Origin: Ulota crispa
Taxonomy: Eukaryota; Streptophyta; Bryopsida; Orthotrichales; Orthotrichaceae
Assembly (NCBI GenBank): GCA_963920765.1
Contig: OY987248.1
Coordinates: 7,660,539-7,724,538 of the forward strand
DNA length: 64,000 nt
Reading direction: 5' to 3'
Below are positions 1 through 64,000 of the stretch, in pieces (the first letter of the stretch is position 1; every line of letters starts with the position of its first letter). The notes under the pieces were generated by a model, which saw only the letters and a list, made by a program, of their open reading frames with translations, was not told the origin of the DNA and made no database searches. The translations under genes and the position numbers were made by a program.

Positions 1-532
1 TCATACTCAAATGTACAAATGTAATCATTATGTACAAGTCAAATAGCAAAATATGATTTTCATAAAGAAATATCTATTTTACAAATTTAGGTCCTATCAC
101 AGCCTATGTTGATTTCACATTGATTTTTTTGTAAATCATGTTTGAACATGAAAGGTGCATATGGATGTTCCTTACACATCCATGCAATCAAATCTCAAAA
201 ATTCATCACCAATATTCTTCAATCAATTTTCATGTAAAACCATGAATTTAATACAGAACAGTTCACCAAAAATGGTTCTATGATTTTTTGGAACTAAAAT
301 TTGATGCACTTGATTGGGACTACATAAGAATTACAAAACCATTGAGCAAAGCAAAAAAATCAAATTTTACACCATCTTTTGCAAGTTCAGTACATGGCAA
401 AATCGGTTCAAACGTAAACTTACTAAGGATATTGTACAACTAAGTTAAATAGAACTCAACCAATAACAAGCCTTCTTGTTTAAAAAGGTAGATAGATTCT
501 CCGTCATTCCTTATTCAACCTATTAATTAATG
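1..532. other. AT-rich intergenic sequence
   Basis: No coding region, RNA gene or element end was recognised here. The sequence is AT-rich with short homopolymer runs and ends at the left tip of the foldback element. Confidence 0.5.
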
Positions 533-1310
533 GGGAAATTACAAAATGAGTATTAAAAAGGAAAGAAATTACCATTTGGGTAACGGTTTGAAAGTAATTA
601 TAGTTTGGGTAACAAAATTTGATAACCTCAATGGATTCTGCAATTGCTGAGGGCGCATGCCATTGAAGCCGGAGTTGATGCCATTGCCAACTTGTCATTG
701 GTCATGATCCTTGTTCTCTCAATTGCAATTAATCGCAACCCTTTGCTTGCACCTAGACGCCAATGTTTGCCAAACAATTGTCAATTACACACTATCAAGG
801 AACAATCACTTACCTTTTGCTCACACGTACCATTTTGGAACCTCAACTTCACATGCTCACCAATCACGTCTCACGCATGGACATGCATTACGCACCATCT
901 AATTGATATTCAACTACTATTAATGAATCAATTTGTGTTGGGAGGCGGTTTGCAATGCATGTCCATGAGTGAGATGCAATTGGTCAGCGTCTGAGGTTGA
1001 AGTTCCAAAGTGGTATCTGTGAGCAAAAGGTAAGTGATTGTTACTTGATAGTGTGTAATTGACAATTGTTTGGCAAACATTGGCAACTAGGTGCAAGCAA
1101 AGGGTTGCGATTAATTGCAATTGAGAGACCAAGGATCATGACCAATGACAAGTTGGCAATGGCATCAACTCCGGCTTCAACGGCATGCGCCCTCAGCAAT
1201 TGCAGAATCCATTGAGGTTATCAAATTTTGTTACCCAAACTATAATTACTTTCAAACCGTTACCCAAATGGTAATTTCTTTCCTTTTTAATACTCATTTT
1301 GTAATTTCCC
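533..1310. mobile_element. Foldback DNA transposon with very long terminal inverted repeats
   Basis: The two halves are reverse complements over roughly 350 bp each, starting GGGAAATTAC on the left and ending GTAATTTCCC on the right, with only a few mismatches and a diverged centre near 890-950. It codes for nothing; the similar short ORFs on opposite strands are mirror images of the arms. The GGG-start ends and long arms fit a non-autonomous Mutator-like or other foldback element. I could not fix a clean target-site duplication: flanks TATTAATTA and TACTAATTA are similar but do not abut symmetrically. Confidence 0.8.
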
Positions 1311-2827
1311 TACTAATTATTATTAAAAAAGTAGTGTTTGAAGGAGACACTATGCACATGAAAATTGCAATGTTTGCTGTGCCAAGATGAATATTTTGGC
1401 AAGTCCATGCACTAAGGTAGTAGCACTGCTTACCATGATTGTTCCCATGGGCGTCACTGGCAAGTCAAGGCCTAATAAACACAAAAATCTAATAGTTATA
1501 GGTGATGGAGTGATGGTTATAGGTGATGAAATGATGGTTATGAATGACTAACATGATAATTTGAGTGCATCATTTCACTATTTAAGAACCAACAAGCCTT
1601 GTTTTTAGCATCTCTTTCACATGGCTTTACAATTTCAGTGATTTTGGATTTTGAAAAATCTTTGTGTACAATTGCTTGCAATTGAAACTTTGAAATTGAT
1701 GCCAATATTTTTCATTCCATCTTGCTAATCTAGCAATATTATTTTCAAGCTTGTTCGATCGGAGTACATACCCTAGAAACCTTAAACTCACGCTTATGGG
1801 TGTTCGTACCTTAATTGCTCCCATTTCATCCAAAAGTCAACATAAACTTGTGTTTTGCAGTAAGGGTGGAGATGCTCTTACTGCACAAGTTTACTGGAAA
1901 GGACGAGATTCGTGCAAGAATGGACCCTCAGAAAATCAACGCCAAGTTTGCAGATTCTTTACACTTTCTGTATAACATATGCTAGTTTCAACCTTCAAAG
2001 TCCCAGTCATCCAGCAGTGGAGCTAGTGTCTTGACAAACACAGATAAAGTCACAGCGATAGCGCTTCAATATACTCAAAACTCATGCATGCAAATTCAAA
2101 CTAAGACCAGCTAACAAATTGTCAAACTTGACAATAACCACCTCCTCCGTTGCAGTGCAAAATTGTTCCTAGTACCGTGCTACACTAGCTTCACTGAAAC
2201 CTTGTCTGCTTGAGAATATCACTGTATACCGGATGAGTTCCATGGGGATCATGAAGGACTAGGACAGCTGAAAAACAGAAAACAACAGCAGCAACTTTGA
2301 CGTACCTTGCATCAACTCACTACTCTAAGAAAACGCACAGAAGATGCACACATCCACTCGAGTGAAATACGGGACACGATTCACTATCATTCTGCTTAAT
2401 TCTCGGCATCTAAAACGTTCAGGTGCTTACTCAAGAAGTGCAACTAAAAGTGCGGAAACCCTGAGGAAATCTCATGTTGACAGCGGATTGACACACGACT
2501 TGCTCATAAACCTCCACTCAATGCCGCAACTCGAAGAAGAAGCGGCTAAGTTGTTGAAAACCCACGAATGCAAGGTCTACAGCTAGAACCAATGCAAGCT
2601 GCACAATTCATAGGAACCACGTCAAGAATATGATCATAAGTTTCAGAAAGAGGACTTAAACTGATAGCCAAAGAACGGGAGAGAGTACCGAAAAGATACT
2701 GCAACACAGCTCTGTGGCAGTGGTTGAATTGGCAACTACCAGGTTCGGTTCACCCATCAAACTAGACTTGTTCAAACAATAGCATCCTAACATATCGAAC
2801 AAATCAATCTTAACTTAAAATGCTGAC
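1311..2827. other. Intergenic sequence downstream of the rhodanese gene
   Basis: Base composition rises from AT-rich to more balanced towards 2000-2827, as expected for the 3' untranslated region and downstream flank of the minus-strand rhodanese gene. A short open frame at 2344-2586 (plus) has no recognisable domain. No element ends were found. Part of 1560-1960 has a promoter-like look but gives no firm call. Confidence 0.35.
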
Positions 2828-5800
2828 TTAACCAATATAGGCGCCGTTCCAGTGTCCCTGCAAGAGCAAAGAAGTTCTTCTATTCGCAACATAATATGAA
2901 ACTCCAAGAATATTATCGCTTATTACCTAACTTCGTGTGTACTCAGGCCATTGATAATCGAAATTAAGATTATTAAAAGGGACGTACCAGTCTTGCGAAG
3001 CTCGACACACGATAGCCCAAACCCTGTCTTTTTGCTTCCAACCTTTGCACATCAGTCCACCTTCACAGAGATTCCACCGTATCAAGATCAAAACAATGCC
3101 TGTTGAACTTGACAATATGACGACATAAAGCCAGTAGACCTGCCTCTGTACAATTCCTAGTTCTTAGTTCCCAGTTCCCTTCAGCAGTTTACAGATTGTC
3201 TTCATACGGTTTTCTATCAACTTCCGAGGCCACATGGCCTTTCACAGAAGCATGCTGAAAAGTGTGAACAACTACGATGTTGCATATTTCTCTGCTCTTG
3301 AGATATTGCAGCGAGTTAACTTTCTAATAGATCAGAAAGAAAACTAACGCAGTGCATCTAAGAGAAATAGTGCTTCGCGATAGGTGAAGGGAGAACTGCG
3401 TCTTATAGCAAACCTGAGAGAATTTCAATTCTGTAAGATCGGACCAGCGAAAAAGCGGCTTATAATTCGTCAAAAAATTCTTGTTCATACTGAAAACGGA
3501 AGAATTGCATCCAGTATTTTATATAAAGCTTTGTTAATGGTATATCCACATTACTGAGTTCAAATGATGTCATATTACTTGTTTTGTGGCTTTATATACA
3601 GTATTATTTCTAAAAAACTGCATACATGGATGATAAATTCAACACTTGGAGAGAGCAGTTCTTAAACTTGATTTTGGCATTCAAAATGATGTTATTTTGC
3701 CTCACAGCCGTACTAACAACATGAAGCTAATCAAGCTGATTTCTATTCTACTTGAAAGTGGTGGAAATTTTTCTTGAATGCGTATTATAACATGCATATG
3801 CTGACATTTCAGGTTTTCCAAAGAAAATTGTGATAAGATCATTCTTCGCTCTTCCATCAAAATTCAAGGTAGTTTCAAAACTTTCAAAAAATATCCGAAT
3901 ATTTGATGACTTATAGAAGACATAAGATTTCACCTTTGAAAAAATAAAGCTGAAATGTACACGCGGTGGCAAAATGAACACACAAAGATTTTTTTGAAGT
4001 TCGACTACATAATCATATGGATTAGAGAAACTTACCCAATGAATTCAGACACGCCACCAATGCCACCGAAGTTGAATGGTTTAGCTCCTTCTCTGTCCAA
4101 GTCCTGTCATTGGCACATGATTGGTATGTCAATGTCTAATGTGAAAGAAACACCCGCAACCAGCAATTCTTATGCAATCGAATCCATGGGATGCAAAAGG
4201 GAGACACAAAGTAAATATGCTTTCTAGAATTCAAAGGTTTTTGAAAGAGACGCTGGCTATGTGTCTAATCTGTGTACGATTGCAGGCACTAGTCTTTCAG
4301 ATGTGACTCTTGTAACAATAAGCATGAATAGAGAAAACAATGTCTGCATGCCATTCCTCGACAAAATGCACAAGCTATATCAGAACTTTTTTAGATTCCA
4401 ATTGCATCATTTGGTTTGGAATAAGATACCCCTTCTTGAACGGCATCCAAACCACCACCTAGCCAGAACAAATTCCGGAATCCAGCCTTGTATAACTGCT
4501 CACAGGCAGACAGTGATCTGAGAAAAATACAGCACATGAGCACATGACCTCTTAGTGAGATCTCCAGGTAATTCTTCAGTATTACTTGCTTCCAAATCTC
4601 CTTATGCAAGTAATTACTATTTAAACCGAAGGAGTAAGGCAAGTCCCAAGATGTTGCCATACAGTCAAAGAGATAATGCCCATGATGAGGAACGAAGATG
4701 ATAACTCACCGCAGTCCCTTCTGGCATCCAACAATTACGTTGGCAGTTTTAGGAAGTTTGGCCACAACATCGGGCATAAATCGCCTGCCACGACCATAGC
4801 AAACCACTCCAGTATTACAAAATTTTGCCACTATTACACGTCATAGCAGGCCATGAGCGATTAGTAAAGATAAAGTTCATTGACAAATAAACCTTCCGTA
4901 CATGACCAAATTTGTCGAAAAAGTAATAAGGATGACTGTATGTCTGTACTTACTCGTTGTACTTCATAAGTGGAAGACCATTCCACCAACCTCCTGCAAA
5001 GTCACCGTCAAACCAATCAGGTATTTGAAGTGACGGGAAAGTTATCTTGATTGAACACAGAGTCACTTCAAACGGATGAGTACAAGAGTCGTCTTATTTA
5101 CGATTCACAAGGAACGCGCAGGTTATTGCTTCGGAAACTATTAACCTACCCATAGTCAGGTTGGAAAACTTCTTCACCAAAGTCCCAGGGTCTAAATTTC
5201 GATCAACATCATAAATCGGAATGTGAACAGCACCCTTTACAGATACCTGCAAAGTGCATCACCAACATGATTGTTACATCGTTCATACTAGAAACACTCT
5301 ACCGTTAAAAAACATTAATAGAGCTGGTTAAACAATGATAAAGGAAAACAACGCCCGCCCCGTTCTCAGCAAATGAAACCACCGTGATATGATCCAACAT
5401 ACCCTATTGAACTCGTTGGACGGCCGAACATCTAGAAAAGTGTAGCCATTCAACTGCATCGCATATCCTGCCTCTTTTGCAGACAACTGCTTCACTTTTC
5501 CCTCTTTTACCTGTCCCCAGCCAGCACGCTATGAGCATGATGCAAGATAGAGGCAATCGTATCGCAAGTGAAACAACTTGTCAGAGGGCACCACCAAACC
5601 TAATCAACATTCTTAATTTCAATTTCCGATGTCCCAGAAGTGAGTTGAATGTAACAAAACGGCAAGATCCTACCAATGGAATGAATAGACAAACTTCAAA
5701 ATTCACTTTACATGTCCACTTAGAAATTCCTTAGTCAATATGGAGAAGCATCATTCTCAATAAAACTCTGTACACGTGGTCACGGCGGAACGTTCAAAGA

Positions 5801-6379
5801 CTATAACTTCGCTTGGTAGGATAGTACATAACATGTCAAATTTTTTTTAAAGATCAAACACCAGTGTATCCCTTAAGATACAAAAAAATCAGCCCTAACC
5901 ACGCAATAAAAAAATTAATATAATGGAAACACAACAAGATACTACAAAAAATGCTAGAATTAAAGAATCAACGGCATAAGTACCTGTTGCTCCCAGCGCT
6001 TCTCAGCAGCGCGCATCTCCTTCATCAATTCTGCCAGATCTTGCTCACACCTAATTCGACCCTGTCGCCAACAAAATGTCTACATTACTTCCAAATCTTT
6101 CACACAATACTAAAAATCTTACCATTACCGACAACGAGCACAGAAACTGGAGAGTTAACAGGCATTGGAGTAATGTACCGGGACATAGGAAGACGATCGC
6201 CGAAACGCAAGGTGGCGTATCGAAGCGCCACGGAGACTCTCATGTGAGCCAGAAACACATGCTAATTGTGAAACCTGACATCTTTGAGCTGCACTCCTGT
6301 GCGATCTTTTGTCCACTGAATGAAGAGGTCCTGCGGTTATGGCTGTAGAAGCTTTCAAAGAAAGTCCTGCCATTGCCAT
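2828..6379 (-). CDS. STR11: Rhodanese-like domain protein, chloroplastic (STR11-like), ten exons
   Basis: Exons on the minus strand: 6379-6179, 6061-5984, 5510-5403, 5246-5150, 4993-4954, 4784-4710, 4517-4430, 4103-4036, 3060-2988, 2857-2828. They total 858 bases (285 residues plus stop); all introns are GT-AG and phases agree. Residues 1-67 are Ser/Ala/Arg-rich and read as a plastid transit peptide. The rhodanese domain covers about 103-229: LDVRPSNEF near 119, GGWWNGLP at 162-169, the active-site loop CQKGLRS with Cys195, then NLFWLGGGLD. A plastid tail follows with GGIGGVSEF and WTDVQR at 253-258. I recall the same motif order in Arabidopsis STR11 (At4g24750). Rhodaneses pass sulfur through a persulfide on the active Cys; the natural substrate of this type is unknown. 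The last nine residues are uncertain: my memory of the Arabidopsis protein is that it runs about 18 residues longer with a hydrophobic stretch, so exon 10 may be mis-assigned. Confidence 0.88.
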
Positions 6380-6383
6380 GGCC

Positions 6384-7225
6384 GTGAACGGAACCTCAGC
6401 TCGTCTTCTTTATCCTTCTCAAAATTCTGCGATCGATCCGACACATACATATCAAAAAACGGCGTATTTCACCACTGCATTGCACAGTTCCAAAAATAAA
6501 AAGAGCAAAAAAGGCGCTCGTTATTGCAAGAATCAATTTCAAGAAAACAGAACGAGCTGCAACTCCAAGGATATCGAACACCACGTCAAGTTCTATAGAA
6601 ACCGTGCCTATTTCCCTGCCTACTGGTCATAACTTGCGATATCTAATCTAAAAATCGGCCTTGAGTTGGCGTTGCGTTACCTTTTCAACATCCAGGCTTC
6701 AATCACAAGTCCATTCGGAGAAGGATTAATGTTTAGGGAGTGAAAGCAGTGCTTAACCTGTTCAAATGCAACCTCCGAGGAAGCACGTGAGCGTTTCCAG
6801 TGGCGTGAACGGAACCTCAGCTCGTCTTCCTTATCCTTCTCAAAATTCTGCCATCGATCCGACACATACATATCAAAAAACGGCGTATTTCACCACTGCA
6901 TTGCATAGTTCCAAAAATAAAAGAGCAAAAAAGCACGCTCGTTATTGTAAGAATCAATTTCAAGAAAACAGAACGAGCTGCAAATCCAAGGATATCGAAC
7001 ACCTCGTCATCCGTGCCTATTTCCCTGCCTACTGGTCATAGTTTGCGATATCTAATCTTCAAATCGGCCTTGAGTTTTGCGTTACCTTACCTTTTTCAAC
7101 ATCCAGGATTCAAGCACAATTACAATCCGGAGAAGGATTAATGTTTAGAAAATCTAACCAGTGCTAAACCTGATCAAATGCAACCTCCGAGGAAGCACGT
7201 GAGCGTTTCCAGTGGCAATGCGAAG
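6384..7225. repeat. Tandem duplication (two ~420-bp units) in the leader/promoter of the rhodanese gene
   Basis: The unit starting GTGAACGGAACCTCAGCTCG at 6384 recurs at 6805. The match runs through to the shared segment TCAAATGCAACCTCCGAGGA at 6762 and 7174, with small indels. Copies are roughly 90-95% alike by eye. The duplicated block begins five bases upstream of the rhodanese ATG (6379), so it lies in the 5' leader or proximal promoter. Each unit keeps a minus-strand open frame of about 60 codons; see findings. Confidence 0.85.
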
Positions 7226-7440
7226 ACAAACTCGCCGCTTTTCCGCAGCTAAGTTAAGTACAAGCACATCGTTGCCGCGGTGTGCAATCTGCGGGGATTT
7301 CTGCTTTATCTGTCTATCCAAACCCCAAGACCATTGGTAGCAAGAGATTACCTGCGGTCGGTGCCTGTTTCCAGCGGTCGAATGCGACGGACGACGGACG
7401 CGAAAAAGCTCGGTGCTCTATCTAAACCTCAGTAGGGTTT
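7226..7440. promoter_or_regulatory. GC-richer promoter-proximal block of the rhodanese gene
   Basis: The stretch is clearly GC- and CpG-richer than the DNA beyond it (many CG dinucleotides between 7270 and 7410) and adjoins the duplicated leader. It probably marks the unmethylated promoter side of the minus-strand rhodanese gene. No TATA box or start site could be assigned. Confidence 0.35.
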
Positions 7441-7584
7441 CTCAGTGTGTGTGGAACTTTGGACCTTTTTATACTAGTCGAGGAGTCCAGGTCGTTTTGT
7501 CCAAGTCTTGGTTCCTTATTGGTTGATTTTTTGAAAATGGCTCCAAGGTTTTTATAGTAGGAGAGTCCAAAATTTCGGAGTATA

Positions 7585-7977
7585 AGGTAGAAGCACCCAA
7601 ATGCGACACTTACCTCAGATGTGGTAATTTGGAGGGTCTTTTTAGAATGTAATGGCATGTGCTAGTTAGGAAATGGTACTGATTCAAGTAAAATTATTTT
7701 TGGAATTTTTTGAGATTGTATGAATAAATTATGAATTGTTGAAGGTAACTCCTTAGATTGATCTATTGTGTACACTAGACCCTTGAAAAAGCGACAACAA
7801 AAAGATCATGTCACACCCAATCATAAACCACCACCTACACAATTTTTGTTCCCTTATGTCAACTTGTGTGTCTAATTTGGGTGCATGTGTGTTTTATGTG
7901 GGTGCAGGAGTGCTTACATTTAGGTTTAATTTTAGATGTTGCTAAACGGCTAGTGTTGCATTTGGGTGCTTCTACCT
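7585..7977. mobile_element. MITE, TA-flanked, ends AGGTAGAAGCACCC (copy 1)
   Basis: The left end reads AGGTAGAAGCACCCAAATG and the right end is its reverse complement, CATTTGGGTGCTTCTACCT, with TA on both sides. Length is 393 bp and it is non-coding. Internal segments (about 7690-7790) match the copy at 57486-57889 in opposite orientation. The TA target suggests a Tc1/mariner-type source, but the end sequence is not classical Stowaway. Confidence 0.8.
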
Positions 7978-8307
7978 TATTAGCAGTTGACGCTTGCTAC
8001 GCTATGCATTCATCAATAAAATGAACTTCAAATTGCTCAATAACATCACAGAGAATGGATATGTGATATTAAAGAGGTCAAGATGTGATATTACAAAGGC
8101 TATTGTGATTGTATCTATAATATCACATAGATTGCATTACATATTTCAAAAGTCAAGATGTGATATTACAAAGGGCCTTGTAATTTTAGTAGTGTGATTT
8201 TAATATTTAAAACACAACATATGTCTTATACAATTTTAATTTTGAAAATTGGATTTGCCATGAATGAAAGGTCAATTCATGATCCCTAAGTGGTTGTCCA
8301 AGTACAT

Positions 8308-9036
8308 TTAACCCCTAAAGGACCATGGCCTTTATTTTGTCAAAAGACACTCAAAACTGCCACCTCTATGGCAAAGAGTAAAAAAGTTTGGAAAATCAAT
8401 CATTATGCATATCAAACCGTAGGATCTTTTACTAGACTACAATAAGTATGTGTCATACAAAACTCAAGAACTTGGGCCTCACAAATTGGAAGATATGTGC
8501 ATTTAAAATGTAAAAAACAACTTTTTTTGCACTTTGCCTAACTAGATTATTTAACTTTGAACTTTTTAACTTAAAATTTGTGCACCACAAAGTTTGGAAT
8601 TCTATTTTTAGGTGGTGGGGAGTTGAATTGGGAATCTTGGGAAAATTATTAAAACAAAAAAAAAAACAAAAAAAATCATACTTTAAAAAAAAACATTAGG
8701 TAGATTGTCCATAACTTCTCATAACTAGTCCAAATGGAATGAATCAAAGCTTCAGGTGTAGACAAAGATATAACTTAAGAGAAAAAAAAATTAAATTTTC
8801 TTTTCAAGTTTTTATAAGAATTTTTTTTGCTGCCCAGAGTCCCCAAATTTGTACTTCTTTGGGCATAACTTTTGCTACTTGGCATCAATTGGAATAAAAA
8901 TTGTATTCCCCAAAAGCTGATGTGTTTTTCTATCTTCAAAAAAAATTTCAAAAAATTAGGACAAAATTTGAGGCCATAGGTACTTGCCCAAAATCCCATT
9001 TGTCCCCTGTAGGGACAATGGTCCTTCAGGGGTTAA
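8308..9036. mobile_element. TTAA-flanked MITE, piggyBac-like ends (copy 1)
   Basis: The element runs from TTAA-CCCCTAAAGGACCATGG to CCTTCAGGGG-TTAA. It belongs to the subfamily with TTTATTTTGTCAAAAGAC after the left end and the subterminal hairpin on the right (GTCCCCTGTAGGGAC). It is non-coding. It shares its interior with the copies at 49360 and 59298. Confidence 0.82.
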
Positions 9037-9141
9037 ATACAATTTTTTGAATAAACAACATTATACTTAGATGATCAACTTTGTAGGATAGAATAGAAAA
9101 CTCAACAAATTTGATTGGCCTCCTTATTCCCTCCTATAATA

Positions 9142-9720
9142 CTCCCTTTGTTTCTGAAAGAAATCTGTATTTGAGAATTTGTGAGGAACTAAGGAATATT
9201 AACAACAAATTGTAATTGGAAGTTATTGGATATTAGGCTTAAACCATTCCAAACCTTTTTTTTATTTTTTTATAGAATTAAGGTTTTTTTAAAAGGAGAG
9301 AAAATTAGTACCAAAGTTTTGAAATTTCAAGTGTTTTGTTATTAACACAAATGGTTAGAAAAATGATTGATATGAAGTGTGTCAATGCAATTGTAAGTAA
9401 AGAACTAGTTAACCTAGTTGCCCAAGTAGTCCCATTTATAAAAGAAACCAAATCTTTTTGTTGATATTATTGATGATTCTAGCTTAATGATAGGCAAAAC
9501 TTGCAAACAAAAATCCCTAAATCAAGTTTGTAATGCTAACATTAGCAATCAATGAGCATAAAAAGCCCAAAAAATATCACTAAACATGCCAAGTAATTAA
9601 TTTTATTTTAGAGATAAGCATAGGATTATTATTTTTAAATCTACTCAAGAGACAAACACGGGTTTCTTTTTGAAACAAAAAAAAGGCATGAATCCAAGTT
9701 TCTTTCAAAAACAAAGGGAG
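9142..9720. mobile_element. Stowaway-type MITE
   Basis: The ends are CTCCCTTTGTTTCTGAAAG and, inverted, CTTTCAAAAACAAAGGGAG, flanked by TA at 9140-9141 and 9721-9722. CTCCCT-GTTTC ends with a TA duplication are the classical signature of Stowaway elements, non-autonomous relatives of Tc1/mariner. At 579 bp it is longer than most Stowaways and has no coding capacity. Confidence 0.85.
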
Positions 9721-9916
9721 TAAAATTTTCAAAGGCTTGCAACTGATGGCCTCTATTTTTTGGCCTCAAGGCTTTTAGACACGAGAGAATTGGCCCTTAT
9801 TATATTATTATTATTAGAATGGGTGCTTGGGCTATCCTTGACATCATATGGGTTGAAATTTTGGTTAAAATGGCCCCAAGTTTTCATGACCTCAACTTCT
9901 AATGTGAAGCAGCTTA

Positions 9917-10309
9917 AGTGGAAGCACCCATTTCCACCATTGCTCCATACCCAACTAGTAGGGTGTGTTGTTTCCACCATGAGCAAGGATATGTGCTTTG
10001 GAATGCTTTTTTTGTCCTTTTAAGGTTGGGACCACTTAAGTTATGCCACATGTCCCAAAGTGAGGTAGGAAATAAAGAGCCAAAAGTAGTTTGGCTATTA
10101 TAGGAATTGTATTCATCTAGACATTAGCAATGGGTCTAGAACACTTTTTGACTCCCAAAATTCACAATTATTTCAGTTTTACAAATAAAATTATGAAAAA
10201 TTTGCAATCCCAATTTCTCTTATCTTCCTACATGGCAAAAAAACTGCCTTAAACTCTTTGCATTTTTTTTTAGAATTGCTTAAGTTATGGGATATGGGTG
10301 CTTCCACCT
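9917..10309. mobile_element. MITE, TA-flanked, ends AGTGGAAGCACCC (copy 2)
   Basis: The ends AGTGGAAGCACCCAT and ATGGGTGCTTCCACCT are inverted and flanked by TA (9915-9916 and 10310-10311). Length is 393 bp, the same as the copy at 7585, and the interior includes a similar GTCTAGA-rich segment near 10110-10140. Confidence 0.75.
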
Positions 10310-13247
10310 TATACATCTAACAATAAGAGATAATTCCCAAATGAGACTTTTGAGGGTTTGAGTTATATAAGCTAATTTTGAACTTATAACAAAACCCAAT
10401 ACAAAAAGAAAGAAGAAAAGTTGTGCATTTTGAAGCCAGTTGGCAAAAAGTTTTCTTGAAATCTTGTAAAGTAGATGATGTTCGGTGAAAGAAAGAATTC
10501 TCTTGCGTTTAGTTAATTGATAGGTCTGTAATTTGTATTGCAAGGTTCATGAAGGTTGATGTTTCCTAACATGTTTAGCTTACTTTTCTTCAATTAATCA
10601 TGAAGTAATAGGACAAAATAAAGAAATCTGAACGTATTTCAAATCCTATATGTTGAAAGTCCTAGGAGCAACTAATACTAAAAACTATACAAACATAGTT
10701 GATCTTTTCAGTTCCAAGACCAATAACTAAAAACATATACTACACATTCATTTCCTCCTACAAACAACATTTGAATACACTATCTTATTTGTTTATTCAA
10801 ATCTAATCACATCACCTCCCAGAATTTGTTTGTCTTGAAGTAAATTAATATATCACTTGTAGCATAAAAATTATTGAGTTGCTTACAATAGTTACCACTT
10901 TGTCTATCCTAACAATTTACCTTCTATTTGCACAATCTATGTTGTTGACACAATGTACAATATATTACATCAATGACACATACTAATGTTGATTGTTTTT
11001 ATCTTATTGTTAATTTCCTTGGTTGCTTGATGGAATCCAATTTAGAGTTTTTGACCTACTCTAGTTGGTCCCAAAGGCCATACAAAAAGGAGGTCTTCAG
11101 TGGTCATGCCATAATTGCAACACTAGAAAAGTTTTGTCATAATTTCTTAAATCATTTTGAAAAGAATATTCCAAGGTGCTAGTAACTCATAACAACAAGA
11201 TTGATAATGTTATCATAACCTCTTATTTTAACTTTTTAAACATCAAACCTAATCCAAGGAACAAGGTTTTTAGTGTATTTATGAAAACCTCTAATGTTTA
11301 AAGGTTGAAGATCACGTGGAAAAAAGTTCTTCGTGGGTAAATACGTAGAATGTATGACTTGGCCTTGTTAACACCAATTGATTGAATACTATGTCAGATT
11401 ATTTTTTAAAACTTGTTCATTCTTCTCCTACCTTTCATTAGCATACTATAATGCCTTGTTTTCTCATTGTGTTTGTTGTTACATTATGGCTTGTAATTTG
11501 TGCACTTTGATAATTTGTCAATGTTTGGTTTTGCCTTGTTTGTTGCAATCAAATATGGCACATTTGCTATATAATCATTAGTTGCCATGATGATTGATGC
11601 TGGTAAAATTTTGATCCATGGTTATATTTCTTGCTCTTTGTTGTATTCAAGGTGATTGTTTATGTTATGTAAATTCAAATTTCTTGTATTGGCTAAAATT
11701 TTAGACATGTGATTGAGTTTGCCACGATTTGGTAATCAAGATTGCTATACTTCTAAACTACTCAAGATGAAAGGTGGAGTTGGAATATTCCTCTTGGAGA
11801 AATAAAAATTTGGAAACCATAATAATTTTGTAAGATGAATTTTCATCTTAATTTTTTTTTGGAAAAATAAACTTCCAACAATTTGACAGCTATATTTGAA
11901 GATATTATTTTGTTCATCCAGTTCCACAGTGTAAAGTCAAATTTCAAAAATTTAGCACACGAATTGGGATTTCAACACAAGGGTTTAAGTCCATGCAAGG
12001 ACTAAATATCGTTGTAGGAACTTTGCTTTAAAAAAGCAAAACCAATAAATGCTTCCTTGTGTTATGAAAAACCGTATTTTGTTAAAACGTCACAGATTCA
12101 CAAACTGGTAAAATAGTTACATTAGTATGAGAAGAAAATCACAAATTAGCATAAAAAAGCAATAGTTAAACAAAATTGTTCTTGTAAAATAACAAACAAT
12201 TAGTAAAAAAATCCAATAGTGACCACAGGACCATAACAAAGCAATAAAATCAAGCAATAAAAATATACAAACCAACAAAGAATCAACAAATTAGAAACAA
12301 CAGTGGTTAAACACAAAATGTTACAAAACACATGAAATTGGATTTCATGAAAATTTATATTGAATACTTATGTTTTGTATAAACCTCAATACAAGTCAAT
12401 ATTGTAAATCTATATAAAAAACAAAATACCTTAAAATCACTTGCAAGGGCCAAGATGCTCCAAGAACCTCCACTTGGCTTTATCTACAATTAATAAAAGA
12501 ACTCATTTTGGCGACCTGTCCGTTCAGTAGCTAATTAACTTGTTTATTTGTTGTCAAAAAAATAGTTTGTAACAGATGTTAGGTGGTTAGGTTGCCGGTA
12601 AGGCTTCGTCCCTCCTACAATGACTTGCAAAACCCTAGCAATTATACTTGGGAGTTAGGCGGTTAGGTTGTGGATCTTTGCACTTTCTTTGTGCTTGCCA
12701 GTGAGGTTTTGGATCTTTGCATCTTCAATTACATTGTAACATTTATGCTTGAGAATGTGTTAAGGCATTCATTTACCTTGGTAAATGGGTTTACAAGACT
12801 TGTGCTACTCTAAAGTAACTACTTGTTTGAAGTCAAAACACAAAAGTGTACAAAATGAGAAAACTGTGTGCATAGTAAAGAAGTGTAAGATATTCATGAT
12901 AGGTGTATGTATGAGAAGAAAATACACCCCTTATTTAGATTCATAATTGAGCTCATCCTTTTCAACATCCATCTTCACCATTAGATCAAAAATATTTTTG
13001 GTTATCAAGTAATGAGATATACTTATTTGGGATTCCCTAATTGCAATTCCAAATGATAAATTAGATATGTCATAAGGACTAGAGTGATCAAATTAAATTG
13101 AGTAAACCTTATTTCTTTTAAAATAAGATTTTTCTTTGCTTGAAAGTAGAAAACCAAAAGTCATTTTCAAAAATTTATAGAGTAATATATAATTTCTACT
13201 TCTTCTTGAATCCTATGTTGTCAATGTGTTTATATGACTTAGATTCG
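10310..13247. other. AT-rich intergenic sequence, nothing assigned
   Basis: About 2.9 kb of AT-rich sequence with only short ORFs that have no recognisable motif. No matching element ends, tandem arrays or RNA genes were found. It may be decayed transposon sequence. Confidence 0.4.
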
Positions 13248-13480
13248 TTAACACCTAAAAGCCCATTATCCCTACGGGGGACAAAACGGATTTTGGGCAA
13301 TCTTGTTCTATCAAGATTTCTGATCATTTTCTTTGAGTTTTTATTCTAAAATAGAGCTTTGCAAGGGCTACACTCAAGTAAAAAAAATTGAAATTGGAGT
13401 TACAATTCAAAAGTTATTGGTGTAATAAGGGTTTCATTAGTCAAGGGACAATTTGGGCAAACCATTTTTCATTAACTTCT
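13248..13480. mobile_element. Left-end fragment of a TTAA-type element
   Basis: TTAACACCTAAAAGCCCA is followed by a CCCTACGGGGGACAAAAC stretch and a GGATTTTGGGCA segment. This is the same order as the hairpin end of the TTAA family (TIR, hairpin, then GGACTTTGGGCATG). Homology fades after about 100 bp and no right end was found, so the right limit is approximate. Confidence 0.5.
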
Positions 13481-13509
13481 CCCAAAAGCAACTAATGAAG
13501 GCATGACCC

Positions 13510-14181
13510 AGGGAATGCTATTTCATGAGCGGGGATCCGTGAGCCGTGAGCCGTGAGTTGGGATTTTTAGTCAAAATAATAAATTCTACCTATACTTGTG
13601 TACATAGAACTCTATAATTGTGCATTTTAAACTAGGGAATTGATATGTGCACACTAGGGGTTGGTATTTGCACACCCCTAGGAGGTAAATTATAGATTTC
13701 TACCATCAAAAAGCTGAATTTGAGAATTTTAAATTCAAATTTGGACTCATAGACCATGATTTACTCTGGAACCATAAAAAAAGTTGCAATTGAACCACAC
13801 CCAATGAAAAAGCTTGTCTTTTTTCCAAACAAAAGTAAAAGTAACACTTTCCCCCTAGTAAGCTTTTTCACTAGGTTGTGTTCAATTGCAACATTTTTTT
13901 ATGGTTCTAGACTAAATCATGGTCTCTAAGTCCAAATCTAAATTCAAAATTCTCAAATTCATCTTTCTGATGATAGAAATCTATAGTTTACCACCCATGA
14001 GGTGTGCAAATATCAACCCCCCAATGTGCACATATCAATTCCCTTAAACTATCATCTCTTGAAAAACTTACTATTTTTTAGTTATTCCATTGATTTTGAG
14101 TTTAGAATCTGTTCTTGCTCACAAAATCTTGAATCCTTGCTCATGGCTCACCGTTTTATGCTCACCAAATAGCGTCGTCTA
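13510..14181. mobile_element. Mutator-type MITE with a perfect 9-bp target duplication, interrupted by another element
   Basis: The exact 9-bp repeat GCATGACCC lies at 13501-13509 and 14182-14190. The ends are AGGGAATGCTATTTCATGAG and the inverted GCTATTTGGTGAGC. A 9-bp duplication is typical of Mutator-like elements. Without the 13635-14043 insertion the element would be about 255 bp, matching uninterrupted relatives at 25111, 56464 and 62397. It is non-coding. Confidence 0.85.
13635..14043. mobile_element. hAT-type foldback MITE nested in the Mutator-type MITE
   Basis: Ends GGGAATTGATATGTGCACA and TGTGCACATATCAATTCCC are flanked by an exact 8-bp duplication TTAAACTA (13627-13634 and 14044-14051). 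Almost the whole 409 bp folds into one hairpin. The 8-bp duplication points to the hAT superfamily. A second copy lies at 18810-19221. Confidence 0.88.
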
Positions 14182-14190
14182 GCATGACCC

Positions 14191-15500
14191 TTCACTAGAA
14201 GCAATAGTGCACTATATAAAATCATTATTATTCAGGATAAATATAGTAGCATTTGAAATGCAATAACTACTAGAGATTTGGTTTTTTTTTCAAACTTTTT
14301 TTGGGGTTGTTAATAAATGTAAAGGCTTTCGTCCTACCATTTGGATTTTTGTAACTCAAAACTAGCTCTCAGAAAACTGGTTTGCAAAAAATCCCAATGT
14401 AGTGTGAATTCAAGCACGTGTTTGCAATGCAAGGCCACATAGGGTGTGTTTCACATCTTTGTTGGTCTTGAAAACTTGTGAAAATATGCCTAACATGATT
14501 TAGAGCATGTTGGACAATTCTCTACAACATTCATGCTGCAAATAACTTTCATAACATGTGGTAAAAGGGGTCTAAGAATTTTGGGTAGAGGTTAAAAATA
14601 CTACATATTCTAACTTTAAATGATCATATATCTCAATCCGTACAACCAAACATCATGAAATTTTCACCATTGCTTCTTGTGTAAGTGTTATGTAAGATTT
14701 GTTAGTTAGATTTGTAAAAAGGACAAAAATGCTTCTCTTGAGATTGCATGCCTGAAAATGGCATTCTTGAGTGTTTTTTTGAGAAAAATGATCTTGGGCA
14801 TTTAGGGGTTAAAAATGAATACTTTTATTTGAAAAAACATGGACCCTCAAAACGCCAAAAATGTTGTTGACCATAGCAGAAAGGTCGTTACAAATTTTTA
14901 TAACATGTTGGTTTTTTATTCGGATAATTTTTGCTTTTCAAACCCCTTTAAACTTTTGCAATAGAATTAGAGACTTATATGAATATCCACATCTAATTCA
15001 TTCGCCAATTTTACTTACCAAAACTCTGTTTCAAAAGTTTTTTTCCATTTACAAGGTGAATTGATCTCCACAACATTCCATATCGATTACCCAAAAACAA
15101 TCAAAATATTACAATTGTGGACAATCAATGCAAAGAGCTTATGTATGTTGATTTCACACTGCACTCATTGGTTCTTTTAGTTCTTTTTCTTTTAAAATTC
15201 AATTTGAAAGGAATTTTTTTAGTAAGGAATATGAAGAAATTAATTAACCCGCCATTGGATTCTACAAAATATTTTCAAAAAGTAGTACCTTTTTGTCGAT
15301 TATACTCCTACCACCTTGTTCAAGTTATCTACTTATATAATAGATCTGGGTTAAGTGTTTTGTCTGTCGGTTAAGCATGTTTTTCTTACGTGGCCTGTGC
15401 CTGCATGGCAGTGCCTACATGGCCACAACGTTACTGAAGATGTTATTCACTGATATTATTGATAAGCTGTCTTAGTCATCTCATGATGAGGCACTGGAGG
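14191..15500. other. AT-rich intergenic sequence with one orphan TTAA-type end
   Basis: The only recognisable mark is GGGCATTTAGGGGTTAA near 14797-14813, which looks like the right end of a TTAA-type element of the same subtype as 27284-27904. Its left partner was not found. No gene or RNA was seen. Confidence 0.4.
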
Positions 15501-15504
15501 CAGA

Positions 15505-15801
15505 TCATATCAGGATCCTCCTCAAGCTGTCAAGACTCAAGGGATTTGCAATCTTAAGGTTTTCTGAACTAACCCTAACGACGGGCACCTGCTGAAGCGC
15601 ACGCTGCAAACCTGCACTCATGGCCTTCGTCATCGAACTGGCTGGTGAAGGATTGAAATTTGCTGGATTGAGAGAGTTAAACCCTGAGCGCCCCACAGGT
15701 GGTATCCCGTCAATACATACTGTTAAAATGGGGCTCCTGAGGTGGGATTTTTTGGTACTAAGCAAGGAACCCTGAGCGCCCCACAGGTGGTATCCCGTCA
15801 A
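15505..15801 (-). pseudogene. Unidentified coding-like fragment
   Basis: A minus-strand open frame of 98 codons sits in a locally GC-richer block. Its downstream part (15505-15680) has protein-like composition (Ser/Ala/Leu/Arg), while its upstream part is translated from the 88-bp tandem repeat. I recognise no domain. It may be a captured exon or chance coding capacity. Confidence 0.2.
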
Positions 15802-15944
15802 TACATACTGTTAAAATGGGGCTCCTGAGGTGGGATTTTTTGGTACTAAGCAAGGAACCCTGAGCGCCCCACAGGTGGTATCCCGTCAATACATACTGTT
15901 AAAATGGGGCTCCTGAGGTGGGATTTTTTGGTACTAAGCAAGGG
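15681..15944. repeat. Tandem array, three near-identical 88-bp units
   Basis: Units begin ACCCTGAGCGCCCCACAGGT at 15681, 15769 and 15857 and look identical apart from the last few bases of the third. Units this uniform imply recent expansion. They are GC-richer than the surroundings. Confidence 0.92.
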
Positions 15945-16193
15945 ACAGTACCTTCACGTAGATGTTTAGGATGTTGATGGGGCTGAGTGGGGCGATAGAG
16001 TGTTGGAGTTCACATTTGGGAAATTTTAGGGGAAATCTGGGGTAGGTCTTGTGTTTTACTCTCCCACCAACCGAGACAATTGGGCATCATCAATTTTGTG
16101 ACCGTCAAAGACCCATGCAGGCAGTTCCTAGGAGCCGGGAATAAACAACCCACGCTTCAGCTGAAAGCCCTAGCCAGCCTTGCGAAGGCATAG

Positions 16194-16455
16194 TATATGG
16201 ATTTCTATTCTAATGTTTTTGGTCTGCAAAATGTGTTTCCTAAATGGTGGGTTCTCATTTTATAGTTTTATTCATGCAAGTATATGAATTTCAATTCTAT
16301 TGTTTTTGGAAGCTGAACTGTGTTTTATAAATGGTAGATTCTCATTCTATAGTTTTATTTATGCAAGTATATAGATTTCTATTCTATTGTTTTGGGAAGC
16401 AAAAAATTGATTTAGAAATGGTAGGTTCTCGTTCTACTATTTTATGTATGCAACT
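16194..16455. repeat. Tandem array, three diverged ~88-bp units
   Basis: Units begin TATATGGATTTCTATTC (16194), TATATGAATTTCAATTC (16281) and TATATAGATTTCTATTC (16369). Each contains GGTTCTCATT-TATAGTTTTATT. The copies differ at about 10-20% of positions, so the array is older than the one at 15681, although the period is nearly the same. Confidence 0.85.
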
Positions 16456-16832
16456 TTTCTTTATAAATTTTTAGGGCTTACCCTTTTGGTTCTTTTATGC
16501 ACCTTTTTTTCTATAGTTCAAAAGCCTTTAGTCTATTTTTTGTGTAATTACATGGATTCTCCCTTGGTACCCAGCCAACGGCCAAGTTAAAGAGATCCCC
16601 TCATTGCCCTTTTTTTTAATGAATGGGGCAGTCAACTATTTTGGGTCCGAGACAATGAAAATATTTTGGATGAAGTGGCCTTAGCTTTAATTCACTAGTA
16701 GAAAACTCCTTCCAAAACAACAGAAAACCAACAGTTTCTTCTTGATTTGGGCACTTGCCCACGCTAATTGACTAATTTAACAAAATTCTGTAAAAAACTA
16801 AATACGTTCTGTTGATTTGGATACCATTATCT

Positions 16833-17960
16833 AAATCAACAGAAATTTTGGAATCTTTTGAAGATCTTTTGGGAATTTTTTGTGAATCTTTAAGAATCTT
16901 CAAGAATCTTTTGGGAATCATTGAGAATCTTTTCATGATTTTTAAGAATATTTAAGAATCTTTTCAAGATTTTAGAATCTTTGAGAATATTTTAGGGATC
17001 TTCATGAATCTTTGGAAATCTTTCGGAATCTTTTCAAGTTTTTTTGGAATCTTAGAGAATGTTTGAGAACGATTGAGAATCTTTGAGAATCTTTGAGAAT
17101 CTTTTAGGAATCTTTGAGAATCTTTGAGAATCTTTTAGGAATCTTTGAGAATCTTTGGGAATCTTTTCAAGTTTTTTTGGAATCTTTGAGAATGTTTGAG
17201 AACAATTGAGATTCTTTGAAAATCTTTGAGAATTTTTGAGAATCTTTTAGGAATCTTTGAGAATCTTTTCAAATCTTTGAGAATCTTTTCAAGTTTTTTT
17301 GGAATCTTTGAGAATGTTTGAGAACAATTGAGATTCTTTGAGAATCTTTGAGAATCTTTGAGAATCTTTTGGAATCTTTGGAAATCTTTTCAAGTATTTT
17401 GGAATTTTTAAGAATGTTTGAGAACAATTGAGAATCTTTGAGAATCTTTGAGAATCTCTTTGGAATCTTCAAGAATCTTTGGAAATCTTTGAGAATCTTT
17501 GAGAATCTTTTAGGAATCTTTGAGAATCTTTTCAAGTTTTTTTGGAATCTTTGAGAATGTTTGAGAACAATTGAGATTCTTTGAGAATCTTTGAGAATCT
17601 TTGAGAATCTTTTGGAATCTTTGGAAATCTTTTCAAGTATTTTGGAATTTTTGAGAATGTTTGAGAACAATTGAGAATCTTTGAGAATCTTTGAGAATCT
17701 CTTTGGAATCTTCAAGAATCTTTGGAAATCTTTGAGAATCTTTGAAAATCTTTTAAGAATCTTTGAGAATCATTTGGAATCTTTGGGAATCTTTTCAAGT
17801 ATTTTGGAATCTTTGAGAATGTTTGAGAACAATTGAGAATCTTTGAGAATCTTTGGAAATCTTTTGAGAATCTTTTTTGAAATTCAAAAAATCTTTGAAA
17901 ATCTCTAAGAATTTTCAAGAACCTTTTTGGAATCTTTGAGAATCTTTTTAAAATCTTTAT
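16833..17960. repeat. Minisatellite of GAATCTTTGA-type units with a 243-bp higher-order repeat
   Basis: A core of 11-12 bp (GAATCTTTGAGA and variants) repeats about 90 times. On top of it a 243-bp block repeats: the segment beginning AAGTTTTTTTGGAATC occurs at 17291 and 17534. Minus-strand open frames across it translate only this repeat (Lys/Ser/Phe/Ile-rich) and are not genes. Confidence 0.92.
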
Positions 17961-18809
17961 GGAATTTGTTAAAGTACTTCAAAATACTTATAGAAATAGA
18001 ATCTCTTAGACTGAATTAGAGTCCTTTAGGAATCTTTTTGTAAATCATCAAAATTCTTTCAAAAAAACTATCACAATAGTTTAGGTTTGTTTTTGAAATC
18101 TTTCTAAAACCTTTTTGGACCTCATTAAATTTTTTTGAAGTTTTAAAAAATAAAAAAAGTTTTCAAAAAAAAAGAATCTTTTAGAAATTTGAGTGTACAT
18201 TGACTAGTTTTATTTTCTTTACTTTTCACAAATTTGGTAAGATTTAAAATTAGCAGCCTTTAAAGTCAAGTAAACACATGACCATAATAACAAAAAACTC
18301 AACAGTTTTTTGTTGATCTAGATACTTTTGGACACAACTTCACTAATTCAACAAAATTTTATATAAAAAGTACAACATTTTGTTGTTTTAAATACCAAAA
18401 TTTCTTTACAAACAAATATAAATGATGCTCCTCAATTCTTTGAAGAAATCATAAATGTCCCTTAAGGATTAAAAGTACCAAAAATATCTTTGTGTTACAT
18501 GATAACCAAGTGTATAGTTTAATGCAAATTCTTACAAGAAACCAAAGGTGATTTTTACATTTCAAATAACACAAGGATATGTTTAACATTTCAAAATAGA
18601 AGAGTTTTTTATTAATTTTCCAAAATAATAGGAATATAATTGATATTCCTCCAAAAAAAGGACTATTTTTTATGTTTCACATATTTTCGGCGTAAACTTG
18701 ATATTTTGAAAGACTTAAAGGGTATTTTTAGTAATTCTTCCTTCTATTACTAACCAAATGAATTAAAAAAAAACAATCTTATAAAATGCTTTTATAAGCT
18801 TTAAAAGAT

Positions 18810-19221
18810 GGGAATTGATATGTGTACCACACTCTTCCAATTACTATACCACACCATGAGGTAAATTTTAAATTTCTATCATCAAAAAGCTGAATTTGAA
18901 AATTTTGAATTCAGATTTGGACTTAGAGACCATGGTATTGTCTAGAACCATAAAAAAAGTTGCAATTCAACAACACCCAATGAAAAAGTTTAATTAGGAA
19001 GAAAATTGTTAATTTTACTTTTGTTTGTAAAAAAAGATAAGTTTTTTCATTGGGTGTTGTTGAATTGCAACTTTTTTTATGGTCCTAAACAATACCATGG
19101 TCTCTAAGTCCAAATTTGAATTCAAAATTCTCAAATTCAAATTTTTGATGGTAGAAATCTAAAATTTACTCCAAGGGTGTGGTACAGTAGTTCAAAGGGT
19201 GTGGTTCACATATTAATGCCC
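18810..19221. mobile_element. hAT-type foldback MITE, second copy, inside the CACTA element
   Basis: It starts GGGAATTGATATGTG and ends with an inverted, diverged partner ATATTAATGCCC. Internal blocks such as AAAAAGTTGCAATTCAACA and GGTCTCTAAGTCCAAAT match the copy at 13635-14043. The flanking 8-mers no longer match exactly, so this copy is probably older. Confidence 0.8.
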
Positions 19222-19734
19222 TTACAAAATATCCAAAACTATTCAAAAGTCAATAGAATTTTGATTTTATAATTGCAAGGATTTAATTTCGTAACTTTTC
19301 ACGACTTCATGTTATTTGAAGCTATCAAACTATGGAGGCTATTTTAACAAAACAAGGTTTTTTTACAAAAAAACTAACACTAAATAATAATTATTAATAA
19401 ATCCAACCTTTGCCTACAGCAATCTTTTTGAGATTTGTGAATTCCAAAAAAAAATTATAAACAAAATCAAAAGGATGGAAATAAACAATTTATTTAAAAT
19501 TTCTAAACACCGTCTCTGATTTTAGCTCATAACTTTTGATAAAAAGATTGAAATCCAAAAATAATTGTTGGAGGTGAAAGTAAAACACATTTACCAACTT
19601 TTCTTAGTTCTAAGTTTTTTGAAAAAAAGTCCTTTAATGGGCGGAAATAACCTCCAAAGTCTACTGGATTACTAAAGACATGAACATTTAATGTACAAAT
19701 AGAATCAAGATACTAATGTATGCATGTGCACTTG

Positions 19735-19862
19735 CACATTCTCTAGTGGTTTTGAGAATGTGCTAAGGTTGTGGAGTGTGAGAGGAGAGGTGGAGGGTTC
19801 AAACCTCGCTACCGGCAGCTGCCCGGGAGTTTGGGCAGCTGCCCATTCCCCTAAAAAGTTCA
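19735..19862 (+). mobile_element. SINE-like fragment with tRNA-type promoter boxes
   Basis: An A-box-like TCTAGTGGTTTTGAG (about 19751-19765) is followed some 45 bp later by a B-box-like GGTTCAAACCTC (19797-19808). Then come a GC-richer body and CCCCTAAAAAG without a clear poly(A) tail. Spacing and motifs fit a tRNA-derived SINE. It is not a functional tRNA: no cloverleaf can be formed. Confidence 0.45.
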
Positions 19863-20096
19863 CATTTTCATAAAATAATAACAAATTCTATGAAAAAATA
19901 TTTTAAAAATGAAAAGAAATAGAATTGAACAACATAAAATACGTAATAGAAATGAACAACAAATTAATAGAAAACTGTAAATAATCAACAGAAAATCAAC
20001 AGAAAAGTAACCAAATCAACTTGACCAAATTCACAGAAAAAATCAAGAGTTTTTTGTTGAAATTCTGTTGATTTTGTGCTGAATTTTCTACTAGTG

Positions 20097-20912
20097 TTTC
20101 TAACCAATAAATGATTGAGTAGCAAGGATGGCTACATCTTTTTTTTATAGATGTAAAGTTGGATGGTTTCAATCTTTCATCAAAGCTAAATCTCATGATG
20201 GTTTTTTGAAAAATTAGAATATTACACCAGTAGGATGAAGGGACATGAAGTGGAACCCTGAAAATTGGGCTCCTACTCCCAAATCTATGTATAAAAGTTG
20301 GCTAATATTTTACATTAAAATAAAACACTATAGAACAAATAGGCACACCGATTTTGGTGTAGCAAAAAGCAATAATTAGCACAAAATGTATTTACTGAGC
20401 TTGACTAGTGAAAATCTACCTCAACCCTACCTCAATACAATTTTTTATTTTCTTATTGTGTTGAGGTAGAGCTCAACCCACCCCAACACCACAAAAAAAT
20501 AAAAGCTTGTGCTGAGGTAGGGTTGAGGTAGAGCTCAATCCACCTCAACACAATAAGAAAATAAAAACTTGTATTGAGGTAGGGTTGAGGTAGATTTCCA
20601 CTGGTCAAGCTCAGTAGAAACGTTTTACGCTAATTATTGCTTTTTGCTACACCAAAATTGGTGTGCCTATTTGTTCTATAGTGTTTTATTTTAATGTAAA
20701 ATATTAGCCAACTTTTATACATAGATTTGGGAGTAGGAGCCCAATTTTCAGGGTTCCACTTCATGTCCCTTCATCCTACTGGTGTAATATTCTAATTTTT
20801 CAAAAAACCATCATGAGATTTAGCTTTGATGAAAGATTGAAACCATCCAACTTTACATCTATAAAAAAAAGATGTAGCCATCCTTGCTACTCAATCATTT
20901 ATTGGTTAGAAA
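20097..20912. repeat. 816-bp near-perfect palindrome (uninterrupted part of the inverted repeat)
   Basis: Arms of about 370-400 bp are almost identical (for example ATTACACCAG at 20221-20230 pairs with CTGGTGTAAT at 20779-20788). The centre near 20504 is diverged and holds GAGGTAGAGCTCAACC-type subrepeats. No recognisable transposon ends were found. It could be a foldback element or a recent inverted duplication able to give hairpin RNA. Confidence 0.9.
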
Positions 20913-20949
20913 TAAAGCTAAGGCCACTTCATCCAAAATATTTTCACTG

Positions 20950-23621
20950 GTTTGTGGCCCAACCGGAACCCTAATTGCAACAGTTCAGTTGAAATTATTA
21001 ACTTGCCAGCAACGTGGGAGATCCCCACTAGCAACACCCACGATAGGGTACAAGCTAGCAGAGACCATTGTGTCGGTCCAGCAAGATACAACCCCAGTCA
21101 CTGCGCCTTTCAGTGCTTCAGGCACCGCGCGGATTCTCCTTTTCTTGGAGACCATTCACAAACAGGATGGAGCCACAAATTTACATGCTCCCCCATAACA
21201 TGTCTGCAAATACCCTGAAAAATTTCCTCATGAACGACCGGACCCTCTCTACCGTATGTCTATATCCTAGACTGGAGCACCAAAAAATTCACCAAATTCC
21301 CTTAGTCAACCCAATTTTGACCCTATAACCTACTGAACTAAACAGTGAAGTCCCCTCAAATTTTTACCTTCTGCTGCAGGTCCTTCTTAGCTCTGAATTT
21401 GAACGGTCAGTTCTGCTGGATTAAAATCTGGAGAAAGTTAGTGGATGTGAAGTGGCTAGACCCACTCAGACCTGCACCACCTGGCAAAAAACTGCAAGCG
21501 CTCAGGGGTTAAGCGAGAGGTAAGTTTACCAGGAATTCGTGGGAGGGGGTCGAGGAATTGGAGGAGTGATGAGAGGGGAATGTGGGCATTGCGAGGTGTG
21601 TGAGATTGATCTTTACAAAAGATGATTTGATTCTATGATCGAGGACAAGGAACGTGACCAGCTTTGAGGTTTTTGTGTGCAATTGGGGTTGTTCATGCGT
21701 AGCGGCAACACGATGGCGGGAGCTAGGTTACGATGGTAGGAGTGAGGCGCAGCAGAGCGATGGCGCAAGCTATGAATGACAATGTATATTGACAAGAGTT
21801 TGTTGTGTGTACAAATTGATAACATTGGTTTTTGTGATCTTGAATTTGTGTAGTTTCCTGAACTGTAACAGCATAGCCGCATCGGCAGTCGGCACCCAGG
21901 GCCACGGGCCCGCTCCTAGTTTGCTTTGCTCTCTACCTATCTATGGTTTACGGGCTTTCACCAGCAAGCTGAGGCCAGTGGAACGAATCCAGGCAGCATT
22001 CAAGGAAGTGACGTAGCTGTCCGACAACTTGCGAGTGGAGAACCAGCAGATCACGCTCTTCAATGCTATGCTTCATGATGCAGGACATGGACAGGATGTG
22101 AATGGAGGCGACTAGTGCAAGGTCAAAGACGAATCATTGGTTTGAACGAATGCACAAATGCGGGACCAGGTGCACATTTGCAGAGATTTTGAGCCAAGCT
22201 TCTCTCTTCTTTGCTTTCTCATCAATTTTGTGAATGGTGGGTTTGGTATTGAATTGCTCGGATCATCACGCTGCTGCAGGTGCACGAATGCGGGCTGCGA
22301 GGGAATGGATTGCAAAATTAGAGTTTGGTGATCATCATGCTGCACGATGGCCTCTCTCGGCAAATGCAACCAGCGCTGCTGTTTTTGGCTCGAAGGTTTG
22401 ATGCTCAAGGTTAGAAATCTCTCTTCCAATTTGGGAGAGCGGCAACATGCTTTTCGAGGTTTTGTTTGTTTGTTAGGGTTTGTGCACGGGGCAAAAGGAG
22501 GCGCAGGAGAATGCGTGTCTTCTTCTGGAGGAGCTGTCGCTGGGTTTAGGCCTTGAAGAAGAACGACAAGAAGAACAAGGACGACGACTTGGTGAGTTTG
22601 CATTCAAAGCCCTAAATTGGATGGAGCAGGTGCTAGTATGGACTGAAGGCTTTCAGCCCATAGGAAAACTTACTGAGTCTTGATAAGGTGCATGATATTG
22701 GTGCATTGTTAATCCAGTTGAGAAACAATAGCCCCCAGTCATTTTTGTAGCAAAAAACTTGGTTTTTTGCATTGACTATTTTGAACTTGATTGCTGGTAT
22801 TTGATTGACATCACGTGTTGAGGGTGCGCTCTATTGAAGGAGCGAGGTAGTGAAGTATTGGAAATGACTGTCACTTTTTCTCCATGGTTTTAGCTCGCCT
22901 TTAGTGCTAGTGCTCACAATGCTCACAATGCAGCCCCGGCTCACGAGGAATACAAGCCAATTTGTTGCAATCTGAAGTAGTAAGAACACCAGCACAAGAA
23001 ATTGGGTCATTTAGAACGCAAGCAGAGGAGAAAAGCAAAATGCAGGAAAGGATTTCCACTGAATGCTGAAGCTGAATTGGAATCACTTGATTGTGGAGTT
23101 GCTAAAGAAGAAGAAGTTGAGGAAAGGCAATATGGTCTTCAAAGGGGATCACACGGCTACGGCATTCAACCGTTAGGAAACCTTCTGCTCAGCTCTTCAG
23201 GCTGCATGTTTGAATAATAAAGTGGATTTGGGCGATTTGGGCGATTTGGGTTGCATTTGTAGGCTGGGAATATGCTGAGATATATTATGTAGACTGGAGT
23301 TACAATTATTGTAGTTTTTAGTTTGGGAATCCCAGTGAATGCTCGAAGTGCTTTGCATTTGATTAGGTCAAATAATCACTTAAATTTTTTTGATATACAG
23401 ATAGTGGCAATAGTGTATGGGAATTTTGCTGGGACGTCTTTGTGGTATAAAAAGAATGAATGAGGGACATCAATCATTCTTGGACGTTTGCACTCAAGCT
23501 CTGTGCTCAATTTTGGGATGCAGCTAGAATGAGATGGTTCTTGAATCAAATTATGTTTACGTCAAATTTTACCGTGAGTATTCTCTATGGCCCTCCGCCA
23601 GAACGGCGGGACACGGGTCCA
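20950..23621 (+). pseudogene. GC-richer region of gene-like fragments, possibly Helitron cargo
   Basis: This block is richer in G+C than its flanks and contains several short coding-like stretches on the plus strand: about 21880-22115 (a frame with VERIQAAFKEV and NLRVENQQITLFNAM, one stop between them), 22495-22682 (Glu/Leu-rich) and 23002-23217 (Lys/Glu-rich, followed by AATAAA). I recognise none of them and found no convincing exon chain. Captured, decayed host gene pieces are the best explanation, because the block ends in a Helitron-like terminus. A minus-strand open frame of 163 codons at 22112-22603 has no domain and may be chance. Confidence 0.35.
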
Positions 23622-23625
23622 CTAG
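23595..23625 (+). mobile_element. Helitron-like 3' terminus
   Basis: The stem CCGCC-loop-GGCGG (23595-23609) is followed 12 bases later by CTAG (23622-23625) and then T. A GC-rich hairpin 10-12 nt before CTRR, next to a host T, is the diagnostic 3' end of Helitrons, and GGGTCCACTAGT resembles plant examples. The stem is only five perfect pairs. The 5' TC end was not located. Confidence 0.55.
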
Positions 23626-24433
23626 TAAGCTATATTAGATCAATTTCACTTTTTTCAAAGTTTTACCGAAACAACCTTTAAATCACACTCTAAATTTAAC
23701 TAAACCTAAATAATAAGTATAGGAATATTTCTTGAAACTTGTGGATGACTTTGATCCTAATTTGACCATGACTCCTCTCGTGATTTCTCGATTTGTTTAT
23801 TTATTTATTTTTGTCTATTTTGTTATTTGCATGGATTAGATTGATATACTTTTGAACCAACAAGATTACAGTGGTATGTTTGCTCTAATTCTTTAACCCT
23901 CCTATATTTGACTTGCGTATATAAAAACACAAGTTTATCTTAATTATATTTCTCAGATTTTTTAGTATTGCATTTTTTATTTCATGAAACACTTTTGATT
24001 GTCATAAATGTGAAAAGAAGGTACTTGAAGCACTAAGCCAAGCACTAAGCCAAATGCTATAATTAGTAGATGTCACTCACTTCTCATTTAAATACATATT
24101 ATATTCTTGGGGAGGTCACTAGCCTATGTATTAGAAACTACATGAGTTAAAAGATAGGGTCCTTTTAATTCAAAGAACAAAAAAATTATGTAATATGTAA
24201 AACTATTATAGGATTCATGAGATCTATATATTTTAGTATATATAAATTAGGGTATGTAAAAACATTAGGTAGTAGAAAGTTTTACTAATAAATTAGCTTG
24301 ACAAGCACGGTTTGTGGAATAGTGTTACTTATTGTTTTCTATGTTAGATTGTTTTAAATACATAGTTTGAAATTGAGAAATATTTATAAGTTCATAAATA
24401 AAATCGACAATTGGACAATGGCCTTTTCACCTC
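23626..24433. other. AT-rich intergenic sequence, nothing assigned
   Basis: No coding, RNA or transposon signal was recognised, apart from a short direct repeat of AAGCACTAAGCCA near 24030-24050. Confidence 0.4.
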
Positions 24434-24682
24434 ATATCCATTAAAATGGGAATTTTCCATTGAAATGAGAGGTAATGTAAAGGAAAGTTGACAAAATGTT
24501 TTATGTCAATTCAACTCGATTTGAGCTGAATTGACATAAAACCTTTCAGACTTGACTTAAAATTAGAAAGTCAACTTGACCTAAATTGCAATAAAACCTT
24601 TCAAAACTAACCTAAAATTGAAAAGTTTTATGTCTCCTTTGGTTATTTTGGGAGGTGCCCAATCTCCCATTTTAATGAATAT
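24434..24682. mobile_element. MITE-like inverted-repeat element
   Basis: The ends ATATCCATTAAAATGGGA and TCCCATTTTAATGAATAT are inverted with one mismatch, 249 bp apart. The interior has a second palindrome (GTTTTATGTCAATTCAA and partner, about 24499-24545). No target duplication was resolved and no relative was found in the window. Confidence 0.6.
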
Positions 24683-25110
24683 GGTGTTTTTTAATTCATA
24701 AGCTTATTGTTGGTTTCATAGTGTATATCATATACATGTTTATAATAGAAATAATTTTTTTTTTTTGAAAAATAACAAGGATAAGACCAAAATGGACAAA
24801 TAAGAGTTAATATAAGGTAGCCCCACTTAAATTTTAAATGAATGAACTTACAAAAAATTAGGGTATTGAATATGTTCTTTGCATAGCTTTTTATATAAAA
24901 ATACGGTAATCTTAAATAAAACATTTTAGATAAATAGGCCTACATCAAATACCCTCTCTCATGTGTATTTTATAAAATTTTAAGGAGTGATCTCCTTGAG
25001 CTTATTTTATACTTTTTTATGTTCAATTTGTACATATTCACAAATTCTTGCAAAACTAAACAATAAGTTCTAAATTACAACTTTGGGATTTAAAATAAGG
25101 TGCTTATGAA

Positions 25111-25380
25111 GCGGACAACGCTATTTGGTGATTGGTGAGCCTAAAAGGGTGAGTAGGGAGCCAAGATTTTTGTGAGTGGAAATTGATTTTGAACTCAAAA
25201 CAAGACTTTAAGTCAATGTAAAAATTAAAAATTGGTAAATTCTTCAAGAAATAAAAGTATAAAATGTATAATTATGGGGCCCTATGTATACAATTATTGG
25301 TGGAATTTATTATTTTGACAAAAAATCTAGGCTTAAGGCTCACAGCTCACAGATCCTCACTCAAAAAAAAGCATTTCCCT
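25111..25380. mobile_element. Mutator-type MITE, GCTATTT-GTGAGC family (copy 2)
   Basis: It begins GACAACGCTATTTGGTGA and ends with an inverted AAGCATTTCCCT. The interior matches the family at 13510, 56464 and 62397 (GTGAGC near both ends, a TTTTGACAAAAAATCTAGG stretch). It is uninterrupted, about 270 bp, and its flanking duplication is no longer clear. Confidence 0.7.
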
Positions 25381-26207
25381 TAGAAGGATCTAAGGTATTT
25401 TGTATGGTATAAGAATATGGTATGACACTATGTTTCAATCTTGCCAAGAATTTCAAAAAGAACCAATATTTTTAGAATCTAAATCAATGGTAGTAGTATG
25501 AGAAGATTCTTGTTGGTTAATGTTTTAATTCCATGATAATTGGCCTATGTGAAAAAAAATAGTAGAGAAAATAAAAATGGGGAGATTCTAGAGGTGAGGT
25601 GATGAAACTAGTGACCATAAAAAAAAGCAAGTTCACAAGCTTAGTGGAAGATTATCAAATATTTTTATAATTCTCCAAGTACTATGCCACTTATTTCAAA
25701 TACTACGCCTTGCACAAATTAAACCAACTCACACCAATTCTAGAAAGAAGCAAATTTATGAGGTGCACTAACATAGTAGTTCATAATAATTTAGGCAAAC
25801 CTGACTAACTACAAGCTACAATATTCAAATACTATCTCAGATATTGTGATAGCCATCACAATTTGAGAAGCATTTTAGACCCCATTTGAAATGTAGCATG
25901 AAGTTATGCCACGATATGGAGGATGTGATGTCAAGTTGTTGCATGAAAGGCAACAAAAGGGTTGAAGCCAAAATCTTGTTCAAGGAATGAAGGCCAGAGA
26001 CATGCCACGCCTTCACACTCCTTTTGCTCAGTTATTATGAAGTTCACCTAAATTCTTAGTTACCTAGCACTAATCAATCTCTGACACTAACAAAATGCTT
26101 TGTGTAATTTTAAGATTAAAAGCAAACTTCTATGCTAGCACAGAACTGTAGAACTCAGAAACAACAAGTAAGTTTGTAATGTAAACTTGTTTGTCATTTC
26201 ATTACAA

Positions 26208-26299
26208 GGAAATCATGGTCTTTTTGACAAAGAAAGTGATTTAATTTACAGTAATTGTAAATTATGTCACATTTTTTTGTCAAAAAGACCATGGTTTCC
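26208..26299. repeat. Compact 92-nt imperfect hairpin
   Basis: GGAAATCATGGTCTTTTTGA on the left pairs with TCAAAAAGACCATGGTTTCC on the right. The stem extends to about 40 bp with a few mismatches and a very short loop. It could be a tiny foldback element or a small-RNA precursor; there is no expression evidence. Confidence 0.6.
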
Positions 26300-26354
26300 C
26301 ATAGTGGTTTTGGGTTTTTTAAGATGTTGATAGCAAAGAGATTTGCTTTAATCC

Positions 26355-27287
26355 TTAATCCCTAAAGGGCTGAGCCATTTCTTTCGTGAAAATCACTCAA
26401 AACTGTCACTTTGGGGGGGTTAGTAAGAAGGTAATTTTTTTTGAAAATTTGGGAAATCCCACCGTAGGATCTTGCCCTAGACTAGATTAGGTACTTGTGG
26501 AAAATAATCAGGTCATTCTAGATGGACATGAGTGAGATATCTACATCTAAAGTGAAAAGAAAAGTTTTTTTATGCTGCCGCAAAATTCAAAAGCCTTTGA
26601 CCATTCTTACATGAAAATAATTGCTCTACGCAACTTTGCGCTTTATTTTTCGCATGTAGGAGATCAAGTTAGCTATGTGTGGGAGAATTTTCAAATCAAT
26701 TGGAACTATACAACACATAGGAAAAATCAATAAGTAAAAAGGAGTAGAGAATGAGTCAAATCACTAAATTGTTAATAATTTAATTATTAAAATGAAAAAT
26801 GCTAACCCCAACAGTTATAATGTTGTGATAAACAATTTACATCCTTTGGTTTTTTTTTTTTTCCAAAATAATAAAAATTGAGTAAAATAAAGGACTTCAA
26901 AGTTTATTTTAGTGTAGAGATTCCATAACTGCCCGCAAACAAAAACTCCTCATAAATTTCATGTCATTGATTGAAATTGAATGATTCAAAGCTTCTCACC
27001 TATAAAAAAAATCTAAAGAACCAATTTCAAGTTTTGATTTTTAAGAAAAAAGAAAATTTAAGAAGTTTTTGGATTGCCGGGCGGGCAGTCCTCCCTTGCT
27101 TTTCAGATTTTCATGCATAACTTCTTCAATAATAGTAAGAATGAGGAAAAAATTAGATGCCCGCGTAGATCTTTGAATTCCCCACCTTCAACAAAAGTTT
27201 CAAAAAATCACACAAAGTAGCTTATCCAAAGGTACATGCCCGAACTCCCTTATGTCCCCTGAAGGGACAACAATCTTTAGGGGTTAA
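26355..27287. mobile_element. TTAA-flanked MITE (copy 2), sharing its right TTAA with the next element
   Basis: It starts TTAATCCCTAAAGGGC and ends CTTTAGGGGTTAA. The subterminal hairpin GTCCCCTGAAGGGAC is on the right. The TTAA at 27284-27287 is also the left flank of the following element. Confidence 0.82.
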
Positions 27288-27904
27288 CCCCTAAATGCCT
27301 GAGACACCAAATTTGGTGTTGACAATACTCTGAAGTTTGATAAACCTAACTAATTTTTTTAGGATTTTACATTTTTGAATTATTCTTTTTGAAGTCTAGT
27401 TTTTGCATCAAAAATATTAGTTTGAAAATGATTAATTCTGATTTTTCTATTAGAAATTTTGTACAAGGGTCTTGACTTATTGTAGTGTTGAAAGCTCTTG
27501 GAAATGAGTCTAAATACACTAGGTCTTGGAAAAAAAATCACATCATAAATTCATTTAAGAAAATTCTAGAAGAGATTTTGAAAAGCCGTAAATTGATTGG
27601 AGTTAAGTATGTTAGGTCCTTTATCCTTGTATTTTTTTGGTGATTTTTTTAATTCAACATGTGAGAAGAGGATTGAAAAACTTTAAGTCGTTTTTGCAGT
27701 TTTAACACCCTCATGATTAAACATTATAATCTTTCAATCCATAAGTGATATTATTGTGTTTTCTTTTCCTATGTGATCTTCAACATATCTAGTTTGAATT
27801 TGTACGGTAAAAGAAATTATATAGCTTATTAAAATGTTGGCTTTTGTTCAATTTAGAGCAAATTCCTAGAAGATCAAAAAATGCCTCAAGCATTTAGGGG
27901 TTAA
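27284..27904. mobile_element. TTAA-flanked MITE, CCCCTAAATGCCT subtype
   Basis: It starts TTAACCCCTAAATGCCTGAG and ends GCATTTAGGGGTTAA. It is 621 bp with an interior unlike the main subfamilies, though it contains an AATTTGGTGTT motif. It is non-coding and joined directly to the copy on its left through one TTAA. Confidence 0.8.
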
Positions 27905-27949
27905 ACGCCAATGTACATGATATTGGTTTGATGAATGATAAAAAAATAT

Positions 27950-28225
27950 TTTGCTTGATGTAAGAAAGTCAATTTTCATCCTTTTTTTTTAAAGTGATCA
28001 TGAAGGCATGGTGTATCATGGAAGGCAAAAACAACCTCATTGAATATAATTGTATTTTTAGGTACCCCAAGTTGTGAGAAGATTTCACAAAAATGATGCT
28101 AGGCTCCATGCTTCCCTTCTTGCAATTTCATGAGGACAACATGTAATGCTAGTTTATGCAACTTTTTGACAATAATATTAAATTATGTGAGCACTTTGCC
28201 ACACCATTGTAACTAGCAATTTCCA
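27950..28225. repeat. Dispersed repeat R1 (empty-site copy)
   Basis: This segment (CTTGATGTAAGAAAG through TTAAATTATGTGAGCAC and TTGTAACTAGCAATTTCC) is related to 34160-34860 and, inverted, to about 54300-54460. It lacks the hAT-type insertion found in the 34-kb copy, so it shows the empty site. The family is unknown. Confidence 0.6.
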
Positions 28226-28629
28226 TGTTTAGAGCACCCCGCTTTTGTTCATAGGATAAGCATATTGTTTAAGGGCTAAATTACCTTTTCTTTGATGAAC
28301 TTTTTCCCTTTCCTTTTTCCTTAATACAATGCAAGATAATATAAATCAACAAAGACCTAATAACCATATGAGCTCTTCATAATACCCTCCAATAAATTGA
28401 AACTTTTTATAAGTACAAACATGAAGATCTTAGGACAAAAGTTACAAAAACATATGTTCAAAACTATTACTTGCCATAAAATAAATTATTGGCATTCAAA
28501 GTTGACAATTCTTTTACACTTTTGACCAATAATTTGTTGATTGACGGTGTCTTCCACTATGTTGTTTTATGTTTTTCATTTTCTACTTTTAATTTTTTTT
28601 CCATCTTCCTACTTTTCCAATGACGTAAT

Positions 28630-28984
28630 GATGAGAGGTGCCACGTAGTCTCCTCATTTTCCACGCAGGGGAAAGAATCTCGGAGACGGGAAAACATGAG
28701 AAAGCAAGGGGCTGAGAGCGCTTGGCGTCTTCAGCTTGGCTTTCCCCTCACAACGAATCACGTGGCGCCAGTGGGAACAGCGCCCAAGCTCAAAAGCCCA
28801 TAATATCCGACATCCTCCTTCATGTTCACGTCCTGTCCGACCAATATCAACCTACACCCCGGGTGTCCATTCACATCCCGGGTATCAATCCACATCCAGG
28901 GTATCAAATCGCAGCCTGGGTAGCAATCCTTCTACACTCTGTACTAAAGAAGACTATACTGAATATTGCATATAGGTTGCCTTG
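28630..28984. other. GC-richer patch with four ~19-bp tandem units
   Basis: Between 28851 and 28927 four diverged units of about 19 bp (for example TCACATCCCGGGTATCAAT) lie head to tail. The 220 bp before them are also GC-richer and contain CACGTGGCGCC. Open frames here overlap on the same strand with no recognisable domain. It may be a promoter remnant or captured sequence. Confidence 0.35.
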
Positions 28985-29225
28985 ACAATTAAGGTGCCTT
29001 ACCATAGTAAATTATCTCATGACTCATCACTTGGTCACTTGGAGGCGCATGAAATTCTCTAAATATTGAATTTCACATGGTTTATGACTTGGAAGCCATC
29101 AATTTGTTTCTTTTGCAACTTTATTGTCAAGCCCTTCAAAAACTATTTTATTGCAGCAATTTTTGATAAAAATTACTGTAGCAATGGTAAATACTTATAT
29201 AATGTGAAATGTTGAGAAATTAGTG
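28985..29225. repeat. Dispersed repeat R2, copy 1
   Basis: It is similar over about 240 bp to 54575-54800; landmarks are CATCACTTGGTCACTTGGAGGCGCATG and AGTGTGGGACAACCTAA (compare CACTTGGCCACTTAGAGGCG). A short tail of the same repeat recurs near 38625-38640. There are no coding features and the element type is unknown. Confidence 0.6.
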
Positions 29226-29375
29226 TGGGACAACCTAAACGCAATATTTAGTGGAGGAAACACGAAAACTAGGGACAACTCCCTGCAGAAGATCAGAGCA
29301 GATCGGAGGCAGTTCACACTGCTGTCCCAAGTTCCAAGTCCTACTAAATTGGTTGAGAGTTTGAAAATTAGAACT

Positions 29376-30290
29376 TTAACCCCTAAAGGACCATTGTCCC
29401 TTTGGGGGACAAGTTGGACTTTGGGCATGTACTTATGACTAAACTACTTTGTGTGATTTTCTCAAACTTTTATTGAAGGTGGGGAATTCCAAGATCTATG
29501 TGGGCATCTAATTTTTTCTTCATTTCGACATTTGATGAAGAACTTATGCATGAATTTATGAAAATTGGGGAGGGCTACCCATCTGGGCAGCCCAAAAACT
29601 TCTGTTATTTTTTTTTTAAACAAAAATTTGAAATTGGTTCTTTAGATTTTTTGTTCAAAGTCAATTTCAATCAATGACATGAAAGTTATGAGGAGTTTTT
29701 GTTTGCGGGTAGTTATGGAATCTCTACTCTAAAATAAACTTTGAAGTCCTTTATTTTCCACAATTTTCAATATTTTGGAAATAAAATTAAACCAGAGGAA
29801 GTAGTTTGTTTATCACAACATTATAACTGTTGGGGTTAGCATTTTTCATTTCCATTATTAAATTCTTAACAATTTAGTGTTTTGACTCATTCTCTACTCT
29901 TTTTTACTTACTATTTTTTCTCATGTGTTGTATAGTTACAATTCATTTGAAAATTCTCCCACACATACCTAACTTGATCTCTCCTACATGGAAAAAAAAA
30001 GCGCAACTTTGGGTAGAGCAACTTTTTTGTTATAAGAGTGGTCAAAGGCTTCTGAAATTTTTGGGCAACGTGGAAAAAAACTATTTTTTTCACTTTAGAT
30101 GTAAATATCTCACTCCTTTTCATCTGGAATGAGCTGATTTTTTTCCCATAAGTACCTCTTCTAGTCTAGGGCAAGATCCTACAATTAGATTTCTCAAAAA
30201 CAAAATATAAAATCCTTTTTTCTAAACCCTGTAGAAGTGGCAATTTTAGTGATTTTCAGAAAAAAAAGAGCTTGGTCCTTTAGGGGTGAA
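29376..30290. mobile_element. TTAA-flanked MITE (copy 3)
   Basis: It starts TTAACCCCTAAAGGACCA, followed at once by the hairpin TTGTCCCTTTGGGGGACAA; the right end is TCCTTTAGGGGTGAA, with the outer TTAA changed to TGAA. Length is 915 bp. The interior is shared with 33048, 36726, 43420, 52328 and 53196. Confidence 0.82.
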
Positions 30291-31009
30291 ATACCAAAGT
30301 TGATATTTATTGGCTTTGGACGGTAAAGGAAGAGGCTTTGTATTGAGAGAAGCTAGCAAGGGAAACTTTGAATATTAGGTACCTTACTCAAAAAGTAAGC
30401 CAGTGCAACAAGAATAGAGCTTCTCGTAGTCTAGTTCCATATGGTGCTTCTTGAGCTTATAATCGTACATTTGATCCCTACATTATTTTAAAAAACAAAA
30501 AAACAAAAATTTTAAAGTGTTTTCTTTATGGGACTTATGGATTGTAAAGGCAATATCAATATCGATTGTTTGAAATAATAGAGTTTTCATTGTTTTTTGC
30601 AAAAAAATTCAAGAGTTGATTATGTTTGTGCAAAGCGGTTTCAATACAAAATGCATTTGGCCAACTGCAAGAGTAGGAAATTGCATGTTATTTTCTTCAC
30701 ACTACAGTAACTTACATTCCAAGTCCAAAATCTTATTTCACTTAGACATGCCTACATTCATTTTACCCTTTATGATGCAACAGATTTGGGAATTAGTATT
30801 GAATTGAGACTTGTGAACTAACAAATTGGGATATGGTGTGAACAACCTTGGACACTGATGAAACACATGCAAGCCGCGGCATATGAGAAGAATTTCATAA
30901 TTAACCTATATTCCATTATTGTGAAATGATGAAGAAAAAGAGCATCATTTCTTGCTCCCACACAAAGCAGTATTTTGTTTGTCAAACAAATTCTTAACTC
31001 TTGTGCTAG

Positions 31010-31242
31010 TTAACCATTAAAGGACCATAGGGCATAGTATATACATTGCCGTATAATTAGTATTTGCTATCAATAAGAAGTTTTAATTTGGGATCTCAAG
31101 TAGCTCACTAGAACCGCTTTGATCTATTCTCCAATTTTTTTGTTGATCTTAAATGTAGTAGAGGTGTGGATCCATTCCAAATACAAGAAAAATACCCCGT
31201 ATTGTATTGGTCGCAGCCGCATACTCAGTCCTTTAGGGTTAA
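31010..31242. mobile_element. Short TTAA-flanked MITE, 233 bp
   Basis: It starts TTAACCATTAAAGGACCATA and ends AGTCCTTTAGGGTTAA, so TTAA is intact on both sides. It has the family ends but its own interior, with no coding. Confidence 0.65.
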
Positions 31243-31574
31243 GTAACATTTGAAACAACAAATTTTCCAAGTTACTTTCACCTGACATTAGAAAGATATT
31301 ACATCTGATCCAAAATACATTTTCTATTGTACTTCACGGAATAATCTTTAGAAAGTAAGCCCTTCTCTTTGGCCAATACGATCAGTTACATGAGATCTTG
31401 CTACAAGTGGCCAGAAACCTGAGAGTTGCATTGCCCGAGCAACTTTGATAAAGTTGATGAAACCACTAGATTTACACCAAATTGTAAACATACAAAAATC
31501 CTAAAACATCCACAAACATGCAAATATGTGGTTTCACCAATTTTATTTAATTTCACCATTTCTACGGAACTTCA

Positions 31575-31655
31575 TTAACCCCTCACTGCGCTAAGGAACA
31601 AAATATGTCACATGCATTGTTTTTCGTTCAATTACCTAGTAAGGTGAGGGGTTAA
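31575..31655. mobile_element. Minimal TTAA-flanked element, 81 bp
   Basis: It starts TTAACCCCTCACTGCGCTAA and ends AAGGTGAGGGGTTAA. Only about 75 bp lie between the two TTAA tetranucleotides. It is the smallest member and may approach the minimum sequence that the mobilising enzyme needs. Confidence 0.7.
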
Positions 31656-31902
31656 ATTGAAAAAATTAGGGAGGATTTTGTTGCCATTGTCAATGGGTGT
31701 CCAAAGTAGATCCGCATTAGGCATGCATCTGCCTTTGTTATTAAAAGCAAAAAGGGATTGTTATGCTATTTTTGTGTTATTTTTAAATTACAAAATTTAT
31801 AATAGGGACCAATTTTGCAACGTTGAAATTGGTCAACATTCATAGTCTACTTATTTTGTATATGATATTTATAAGCCTCTTTTACTTTTAATACTTTAGA
31901 GT

Positions 31903-32004
31903 GTGCAAAGAGCCACATGTTTTGCCTTCTGTTCAATTACGGGTCTTGCCTGGCCAAGCTTAATCTTCATTCACATCCACGGCAAAACAAGCGGCTCTTT
32001 GCAC
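31903..32004. ncRNA. Candidate miRNA-type hairpin (102 nt)
   Basis: The left arm GTGCAAAGAGCCACATGTTT and right arm AACAAGCGGCTCTTTGCAC pair over 24 nt with two mismatches, around a loop of about 54 nt. Arm length, few mismatches and size fit a plant miRNA precursor. No matching miRNA family comes to mind and a decayed MITE end pair is the alternative. Confidence 0.35.
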
Positions 32005-32573
32005 GATTTGTAGTACTTTCAAGTGCATCATATTATGTGGTAGGCTATTATGCTTTGGGTACCTAGAAGACTTGCGAGGAGGGAACAATGTTCACAGAAA
32101 TTTTGAGCTTCCTCAACAAACATCCTACATTTTGCATCTTCAACTGGTTTTTGTACTGTATGCATCAAATATTGTTTACATATTTATATTATAATTAGAA
32201 AATCCTACAAAAACTTCTTCGGCTTTTGTCCAGGAGATTCAAATTTCCATTAAGTTTCTTTCATATTTCATTTGGAGAGGGAGTGTTATTGTGTTGTGGC
32301 TTCCTCGCGACATTAGTTTGGCCATTCTAGCAGTTACTAAGGTAGAAATACCATGAACGGTTACTCCCCAATAATGGCATAGTAGATTGTTCTAAAACCA
32401 ACAAGAACTCGCTACGAAAAGTTTTGAAAAAATGCTATTTCCTTGCACTTAATTGGTTCAAACTTGTTTCGAAACAAGGTTCTACAGGTAGCTGTTTGAA
32501 GTGCACTTATGAAACAAGAATCGGTCGAAATCAAGATTCCACATTTATATTGCATAAAATATTAATTCTTGAG

Positions 32574-32574
<1 letters not shown>

Positions 32575-32606
<32 letters not shown>
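32575..32606. repeat. (ATT)n microsatellite
   Basis: About ten and a half uninterrupted ATT units. The tyrosine run it encodes in one frame is an artefact of the repeat. Confidence 0.95.
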
Positions 32607-33047
32607 CACTCTTCCTTATCCTTGATTCTCCGCAAATTGAGCTTAAGTTCTCAAGAAATTCCCCATATCTTACAGGCTAAAGTGGCTTATATTAACCGTT
32701 TATGGTATTTTTACCTTGGCATATGGAAAAGGTTTGGGGGTATTGGAAACTAAGCTCCATAAATTATTCAAATTAGGCTAGTTAAGGCGAGATTAGCAAC
32801 GAAATTGTTGACTTAGTAGCATCAATCATGTTGGGTCAGGGAGCATCGCCAGTGCTGAGTCAACTTTGGGGCTAGGGGGCCAAAAGGGGGCGCACTGAAT
32901 TCTGGGGTGTTGCAGGGACTGCAGGGACTCCAGTCTAGGGAGTGACCCTTTTGACACCAATGTGGTCTCCTCAACAAGGTGGAGTCATTAGCCCTCGCCC
33001 CCCTCTCATCCCCCCTTCATTATGGTACAACCACCTATCCTGTACAT

Positions 33048-33997
33048 TTAACCCCTAAAGACCAAGTGGCCCCTTGGGGGTCAAGTGGGGTTTCGAGCAT
33101 GTACTTACAGATAAATTATCTTGTGTGATTTTCTGAAATTTTTGTTGAAGGTAGGGAATTCAAACACCTATGCAGACATCTAATTTTTTCTTTATTCCAA
33201 CATTTATTAATGAAGTTATGCATGAATAACTGAAAAACGGGGGAGAATCAGGTAGCCCAAAAATAATTGCATTTGAAAATTAATAATTGAAACAAGTTCT
33301 TTAGATTTATATACATGTGAGAAGCTTTGAATTATTCAATTTTGATTGATGAGATGAATGTTATGAGAAGTTTTAGTTTGCCGTTAGGTATGGGACCCCC
33401 AAACCTCCATTCCTCTTGCCCCTTGTAAAATTTGGTGCTTTACTTTTTTGAGTGGTTTGTGTATTTATTTTTTTAACTTTTTTTTTCTAAGTTGTAGTAG
33501 GTTAAGATTCCTCGGTTTTTACCATTTGGATCACAATAATTCACATTTCTCAATTTTACATATATCCTCCAATTTTGCCTAGTGTATATGCAAATTTCAT
33601 GGTCTTAAGGCATTGCAAGATTTTACAAAGTATGATTCACATCTCCAGTTGATTTGAAAGTTCTCCCACACATACCTAACTTAGTCTTCTACATGGGTAA
33701 AATTAAACCTCAATTTTACATAGAGCATTTTTTTTGATATAGGAATGGTCAAAGGCTTTTGAAATTAATGTGCAGCAGGGATTTTTTTTTTTTTTTGCAC
33801 TTTAGATGTCAATATCTCACTCCTTTACATGTAGAATGAGCTGATTTTTTCCCACAAATACCTCCCATAGTCTAGGACAAAATCTTATGGTTGGATTTCT
33901 GCAAAAAAGCATTTTTCCTACCATTCCATTCATTCCCCAAAAGTGACAGTTTTCAGTGACTTTCACAGAAAAAAGGGCTTGTGCTTTTAGGGGTTAA
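33048..33997. mobile_element. TTAA-flanked MITE (copy 4)
   Basis: It starts TTAACCCCTAAAGACCAAGT and ends GCTTTTAGGGGTTAA, with TTAA on both sides, 950 bp. The hairpin GGCCCCTTGGGGGTC adjoins the left end. The interior includes the GTCTAGGACAAAATC block common to this subfamily. Confidence 0.85.
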
Positions 33998-34159
33998 GCT
34001 CACTTGCAAATATATATGGAACAATGCCAAGGTCGAATAATATGTTATCTTTCACACGTAGACACAAAAGAAATCATAAGTAAGCTTACTCCCTTGAGAA
34101 AAAAAAATAGGGATCCCTTCAACGGCGATGTGAGCGTTTTTTTATCCAGTGGATGACCC

Positions 34160-34860
34160 AAAAAGAATAGTCTTGCTCAATGTAAGAAAACCATTTTCAT
34201 ATAATAAAATGTAATCTGTGAGACGTGGCAAAAAATAGTCTCACTGAATGTGCTCATATTTTTAGGTATTCCAAATTGTGAATTTTTTGCAAATGTAGTA
34301 TTAGGTCTTATGTTGTTGTTCTTGTATTTTTCATGAGGACAGCATGGCTTATGCAACTTTTGGCAATAGTATTAAATAATGGGGGCGACTAGGTGGACAC
34401 CCCCCAATTGCTATGTGGACATCCAATAGCCAAATTTATTAAATTTGAAATTATTATTACCCCAAAATATGAAATAAAATCCAAGCATTACAATAGCATT
34501 CATTTGCGTTGTGATTTGGATCTACAAGCGTTGCAAATACACAACGAATTTGTCTTGTTTGTGACATGGTTAGGAGTTAAGCCAATTGTTCCTTTCAGTT
34601 ATTGGTTTGACTTTTGACCATGTCACAAATGAGGCATATTTGTTGTATATTTGCAACACTTGTAAACATAGATGTACGCCATAGTATTGCTTTGATTTTA
34701 TTTCATATTTCTCCATAATAAAAATCTCAAATTTAATAGGATCAGCTATGGGGACGTGTCCGCGTAGCAACTAGGGGGTGTTTGCCTAATCGGTCCCTAA
34801 ATAATGTGTGCACTTCCCACATCATTGTAGTCGGTAGTTTCTATAATTAAAATAGCTTAC
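34160..34860. repeat. Dispersed repeat R1 carrying a hAT-type insertion
   Basis: This is a copy of the repeat at 27950-28225, interrupted at 34381-34797. Landmarks are AAGAAAACCATTTTCAT, TCATGAGGACAGCATGGC and ATTGTAGTCGGTAGTTTC. Confidence 0.6.
34381..34797. mobile_element. hAT-type foldback MITE with exact 8-bp target duplication
   Basis: The exact 8-bp repeat TAAATAAT lies at 34373-34380 and 34798-34805. The left end GGGGGCGACTAGGTGGACAC pairs with the inverted right end GTGTTTGCCTAATCGGTCCC. The halves remain complementary through most of the 417 bp, which is why similar short ORFs occur on both strands. The related repeat near 28190 (TTAAATTATGTGAG) keeps the empty site. Confidence 0.9.
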
Positions 34861-35375
34861 TATTGGCCACGTTGACCAACATGTCGTTTGAGGGATATAT
34901 ATAGAGGGTTTGTGGGTTTTTGAGGTTGTATTGTAGAACAAACAATCCAAGCCAATGCGCAAGGAGATTTGGAAAACATTTGAAAGCCAACTGAATGAAA
35001 TGTCAAAACAATTTAGTTGAAATTTGAATGTACTGGATAAAAGTTGAATAGATTGTTGGATTTTTTTGAATTAGAGTATGACTATATAGTTATTTTCTGA
35101 TGCATGCATTAAAATAGGTTGAAAATGAGAAATGTAGAAACTTTATCAAGGTATCTCAAAATCTCTTTGGACATTGGTCCAAGCATTGTGTCAATAACTT
35201 GACAAATTTTAGGTCGTTCTCAGATAATTTCAATTGGGCACCTAATGGGCAAAGATGGGAGGGGGCAAATGGAATGAATATATTTATTTTTTGCTTATAG
35301 TGGCAGGCCATTATTATAATTAGAATTTTTTTTTAAAGAAATATAGGAAAGGCCGAGAGGAAAGGCGTAGTCATT

Positions 35376-35808
35376 AGAGAAAAAATGAGCTCAAGAGAAG
35401 GTCCCTTTGAGAAGTGGTTGGAGGGGTCAAATGCATTTAAATGTAATGTCATTTTTCAAATAAAAAGAGACTAATACCCTATACCCGCTTACAAGTACTT
35501 CATGAGAGTAATTTTTTTTATAGTATCATATGCTTTTTGTTTGATGAGTGTCCTTGTTTGATTGGGAATTCTAATCCTAATTTATTCTTGTGTCCCACTA
35601 AAGGTCCTTGCATTTGTCATTATCATGTTATATATAATATTGTTTTCCGTCATCAATCCTTTTGTTATGTACCATGGTACATTTGAGTACTTCACACAAG
35701 GTAGAAATCCTTGTGTAAGTACCTTACCTATGATTCTCCTACCTAAATAAATAAGGTGGTTTAATTTATCAAGGTGTAGGGACCTTCTCTTGAACTCATT
35801 TTTCCTCT
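35376..35808. mobile_element. MITE-like element with ~33-bp inverted ends
   Basis: AGAGAAAAAATGAGCTCAAG continuing to GGTCCCT on the left pairs with AGGGACCTTCTCTTGAACTC continuing to TTTTTCCTCT on the right. Only a few mismatches occur over about 33 bp. Length is 433 bp. No target duplication was resolved and it is non-coding. Confidence 0.7.
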
Positions 35809-36249
35809 CAAGTTGAACACAGCCTAGGCCTACGTAAATATTTCTACATTGGATTTTTTTTGCCCTGCCTCTTTCTACATTGAAAAGAGTTTAATTCCTT
35901 TGAATTCGGTTAGAACTTCTAATGAACTGAGTTTGCTAATCCATGGATTTAAATGAGATGTAAAGACCCTATATTGTCCGCACATGCTCCATTGAGGTGT
36001 CTAAGTAGCAAAAGATTGGGCTTTGACCCTTTTGTTATTTTGAAAGTAGCAACATTTTGTTGCATTCTTGGTAAATATCTCATAAATTAACTTTATGATT
36101 TTCGATTACAAACTAAGAATTATAGAGTTTAAATAAGGTATAAGTTCTACTCATGCATGAAATAGTTTAAGTAACAAATTAGGGAACAAGACCTGGAGTT
36201 GGAGCCCTCCCGTTTGTGTAGTATCCAACCAAGGACGATAGAGCCATTA

Positions 36250-36565
36250 AGGTAGGAGCACCCATAAGCGTCAAACTAAGGGTTTTGATCCTGATGAGTA
36301 TTAATAAATAGCTAGCAAGTTATAAGATCCTATTAGGAACAAAAAATAATAATAAGTTTGCATTTTTGAATGTATTATCTGGATATTGTGAGAATAAGTT
36401 GTGAACTTTTAAAGAGCAGACTGCCATTGCACCCATAACCAATACTAAGGTTTCATGTTCACATGTTGTATATCCTTGTAATTACATATAATCATTTCCA
36501 TAGATTTTCCAAGATTTTAGAGGTGATGGTTATGGGGACACTAACGCTTATGGGTGCTCCTACCT
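36250..36565. mobile_element. MITE, TA-flanked, ends AGGTAGGAGCACCC (copy 3)
   Basis: AGGTAGGAGCACCCATAAGC on the left and GCTTATGGGTGCTCCTACCT on the right are a perfect inverted match over at least 20 bp, flanked by TA. At 316 bp it is the shortest of four copies, and its intact ends suggest a fairly recent insertion. Confidence 0.82.
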
Positions 36566-36725
36566 TAGGTCCCATGCAGTTGCAAGATTTGAAATCATTA
36601 TAGGCTTGAGGATGCTATGTTGCAGAATTATGTTGTGGGTTGCAAATTCTCAAATTGCAAAGTGCTTGATGTGATTGAAATGACGTAGCTCTTTGGAGTT
36701 GGGACTTGAGCTAATCAAAATAGTG

Positions 36726-37709
36726 TCAACCCCTAAAGGCCCAACTGTTCCCTTGGGGGACAAATGGACCTCGAGCATGTACTTATGACTAAACTCATTT
36801 TTATGATTTTTTTAGAACTTTTGAGGATGGTGGGGAATTCAAAGATGTACATGTGCATCTAACTTTTTCTTCATTCCAACATTAAGTTATGCATGAATTT
36901 TTGAAAAATGGGGAGGGCAAGCAGTTCAGGCAGCTCAAAAAGTTCTTTAGAATTTGCATATTTTAAAATAAAAATCTAGAATTGGTTTTTTAGATTTATG
37001 CATATGTGGGAAGCTTTGAATCATTCACTTTTGATTGATGAGTGAGAAGTTTTAGTTTGCGGGTAGGTATGGGACTCCGGACTCCCAAACCTCCATTCCT
37101 CTTGCCCCTTGTAAAATTTGGTGCTTTACTTTTTTGAGCTCTTTGTGTATTTGTTTTTTGACTTTTTTTTCCAAGTTGTAGTAGACTAAGATTCCTTGGT
37201 TTTTACCATTTGGATCAAAGTAACTCAGATTTTTGAATTTTACATAAATCCTCCATTTTTGCCTAGTGTATTGGCAAATTCCATGGCCTTACGGCATTGC
37301 AAGATTTTACAAAGTATGATCCACATCTCCAATTTATTTGGAAATTCTCCCACACATACCTAACTTGGTCTTCTACATGGAAAAAATAAACCTCAACTTT
37401 ACATAAAGCAATTTTTTGATATAGGTCAAAGGCTTTTGGAATTTTTGGGAGTAGGGAAAAAAAACTTTTTTTGCACTTCAAATGTCAATATCTCACTCCT
37501 CTACATGTAGAATGAGTTGATTTTTTTCCCACAAATACCTCCCATAGTTTAGGGCAAGATCCTACGGTTAATTTTAAAAAAAAACTTTTATTCTACTTAC
37601 AGTTAATTTTTTTAAAAAAACTTTTATTTTACTTTTCTATTCATTGCCTTAGAAACGGCAGTTTTCAATGACTTTCACAGAAAAAAGGGCTTGGGCCTTT
37701 ACGGGTTGC
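36726..37709. mobile_element. TTAA-type MITE (copy 5), ends decayed
   Basis: It starts TCAACCCCTAAAGGCCCA and carries the hairpin TTCCCTTGGGGGA; the right end GGCCTTTACGGGTTGC is degraded. The interior is typical of the subfamily. About 980 bp. Confidence 0.78.
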
Positions 37710-38466
37710 ATTCCGGTTGTTTTTTTATTGCAAGTTTTCTTCTAAACTACGTTGTATGTTTGTTATTTTCATGACTACCTTGAGAAGTAAGGTATACCTC
37801 CTTTCTTGTCACGTCAGATAAATTTTCCAATAATCAAATTCTTACTCTTGCACATATGTGAGATACAAACAATTAGTGTGCCTCACACCAACTTACCTTG
37901 TGTGTATGTACACACAATAGATTTTTTTTTTTTTGATGGAGGCAATATCAGTTTTCATCATATATTTTGTTCCCATTTTTTCTTTTCTTCCTTGAAATTA
38001 TTTTCTTTCATATCTTTTGCTTTTTCTCTTAATCTTTTGTGGTTTTTTTGTTTTTTCACCCTTTTCCAATTCTGCTCTCTGATTTAGCAAAGAAAATATG
38101 CTTACTCCAAAAGCAATCTTGGAGAATCAAGTCACATTGTCATTGCTTGGTTCTAGAGAACCCATATGCGCAACAAGCTAGACCCATTCAAACCCATTTG
38201 AGCGTCAAGCTATTGTCCAAAAAGCTTACAAAACCAGCCTTTGTCTGATACTATAGTTTGATTCCCAAAGACCAACTTTTCTACTATACCAAATACTCTC
38301 TTTCGATTTTGATTGTCTTACTTCCACCAAAATTACCTATATGAAAAACAGACCATTTTCTCAATACTAGGATAAAGCACAAAGATTTGCCCCCTTAGAG
38401 GTTTTTTTGCTCTTTTCATACAAAAGTTAGTAACACAACAGTAATATAAATAAGCATTCAATAAGG

Positions 38467-38630
38467 TGTGAATGTCAAGCATATAGTGTGTGAATGTTGA
38501 ACATATAGTGTGTGAATGTCAAGCATATGAATGTTGAGCATATAGTATGCAAATGTTGAGCATATAGTGTGTGAATGTCGAGCATATGAATGTCAAACAT
38601 ATACCATGCGTATGTTGAGCATATAGTGTG
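38467..38630. repeat. Minisatellite of ~21-bp units
   Basis: About seven or eight diverged units built on GAATGTTGAGCATATAGTGTG, some truncated to about 15 bp. It contributes only spurious ORFs. Confidence 0.85.
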
Positions 38631-38639
38631 GGGCAACCT

Positions 38640-39771
38640 AATGAGCCTATTTACCAAAGTGAATGCGGGACCAGCAATGCTTCCAAATGCAAAATGTGGT
38701 TTCCGCAATCCACTCAAACAAGCTCAAAAGACTGCGCTAAATTTTCAATTCCAACAGCGTGGTAGACAAAAAAATCTTTAGCAATAAAAAATGTAAAAAT
38801 ACGTTAAAACGTTGGCTGAATGAAGCCCACATTTGTGAAAACTGGGTACCCGTCCCAGGCATTTGCACCGTTTGGCAGGTTTTTATAAACTCTGACCTCA
38901 TACAAACGTTGGCTACAACCGCCCACACGAACGAACCCATGGCCCGTCGCCACATGCCACCTGTAGCCCCCTCAACCCTCTGCGGCTGCCCGCCGGCTAC
39001 CTGTCACTAGTAAGGTAAGTAGTAACTTAACTTCACCCCTGCGTCCGAATCTTCCCACCCACGCCAGCCGGGCTTCCTAAATTAGTGCAGCACAGCATCG
39101 CATCGTAATCAAGCGGCTAATTCCCCCACACACCCTAATTAATCAACATTATCTGCCGTGCGAGGTACAAACTCACTCAATTAGCTCCAAAATCTAACCA
39201 TAACAGAATCACATCGTACCAAGCCCCCCTCCCTCAACCCCCAAACAAATCCGATATTTCCGGAATCAAAGTCAGCTCGATTCCCAGTTCATTCCTATCC
39301 CAAACCCCCCCAAATCAAAACATCAAAAAGAAAAAAGAAAAAATATTGCCAAAAAAACTAGGTTGCTGAATGTTTCGAAACCTTGTGCCTGTAGTTTCTG
39401 AAGCGCTGAGTTTGTAAGATTCGTGCCTCCCCAACCACATGTCACCGTTACTAGCAACAGAGCACATTGCGTGTTGGAAACCCCACAGCAAAGATCCCTA
39501 AAACGGAGAAAGAAGGTGAGAAAAGCATGGGGATGCACAAATTGAGTATATACACGCTTCTTTGAAGCAGCGAGGGGGGAGTAGTAGTAATGACGCAACA
39601 ACTACTACCCGAACTAAAATGTGCACAAAGTGGTGGAATGGTATAACACAGGCAAAAAAGCAATTTTTTTTTATGAATAAAAATGGAAGTGTGATACTGA
39701 AACAGAGTGGGAGCGGGTGATGGAAGAAGGCTCGCCGGTTGTGTGTAGGGTGGGGTCAAAAGCGAGTAACT
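38640..39771. other. Downstream flank of the ERF gene
   Basis: Sequence rises in G+C towards the ERF gene, with a GC-rich patch at about 38930-39010. The 3' untranslated region and terminator of the minus-strand ERF gene should lie at its right side. No AATAAA could be assigned and short plus-strand ORFs show no domain. Confidence 0.35.
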
Positions 39772-40895
39772 CTACGCTAACTCAAAGACTTGTCTCCCAG
39801 GTCGGGACAAACAGAAGTCGGTTTCTACAGCCGGTGGATGATGATGCTCGAGACTACAAGGGGGGTGGTTGAGATCTAACAAGAAGAAAGGGAAGGCGGT
39901 TGTGGTTGTGGTTGCGGCTGTTGCTGTTGCTGCTGTTCTTCGCATCTCGGGCTTCGCATCGTGCGGGGTGGCGGGTGCTGCCTCAGAGTTGAGAATCACG
40001 GAAGACGAGGAGTCGCAGTCGCTGTGGCAGGCGCGGGTTTCGGGCGGGGTGGCGACGGTGACAACCGCAGCAGCGGCTGCAGAGCTGCAGATAGTCGTGG
40101 TGGCCAGCCAGTCGCGCCCGAGGGATAATCTATCCACGGGCGTCGGCTTCTTCAACAGTCTCTGACGCTTGCTGTCCGGCTCGTCGAACAAGACGTGGAT
40201 CGGCGGCGGCGCAGGGCGTTTGCTTGACCAAGCGTACGTCATGTCCTCGTCGATGCACGACCTCGCCGCGCTCGTGCTCTTGTATTGCGTCTCAGGATCC
40301 TGCTGCGCCACGGAGATGTTCAAGTCCAAGCCACTACGCCAGGAAGTCGACTCCGATGCGGTGGATCGGTACATGCTATGGCTCTTCAATGGCTGATGAT
40401 GCAGCAAGCTATGATGATGATGATGATGATGTTGATGTTGATGCTGATGCTTCATCGGGCTCGTGGAGAGCGACTCCACCGTTGAGCTCTGACTCGTAAT
40501 GCTCTGATCATCCCCGCCTGGTAAAGGCGATACGAAGTTCGTCTTTGCCTTAGTGCCTCGCAACGCTCTTGCCGCTGCAAAAAGAAATAGAAGAGAGATT
40601 GTTAGCAATCCGGCATTTGATTGCAGTAATCACGAAAAAGAAACGGAAATGGTTGCAATTGTGTATTCATCTTGCGGTTTTTGCTTTGCTTACCACTGTC
40701 GTACGCACGCGCTGCTTCTTCCGCTGTGTCGAAGGTGCCTAACCACACGCGCGTCTTCTTCCAAGGATCGCGAATCTCCGCCGCGAACCGCCCCCACGGC
40801 CTCTTCCTCACTCCGCGGAAGTGCGCTCCCTGATCAGCTTGCTGTAACTTCGCGCTGCCGACCACTACTACTCTATCAGCATCTCGTTGCGCCAT
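39772..40895 (-). CDS. ERF: AP2/ERF transcription factor with EAR repression motifs (ERF group VIII-like), two exons
   Basis: Exon 1 is 40895-40694 and exon 2 is 40574-39772. The 119-bp GT-AG intron is in phase 1 and the product has 334 residues. The single AP2/ERF domain spans about 25-81, with [17 protein letters not shown], the [20 protein letters not shown] helix region and KAKTNF; Ala and Asp at the ERF-type DNA-contact positions predict GCC-box binding in the nucleus. Two EAR-type motifs, LDLNI (150-154) and DLNHPP (301-306), predict recruitment of TOPLESS-type corepressors. KRQRLLKK (203-210) is a likely nuclear signal. A His-rich run (about 109-122) and Ala/Thr-rich stretches fill the linker. 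Layout matches repressor ERFs such as AtERF3/AtERF4, but the protein is longer. The intron falls inside the AP2 domain after Ser67, which is unusual because group VIII genes of flowering plants are normally single-exon. The exact biological pathway cannot be told. Confidence 0.93.
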
Positions 40896-42230
40896 CGCCG
40901 CTTAACTTCTATCTCTTTCTACAAAAAATTCGGTAACAAGAAACCCTCGCCGTCGTCACCGTCGTCGTCGTTGTTATCACCTCTCAGATTCACTCAATCT
41001 TAACACAACAGCTGACCAAAACTCGTCCTTCAATTACTCTCAGCCAAAAACAAACTCGCCGTCATACCTTGAGTAAGTCACTGCTCACACTCAAATCTCA
41101 AAAAGCTACAACGCACCGAAACGGCTTCAAAGTTCTCTCTCTTTCTCTCTTGCTCCTCTCGCCAACAACACCGCTTTATCTCAATCGCGAAGGTTCTTTC
41201 ACTCCACTGAAGCCTACCATTCCCGCAAGAGCCTCACACATTCACACACTCGACAGCAATACCGCAACGCAGAACACCGGATCGCCAATCCCTACCAAAT
41301 TCCAAGCCACCACTCACACGACCAAAAAGACACCCGCGATTTGATTGCAATTTCTCCAATCAAAGGCAAAAAGGCTGTTTTCAGATGATGCAAGAGTAAG
41401 TAAGCGGTGGTGGCAGAATGAGCAAGCGCCGGAGCTTAACAAGGGCGAGAGAGCGAGCAAGCGAGCGGGTGAGTGAGAGTGAACGAGTTCAGCACGGCCA
41501 GGCAGGCTGCAGAGAGAAATAGCAGACGCGCGGAGCAGATCTCATGGTGGAGCCGGCCGCTTCTGCGGAGAACCCGGCCCGGCGGCAACCGCGCGGGTCC
41601 CACGCCCACCCCGCTCCCCCGCTGGAGGGTACGATGCCTGCGGCCGAGTTGGGCGGGCATTCGTCACTCGTCACTCGCTATTTTTTAACCATTTTTTTCA
41701 CCTTTTTTACCATTTTGGGCTTCTGCGTGGTTTTACCAGGCGGGGTGAAACCGGTGAAGGAGCGGGTAAGCGCGTTCCCAAGGAGGGGACGAGTCCAGCC
41801 AGAGTCCGTCCGACCAACCCGACCACGAGCAGACCAGGGCGCACCAGCAGCAGCAGCGGTGTTCCTACCCACCTACCTATACACCTTTCGACCTACCTAC
41901 TCGAGGCTGCTGCGGCTGCTGCAGACATTCGAGCAGTAGCTGGGAGGAGTAGGCAGGTCTGTTGTGCGGGACGGGGGACGACGGGGCGAGTGGTGGGACC
42001 CGGCTGGTTGAGCGAGGCGATGGCGGCTGGCATCCTTTTCGGGCGGCCTATGGTATGGCCGGGCGCCCAATATTGCGGTGCGACATGCTTTTTCCGTCTC
42101 ACCGTCACGGCCATGGGGTTGGCTGCTGCGGTTTGTGCTCGTGCCTGCCTGCCTGCCTGCCTTTGGGTTTTTCTTTTCTGGACTCTGGAGTCTGGAGCCT
42201 CTCATAAAAACCCCCTTCATAAAAACCCTT
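40896..42230 (-). promoter_or_regulatory. CpG-rich 5' leader and promoter of the ERF gene
   Basis: From the ERF start codon to about 42.2 kb the sequence is strikingly GC- and CpG-rich for this window, with a sharp drop afterwards. On the plus strand a CT-rich tract (about 41131-41160) means a GA-rich leader in the transcript; such tracts are common in plant 5' untranslated regions. No convincing TATA box was found. Overlapping ORFs in all frames are compositional artefacts. Confidence 0.5.
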
Positions 42231-43419
42231 CGTAGTAAATGTAGCTTGAACAAAATCCCTTGCATTTTCGGTTGCTTTTGTACTTGAGAACGTAATGACT
42301 AAAATTGAGGAGTGGTGTCATATTGTGTAAAGTTAGTAGAAAGGACGTGTGGTAATATTTTTTTCAAGCAACATTTACATCTGAAGGATATTAAAAGTGT
42401 TGAATGTACTTGTATGAGGACCATTTAGTACTTGAAAAAAATGACTTTTATGAAAAATGTTAAAAATTCCCCAAAAATCCTAGTTGACCCTACGACTTGA
42501 GTTGAAATTTACAACTCCAATGGGTTTATGTGCTTACCCAAATACCCCATTCATATACATTATGGGAGTTTGTATGCATAACAACACCCTTTAGGGGTTA
42601 GAGGGTATCACGCACAAGTAATCTCTTGTTTGCGCTACTAGTTACCCAAAATTCGTCCTCGTTCCTAGTGGCTAAAACATAAGAATGTCCTTGCATATGT
42701 GGCTTTTACCCTACACGTTAAAATCCTTCATTGCTTGCCTCTATCCCCCTCCCCACAACAATCCAAGGTCACCTCCCCTTCAAATTCCTCCCTTACCTTG
42801 GGTGGTAAAGTCCAAGCCACATTAAAACCAAAAAAAGGTCATTCCAAAACAAGGTTTTATAAAAATAAAAATAAAAAAAATAAAAGAAAATAAAAAACAA
42901 ACAAGTGGTGACACTTCTTTCTTTGTGCAAAAGTAGATCCCTTGAACTACTATACTCATGTTTATGTTCCATTTGAAATTGGTTGTTTTCAAATTTTTAA
43001 AAACTGTTGTTTTGAAACTCTTGTCTTTAAATGGTGGAGAGGTAGTCCTCAATAAAACAACCCCTGGAACCTTGAGCAAAATGGTTTTCCCTCAATACTC
43101 CCAAAAACATTACCTCTTTATTTGTTACAAACCGGCTACTTTGACATGTGTGGCCCAGGCATGACATCTTGGTTTTTGTGCCAATGGCCCAAACAAGCCA
43201 AACATTACATAATTTTCAAATCCCAAGTATTAGAGGTCCGTGTTGAAATCAAATATTTCCCTTTGATAAGTGAGATCCAGTGTCTTAACTTTGACATCAT
43301 GGGTTTCAAAGTTAATATGAAATCTTGAACTAACTCTTAATGCAAGAACAATATTTTTGCCTAAATGACTAATGATAAGAATCGTTGGCTCTATTGTGGT
43401 CCCATGATAAGGTCCATGA
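42231..43419. other. AT-rich intergenic sequence with a possible orphan TTAA-type end
   Basis: ACCCTTTAGGGGTTAGAG near 42585-42602 resembles the right end of a TTAA-type element, without a left partner. Otherwise no genes, RNAs or paired ends were recognised. Confidence 0.35.
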
Positions 43420-44365
43420 TTAATCCCTAAAGGATCAACTGTCCCCTCGAGGGACAAATGGACCTCAGGCATGTATTTATGATTAAATCAACTTTTATAA
43501 TTTTTTGAAACTTTTGAGGTTGGTGGAGAATTCAAAGATGTACATATACGTTTAATTTTTTCTTCATTCCAACATTTATTGAGGAAGTTATGAATGAATT
43601 TCTGAAAAACAAGGGAGGCCGGGCAATCTGGGCAACCCAAAAAACTTCTTTAAAATTTTCATTTAAAAAAAATAAAATTTTGAATTGATTCTTTAGAGTT
43701 TTATGTATGTAGAAAGCTTTGAATCATTCAAATTTGATTAATGAGTGAGAAGTTTTAGTTTGTTGGTAGGTATGGGCTCGGGTATGGGACTCCAAAACCT
43801 CCATTCTTTTTGCCCCTTGTAAAATTTGGTGTTTTAATTATTTTTTTACTTTTCCTGTTTTCCTAATTGTAATAGACTAAGATTCCTTGATTTTCACCAT
43901 TTGGATCACAGTAATTCATATTTCTCAATTTTTCATAAATTCTCCAATTTTGCCTAGTGTATATGCAAATTTCATGGCCTTACGGCATTGCAAGATTTTA
44001 CAAAGTATGATTCATACCTTCAATTCATTTGAAAACTCTCCCACACTTACCTAACTTGGTCTTCTACATAGGAAAAAAAAAAAACCCTCAACTTTGTGTA
44101 AAGCAATTTTTTTGATATTGGAGCGAACAACGGCTTCTGAAATTTTTGGGCACTTTTTTTTTTCACTTTTGGATGTCAATATCTCACTCCTCTACGTTTA
44201 GAATGAGTTGATTTTTTTCCCGCGAGTACCTTCCATAGTCTAGGGCAAAATCCTATGGTTGAAATTTCAAAAAAACATTTTTTTCTACCTTTGTACTCAT
44301 TCCCCCAAAAGTGGCAATTTTCAGCGATTTTCACTAAAGAATGGGCTTGGTCCTTTAGGGGTTAA
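43420..44365. mobile_element. TTAA-flanked MITE (copy 6)
   Basis: It starts TTAATCCCTAAAGGATCA with the hairpin TGTCCCCTCGAGGGACA and ends TCCTTTAGGGGTTAA. TTAA lies on both sides, 946 bp. The interior is closest to the copy at 36726. Confidence 0.85.
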
Positions 44366-47300
44366 GTTGTATTGTTTTGATGGGCGTGGCCCTTTGTTAT
44401 GGGTGCAATAGATGGGGGATTGTTGGATTTGACATTCACTAGGATTTGGCAAAAAAATTGACCTTGTAGTAGGAATTTAGTTAGGTTTTTAATCCAAGTT
44501 TTGTTGTTTTCTTTTTTGTTTCTCTCTATGTGTTTAAGTTGATTTTTACTAAGATTTGTTTGTATACTTTTTTTTGCAATAACTTTCTATTCATGAGTGA
44601 CAAAAAAAACAAACCAAAACAAATATTAGGAAGAAAGAACCTGGTAGACTTGGAAGATCTTATGAATGGTAACACTTGATTATGTCAACATTTTTCTTCA
44701 TCTATTAATAGGTAAGGGAAGATTTCTTAGAAGAACTTGCTAGCATATGGTAATGAGCCAAATCTCTAAGAGTGAAGAACAATGAACCTTGCATGATTGT
44801 GACGTCACCACATATTGCCTTCAAATTTTGTTACATTAACTTCACTGTAATTTTTTTACTTTCCACAACAATGTTAAATTATAATTATAAAATCTATATC
44901 ACGTCAAACAAAGCTTGGATGAAGAATAAATTTTAATTTATGAAACCACCTATCAATGATAGTGAAACAATGTTGAAATTGGATACCCATTCATTCTTCA
45001 TAAGCATGCGCAACTTTTTTTAATTTTCTTGTCACCATAATTATCATCACTATTGGAAATCAATGTTGATTCTTAAATGACATAATTGATGATATTGAAA
45101 CAATGTTGAAACTTGGATTAAAATCCATCAGGGTTGTAAATTTCTTATTATTGGTATGAGTACTATGGTTGTTTGTTAATATTATTGTTGTGATTATAAT
45201 GACTTCTTTCTTTTAATCAATCTCATTTTTTTATCATTATAAACTCAAACATTGAGCAAATTTATTTAGAAATTGCCTTAGTTTTAGTTTTATATGAATT
45301 GATGATTGAGCTTATATCAAGTCAGACTTCTTGAGTATGGTTTTTCCAATGATGTTTTAGACTTGTTTTACTTACTTTATGAACTATTACTGATTGCTAA
45401 CACACTCGCCATATGTTCAAATCCTACTGGTCATTATTTTGAAACTACAAGTAATTGAATTGAGTAGGCAAAAGTGTACATGTGCAATGATGTAAATTTT
45501 GCTTTGTGCATATTGTTTTAATAAAATAAAAATGAAGAAGAAAATCAAAATTGTGTAAATATAATCTTTTTCTCTTCCAACTACATCTTGATATTTAATT
45601 TTGTAATGATTAGCTTTATGATTTTAGTATTGCAAAAAAAGTAATCAAATAAACCCATTGAAGAATACGTCTTCAATCTTGTATGGCTTGTTTTTAATAA
45701 CAAATTTTTGATAAGTGTAAAAAGATTGATAAGTAATCACCTAATTAAATGCAACTATATAGTTGGTCATTTTTGGTAAAAGGCTTTTGTGTTTATTAAG
45801 TCAGAACTACTTCTACCAATTTTATCAGCGATTTCCAAGTTTACTAATGTTCATGTTAAATTCATAACGAACTAGTTAAATGTTGTACCAAAATCATTGG
45901 TCGTGATGTAATTGGTTGGGTTTTATTGAAACGTAGTACATAAATTGAATTTTAACAAGAAAAGTTGAATATAACCGTAGAATATGGTAAGTAAAACATT
46001 AAGCTTTTTACATTTTCAAATGAAGATGGATTTACACTTCACTTGATTGCTCTTATAAATATTTTGTAATTTTGAGACGTCTATTCACTTCACTTGAATC
46101 ATTTCCGAAAAAATTCCAAGCTCAAAGTCATAAATTCCAAGTGTTGACAATTTTTTTTTTTTTTCTATTTTCTCATTCACGTTTATTTCAAAAGATTTAT
46201 ACAAGAAATGCATTTAGTGTACATTATTTGTATTTGGTATTAGTGTTACAAAAATACTATAGAATATTTATTATTTCATGTAAGTTAGAACAAAACATTC
46301 ATGTACCACTTTTATTGGTGTTTATAGCATAACGTTAGCATACAATAACATAATATGAAACTTGGAAAATTCTTTGAATCATGTTCCCAGGGACCTTATC
46401 AATTGGTAATAAAGATTATAAAACAAACACCATAGAAGCAAGGAATTGTACTTTGAAGCATTGAAAAATATGTCTGCTTTTTTGGGAAGTACAAAAATAG
46501 TTCTTTTTTAATTTTTGGTGTGTTGCATACATAATTTGGGAATTACTACAGTGACTCCCTAAATTGCTAACAAGACACCCCCTGTGAGCATGAAATGTGA
46601 TTTTTAATGCTGATTCTTTTATTGAAAATATTTGTTTCACCTTTATCATTCTTAGGCTATACTAAAAAAATAGATGTACTTAAACTTGAAACAAAAAACA
46701 TATGACTTTTGAGTTACTTAAAGCAAAAATACATAAAAAATTAGGATTAGTGCAATAATATTTCAACAAAAATGTGTATTTGTCATGTTTACTTTCAAGG
46801 AGGTAGTAATACCATGATTGAATGAACAATGGACCACTTGATTAAATAAAAAATAGCACCAAATGATCAAATTTCATGCTCACAAGGGTGTCCCGTTAGC
46901 AATGTAAGGTGTTGATGTAGTCATTCCCTATAATTTTTACAAAAACTATGGATTGATTATAGGCAAATTTTCCTAAAACACCTGTTTGTTGTGAAATTAT
47001 CAAATGGTACAAATGATTGAAGTGAAGGCTACTTTGATAAACTTACTCATTTAATTTTTTTACCATTTTAATGCTTCCAAATGGTTATTACTTTTGTAAT
47101 CAAATTTGAGATCTATGGAGGAATTCAATATCAATACAAGTTTCTAAGCGTTCATTTTTGTACAAAAATAAAAATGATTCATGAAGGTCTATTACATATT
47201 GTAACATTCTGACTGTTGCAATTGATTTTTTATTTTATTTTTTGTGGAAAAATATGAGCAACCATCTACTTAGGAAACCTCTTTCTATTTAATTTTGTAT

Positions 47301-48279
47301 TTAAGAGTGAATATAAGAGTTAGCAATGATTATTATTGTTTATGTTCATTATGTAATAATCATGTGCATGTAGTTTACCCTATTATCGTCGGGCCTTAGA
47401 CAAAAAATCAGTAAAAAAAATAGTTATAATATATCAAATGACATGATTGTGGTCTCATCTGAAAGATAATCAAGTCAAGGTTTTGTATTAAGTTCCAAAT
47501 TCTTAAATGAGTGAAGTATGAGTTAGTTATTAAGGTTTCAATGAGGTAAGGTTAAGGTTCATCCTGAATTTGAAATTGCCATATTATCACTTTCTTATCA
47601 CTTTCTTAGAGGTTTTCATTGTCATACATGATAATATTTTATCATTTTCATTTTTGAACTTCTTCTCCCTTTCCTTGACCTTTGTGGTCATCCATAAGTG
47701 CTAACCTAATTGACAATTTTCATTTGTTTGTGATATTTTGCAACTCACATTGCTATAGCTAAGGCGTTGGGCCAATAAATTGTATATCTACTAAGGTCTT
47801 TATAAGTAATGCACTATATCTTTTGCAAATTTTGGCCAAATAGAACAAAAATTGCACTACTAGTAAAGGACTTAAAGGCATTTCTTGCAATACTTGCCCT
47901 AAAAGATGTGAATTTTTGGAGATAGAGAAGTGATAATAGAAACACAGTGATAATAGGATAAACTACTACTCTTAGCTTGTTTGTACAACACATGATGTTT
48001 TTCCTTGACTTGTAAGACATGCACACTCTACACTAAAATGTTTAAAAATGAAGGCTGTCCTCTAAAACGTGTTGAGATAAATCCTAATTTTGGAACTTAA
48101 TTCTTATAATACTCAAATTGGTAAGGTTTCTCATCCTACAAGTCTAGGAAGACATATTTAAACAAGCAACATTAAAAACCTTACTATTGGATTTACAACA
48201 AGTCACATTTAATTCAAATGGATTCATCATTGCACTTATCAATGTTTTTCAATTTAAAGGTTATAAAAAATAGAAGGCC
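44366..48279. other. AT-rich intergenic sequence, nothing assigned
   Basis: Nearly 4 kb without a recognisable gene, RNA or paired transposon end. Two short related segments (ATAGTGAAACAATGTTGAAA near 44960 and ATATTGAAACAATGTTGAAA near 45090) hint at an old local duplication. It may be decayed transposon sequence. Confidence 0.4.
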
Positions 48280-48282
48280 AAT

Positions 48283-48433
48283 CACTACAAAGAAGATTGT
48301 CCAAAATGACAAAAATATGTCCAAATCAACATGACTAAATCTACAAAAAGTGTCCAATTTGACAATCTTTTTGTCATTTTGGACACATTTAGTCAATTTA
48401 GACATATCAATGAAGACACAATTTCTTGTAGTG
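48283..48433. mobile_element. Miniature CACTA element, 151 bp
   Basis: It starts CACTACAAAGAAGATTGTCC and ends in the inverted CAATTTCTTGTAGTG. An exact 3-bp duplication AAT flanks it (48280-48282 and 48434-48436). Subterminal GTCCAAAATGAC and GTCATTTTGGAC repeats are typical of CACTA ends. It is an extreme deletion derivative with no coding. Confidence 0.9.
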
Positions 48434-48779
48434 AATTTGATACCACAAATCATTGTCAAATTTCATTTAACAACCATTTCTAATAAATTTTATTATTTCG
48501 AATATCTTATCTCGTAGAATGGAACTAAAATCTTAACATCTCTACTTGGTTTGTTTCTTCCTTCCTTCTCTTCCAAGTAATTAAAGGCTTGGAATTTTGA
48601 CCCTATTTTTTATTAGCACCTACTCCTCTTTAAAAATACAAGCTCTTGTTTATAACTCTTATTGTAACACGCGCTTGAGGCCGTTCTCAAGATCCTAAGA
48701 GCTGAAGTTTTAGTTCAAATACCCCAAAGTTTTTTATGGCCTCCACTCCGAGTGCAAATTGGGCTTTGTGTAAAATAGG

Positions 48780-49000
48780 GAAATGAGCAAGGACATGCAA
48801 AACAAACTACAATAAAGTCACATAAATGTAAAAAAACCGGTTGAAATTTGAATAAACGAAATTAAAAACAATTTAATATTTGAATAAATTTTAATAATGG
48901 TATAAGAATATTGGGAATATCTGATGCACGCACTAAATACTGGTTGAAAATGAGACACGGAAAATATAAAAATTGCCCCTCAATTCTTTCAAAATATCAA
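48780..49000. repeat. Diverged dispersed repeat shared with ~34930-35160
   Basis: The segment around CTGATGCACGCACTAAATAC and GTTGAAAATGAGACACGG resembles CTGATGCATGCATTAAAATA and GTTGAAAATGAGAAATGT at about 35098-35135. Boundaries and family are unknown. Confidence 0.35.
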
Positions 49001-49502
49001 ATATACCTATTTGAAATATCAAAAATACCCATGACATCGTGGAGGAATATAAATTATATCCCTAATTATCCCTGAAAATATCTAGTACTGTTAGTTTTTA
49101 TGTGCCTCTTTACTAAAAAGTTTGGAAGTCACATTTGCACCAAAGACATTGAGAAAGAAAAGCGTGCTGCTTAGTCAATGCAATGGCTTTGGCCACTATA
49201 AACTTAAATGCAAAAATCCTATATAAAGCTTGAAGAGCTTGCCTCCAAGATTTGACTTATATTCAACTTGCATTTAGTTTTTGTAATTCCATTGTCATCC
49301 CAATATTTATAAAAAACTGCTCTAAAGAGGTACATGAAATCTAAGAATATTAGATGTTTTTAACCCCTAAAGCCTTGGGGCCTTTATTTTGTCAAAAGAC
49401 ACTCAAAACTTCCATTTCTATAGCAAAGAGTAAAAAAGTTTGAAAATTGGTCTTTTGCATATCTAATCATAGGATCTTATACTAGACTAGTATAAGAATG
49501 TG

Positions 49503-49721
49503 TTAACCCCTAAAGGGCCCTTCGGCTCTGGAGATATGATACCAAATACGGTTGCAACCAACATTCAAAAGTTTGAATCTACTAGAAATTAAGTGTTACA
49601 ACCGTACATATTGAAGGATTGTATGATGGTGGGTGCATAAAAAAATTGGAAAGCCCTCAAAGCAACTCAAATACATCTGTACATACAGCCGCAAAGGACT
49701 TTCGAGCCATTGAGGGGTTAA
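49503..49721. mobile_element. Nested TTAA-flanked element A, 219 bp
   Basis: It starts TTAACCCCTAAAGGGCCCTT and ends GCCATTGAGGGGTTAA, and interrupts the host copy between AAGAATGTG and CAAAAATTC. The undisturbed paralogue at about 59435-59453 reads AAGAATGTGGAAACAAAAAT, so the insertion point is clear although that copy no longer has TTAA there. Confidence 0.82.
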
Positions 49722-49943
49722 CAAAAATTCAAAAACTTTGACTACACATGTTGCAAGATGTTTGCATTTAAAGTGTAAAAAACAAACTTTTTTGCACCTT
49801 GCAAGACTAAATTATTTGACTTTGAACTTTTTTAAATTAAAATTTTTGCACCACATGGTTTTGGGGTTTATTTTCTTATGGCAAAAAACCGAGATGTGAA
49901 TCTTTGGGGAAAAATCAAAACAAAAAATACTTAATTTTCATTC

Positions 49944-50414
49944 TTAACCCCTCGCCCAAGGGGGTAAGGGCAAAACATAGATGCGTTATTTTATCCTTAT
50001 AGTCAAATATTCAAAAAAGTTTTGGATTTTTATTTAATGAATTTAGAAGCATTTACTATTTAATATTCACCAAAATTACAAATTTTACTCATAGATTTTA
50101 AAATTTGGTACGATTGGTTAAAAGCAGACATTCTATTGTAAACTTCAAAAATGCAATCTTTTCAAAGGAGGGAACATCATTAGTTTCCCAAAAACAAATT
50201 ATAACACTAGCAAATATTGAAGTGTTTCTCTTTGAAAAATTCTCCTTGATGGAGTTTAACTTGGATTGACATGATTCAAGATGGGTTGGAAAGTAGATTT
50301 GAATTTACATTTAATTTTTCTTTAATTTTATGAAAAATATATATTTTTCATCTTGGGCAACCCTTGAAAAATAGTCAGCAATTAGAAAATGGTTGATTGA
50401 GCTCTAAGGGTTAA
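49944..50414. mobile_element. Nested TTAA-flanked element B, 471 bp
   Basis: It starts TTAACCCCTCGCCCAAGGGG and ends CTCTAAGGGTTAA. The paralogue near 59661-59675 reads CATTCTTTAAAAAAAG, with a single TTAA exactly at this point, and the copy near 8681 also has TTTAA. This demonstrates duplication of TTAA on insertion. Confidence 0.85.
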
Positions 50415-51112
50415 AAAAAACATTAGGTGGAAGAAGAAGAGATTGAACAAAAACTCAAATTATTAATAACTCTGCAATGGAATTGAAACGCAATAATCCC
50501 AATGGTGAGATTGTTCTAGAAAGTAAACTTCACCTTCTCCAACAATGTTCTTTGGAAAAATGTTAAACTTGTATTTAAAAATGAAATTTATAAGTTATTT
50601 TTTCAAGAAGATGCTTAAATTGCACAAAAAACAAGATTGTTCATAACTTTCTCAAAACTAGTCCAAATGGAATGAATGAAAGCGTGGATGTAGACAAAAG
50701 TATAACCTATGAGATTATTATTTTTAAATAAAAGTTTTTGTAAAAAAAAATTGCTACCTAGTCTCCCCAAATTTATGCTTATTTGGGCATAACTTTTGTT
50801 CCCAAGCATAGATTGGAATAAAAATCATATTCCCTAAAAAGCTAATGTGTTTTTCTATCTTCAAAAAAAATTCAAAAAAACAAGAGAAAAATTGGGGCCG
50901 TAAGTACCTACCCAAAATCCCATTTGTTCCCCAAGGGGACAACAAGGCTTTAGGGGTCAAAGATAACTAGGGTGTAATTGATATTCTTACACAAATTCAA
51001 GAGTGTTTTTGATATTTCAAATAATATAAGCGAATATTTGATATTTTTAAAGAACCGGGGGGGCTTTTTGATAGTTTTTTTATTTTTTATGCCAAGCATT
51101 GATGTCAAAGCC

Positions 51113-51725
51113 AAAGAGGTCAATACAACCGGTTAGAAAAGGATTGAGAAGTAACTTGTATTATTGAAAAACTGGGAGACAATCACTTTTCCAAGATTTC
51201 ATCTATTGTTCTGCTAAAGATAAGCTCTCCACCGTTCTAGGACAAGAGGTTTGAGATGCCAATTTGTAAACCCTAAAAAATGCCGGTTTTGAACATACCA
51301 AAAAAAATGGGGCGTAAAAAATCAAAGAGTTTATTTTCTTCCACACAAAAGTAAAAAACACCACTTGTTTTCTTACAAAATATTAGTTCAAAACATTGGT
51401 TTAGTTAGGCCTTGATGCCGGGCCCACACATGCCAAAACATCCAATTTGAAACGGATGAAAAAATAACTTGTATTTTTGGAAATGTTGGAGACAATCATT
51501 TTTCCAAAATTTCATCTATTGTTCTTCTAAAAAGAACCTCTCCACCATTATAGAACAAGATGTTTGAGAGGGTGGTTTGTGAACTCTCAAAAATATAAGT
51601 GTTGAACATACCAGAGAAATGGGTGTAAACAATAAAAAAAATCTACTTTTCCACGTAGAAGTGAATGCCACCACCTGTTTTTTATAAAACTCCGGTTTAA
51701 TTTAGTGTAGCCCGGCCTTGAACAA
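51113..51725. repeat. Tandem duplication, two ~313-bp diverged units
   Basis: Blocks such as GGAGACAATCA, TTTCATCTATTGTTCT, CTCTCCACC and GTTGAACATACCA recur in the same order about 313 bp apart. Identity is roughly 75-80% by eye. No coding; unit origin unknown. Confidence 0.75.
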
Positions 51726-52185
51726 GGGTGGTGCAAGGGGAGGGGGGTATTGATGAGGAGGGCCAGGCAAGTTTCTTACATTTTGGCTGGGGGTGCAGAA
51801 GGGAAATGTGCCATCATATCTGAGGGGGGATGGTTTTAGAAATTTAAGTGGGGATTCTGACGTAGAGGCATGCAAGTGATGATGATGCGCCCTGCCCTTG
51901 GAACCCATGATTCTGGGTGACCAGAAAAAATTGAAAAAAAAGGGAGAAAAGGGGGGTATTTTAATGTGATATAATGGGGGGAGAGGGTTAATCCAACGAA
52001 AGGGGTGGCGCATATGGCTAGGGTGCAGGGGTAATGATCACCTTCCCCACTTTGACGTGTTTTTTTAAAGCAGCCTATGCTGTTGACTGCATGATCGAGC
52101 CCAACCCCGCCTTTCATTAAAAGCCACCTGCCTTGTCAAACCCATTTGCCAGGTTTTGGGTTTTCATAGCAGCCCATCCCCCCAA
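51726..52185. other. GC-richer patch of unknown nature
   Basis: The patch is richer in G and C than its flanks, with purine-rich runs (GGGGAGGGGGG near 51740). The overlapping minus-strand ORFs have no recognisable domain. It may be captured or decayed gene sequence. Confidence 0.3.
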
Positions 52186-52189
52186 TCAA

Positions 52190-52327
52190 AGCTCACCTCC
52201 ACGGTGCTCAAATATGGTTAGAATCAACTTTTGTTCAAAGCCCCTTCTTGAAAAGATGTGGTCTCCTTGATTTTCTTTGCGGCAATTTTGAAACCCTAGC
52301 TGCACTTGGAAGGAGTTGGCGTCTTTG
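52190..52327. repeat. Direct repeat R3, first copy
   Basis: AGCTCACCTCCACGGTGCTC through TGGAAGGAGTTGGCGTCTTT is repeated at 54814-54935. The first copy ends exactly where a TTAA element (52328) was inserted. The two copies flank the pair of TTAA elements at a distance. Confidence 0.7.
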
Positions 52328-53199
52328 TTAACCCCTAAAGGACTGTTTGTCCGTTCGGGGGACAAGTGGATTTTGGGCATGTACCTATGGTTAAATTATT
52401 TTGTGTAATTTTTTGAAACTTCTAATGTAGGTGGGGAATTCAAAGATCTATGTTGGCATCTAATTTTTTCTTCATTTTGACATTTGACGAAAAAATTATG
52501 CATGATTTTATGAACATTTGGGGAGGATTGTCCGTCTAGGCAGCCCAAAATTTTCTTTAAAAACTACATTTTTTGAATTTTGTTTTTTGAAATTGGTTCT
52601 TTAGATTTTCTTATACGTGAGAAGCTTTGAATCATTCAATTTCAATCAATGAGATGAAAGCTACTAGGAGTTTTTGATTGCGGGTAGTTAGGGATTCTTT
52701 ACTCTAAAATAAACTTTGAAGTCCTTTATTTTACTCAATTTTCATTATTTTGGAAAAAAACTAAACCAAAAGAAGTAGATTGTTTATTGCAACATTACAA
52801 CCATTGAGATTTGCATTTTTCATTTTAGTAATTAAATTCTTAACAATTTAGTATTTTAACTCATTCTCTACTTCTTTTTACTTACTATTTTTTTCCCGTG
52901 TGTTGTATAGTTCCAATTGAGTAGAGTTTTTTTTTTTGATATAAGAGTGGTCAAAGACTTTTGAAATTTCTAGGCAATAGGAAAAAAACTTTTTTTTTGC
53001 ACGTTAAATGTAAATATCTCACTCCTCTCCATCTAAATTGATTTTATTTTTTCCCACAAGTCCCTCTGGCAGTCTAGAGGAAGATCCTACGGCTAGATTT
53101 TTTTTTTTTTAAATTTCCTACTTTTCTATTCATTCTCCTAGAAGTGGCAATTATCAGTGACTTTAACTTGAAAATAAGGCTCAGTCCTTTAGAGGTTAA
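52328..53199. mobile_element. TTAA-flanked MITE (copy 8)
   Basis: It starts TTAACCCCTAAAGGACTG with the hairpin TTGTCCGTTCGGGGGACAA and ends TCCTTTAGAGGTTAA. Its right TTAA (53196-53199) is also the left flank of the next element. Confidence 0.85.
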
Positions 53200-54156
53200 C
53201 CCCTAAAAGCCCAAGTGGTCCCTTGGGGCCCAAGTGGGGTTTTGTGCATGTACTTACAACCAAACTATTTTGTGTGATTTTTTGAAACTTTTATGAAAGA
53301 TGGGGAGTTCAAAGATCTGAGTGGTCATCTCATTTTTTTTTTTCATTTCGACATTTATTGAAGAAGTTATGCATAAATAACTAAAAAACAAGGGAGAATC
53401 GAGCAGCTCAAACCAAAAAAATTGTGTTTTTTTTTAATAAAAATTTGAAATTGGTTCTTTAGATTTATGTATATGTGGGAAGCTTTGAATCATTCACTTC
53501 TGATTGATGAGATGAAAGTTATGAGAAGTTTTAGTTTGCCTATAGGTATGGGACTCCCAAACCTCCATTCCTTTTGCCCCTTGTAAAATTTCATGCTTTA
53601 CTTTTTTGAGCTCTTTGTGTATTTGTTTTTTGACTTTTTTTTTCCAAGTTGTAGTAGACTAAGATTCCTTGGTTTTTACCATTTGGATCAAAGTAACTTA
53701 GATTTTTGAATTTTACATATATCCTCCAATTTTGCCTACTGTATATGCAAATTCCATGGCCTTACGGCATTGCAAGATTTTACAAAGTATGATCCACACC
53801 TCCAATTCATTTGAAAGTTATCCCACACATACCTAACTTGGTCTTCTACATGGGGAAAAAAACCTCAACTATGTGTAGGGCAATTTTTTTGATATAGGAG
53901 CTATCAAAAGGCTTTTGAAACTTTTGGGCAGCAAGGAAAAAAGCTTTGTTTTTTCACTTTAGGTGTCAATATATCACATGTGTACATCTAGAATGAGCTG
54001 ATTTTTTTCCAGAAGTACCTCCCATAGTCTAGGACAAGATACTAGGGTTGGATTTTGAAAAAAAAACAAATTTTCCTACCTTTCTACTCATTCCTCCAAA
54101 AGTGGCAATTTTGAGTGACTTTCACAGAGAAAAGGGCTTGGGTCTTTAGGGGCTAA
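53196..54156. mobile_element. TTAA-flanked MITE (copy 9), abutting copy 8
   Basis: It starts TTAACCCCTAAAAGCCCA and ends GTCTTTAGGGGCTAA (outer TTAA changed to CTAA). The hairpin on the left is weaker (GGTCCCTTGGGGCC). 961 bp, same orientation as its neighbour. Confidence 0.82.
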
Positions 54157-54299
54157 GGATATATGATACTAGATACACCAAATAGTGCACTTAGGTTGCC
54201 TGAACCCTTGAATACCCGGCTAGGCACCGTGACCACCCTCTACAATAGTTCTATGGCGTTCTGTCGTGTTTTGGCAAGTGTCCACCCATTATAATACTC

Positions 54300-54460
54300 T
54301 TTCTAAAAGTTGCAAAAGTCAACATTGCATACTGACCTCATGAAAATTGCAAAAAGGACAACATGGGACATAATATTGTGTTTTCAAAATTTCTCACAAT
54401 TTGGGTTACCTAAAAATATGAGTGCACTTTGCGAGGTCATTTTTTGCCCTCCATGAAGAA
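54300..54460. repeat. Dispersed repeat R1, inverted copy
   Basis: GTTGCAAAAGTC, CCTCATGAAAATTGCAAAAAG, TCTCACAATTTGGGTTACCT and AATATGAGTGCA match the reverse complement of repeat R1 at 27950 and 34160. Confidence 0.5.
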
Positions 54461-54574
54461 TACTTCTAGAAAAATCAAACAAAAAACATCTTTTCTCTAT
54501 TCTAGAAAGTGTTTTTTTGATAACCAAGGGACAGAAATTGTCATCTTTGACATTTAAGGGTTAATAATAAGGTT

Positions 54575-54800
54575 GCATTAGTTACCTCAAGCCTCATCAC
54601 TTGGCCACTTAGAGGCGCATGCAACTCTTTAGATTCAAAGATTTTGCATAGCTTATGGCATGGACACCATTAGTTTCATTTTCCGCAAAACTATTGTTGA
54701 AACTCATTTATTGTAATAATTATCAATAAAATTATTGTAATATCAATAAGTATATATATAGCGTAAAATGTTAAGAAACTAGTGTGGGGCAATCTAATTG
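54575..54800. repeat. Dispersed repeat R2, copy 2
   Basis: It is related to 28985-29225; landmarks are CATCACTTGGCCACTTAGAGG and AGTGTGGGGCAATCTAA. Just before it, CATTTAAGGGTTAA (about 54549-54562) resembles an orphan right end of a TTAA-type element. Confidence 0.55.
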
Positions 54801-54813
54801 GACTATTTTGTGT

Positions 54814-54935
54814 AGCTCACCTCCATGGTGCTCAAATATGGTAAAATACAACTTTTGTTCAAAGCCCCATCACCCTCTTTGTTCTTTATTACAGCAATTT
54901 TGAACCCCTAGCTGCATTTGGAAGGAGTTGGCATT
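54814..54935. repeat. Direct repeat R3, second copy
   Basis: AGCTCACCTCCATGGTGCTC through GGAAGGAGTTGGCATTTTT, the partner of 52190-52327, without a TTAA element inserted at its end. Confidence 0.65.
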
Positions 54936-56463
54936 TTTGAAGACATATGATACTGGATAGGTTGTGTAGGGTGTTTCCAAGTTTTGTCAAATTTGTTTGG
55001 AGATTAGCTAGTTATTTATTTATTTATTACTGTTGTTACAAAGGTTCTTGAACTTTATTGTTTACTGTGCTTTTCATGGGTTGGTGCAAATATGGATTTC
55101 ATAATATCTTTGGAAAGAGCGGGAGGGAGGTGGATTTTGAACATAGGAGACCTTTTTGTGGCTTTTTGTTTATAAATGTCAACTTACATTCTAGCCATTT
55201 AGGGCACTTAATCTTTTGTTTATATAGGATACTTATTCTTTTGGCTATTTAGAGTAATTAAGCTCAAAGTGTATAGGATAATCAACCATAGGTTGTGGTT
55301 ACATAAAATATAGTCTCTGTTCCAAGGGCAAGATCCACACTTCCTTGTTGTGGTAGAACATGGAGATATCCTTTAAACATGCTTGATGATTCATTGCTTA
55401 GAGCATCTCCACTCAACCTTCACTGCAAAGACAAGGAAATGGTCATGAAATGTTGCAAGTATATATATGGATTGGAGTTGTAAACAACATCCACACTTGT
55501 CATGAGCTCTATGCCACACGCTCCAAGAACAAATACATTAGTACTCATCTTCCATCTCTCCACAAGACACTTCTCTCTAGAACATACCCTAAAAACAAGA
55601 AACAACACTCAAGAAAAAAGAAAAGAAAATTTGGTCTAGAGATAACCATAGCAAATGAAGTCAAAACACCAAGTAACAAAAGCAAAATATTGTCTCCATG
55701 TAAAGGCAAGGTTTGATACAAGACATGTTGGGCTCAAAAAGCAACCCAAAATACAATCAATTAGCAAAATCTTTTCCCGTACCTTTGTTTAAAGGTCAAA
55801 CAATTATGCTCTTAGTTTGCCACAGCTAATGCTAGGTATTATTTTTCATAGTAGCCTAATAGGCAAGGCAAGATTGTTGTCTTTGCTTCCAAAGTTTTTA
55901 AGTACATTGAAATACACTTTTGGATGGAAGTTCCTTGATTCTTCACACTTGCACTGTCTATGAGTGCCAAGCAAGTTTGTTTAATCTTGAAAAATACACA
56001 ATATTACACCAATAGACTCTCCAAATGAAAAGCAGTCACATTTTATTTTAGATTTTTGCCTTAAAATGTATACAATGAGTACGTTTTAATGGCATTAGGT
56101 ATTTAGATTGAATAGGTCACCTTCATTGTAAAAGGAACAAGAGGGTTTAAGGCGTTATTCATTAAATTGGGAAAAAACTTACATATTGGAACTTTTTAGT
56201 TTTACATTTTTGAGAGTTTTTAGGTGATTTAGAGTGAATATTAGGACGATTTCTTCAAGAACTTGCATAAATGATGAAACATCTTACAAAAAATATCAAC
56301 AAACTCTCTTCAAATCACCAAGATTTCTCACAAATGTAAAATTTAGTATTTCCAAAATACATCTTGGGGCAATGCTTTTTCCCAATTTAATGAATGACGA
56401 GTTAGTTTGATCATTGTAAATGAAACAAGAGGGTTTGTTAAGATCTTACTAAATTTTGAGCAA
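54936..56463. other. AT-rich intergenic sequence, nothing assigned
   Basis: Only short ORFs without domains, on both strands around 55420-55716. No paired element ends or RNA genes were found. Confidence 0.4.
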
Positions 56464-56711
56464 ACAATACTATTTGGTGAGGGTAAAACGATGAGCCATG
56501 AGGAGTGAGTCAAGCTTTTGTGAGCGGGATTTGATTTGAAGCTCAAATTCAATGGAAAAACTAAAAAAAACATCTAGTTTTTCAAATGATGAAAAAATAA
56601 AATGCACAAATATAGGGCCTATATGCACGTTAAAGCACGTTAAAGGTAAATTTAACATTTTGACAAAAAAAATCCAAGCTCACGGCTCCCTACTCACAAT
56701 ATAACATTTCT
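56464..56711. mobile_element. Mutator-type MITE, GCTATTT-GTGAGC family (copy 3)
   Basis: It starts ACAATACTATTTGGTGAGGG and ends with CTCACAATATAACATTTCTC. Internal landmarks (TTTTGTGAGCGGG, TTTTGACAAAAAAAATCCAAG) match the copies at 25111 and 62397. A local GCACGTTAAA duplication lies at about 56627-56644. Confidence 0.65.
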
Positions 56712-57485
56712 CAATTTTAGCTTCACGTAACTCATCTTGCATGGGCAAGATTGCACTTTTGTTCACATCAATTTGCTCAAGTAGGGTGAAGTGCACCATT
56801 CATTTCAACATAGTAACCTCAAAACCACATGATCTTTCATTACTTGAATAAACTCAAATTGCATAAAAGAACGTTTTGAGTACATTTGGGTGATGTTGGG
56901 GATTGGGTTGGAGCAATGTATTTCCAAAATTTGGCAAGATGGGTGCTCAAAAAAAAACTGAAAACGGTCTCACCTTTGGGTATTTCTAAGATTTATAATC
57001 TTTCTTTCCATATTGAAACTTAAATTTCTCAAATAAATGCCATTTGGGCAAATTTTGCTATAATGTTGTTTTCTTTACCAAAGGACTGTTCTCATCAAAG
57101 AGTTTCTTTCATTCAAAATAGGAAAAGTTGAGAATTACCCCTTGAAAAACATCACTGTATTTTTTTAAATTGCAAAAATATCATTGTAGGGGTTCCATGA
57201 TATTGCTGTGCAACTGTACCATGACCAACAAAAAATATATGATCACCCTTGCAACCACCAATGCATGATTCAAATTTGTTTCTTCTTCTACTTTTATATT
57301 TTACTATAATTTTTTTTTTCCCATTTTTGATACACTTGATTTCTATTACTCATACATATTTGCACGTTCATTTTCACAATTGAAAAATTTACCTTAAACA
57401 AACACGGTGTTTGCGGAATTGGACAAGAAAACATTGCTTTGAGCATGCAAGTGGCTTAATGTATCACTACAATGTAGGCGCTGTA

Positions 57486-57889
57486 AGGTAGAAGCACTAT
57501 AATATGATACTATTCGTTTTCGGACACCTATAAATGAACTTGTATCTAAACCATCAGGTATCCAAATCAGACATGCAAGTCAGCTAAAGCTATTACCATA
57601 ATTGAATATTGGAACAAAAATTGTGTAGGTAGTAGCATGTGACATGATCAATTTGATGTTGCATTTGCATTTCAATACAAGCAATTCAATGAGGGTCTAG
57701 TGTCCACAATAGGTGTGTCTATGGAGTTACCTTCAACAATTTGTAGCTTATTCATACAATCTCAAAAATTCCAAAAACAAATTTTTAGCACTCTCTGCTG
57801 GTTTCCAACCATTCTACAATCTCAAAATCTCCATGCACACCCCTGGTGAATTGATGTAACAAAAGTGTCACAATTAGGTGCTTCTACCT
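57486..57889. mobile_element. MITE, TA-flanked, ends AGGTAGAAGCAC (copy 4)
   Basis: AGGTAGAAGCACTATAATAT on the left and TTAGGTGCTTCTACCT on the right, TA on both sides, 404 bp. The interior (GGGTCTAGTGTCCACAATAG and CTTATTCATACAATCTC) is the reverse complement of the copy at 7585. Confidence 0.78.
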
Positions 57890-59297
57890 TATAGAACCCC
57901 TGCAAGCATGTTTTTGCAATTGTGAAAATTATAATGGTGTTAACCAGAATACGGCAAAATATAGGGTTATTTTCAAAAGAATCCCTAGAAATATCAATCA
58001 CTTTTCAATAAGGAGCTGAGGGGTGTGGACTTTCCAGAACCACCTGATGATGTCAGCACGGCCCATGTTTACACGTTTGGCAGAGGTCAGGGTTCTGCTA
58101 TTTACATCCATTTAAAAAATAGAACTTAAGTGATGAAGCTAATTACATTCATGGGTGTGAGCAAAGCATGTAAAACGTGGATGAAAAAAATAAAAAATAA
58201 AAATCACGTATCTCAAATCATGTACATTCATTCACAAAAGCCAACACTAAGCAGTGGCCTTTAGATATGAGAGAGAAAAGAATTCATTATTTGCTTCTTA
58301 TAACAAATGCTTGAGGTTGATCTTGAGTCCACGTGGGCTAACATTTTGTTTCAAATAGCTCCAAGTAAGATATGACAAACCCTCCTTGTTTGAATTCACG
58401 CTCATGTTTGAATTCACGCTCATGTTTGAATCCGAGTCAAGAGTTCCCTTCAAAATGCTGCTAAATTTATCAAAACGTGAACCCTTTTTCTGTGTTTTTA
58501 GAAGCTCCAAGATAATGTGAATACCATGGTGTTAAATGTGAATTAAAAGGATATTTAGCAGTATTTTTTTTTAACCTCTTTAGCTGATTATGCAAATCTC
58601 ATTTGAAACCACTGACTGTAGTAGCTCAGAACCTTGAGTTCAGTTATACTTCACCTATTTAAGATGAAGATCTTAGTAGTGATTTTATTCCCTGGAAACT
58701 GTTATATAAAGAATGCTGGAATGCCCCAGCTATAGGAGTCTCATGTGATTATAATGATTGCTCTAAAATAAACGAACAACCTTTAAAAACCAACAATTTT
58801 TCTTTTTCTTTTTCCCAATTGGAATGGCGGGTGAAATATTTGGCAAAATAGAAAGGAAGGAAAAGCATTACTTAGCTAATCCTAACTTCTAGAAACCCCC
58901 TTTACAGTAGAGGTGAAAAGCCGTGGAGAGCAAAATTTCAGCCAATGAAAACTACAAAAGTTGAGAAAACTAAACAATGTTACTTTACTTCGGAAGTTTG
59001 TTTTTGAAGTACAAGAAAAAGAAAAATGAGGTGTACAAAACTTTTGTTTTTGGTAGTAATGAAAGTTTATAATTTTTGGGGTCCTCTAGCCCAACAAAAA
59101 AGGTGGGTTTGACTAAAATTCCAAGGACCATTTGGCTAAAATTCTCCCTTACTATCTAAAAATTTTGGATTTCAAACCAAAGGCTATTACTTCCAAAAGC
59201 CAGCTTTTCAAGAACAAACTATGGCCCATGAGCATTTTCTTCACGGCTTCTTTCTTCTAATGAAAGGGGGGGGGCCTAAGTTGGACGAGGTAGACCA
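57890..59297. other. Intergenic sequence, nothing assigned
   Basis: About 1.4 kb without recognisable coding or transposon ends. A 20-bp direct repeat (TTTGAATTCACGCTCATG, near 58388-58427) gives the repeated residues in a short minus-strand ORF at 58298-58510, which I do not regard as a gene. Confidence 0.4.
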
Positions 59298-60220
59298 TTA
59301 ACCCCTAAATCCCTGGGGCCTTTATTTTGTCAAAAGACACTCAAAATTGCCATTGCTATTGCAAAAAATAATTTTTTTTGAAAATTGATCTTTTTTCATA
59401 TCTAATTGTAGGATCTTGTACTAGACTAGTATAAGAATGTGGAAACAAAAATTCAAACTTTTCGATTGCACATATTGCAAGATATTGCGTTAAAAGTGTA
59501 AAAAACAATTTTTTTTGCACCTTGCAAGACTAGATTATTTGACTTTGAACTTTTTTAACTTAAAATTTTTGCACTACAGAGTTTTGGGGTTTATTTTTCA
59601 ATGGTGGAAAATTGAGTTGAGAATCTTTGGAAAAAATTAAAATAAAAAATAATTAATTTTCATTCTTTAAAAAAAGTTAGATAGAAGAAGGTATGAGACT
59701 GAACAAAAACTTAAATTGTTAATAACCCTACAATGGAATTGAAACACAATAATCCCAATAGTGAGATTGTTCTAGAAAGCAAACTTCACCCTTTCCAACA
59801 ATTTTTTTTTTGAATGTTAAAAATTGCATTCAAAAACAAATTTTATAAGTTATTTTTTCAAGAAGATGCTTGAATTGCCCATAAAACAAGATTGTCCATA
59901 ACTTTCTCATAACTAGTCCAAATGGAATGAATCAAAGTTTCAAATGTAGAAAAAATTATAACCTATGAGAAGAAAAAAAAAAAAATAAGAAATAAAAACT
60001 TGTAACAAAATACTTTACATGATCTCCATAAATTTTTGCTTATCTAAACATAACTTTTTATCCCAAGCATAGATTGGAATAAAATTAGATTCCTCAAAAG
60101 CTAATGTGTTTTTCTATCTTCAAAAAAAATTCAAAAAATCAAGAAAAAAATTAAGGCTGTAGGTACTTGCTCAAAATCCCATTTATCCCCCAAGGAGACA
60201 CACAGGGATTTAGGGGTTAA
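59298..60220. mobile_element. TTAA-flanked MITE (copy 10), intact relative of copy 7
   Basis: It starts TTAACCCCTAAATCCCTG and ends GGGATTTAGGGGTTAA, 923 bp, TTAA on both sides. It lacks the two insertions seen in the 49360 copy and therefore serves as their empty site. Confidence 0.85.
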
Positions 60221-61822
60221 AGTATTGTGTTTGAGAAAATTTCTATATAGCCTATGAAAACACCAAAATTGATAAGCATTTGTAAGTTTGCAAAGGCTTG
60301 GTTGTAATTAATAACAAATGTGAGGACAGTATGAATTGTGGAAAAGCATATATTTATATTGAGATTATTCATTGACATTCACGCTGAGAGGTTTGTTACA
60401 TGAAGTACCCAATCCATTGTCTACATGGTCAAAATTGACTAAACTTAGAAAATCGTCACATGCAAATAAGACGTTTTTACAAATACAATGATTTAAGTCC
60501 CACATATGTGGAAACTTGGGTGTAGATCCATTTAAATATGTTTATACGTTTTTAAGGTACTTGTGTTTAGTTTTCAAATGATTGTATGATATAGACTTTC
60601 ACAGCTTATACTTGCAAATCTTCTATTATTCAAAGAGCACAACCTTAAAAACCAAACTTTTCAAAACACAAGTATGGCCCTATAAAAGCACCTTCAAGAA
60701 GCAAATAATATAAGAATCTAAAAAAAAACTAAGACAATTGAAATTTGACATTATGAATTCAAATTGGACATAAAGTTTAAGCCTTTATTTTTATTTTTAA
60801 ATTTCATTCAAATTTTGTGGATATTTTGGATTACAGTTCTCGTTTTTTGTTGGTAATTTCTGATGTGTGCAATTGTAAGCCCAACCATATGGATTTGATA
60901 CATGAATCATAGTCTAAATTTTTTGTTGGAAATTTTTCATTGAATGATTTTTCTAAATGCAATCAATACTACATCTTTGTATTTTGAAAATCTGAATTAT
61001 CCTTGTTTATTAGGAATTCAAAGCAAGTACTAAGAAAACAAGCTCATTCATAGGCTCGCTCGCATGTCTCACAAAGATTTGATGTTTGTACAGTGTCAAA
61101 GGACCGTTCAAAATATGTTCCATGCTCCAACTCCACAAGTCCTAATGCCAAATTTCTCAACTTTGTTGAATCTGAAATTGCACCAACAAACATGCCAAGC
61201 CTGGGGGGCCATGGTTTCTTCTCTCTCTTTTTTCAAAGTTGGTGCCAATAAGAGCTCTTTTCATGTCTAGATTGGATATATTGCAACATTACAACATTGG
61301 CAACATGCCTGGTTAGACGAAAATAAAAAGATGACCATTGTTCATGGAGAAATTTTAGGTTCACCCGCTAAAGTCCAGCTTTCCCATTTTCAACCATTTT
61401 TACAAATACACATGCACCAGATATTTGATATATTTATATCAAGCATGTACTATATTAGTTTTTTAATTTTTTGAAAAATCTGACGTACTTTTGCAAATTA
61501 AATTTCACCCGGCTGAAAATATATTAAATGCCGGTTTACCTCAAACACTAGGGGGGACACACCTATAGGGGGCCTCCTTAGAAGGCATTATCCTACTGAC
61601 AGGAATTCAAGAGAGTTTCTGAAACTTGCACATGCCCTTGAGGGAATAACAGCCCTGAACCCCCCCTCAGGACCGGGCTCAGGCCCTCAGGGCTATCAAG
61701 TCCTTGTGTAGAAGCTCCCTTAAACCCCTGACATGGGAACTTCATAACTCCTTTTATTATTATAAATGTTTAGTTTTCTTAGAAAACCCAAGCTTACAAC
61801 GGTGTTTAGAAGTATCCACTAA
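60221..61822. other. Intergenic sequence, nothing assigned
   Basis: AT-rich with a slightly GC-richer patch at 61545-61740. Short plus-strand ORFs (61064-61270, 61704-61889) have no recognisable domain. No RNA gene was seen. Confidence 0.4.
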
Positions 61823-62241
61823 GGGCATCCCCAATGCAGCCGTAATAGAGGCAGGCAAAAGCTTGTGCAGTGGTTTAAATTGGATTTGAGCAAAAATATG
61901 GGTTCCAGTGCAGCAGGTAAACCATACTGCATTTTTCAGGGCTCCCCACATAAGAGCCCCTCTCTTGCAAATTTTCACTATTTGGAAAGTCCTGCATACC
62001 ACTCCAGCTTTGACACTGACGCAATTTCAGGGAATTTTAGATACTTCTGACATGAATTAGTCACATATAAGCACTTAAAAAAAACATAGACTATTAAAAA
62101 CTCATGTTTAGTGAGTGTCAGAGCTTGTGTGCATTGGGGCTACTGCACTGCGGAAATGCCCTTGCTCTGCATCTGACGCAAAATGACACACGGTTTGACA
62201 AAGTTTGGGGAGCCAATATCCTGGCTAGATTGGGGATGCCC
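61823..62241. mobile_element. PIF/Harbinger-type (Tourist-like) MITE
   Basis: GGGCATCCCCAATGCAG on the left and the inverted ATTGGGGATGCCC on the right are flanked by a TAA duplication (61820-61822 and 62242-62244). A 3-bp TAA/TTA duplication with GG-start ends is typical of the PIF/Harbinger superfamily. 419 bp, non-coding. Confidence 0.75.
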
Positions 62242-62396
62242 TAATATCACATTGCATGCTCCATGTGGTCAATTTACCTTAAATGTCATATTTAAGTAGT
62301 TTTAAAGAGTCCAAAGTACATAAAACAATAGCTACCCTTGTCCTAAGGGGAAAAAGAAAAATGAGAGGTTTTCTTGATCTAGATCAATCTAGAAGG

Positions 62397-62645
62397 GGAA
62401 TGCTAAATCGTGAGCAGGGATTTGTGAGCTATGAGCCTAGATTTTTTGTCCAAATATAAATTTTTACTTATAAATGTGTAAAGAGGGTCATATAATTGTG
62501 CATTATAAATGTTCATCTGTTAAAAAATTTGTTATTTTTTTTAAAAAATTCATTGGTTTTAAGCTCAAAATTGGTTCCTGCTCACAAAATCTTGGCTCAC
62601 TGCTCATGGGCTCACCATTTTACACTCACAAAATAGCACTGTCTA
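62397..62645. mobile_element. Mutator-type MITE, GCTATTT-GTGAGC family (copy 4)
   Basis: It starts GGAATGCTAAATCGTGAGCA and ends CTCACAAAATAGCACTGTCT. The interior (TGAGCTATGAGCC, GCTCACAAAATCTTGGCTCA) matches the copy at 13510. The flanks TCTAGAAGG and CTCTAGAGG may be a decayed duplication. Confidence 0.68.
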
Positions 62646-62847
62646 CTCTAGAGGTGCTAGCCCATGTTCAAACAGATTAGCTTTGATGAATGCCTTTTCG
62701 GGTTGTTTTGAGGTCATATCCTTGGACCCACCATTGCCGGTTTCACTTAGAAAGTAAAATTTGTAAAGTAAGGTGGGAGGGTGTAGTGAAATGCTCTATC
62801 TTCTGAAGAACAATAACAAGGCGACTAATTAGCCCTAGGAAACTTGC

Positions 62848-63134
62848 TTATCCCCTAAAGGCCTAAGCCCATTTTTTGGGTGAAAATCATTAAAAATTGC
62901 CACTTTTGGAGGAATAAGGATTTGTAGGGAAAAAAAGTTTTGTTTGGAAATCCAATTGTAAGATCTTGCCCTAGACTATGGGAGGTACTTGTGGGAAAAA
63001 ATCAGCTCATTCTAGATGTACACAAGTGATATATTGACACCTAAAGTGAAAAAAAAGTTTTTTTTCCTATTGCCCAAAAATTTCAAAACCCTTTGACCAC
63101 TCCTATATCAAAAAAAATGCTCTATGCAAAGTTG

Positions 63135-63165
<31 letters not shown>

Positions 63166-63824
63166 CCGTGTAAAAGACTAAGTTAGGTATGCGTGGGATA
63201 ATTTTCAAATGAATTGGAGGTGTAAATCAAACTTTGTAAAATCTTGCAATGCCGTAAGGCCATGAAATTTGCATATACACTAGGCAAAATTGGAGGATTT
63301 AGGTAAAATTGAGAAATGTGAATTACTTTAATCCAAATGGTGAAAACCAAGGAATCTTAGTCTATTACAACTTGGGAAAAAAATCAATCAAAAAACAAGT
63401 ACACAAAGAGCTCAAAAAAGTAAAGCATGAAATTTTACAAGGGGCAAAAGGAATGGAGGTTTGGGAGTCCCATACCTACCACCAAACTTGAGAGCAAACT
63501 AAAACTTCTCACAACTTTCATCTCATCAATCAAATTTGAATGATTCAAAGCTTCCCACATATATAGAAATCTAAAGAACCAATTTCAGATTTTTTATTTT
63601 AAAAAATGTGATTAAAAAACATTGTGCTCCCGCCCCTCCCCCCATTTTTCAAAATTTCATGCATCACTTCTTCAATAAATGTCGGAATGAAGAAAAATGA
63701 GAGGCCCAAGTAGATCTTTGAATTCCCCATCTTTCATAAAAGTTTCAAAAAATCACACAAAGTAGTTTATCTGTAAGTACATGCCTAAAACCCCACTTGG
63801 CCCATGAGGCCTTTAAGGGGTTAA
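62848..63824. mobile_element. TTAA-flanked MITE (copy 11), opposite orientation
   Basis: It starts TTATCCCCTAAAGGCCTA (outer TTAA changed) and ends GGCCTTTAAGGGGTTAA. It is the reverse orientation of copies such as 53196: the GTCTAGGGCAAGATC block appears here inverted on the left. It contains a run of 28 T at 63138-63165. Confidence 0.82.
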
Positions 63825-63991
63825 CATTGACATCTTCCAATTACAATTCAAGTTAATTTTGTTTGTCATATCTTTTGTTAAAAAATAGCTAGATTTGTAG
63901 TTGTGGCTTGACTTCAAGGCTCTTTATACATGAGAGAAAAATCTGTTGATAGAAGTGCTCGGGCCCGTTTCTCAAGCTGTGTTTGATATTG

Positions 63992-64000
63992 TTAACCCCT
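63992..64000. mobile_element. Left tip of another TTAA-type element, cut by the window edge
   Basis: The last nine bases are TTAACCCCT, identical to the left end of the family. Only this tip is visible, so it could be chance. Confidence 0.5.

Follow-up and report, generated by a model that had tools for sequence, protein, structure and literature searches.

TTAA-flanked MITE families in the moss Ulota crispa and their probable mobilisation by piggyBac transposases of the same genome

We analysed a 64,000-nucleotide stretch of the Ulota crispa genome (contig OY987248.1, positions 7,660,539 to 7,724,538; hereafter the window) and propose with high confidence that the MITEs it contains were moved by piggyBac, the main CCCCTAAAGG family and a 613-bp family having been mobilised by two related groups of transposases. 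This supports the original prediction, which had interpreted the elements as piggyBac-type from the letters of the window alone. Three observations carry the proposal: the elements are flanked by TTAA, which is duplicated upon insertion; MITEs and transposase elements have ends in common; and the right half of the main MITE resembles the 3' regions of transposase loci.

The window holds 16 two-ended elements with CCCCTAAAGG-type ends and lengths of 73-1593 bp (Table 1). Their union amounts to 13,172 bp, or 20.6% of the window, and TTAA flanks ten of the 16 on both sides and 25 of the 32 sides overall. The elements are short, non-coding, two-ended, high in copy number and devoid of a transposase of their own, as expected of MITEs, and the TTAA-flanked MITE set noticed earlier in the window is confirmed. 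The recount bore out the prediction of at least 16 elements and its size span of 81 bp to 1.6 kb, the smallest element measuring 81 bp when both TTAA are counted. The predicted share of about 18% and the predicted 11 elements with TTAA on both sides come close to the values found here. The list was set by hand from end pairing and the pairs used in the empty-site search described below. Two self-pairs of 28-29 bp were dropped, the pair 26359-30286 was divided into 26359-27283 and 29380-30286, 31579-31651 entered from the empty-site pairs, two overlapping alternative pairs were omitted and one right end was shifted by one base, from 63819 to 63820. The weakest ends are those of 31014-31239 and 31579-31651. 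At a tolerance of one mismatch the window contains 30 CCCCTAAAGG ends, 17 of them flanked by TTAA. Allowing two mismatches raises the number to 69, of which 24 have TTAA, versus 32-66 matches, 1-8 with TTAA, for four control words, two of which are similar to the real end; this level is noisy and barely above the control words in number.

Table 1 Two-ended elements in the window. Positions are those of the window; 3' homology denotes similarity to transposase 3' regions.
Element	Start	End	Ends	Flanks	Remarks
MITE, 721 bp	8312	9032	CCCCTAAAGGACCATGG / CCCCTGAAGGACCATTG	TTAA both sides	Second internal family
Element, 1557 bp	13252	14808	CACCTAAAAGCCCA / CCCCTAAATGCCCAAG	TTAA both sides	Encloses a different palindromic repeat, 13633-14044
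MITE, 925 bp	26359	27283		TTAA both sides	Main family; right TTAA common with 27288-27900
MITE, 613 bp	27288	27900	CCCCTAAATGCC / CCCCTAAATGCT	TTAA both sides	Separate family; resembles L021:8906-9550
MITE, 907 bp	29380	30286		Left TTAA, right TGAA	Main family; inverted copy of 26359-27283
Weak element, 226 bp	31014	31239		TTAA left only	
Short element, 73 bp (81 with both TTAA)	31579	31651	CCCCTCACTGC / CCCCTCACCTT		
MITE, 942 bp	33052	33993		TTAA both sides	Main family; 3' homology in right ~500 bp
MITE, 976 bp	36730	37705		Decayed, TCAA / TTGC	Main family; 3' homology in right part
MITE, 938 bp	43424	44361		TTAA both sides	Main family; 3' homology in right ~475 bp
Element, 1593 bp	49364	50956		Left TTAA, right TCAA	Second internal family; hosts a nested insertion
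Nested element, 211 bp	49507	49717		TTAA both sides	Empty site in related copies
MITE, 864 bp	52332	53195		TTAA both sides	Main family; right TTAA common with 53200-54152
MITE, 953 bp	53200	54152		Left TTAA, right CTAA	Main family; 3' homology in right ~520 bp
MITE, 915 bp	59302	60216	Identical 14-bp ends, CCCCTAAATCCCTG	TTAA both sides	Second internal family; includes empty-site relative of 49507-49717
MITE, 969 bp	62852	63820		Left TTAT, right TTAA	Main family; 3' homology on the side near 62852

The elements form several groups that are unrelated internally and have their ends in common. The main group is represented in the window by eight copies of 864-976 bp, mostly 74-80% identical to one another. 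Because these copies differ by about 25%, amplification of the main family looks old. Besides the second internal family, with three members in the window, there is a further group with CCCTTTA ends (L026 and L038), whose copies are about 88% identical. The 613-bp element and its relative at L021 constitute a group of their own; clustering had placed the former in the main group, but solely because of an overlapping composite pair. There are other groups besides these.

Other repeats were noticed in the same region. At 13633-14044 and 18810-19221 lies a palindromic repeat, about 410 bp long and bounded by GGGAATTGATATGTG-type ends, which recurs within the L024 transposase element; an end of this repeat also adjoins the element of L052. 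It is another MITE-like family. Long fold-back repeats at 521-1322 and 20097-20912 have arms of 374-376 nt that are 94-97% complementary, and they are without CCCCTAAA ends. On the minus strand, 17269-17769 carries a 166-codon open frame composed of a repeated SKILKRF-like unit; it is best described as tandemly repeated DNA, not as an evident gene.

The abundance of the ends was examined over the 274.8-Mb assembly (157 contigs, window included). Exact TTAACCCCTAAA occurs 30,972 times (15,477 + 15,495) versus 77 (41 + 36) for a reversed-letter control, and exact TTAACCCCTAAAGG 15,411 times (7,719 + 7,692) versus 1 (1 + 0); these numbers are far beyond chance. The TTAA-specific insertion proposed for the family held up genome-wide, with TTAA directly before CCCCTAAAGGACCA at 7,555 of 8,876 sites (85.1%). 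A third, sister end type, CCCTTTARNGACCA, is preceded by TTAA at 1,951 of 2,218 sites (88.0%), and TTAACCCCTAAATGCC was counted 4,241 times. Exact TTAACCCCTAAA is about twice as dense in the window as in the genome (15 versus 7.2 per 64 kb), and scaling the window share down accordingly gives an estimate of roughly a tenth of the genome for these elements. The ends also contain the plant telomere heptamer CCCTAAA, which had been ascribed to chance. Sister transposase families of the same genome end differently, in CCCCTCAT, CCCTTTAG and CCCTTGAC, and have only CCCYT in common; the heptamer is therefore best seen as chance, and a link between the ends and telomeres was rejected.

In the search for empty sites, 29 candidate pairs had their two flanks joined and compared with 288,112 bases; some of the pairs represent a single element in overlapping loci, and some overlap each other. 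Empty-site relatives were found for four insertions, namely 49507-49717 and those at L004 (again as L005), L029 and L038. The relative of the L029 site, in L021, keeps one intact TTAA; at the other three the bases of the relative have drifted, and none of them has a second copy. These alignments support the view that TTAA would be a duplicated target rather than part of the element. Flanks were joined in the same way for five transposase elements. Those of L025 matched through the junction at window 47794-47897 (71%, E 1.3e-7), those of L026 gave only a 26-base match in L036 (E 0.003), and those of L021, L024 and L028 had no match across the junction. The two genome-wide TTAA percentages and the empty sites of four insertions agree with the TTAA target and 4-bp duplication of piggyBac, and inverted ends starting CCC or CCYT, also characteristic of piggyBac, are present in the MITEs as well as in the transposase elements.

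Two pairs of back-to-back elements in the window, at 27283/27288 and 53195/53200, have a single TTAA between them. Genome-wide, two exact ends meet on one TTAA at 335 sites versus 125-205 expected from random placement, a range that depends on TTAA density (the value of 125 was computed by hand from the 448 TTAA of the window). Duplicated composites could explain this excess.

A profile search of the genome with PF13843 (DDE_Tnp_1_7) returned at least 120 matches, a lower bound in that 116 of 528 candidates were scored, with a few matches being two pieces of one copy. By eye, ten of the 120 are free of internal stops; these counts ignore introns, in which some of the stops may fall. The copies are mostly broken. 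All five open segments that were tested matched PF13843, and at E 0.001 none of them matched a different Pfam family. When compared with solved structures, the open segment of L024 matched piggyBat (9c0f, E 1.7e-16) and 6x67 (E 3e-13), an entry titled only "Transposase" that we take to be the Trichoplusia ni enzyme. Of the motifs around the three catalytic aspartates, the first, second and third were found in 12, 14 and 13 of 20 loci (10 kb each), and all three in six of the 20; the match to the second motif in L029 is probably due to chance. As to the C-terminal cysteine-rich domain of the superfamily, the open segment of L023 has a tail that by eye is rich in C and H. As predicted, the window itself has no source transposase: tblastn with the open segments of the 20 loci gave no match to it at E 1e-3. 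The mobilising enzyme had been regarded as unknown; candidate transposase groups with matching ends and 3' homology now largely fill this gap. On the plastid contig, rbcL, trnR(CCG) and an open frame that we take for accD follow one another in this order, an arrangement indicative of a bryophyte and, taken with the genome size, most likely of a moss. Locus L042 (C97:118173-118940 plus flanks) is of another nature. Here an accD-like frame comes after the 3' portion of plastid rbcL, and this plastid DNA runs in frame into coding sequence that is rich in GC and, by eye, of bacterial appearance; a chimeric assembly or a contaminating contig is the probable cause.

To locate element ends, flanks of the 20 transposase loci were scored for matching ends. 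The best scores were 15, 13 and 13, followed by values of at most 12, the maximum of the reversed control; one of the 13s, that of L035, derived from a MITE end. Flanks paired across different loci scored 13 or 14 in ten of 380 cases, a null that is hard to use as real ends recur among loci. As only the highest scores surpass the control, the boundaries were taken from aligned copies and not from this score. L021 aligns with L030 across 5.0 kb at 90% identity, and the match is bounded by TTAA and CCCCTCAT/CCCTTCAT ends, one of the four flanks being TTCA. The L024 element, about 5.7 kb long, reads TTAA-CCCCTAAATGCCTAAA ... CCCCTAAATGCCTAAG-TTAA, with 15 of 16 bases inverted, and is thus of the TTAA-CCCCTAAATGCC type at both ends. 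Its right boundary recurs at L035 (TTAA), L046 (TCAA) and L047 (decayed); the left end of the element of L047 was seen in L048, and the left end of L035 itself is not intact. A relative at C9:1935688 (L049/L050), 57% identical, has TTAA on both sides and ends CCCCTAAATGCC / CCCCTACATGCC. The ends of the 613-bp MITE in the window nearly equal those of this group. Elements of the CCCCTAAATG type thus contain PF13843 between two matching ends, as had been sought. Candidate ends at L035 (left) and L036 (right) were rejected as alignment showed at least one end in each case to be that of a neighbouring MITE, and one at L023 was rejected as alignment suggested the same. MITEs are so abundant that chance can bring one of their ends next to a transposase, and we judged this to be so at L023, L035 and L036. 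The 3.5 kb to each side of L027, L031, L032 and L038 contained no TTAA with CCC after it, and at most of the remaining loci an end was seen on one side only.

The second transposase group, six loci that are 39-42% identical to L024, appears to be linked to the main MITE family. Loci of this group lie at C8:11102601, C1:38399241, C5:24512102, C4:11553259 and C9:12442823. Groups were defined by identity and shared 3' regions, without a tree, and eight short stretches were read beside seven loci, of which two adjoin the C9 relative while the other six cover the 3' side of one second-group locus apiece. In five of these six loci the 3' regions show homology both among themselves and with the right part of the main MITE (up to about 500 bp), with 69-83% identity to the latter; the best match in the window is 53635-54133 (E 7e-93), and the sole exception, L054, has a different 3' region. 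L051 and L052, the only two loci read to the end, terminate in TTAA-CTCCTAAAGGACCG and TTAA-CCCCTAAAGGACCAAGG, respectively, that is, in TTAA with CCCCTAAAGGACC or a one-base variant of it; the stretches of L053, L055 and L056 extend only part of the way to the ends. L051 and L052 become dissimilar past the TTAA that they have in common, and this boundary is therefore the end of the element. Within the shared 3' part, where block means are mostly 0.6-0.8, transposases and MITEs are about as close as transposases are to each other, and upstream of the last ~500 bp the similarity is weaker (blocks of 0.54-0.71). A left end of the CCCCTAAAGG type was found neither in three left-side stretches of L052 (two of which are separated by a gap of about 390 bases) nor in one of L051, and no copy with exact CCCCTAAAGG-type ends on both sides occurred among the loci read. 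Judged from the 3' side that was read, the link between the second group and the main MITE would be strong on one side only. The autonomous copies with matching ends that had been called for were thus found in part: at both ends for the CCCCTAAATG type and at the right end for the CCCCTAAAGG type.

We propose that a piggyBac transposase would recognise inverted ends of the form CCCYTNAN..G.CC, excise the element and insert it into TTAA, which would be duplicated in the process, the catalytic steps being those we infer. Two related transposase groups of the same genome, which carry ends of those kinds, probably mobilised the main family, of CCCCTAAAGG type, and the 613-bp family, of CCCCTAAATG type, and families alike only in their ends may have been cross-mobilised.

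A TTAA target alone is not diagnostic of piggyBac, so the MITEs might instead stem from another superfamily that inserts into TTAA, such as Kolobok or Sola3, with the piggyBac copies as unrelated neighbours. We regard this as very improbable. The MITEs have not only their ends but also 200-500 bp of 3' sequence in common with piggyBac loci of the same genome, which largely refutes it, and CCCYT-type ends are described for piggyBac in the parts of two papers that were available (PMC2872659, PMC10813416). Less credible still are MITEs of the PIF/Harbinger (TTA/TAA) or Tc1/mariner (TA) type with TTAA as a coincidental extension. These are common MITE types in plants, according to the portion consulted of PMC10004981, but all four bases are conserved genome-wide at 85-88%, the transposase with these ends is piggyBac, and the counts refute this reading.

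A variant of the piggyBac explanation deserves more weight, although we consider it unlikely: the main MITE family would then not stem from a piggyBac element, but a MITE would have entered an ancestral piggyBac at its 3' end, or taken the place of that end, making the homology secondary while piggyBac still mobilises both. The second group is known from its 3' side, neither L051 nor L052 yielded a left end and similarity weakens above the last ~500 bp where it was read, all of which would fit such a capture. On the other hand, the 3' part is about equally close among transposases and to MITEs, and two copies that differ in their flanks both have its boundary precisely at TTAA.

piggyBac is well known in animals and, from insects, has become a standard genetic tool. 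The closest parallel to the present elements, judging from the accessible text of PMC2872659, is the CMITEs of the coral Acropora and AmiPB1, with TTAA duplications, CCCT-type ends, neighbouring MITEs and a MITE family that matches a piggyBac-like element of the same genome. The coral MITEs also have a conserved internal region. The coral is an animal host, whereas here the host is a land plant and three end types number about 2,000, 4,200 and 15,400 exact ends. The moss copies resemble piggyBac and piggyBat in their transposase domain, TTAA target and DE and DN motifs, which align to piggyBat. They differ in that most carry internal stops and in length, at about 5.0 kb (L021) and 5.7 kb (L024) versus 2,472 bp given for the T. 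ni element in the excerpt of PMC10140906. In plants, the sections of the sources at hand include piggyBac in a superfamily list (PMC4438587) and in an angiosperm MITE list (PMC10004981), mention its identification in plants (PMC10140906, PMC10813416) and give it 1,230 entries with 0.00% coverage in a fern repeat table (PMC6890710). In those sections it is mentioned in passing only, in line with the earlier remark that it is rarely reported in land plants, and the plant surveys describe no large family together with its transposase, unlike the case here. No title or abstract on a large land-plant piggyBac MITE family was found in our literature search, outside whose scope lay most subscription journals and bioRxiv preprints. 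The element is of a known kind; the plant case is unusually large, and a land-plant report of such scale was not found.

With at least 120 transposase matches and about 31,000 exact TTAA-CCCCTAAA ends, the timing of piggyBac acquisition by plants becomes testable, as do the pairing of MITEs with transposase groups and the presence of the same families, unclassified, in other bryophytes. We tentatively suggest, at somewhat less than even confidence, that piggyBac has become one of the leading DNA transposons of this moss lineage, with several transposase groups that each have their own MITE families, built on the ends of that group, and together occupy perhaps a tenth of the genome. If true, this would represent a large plant radiation of piggyBac, possibly started by horizontal transfer.
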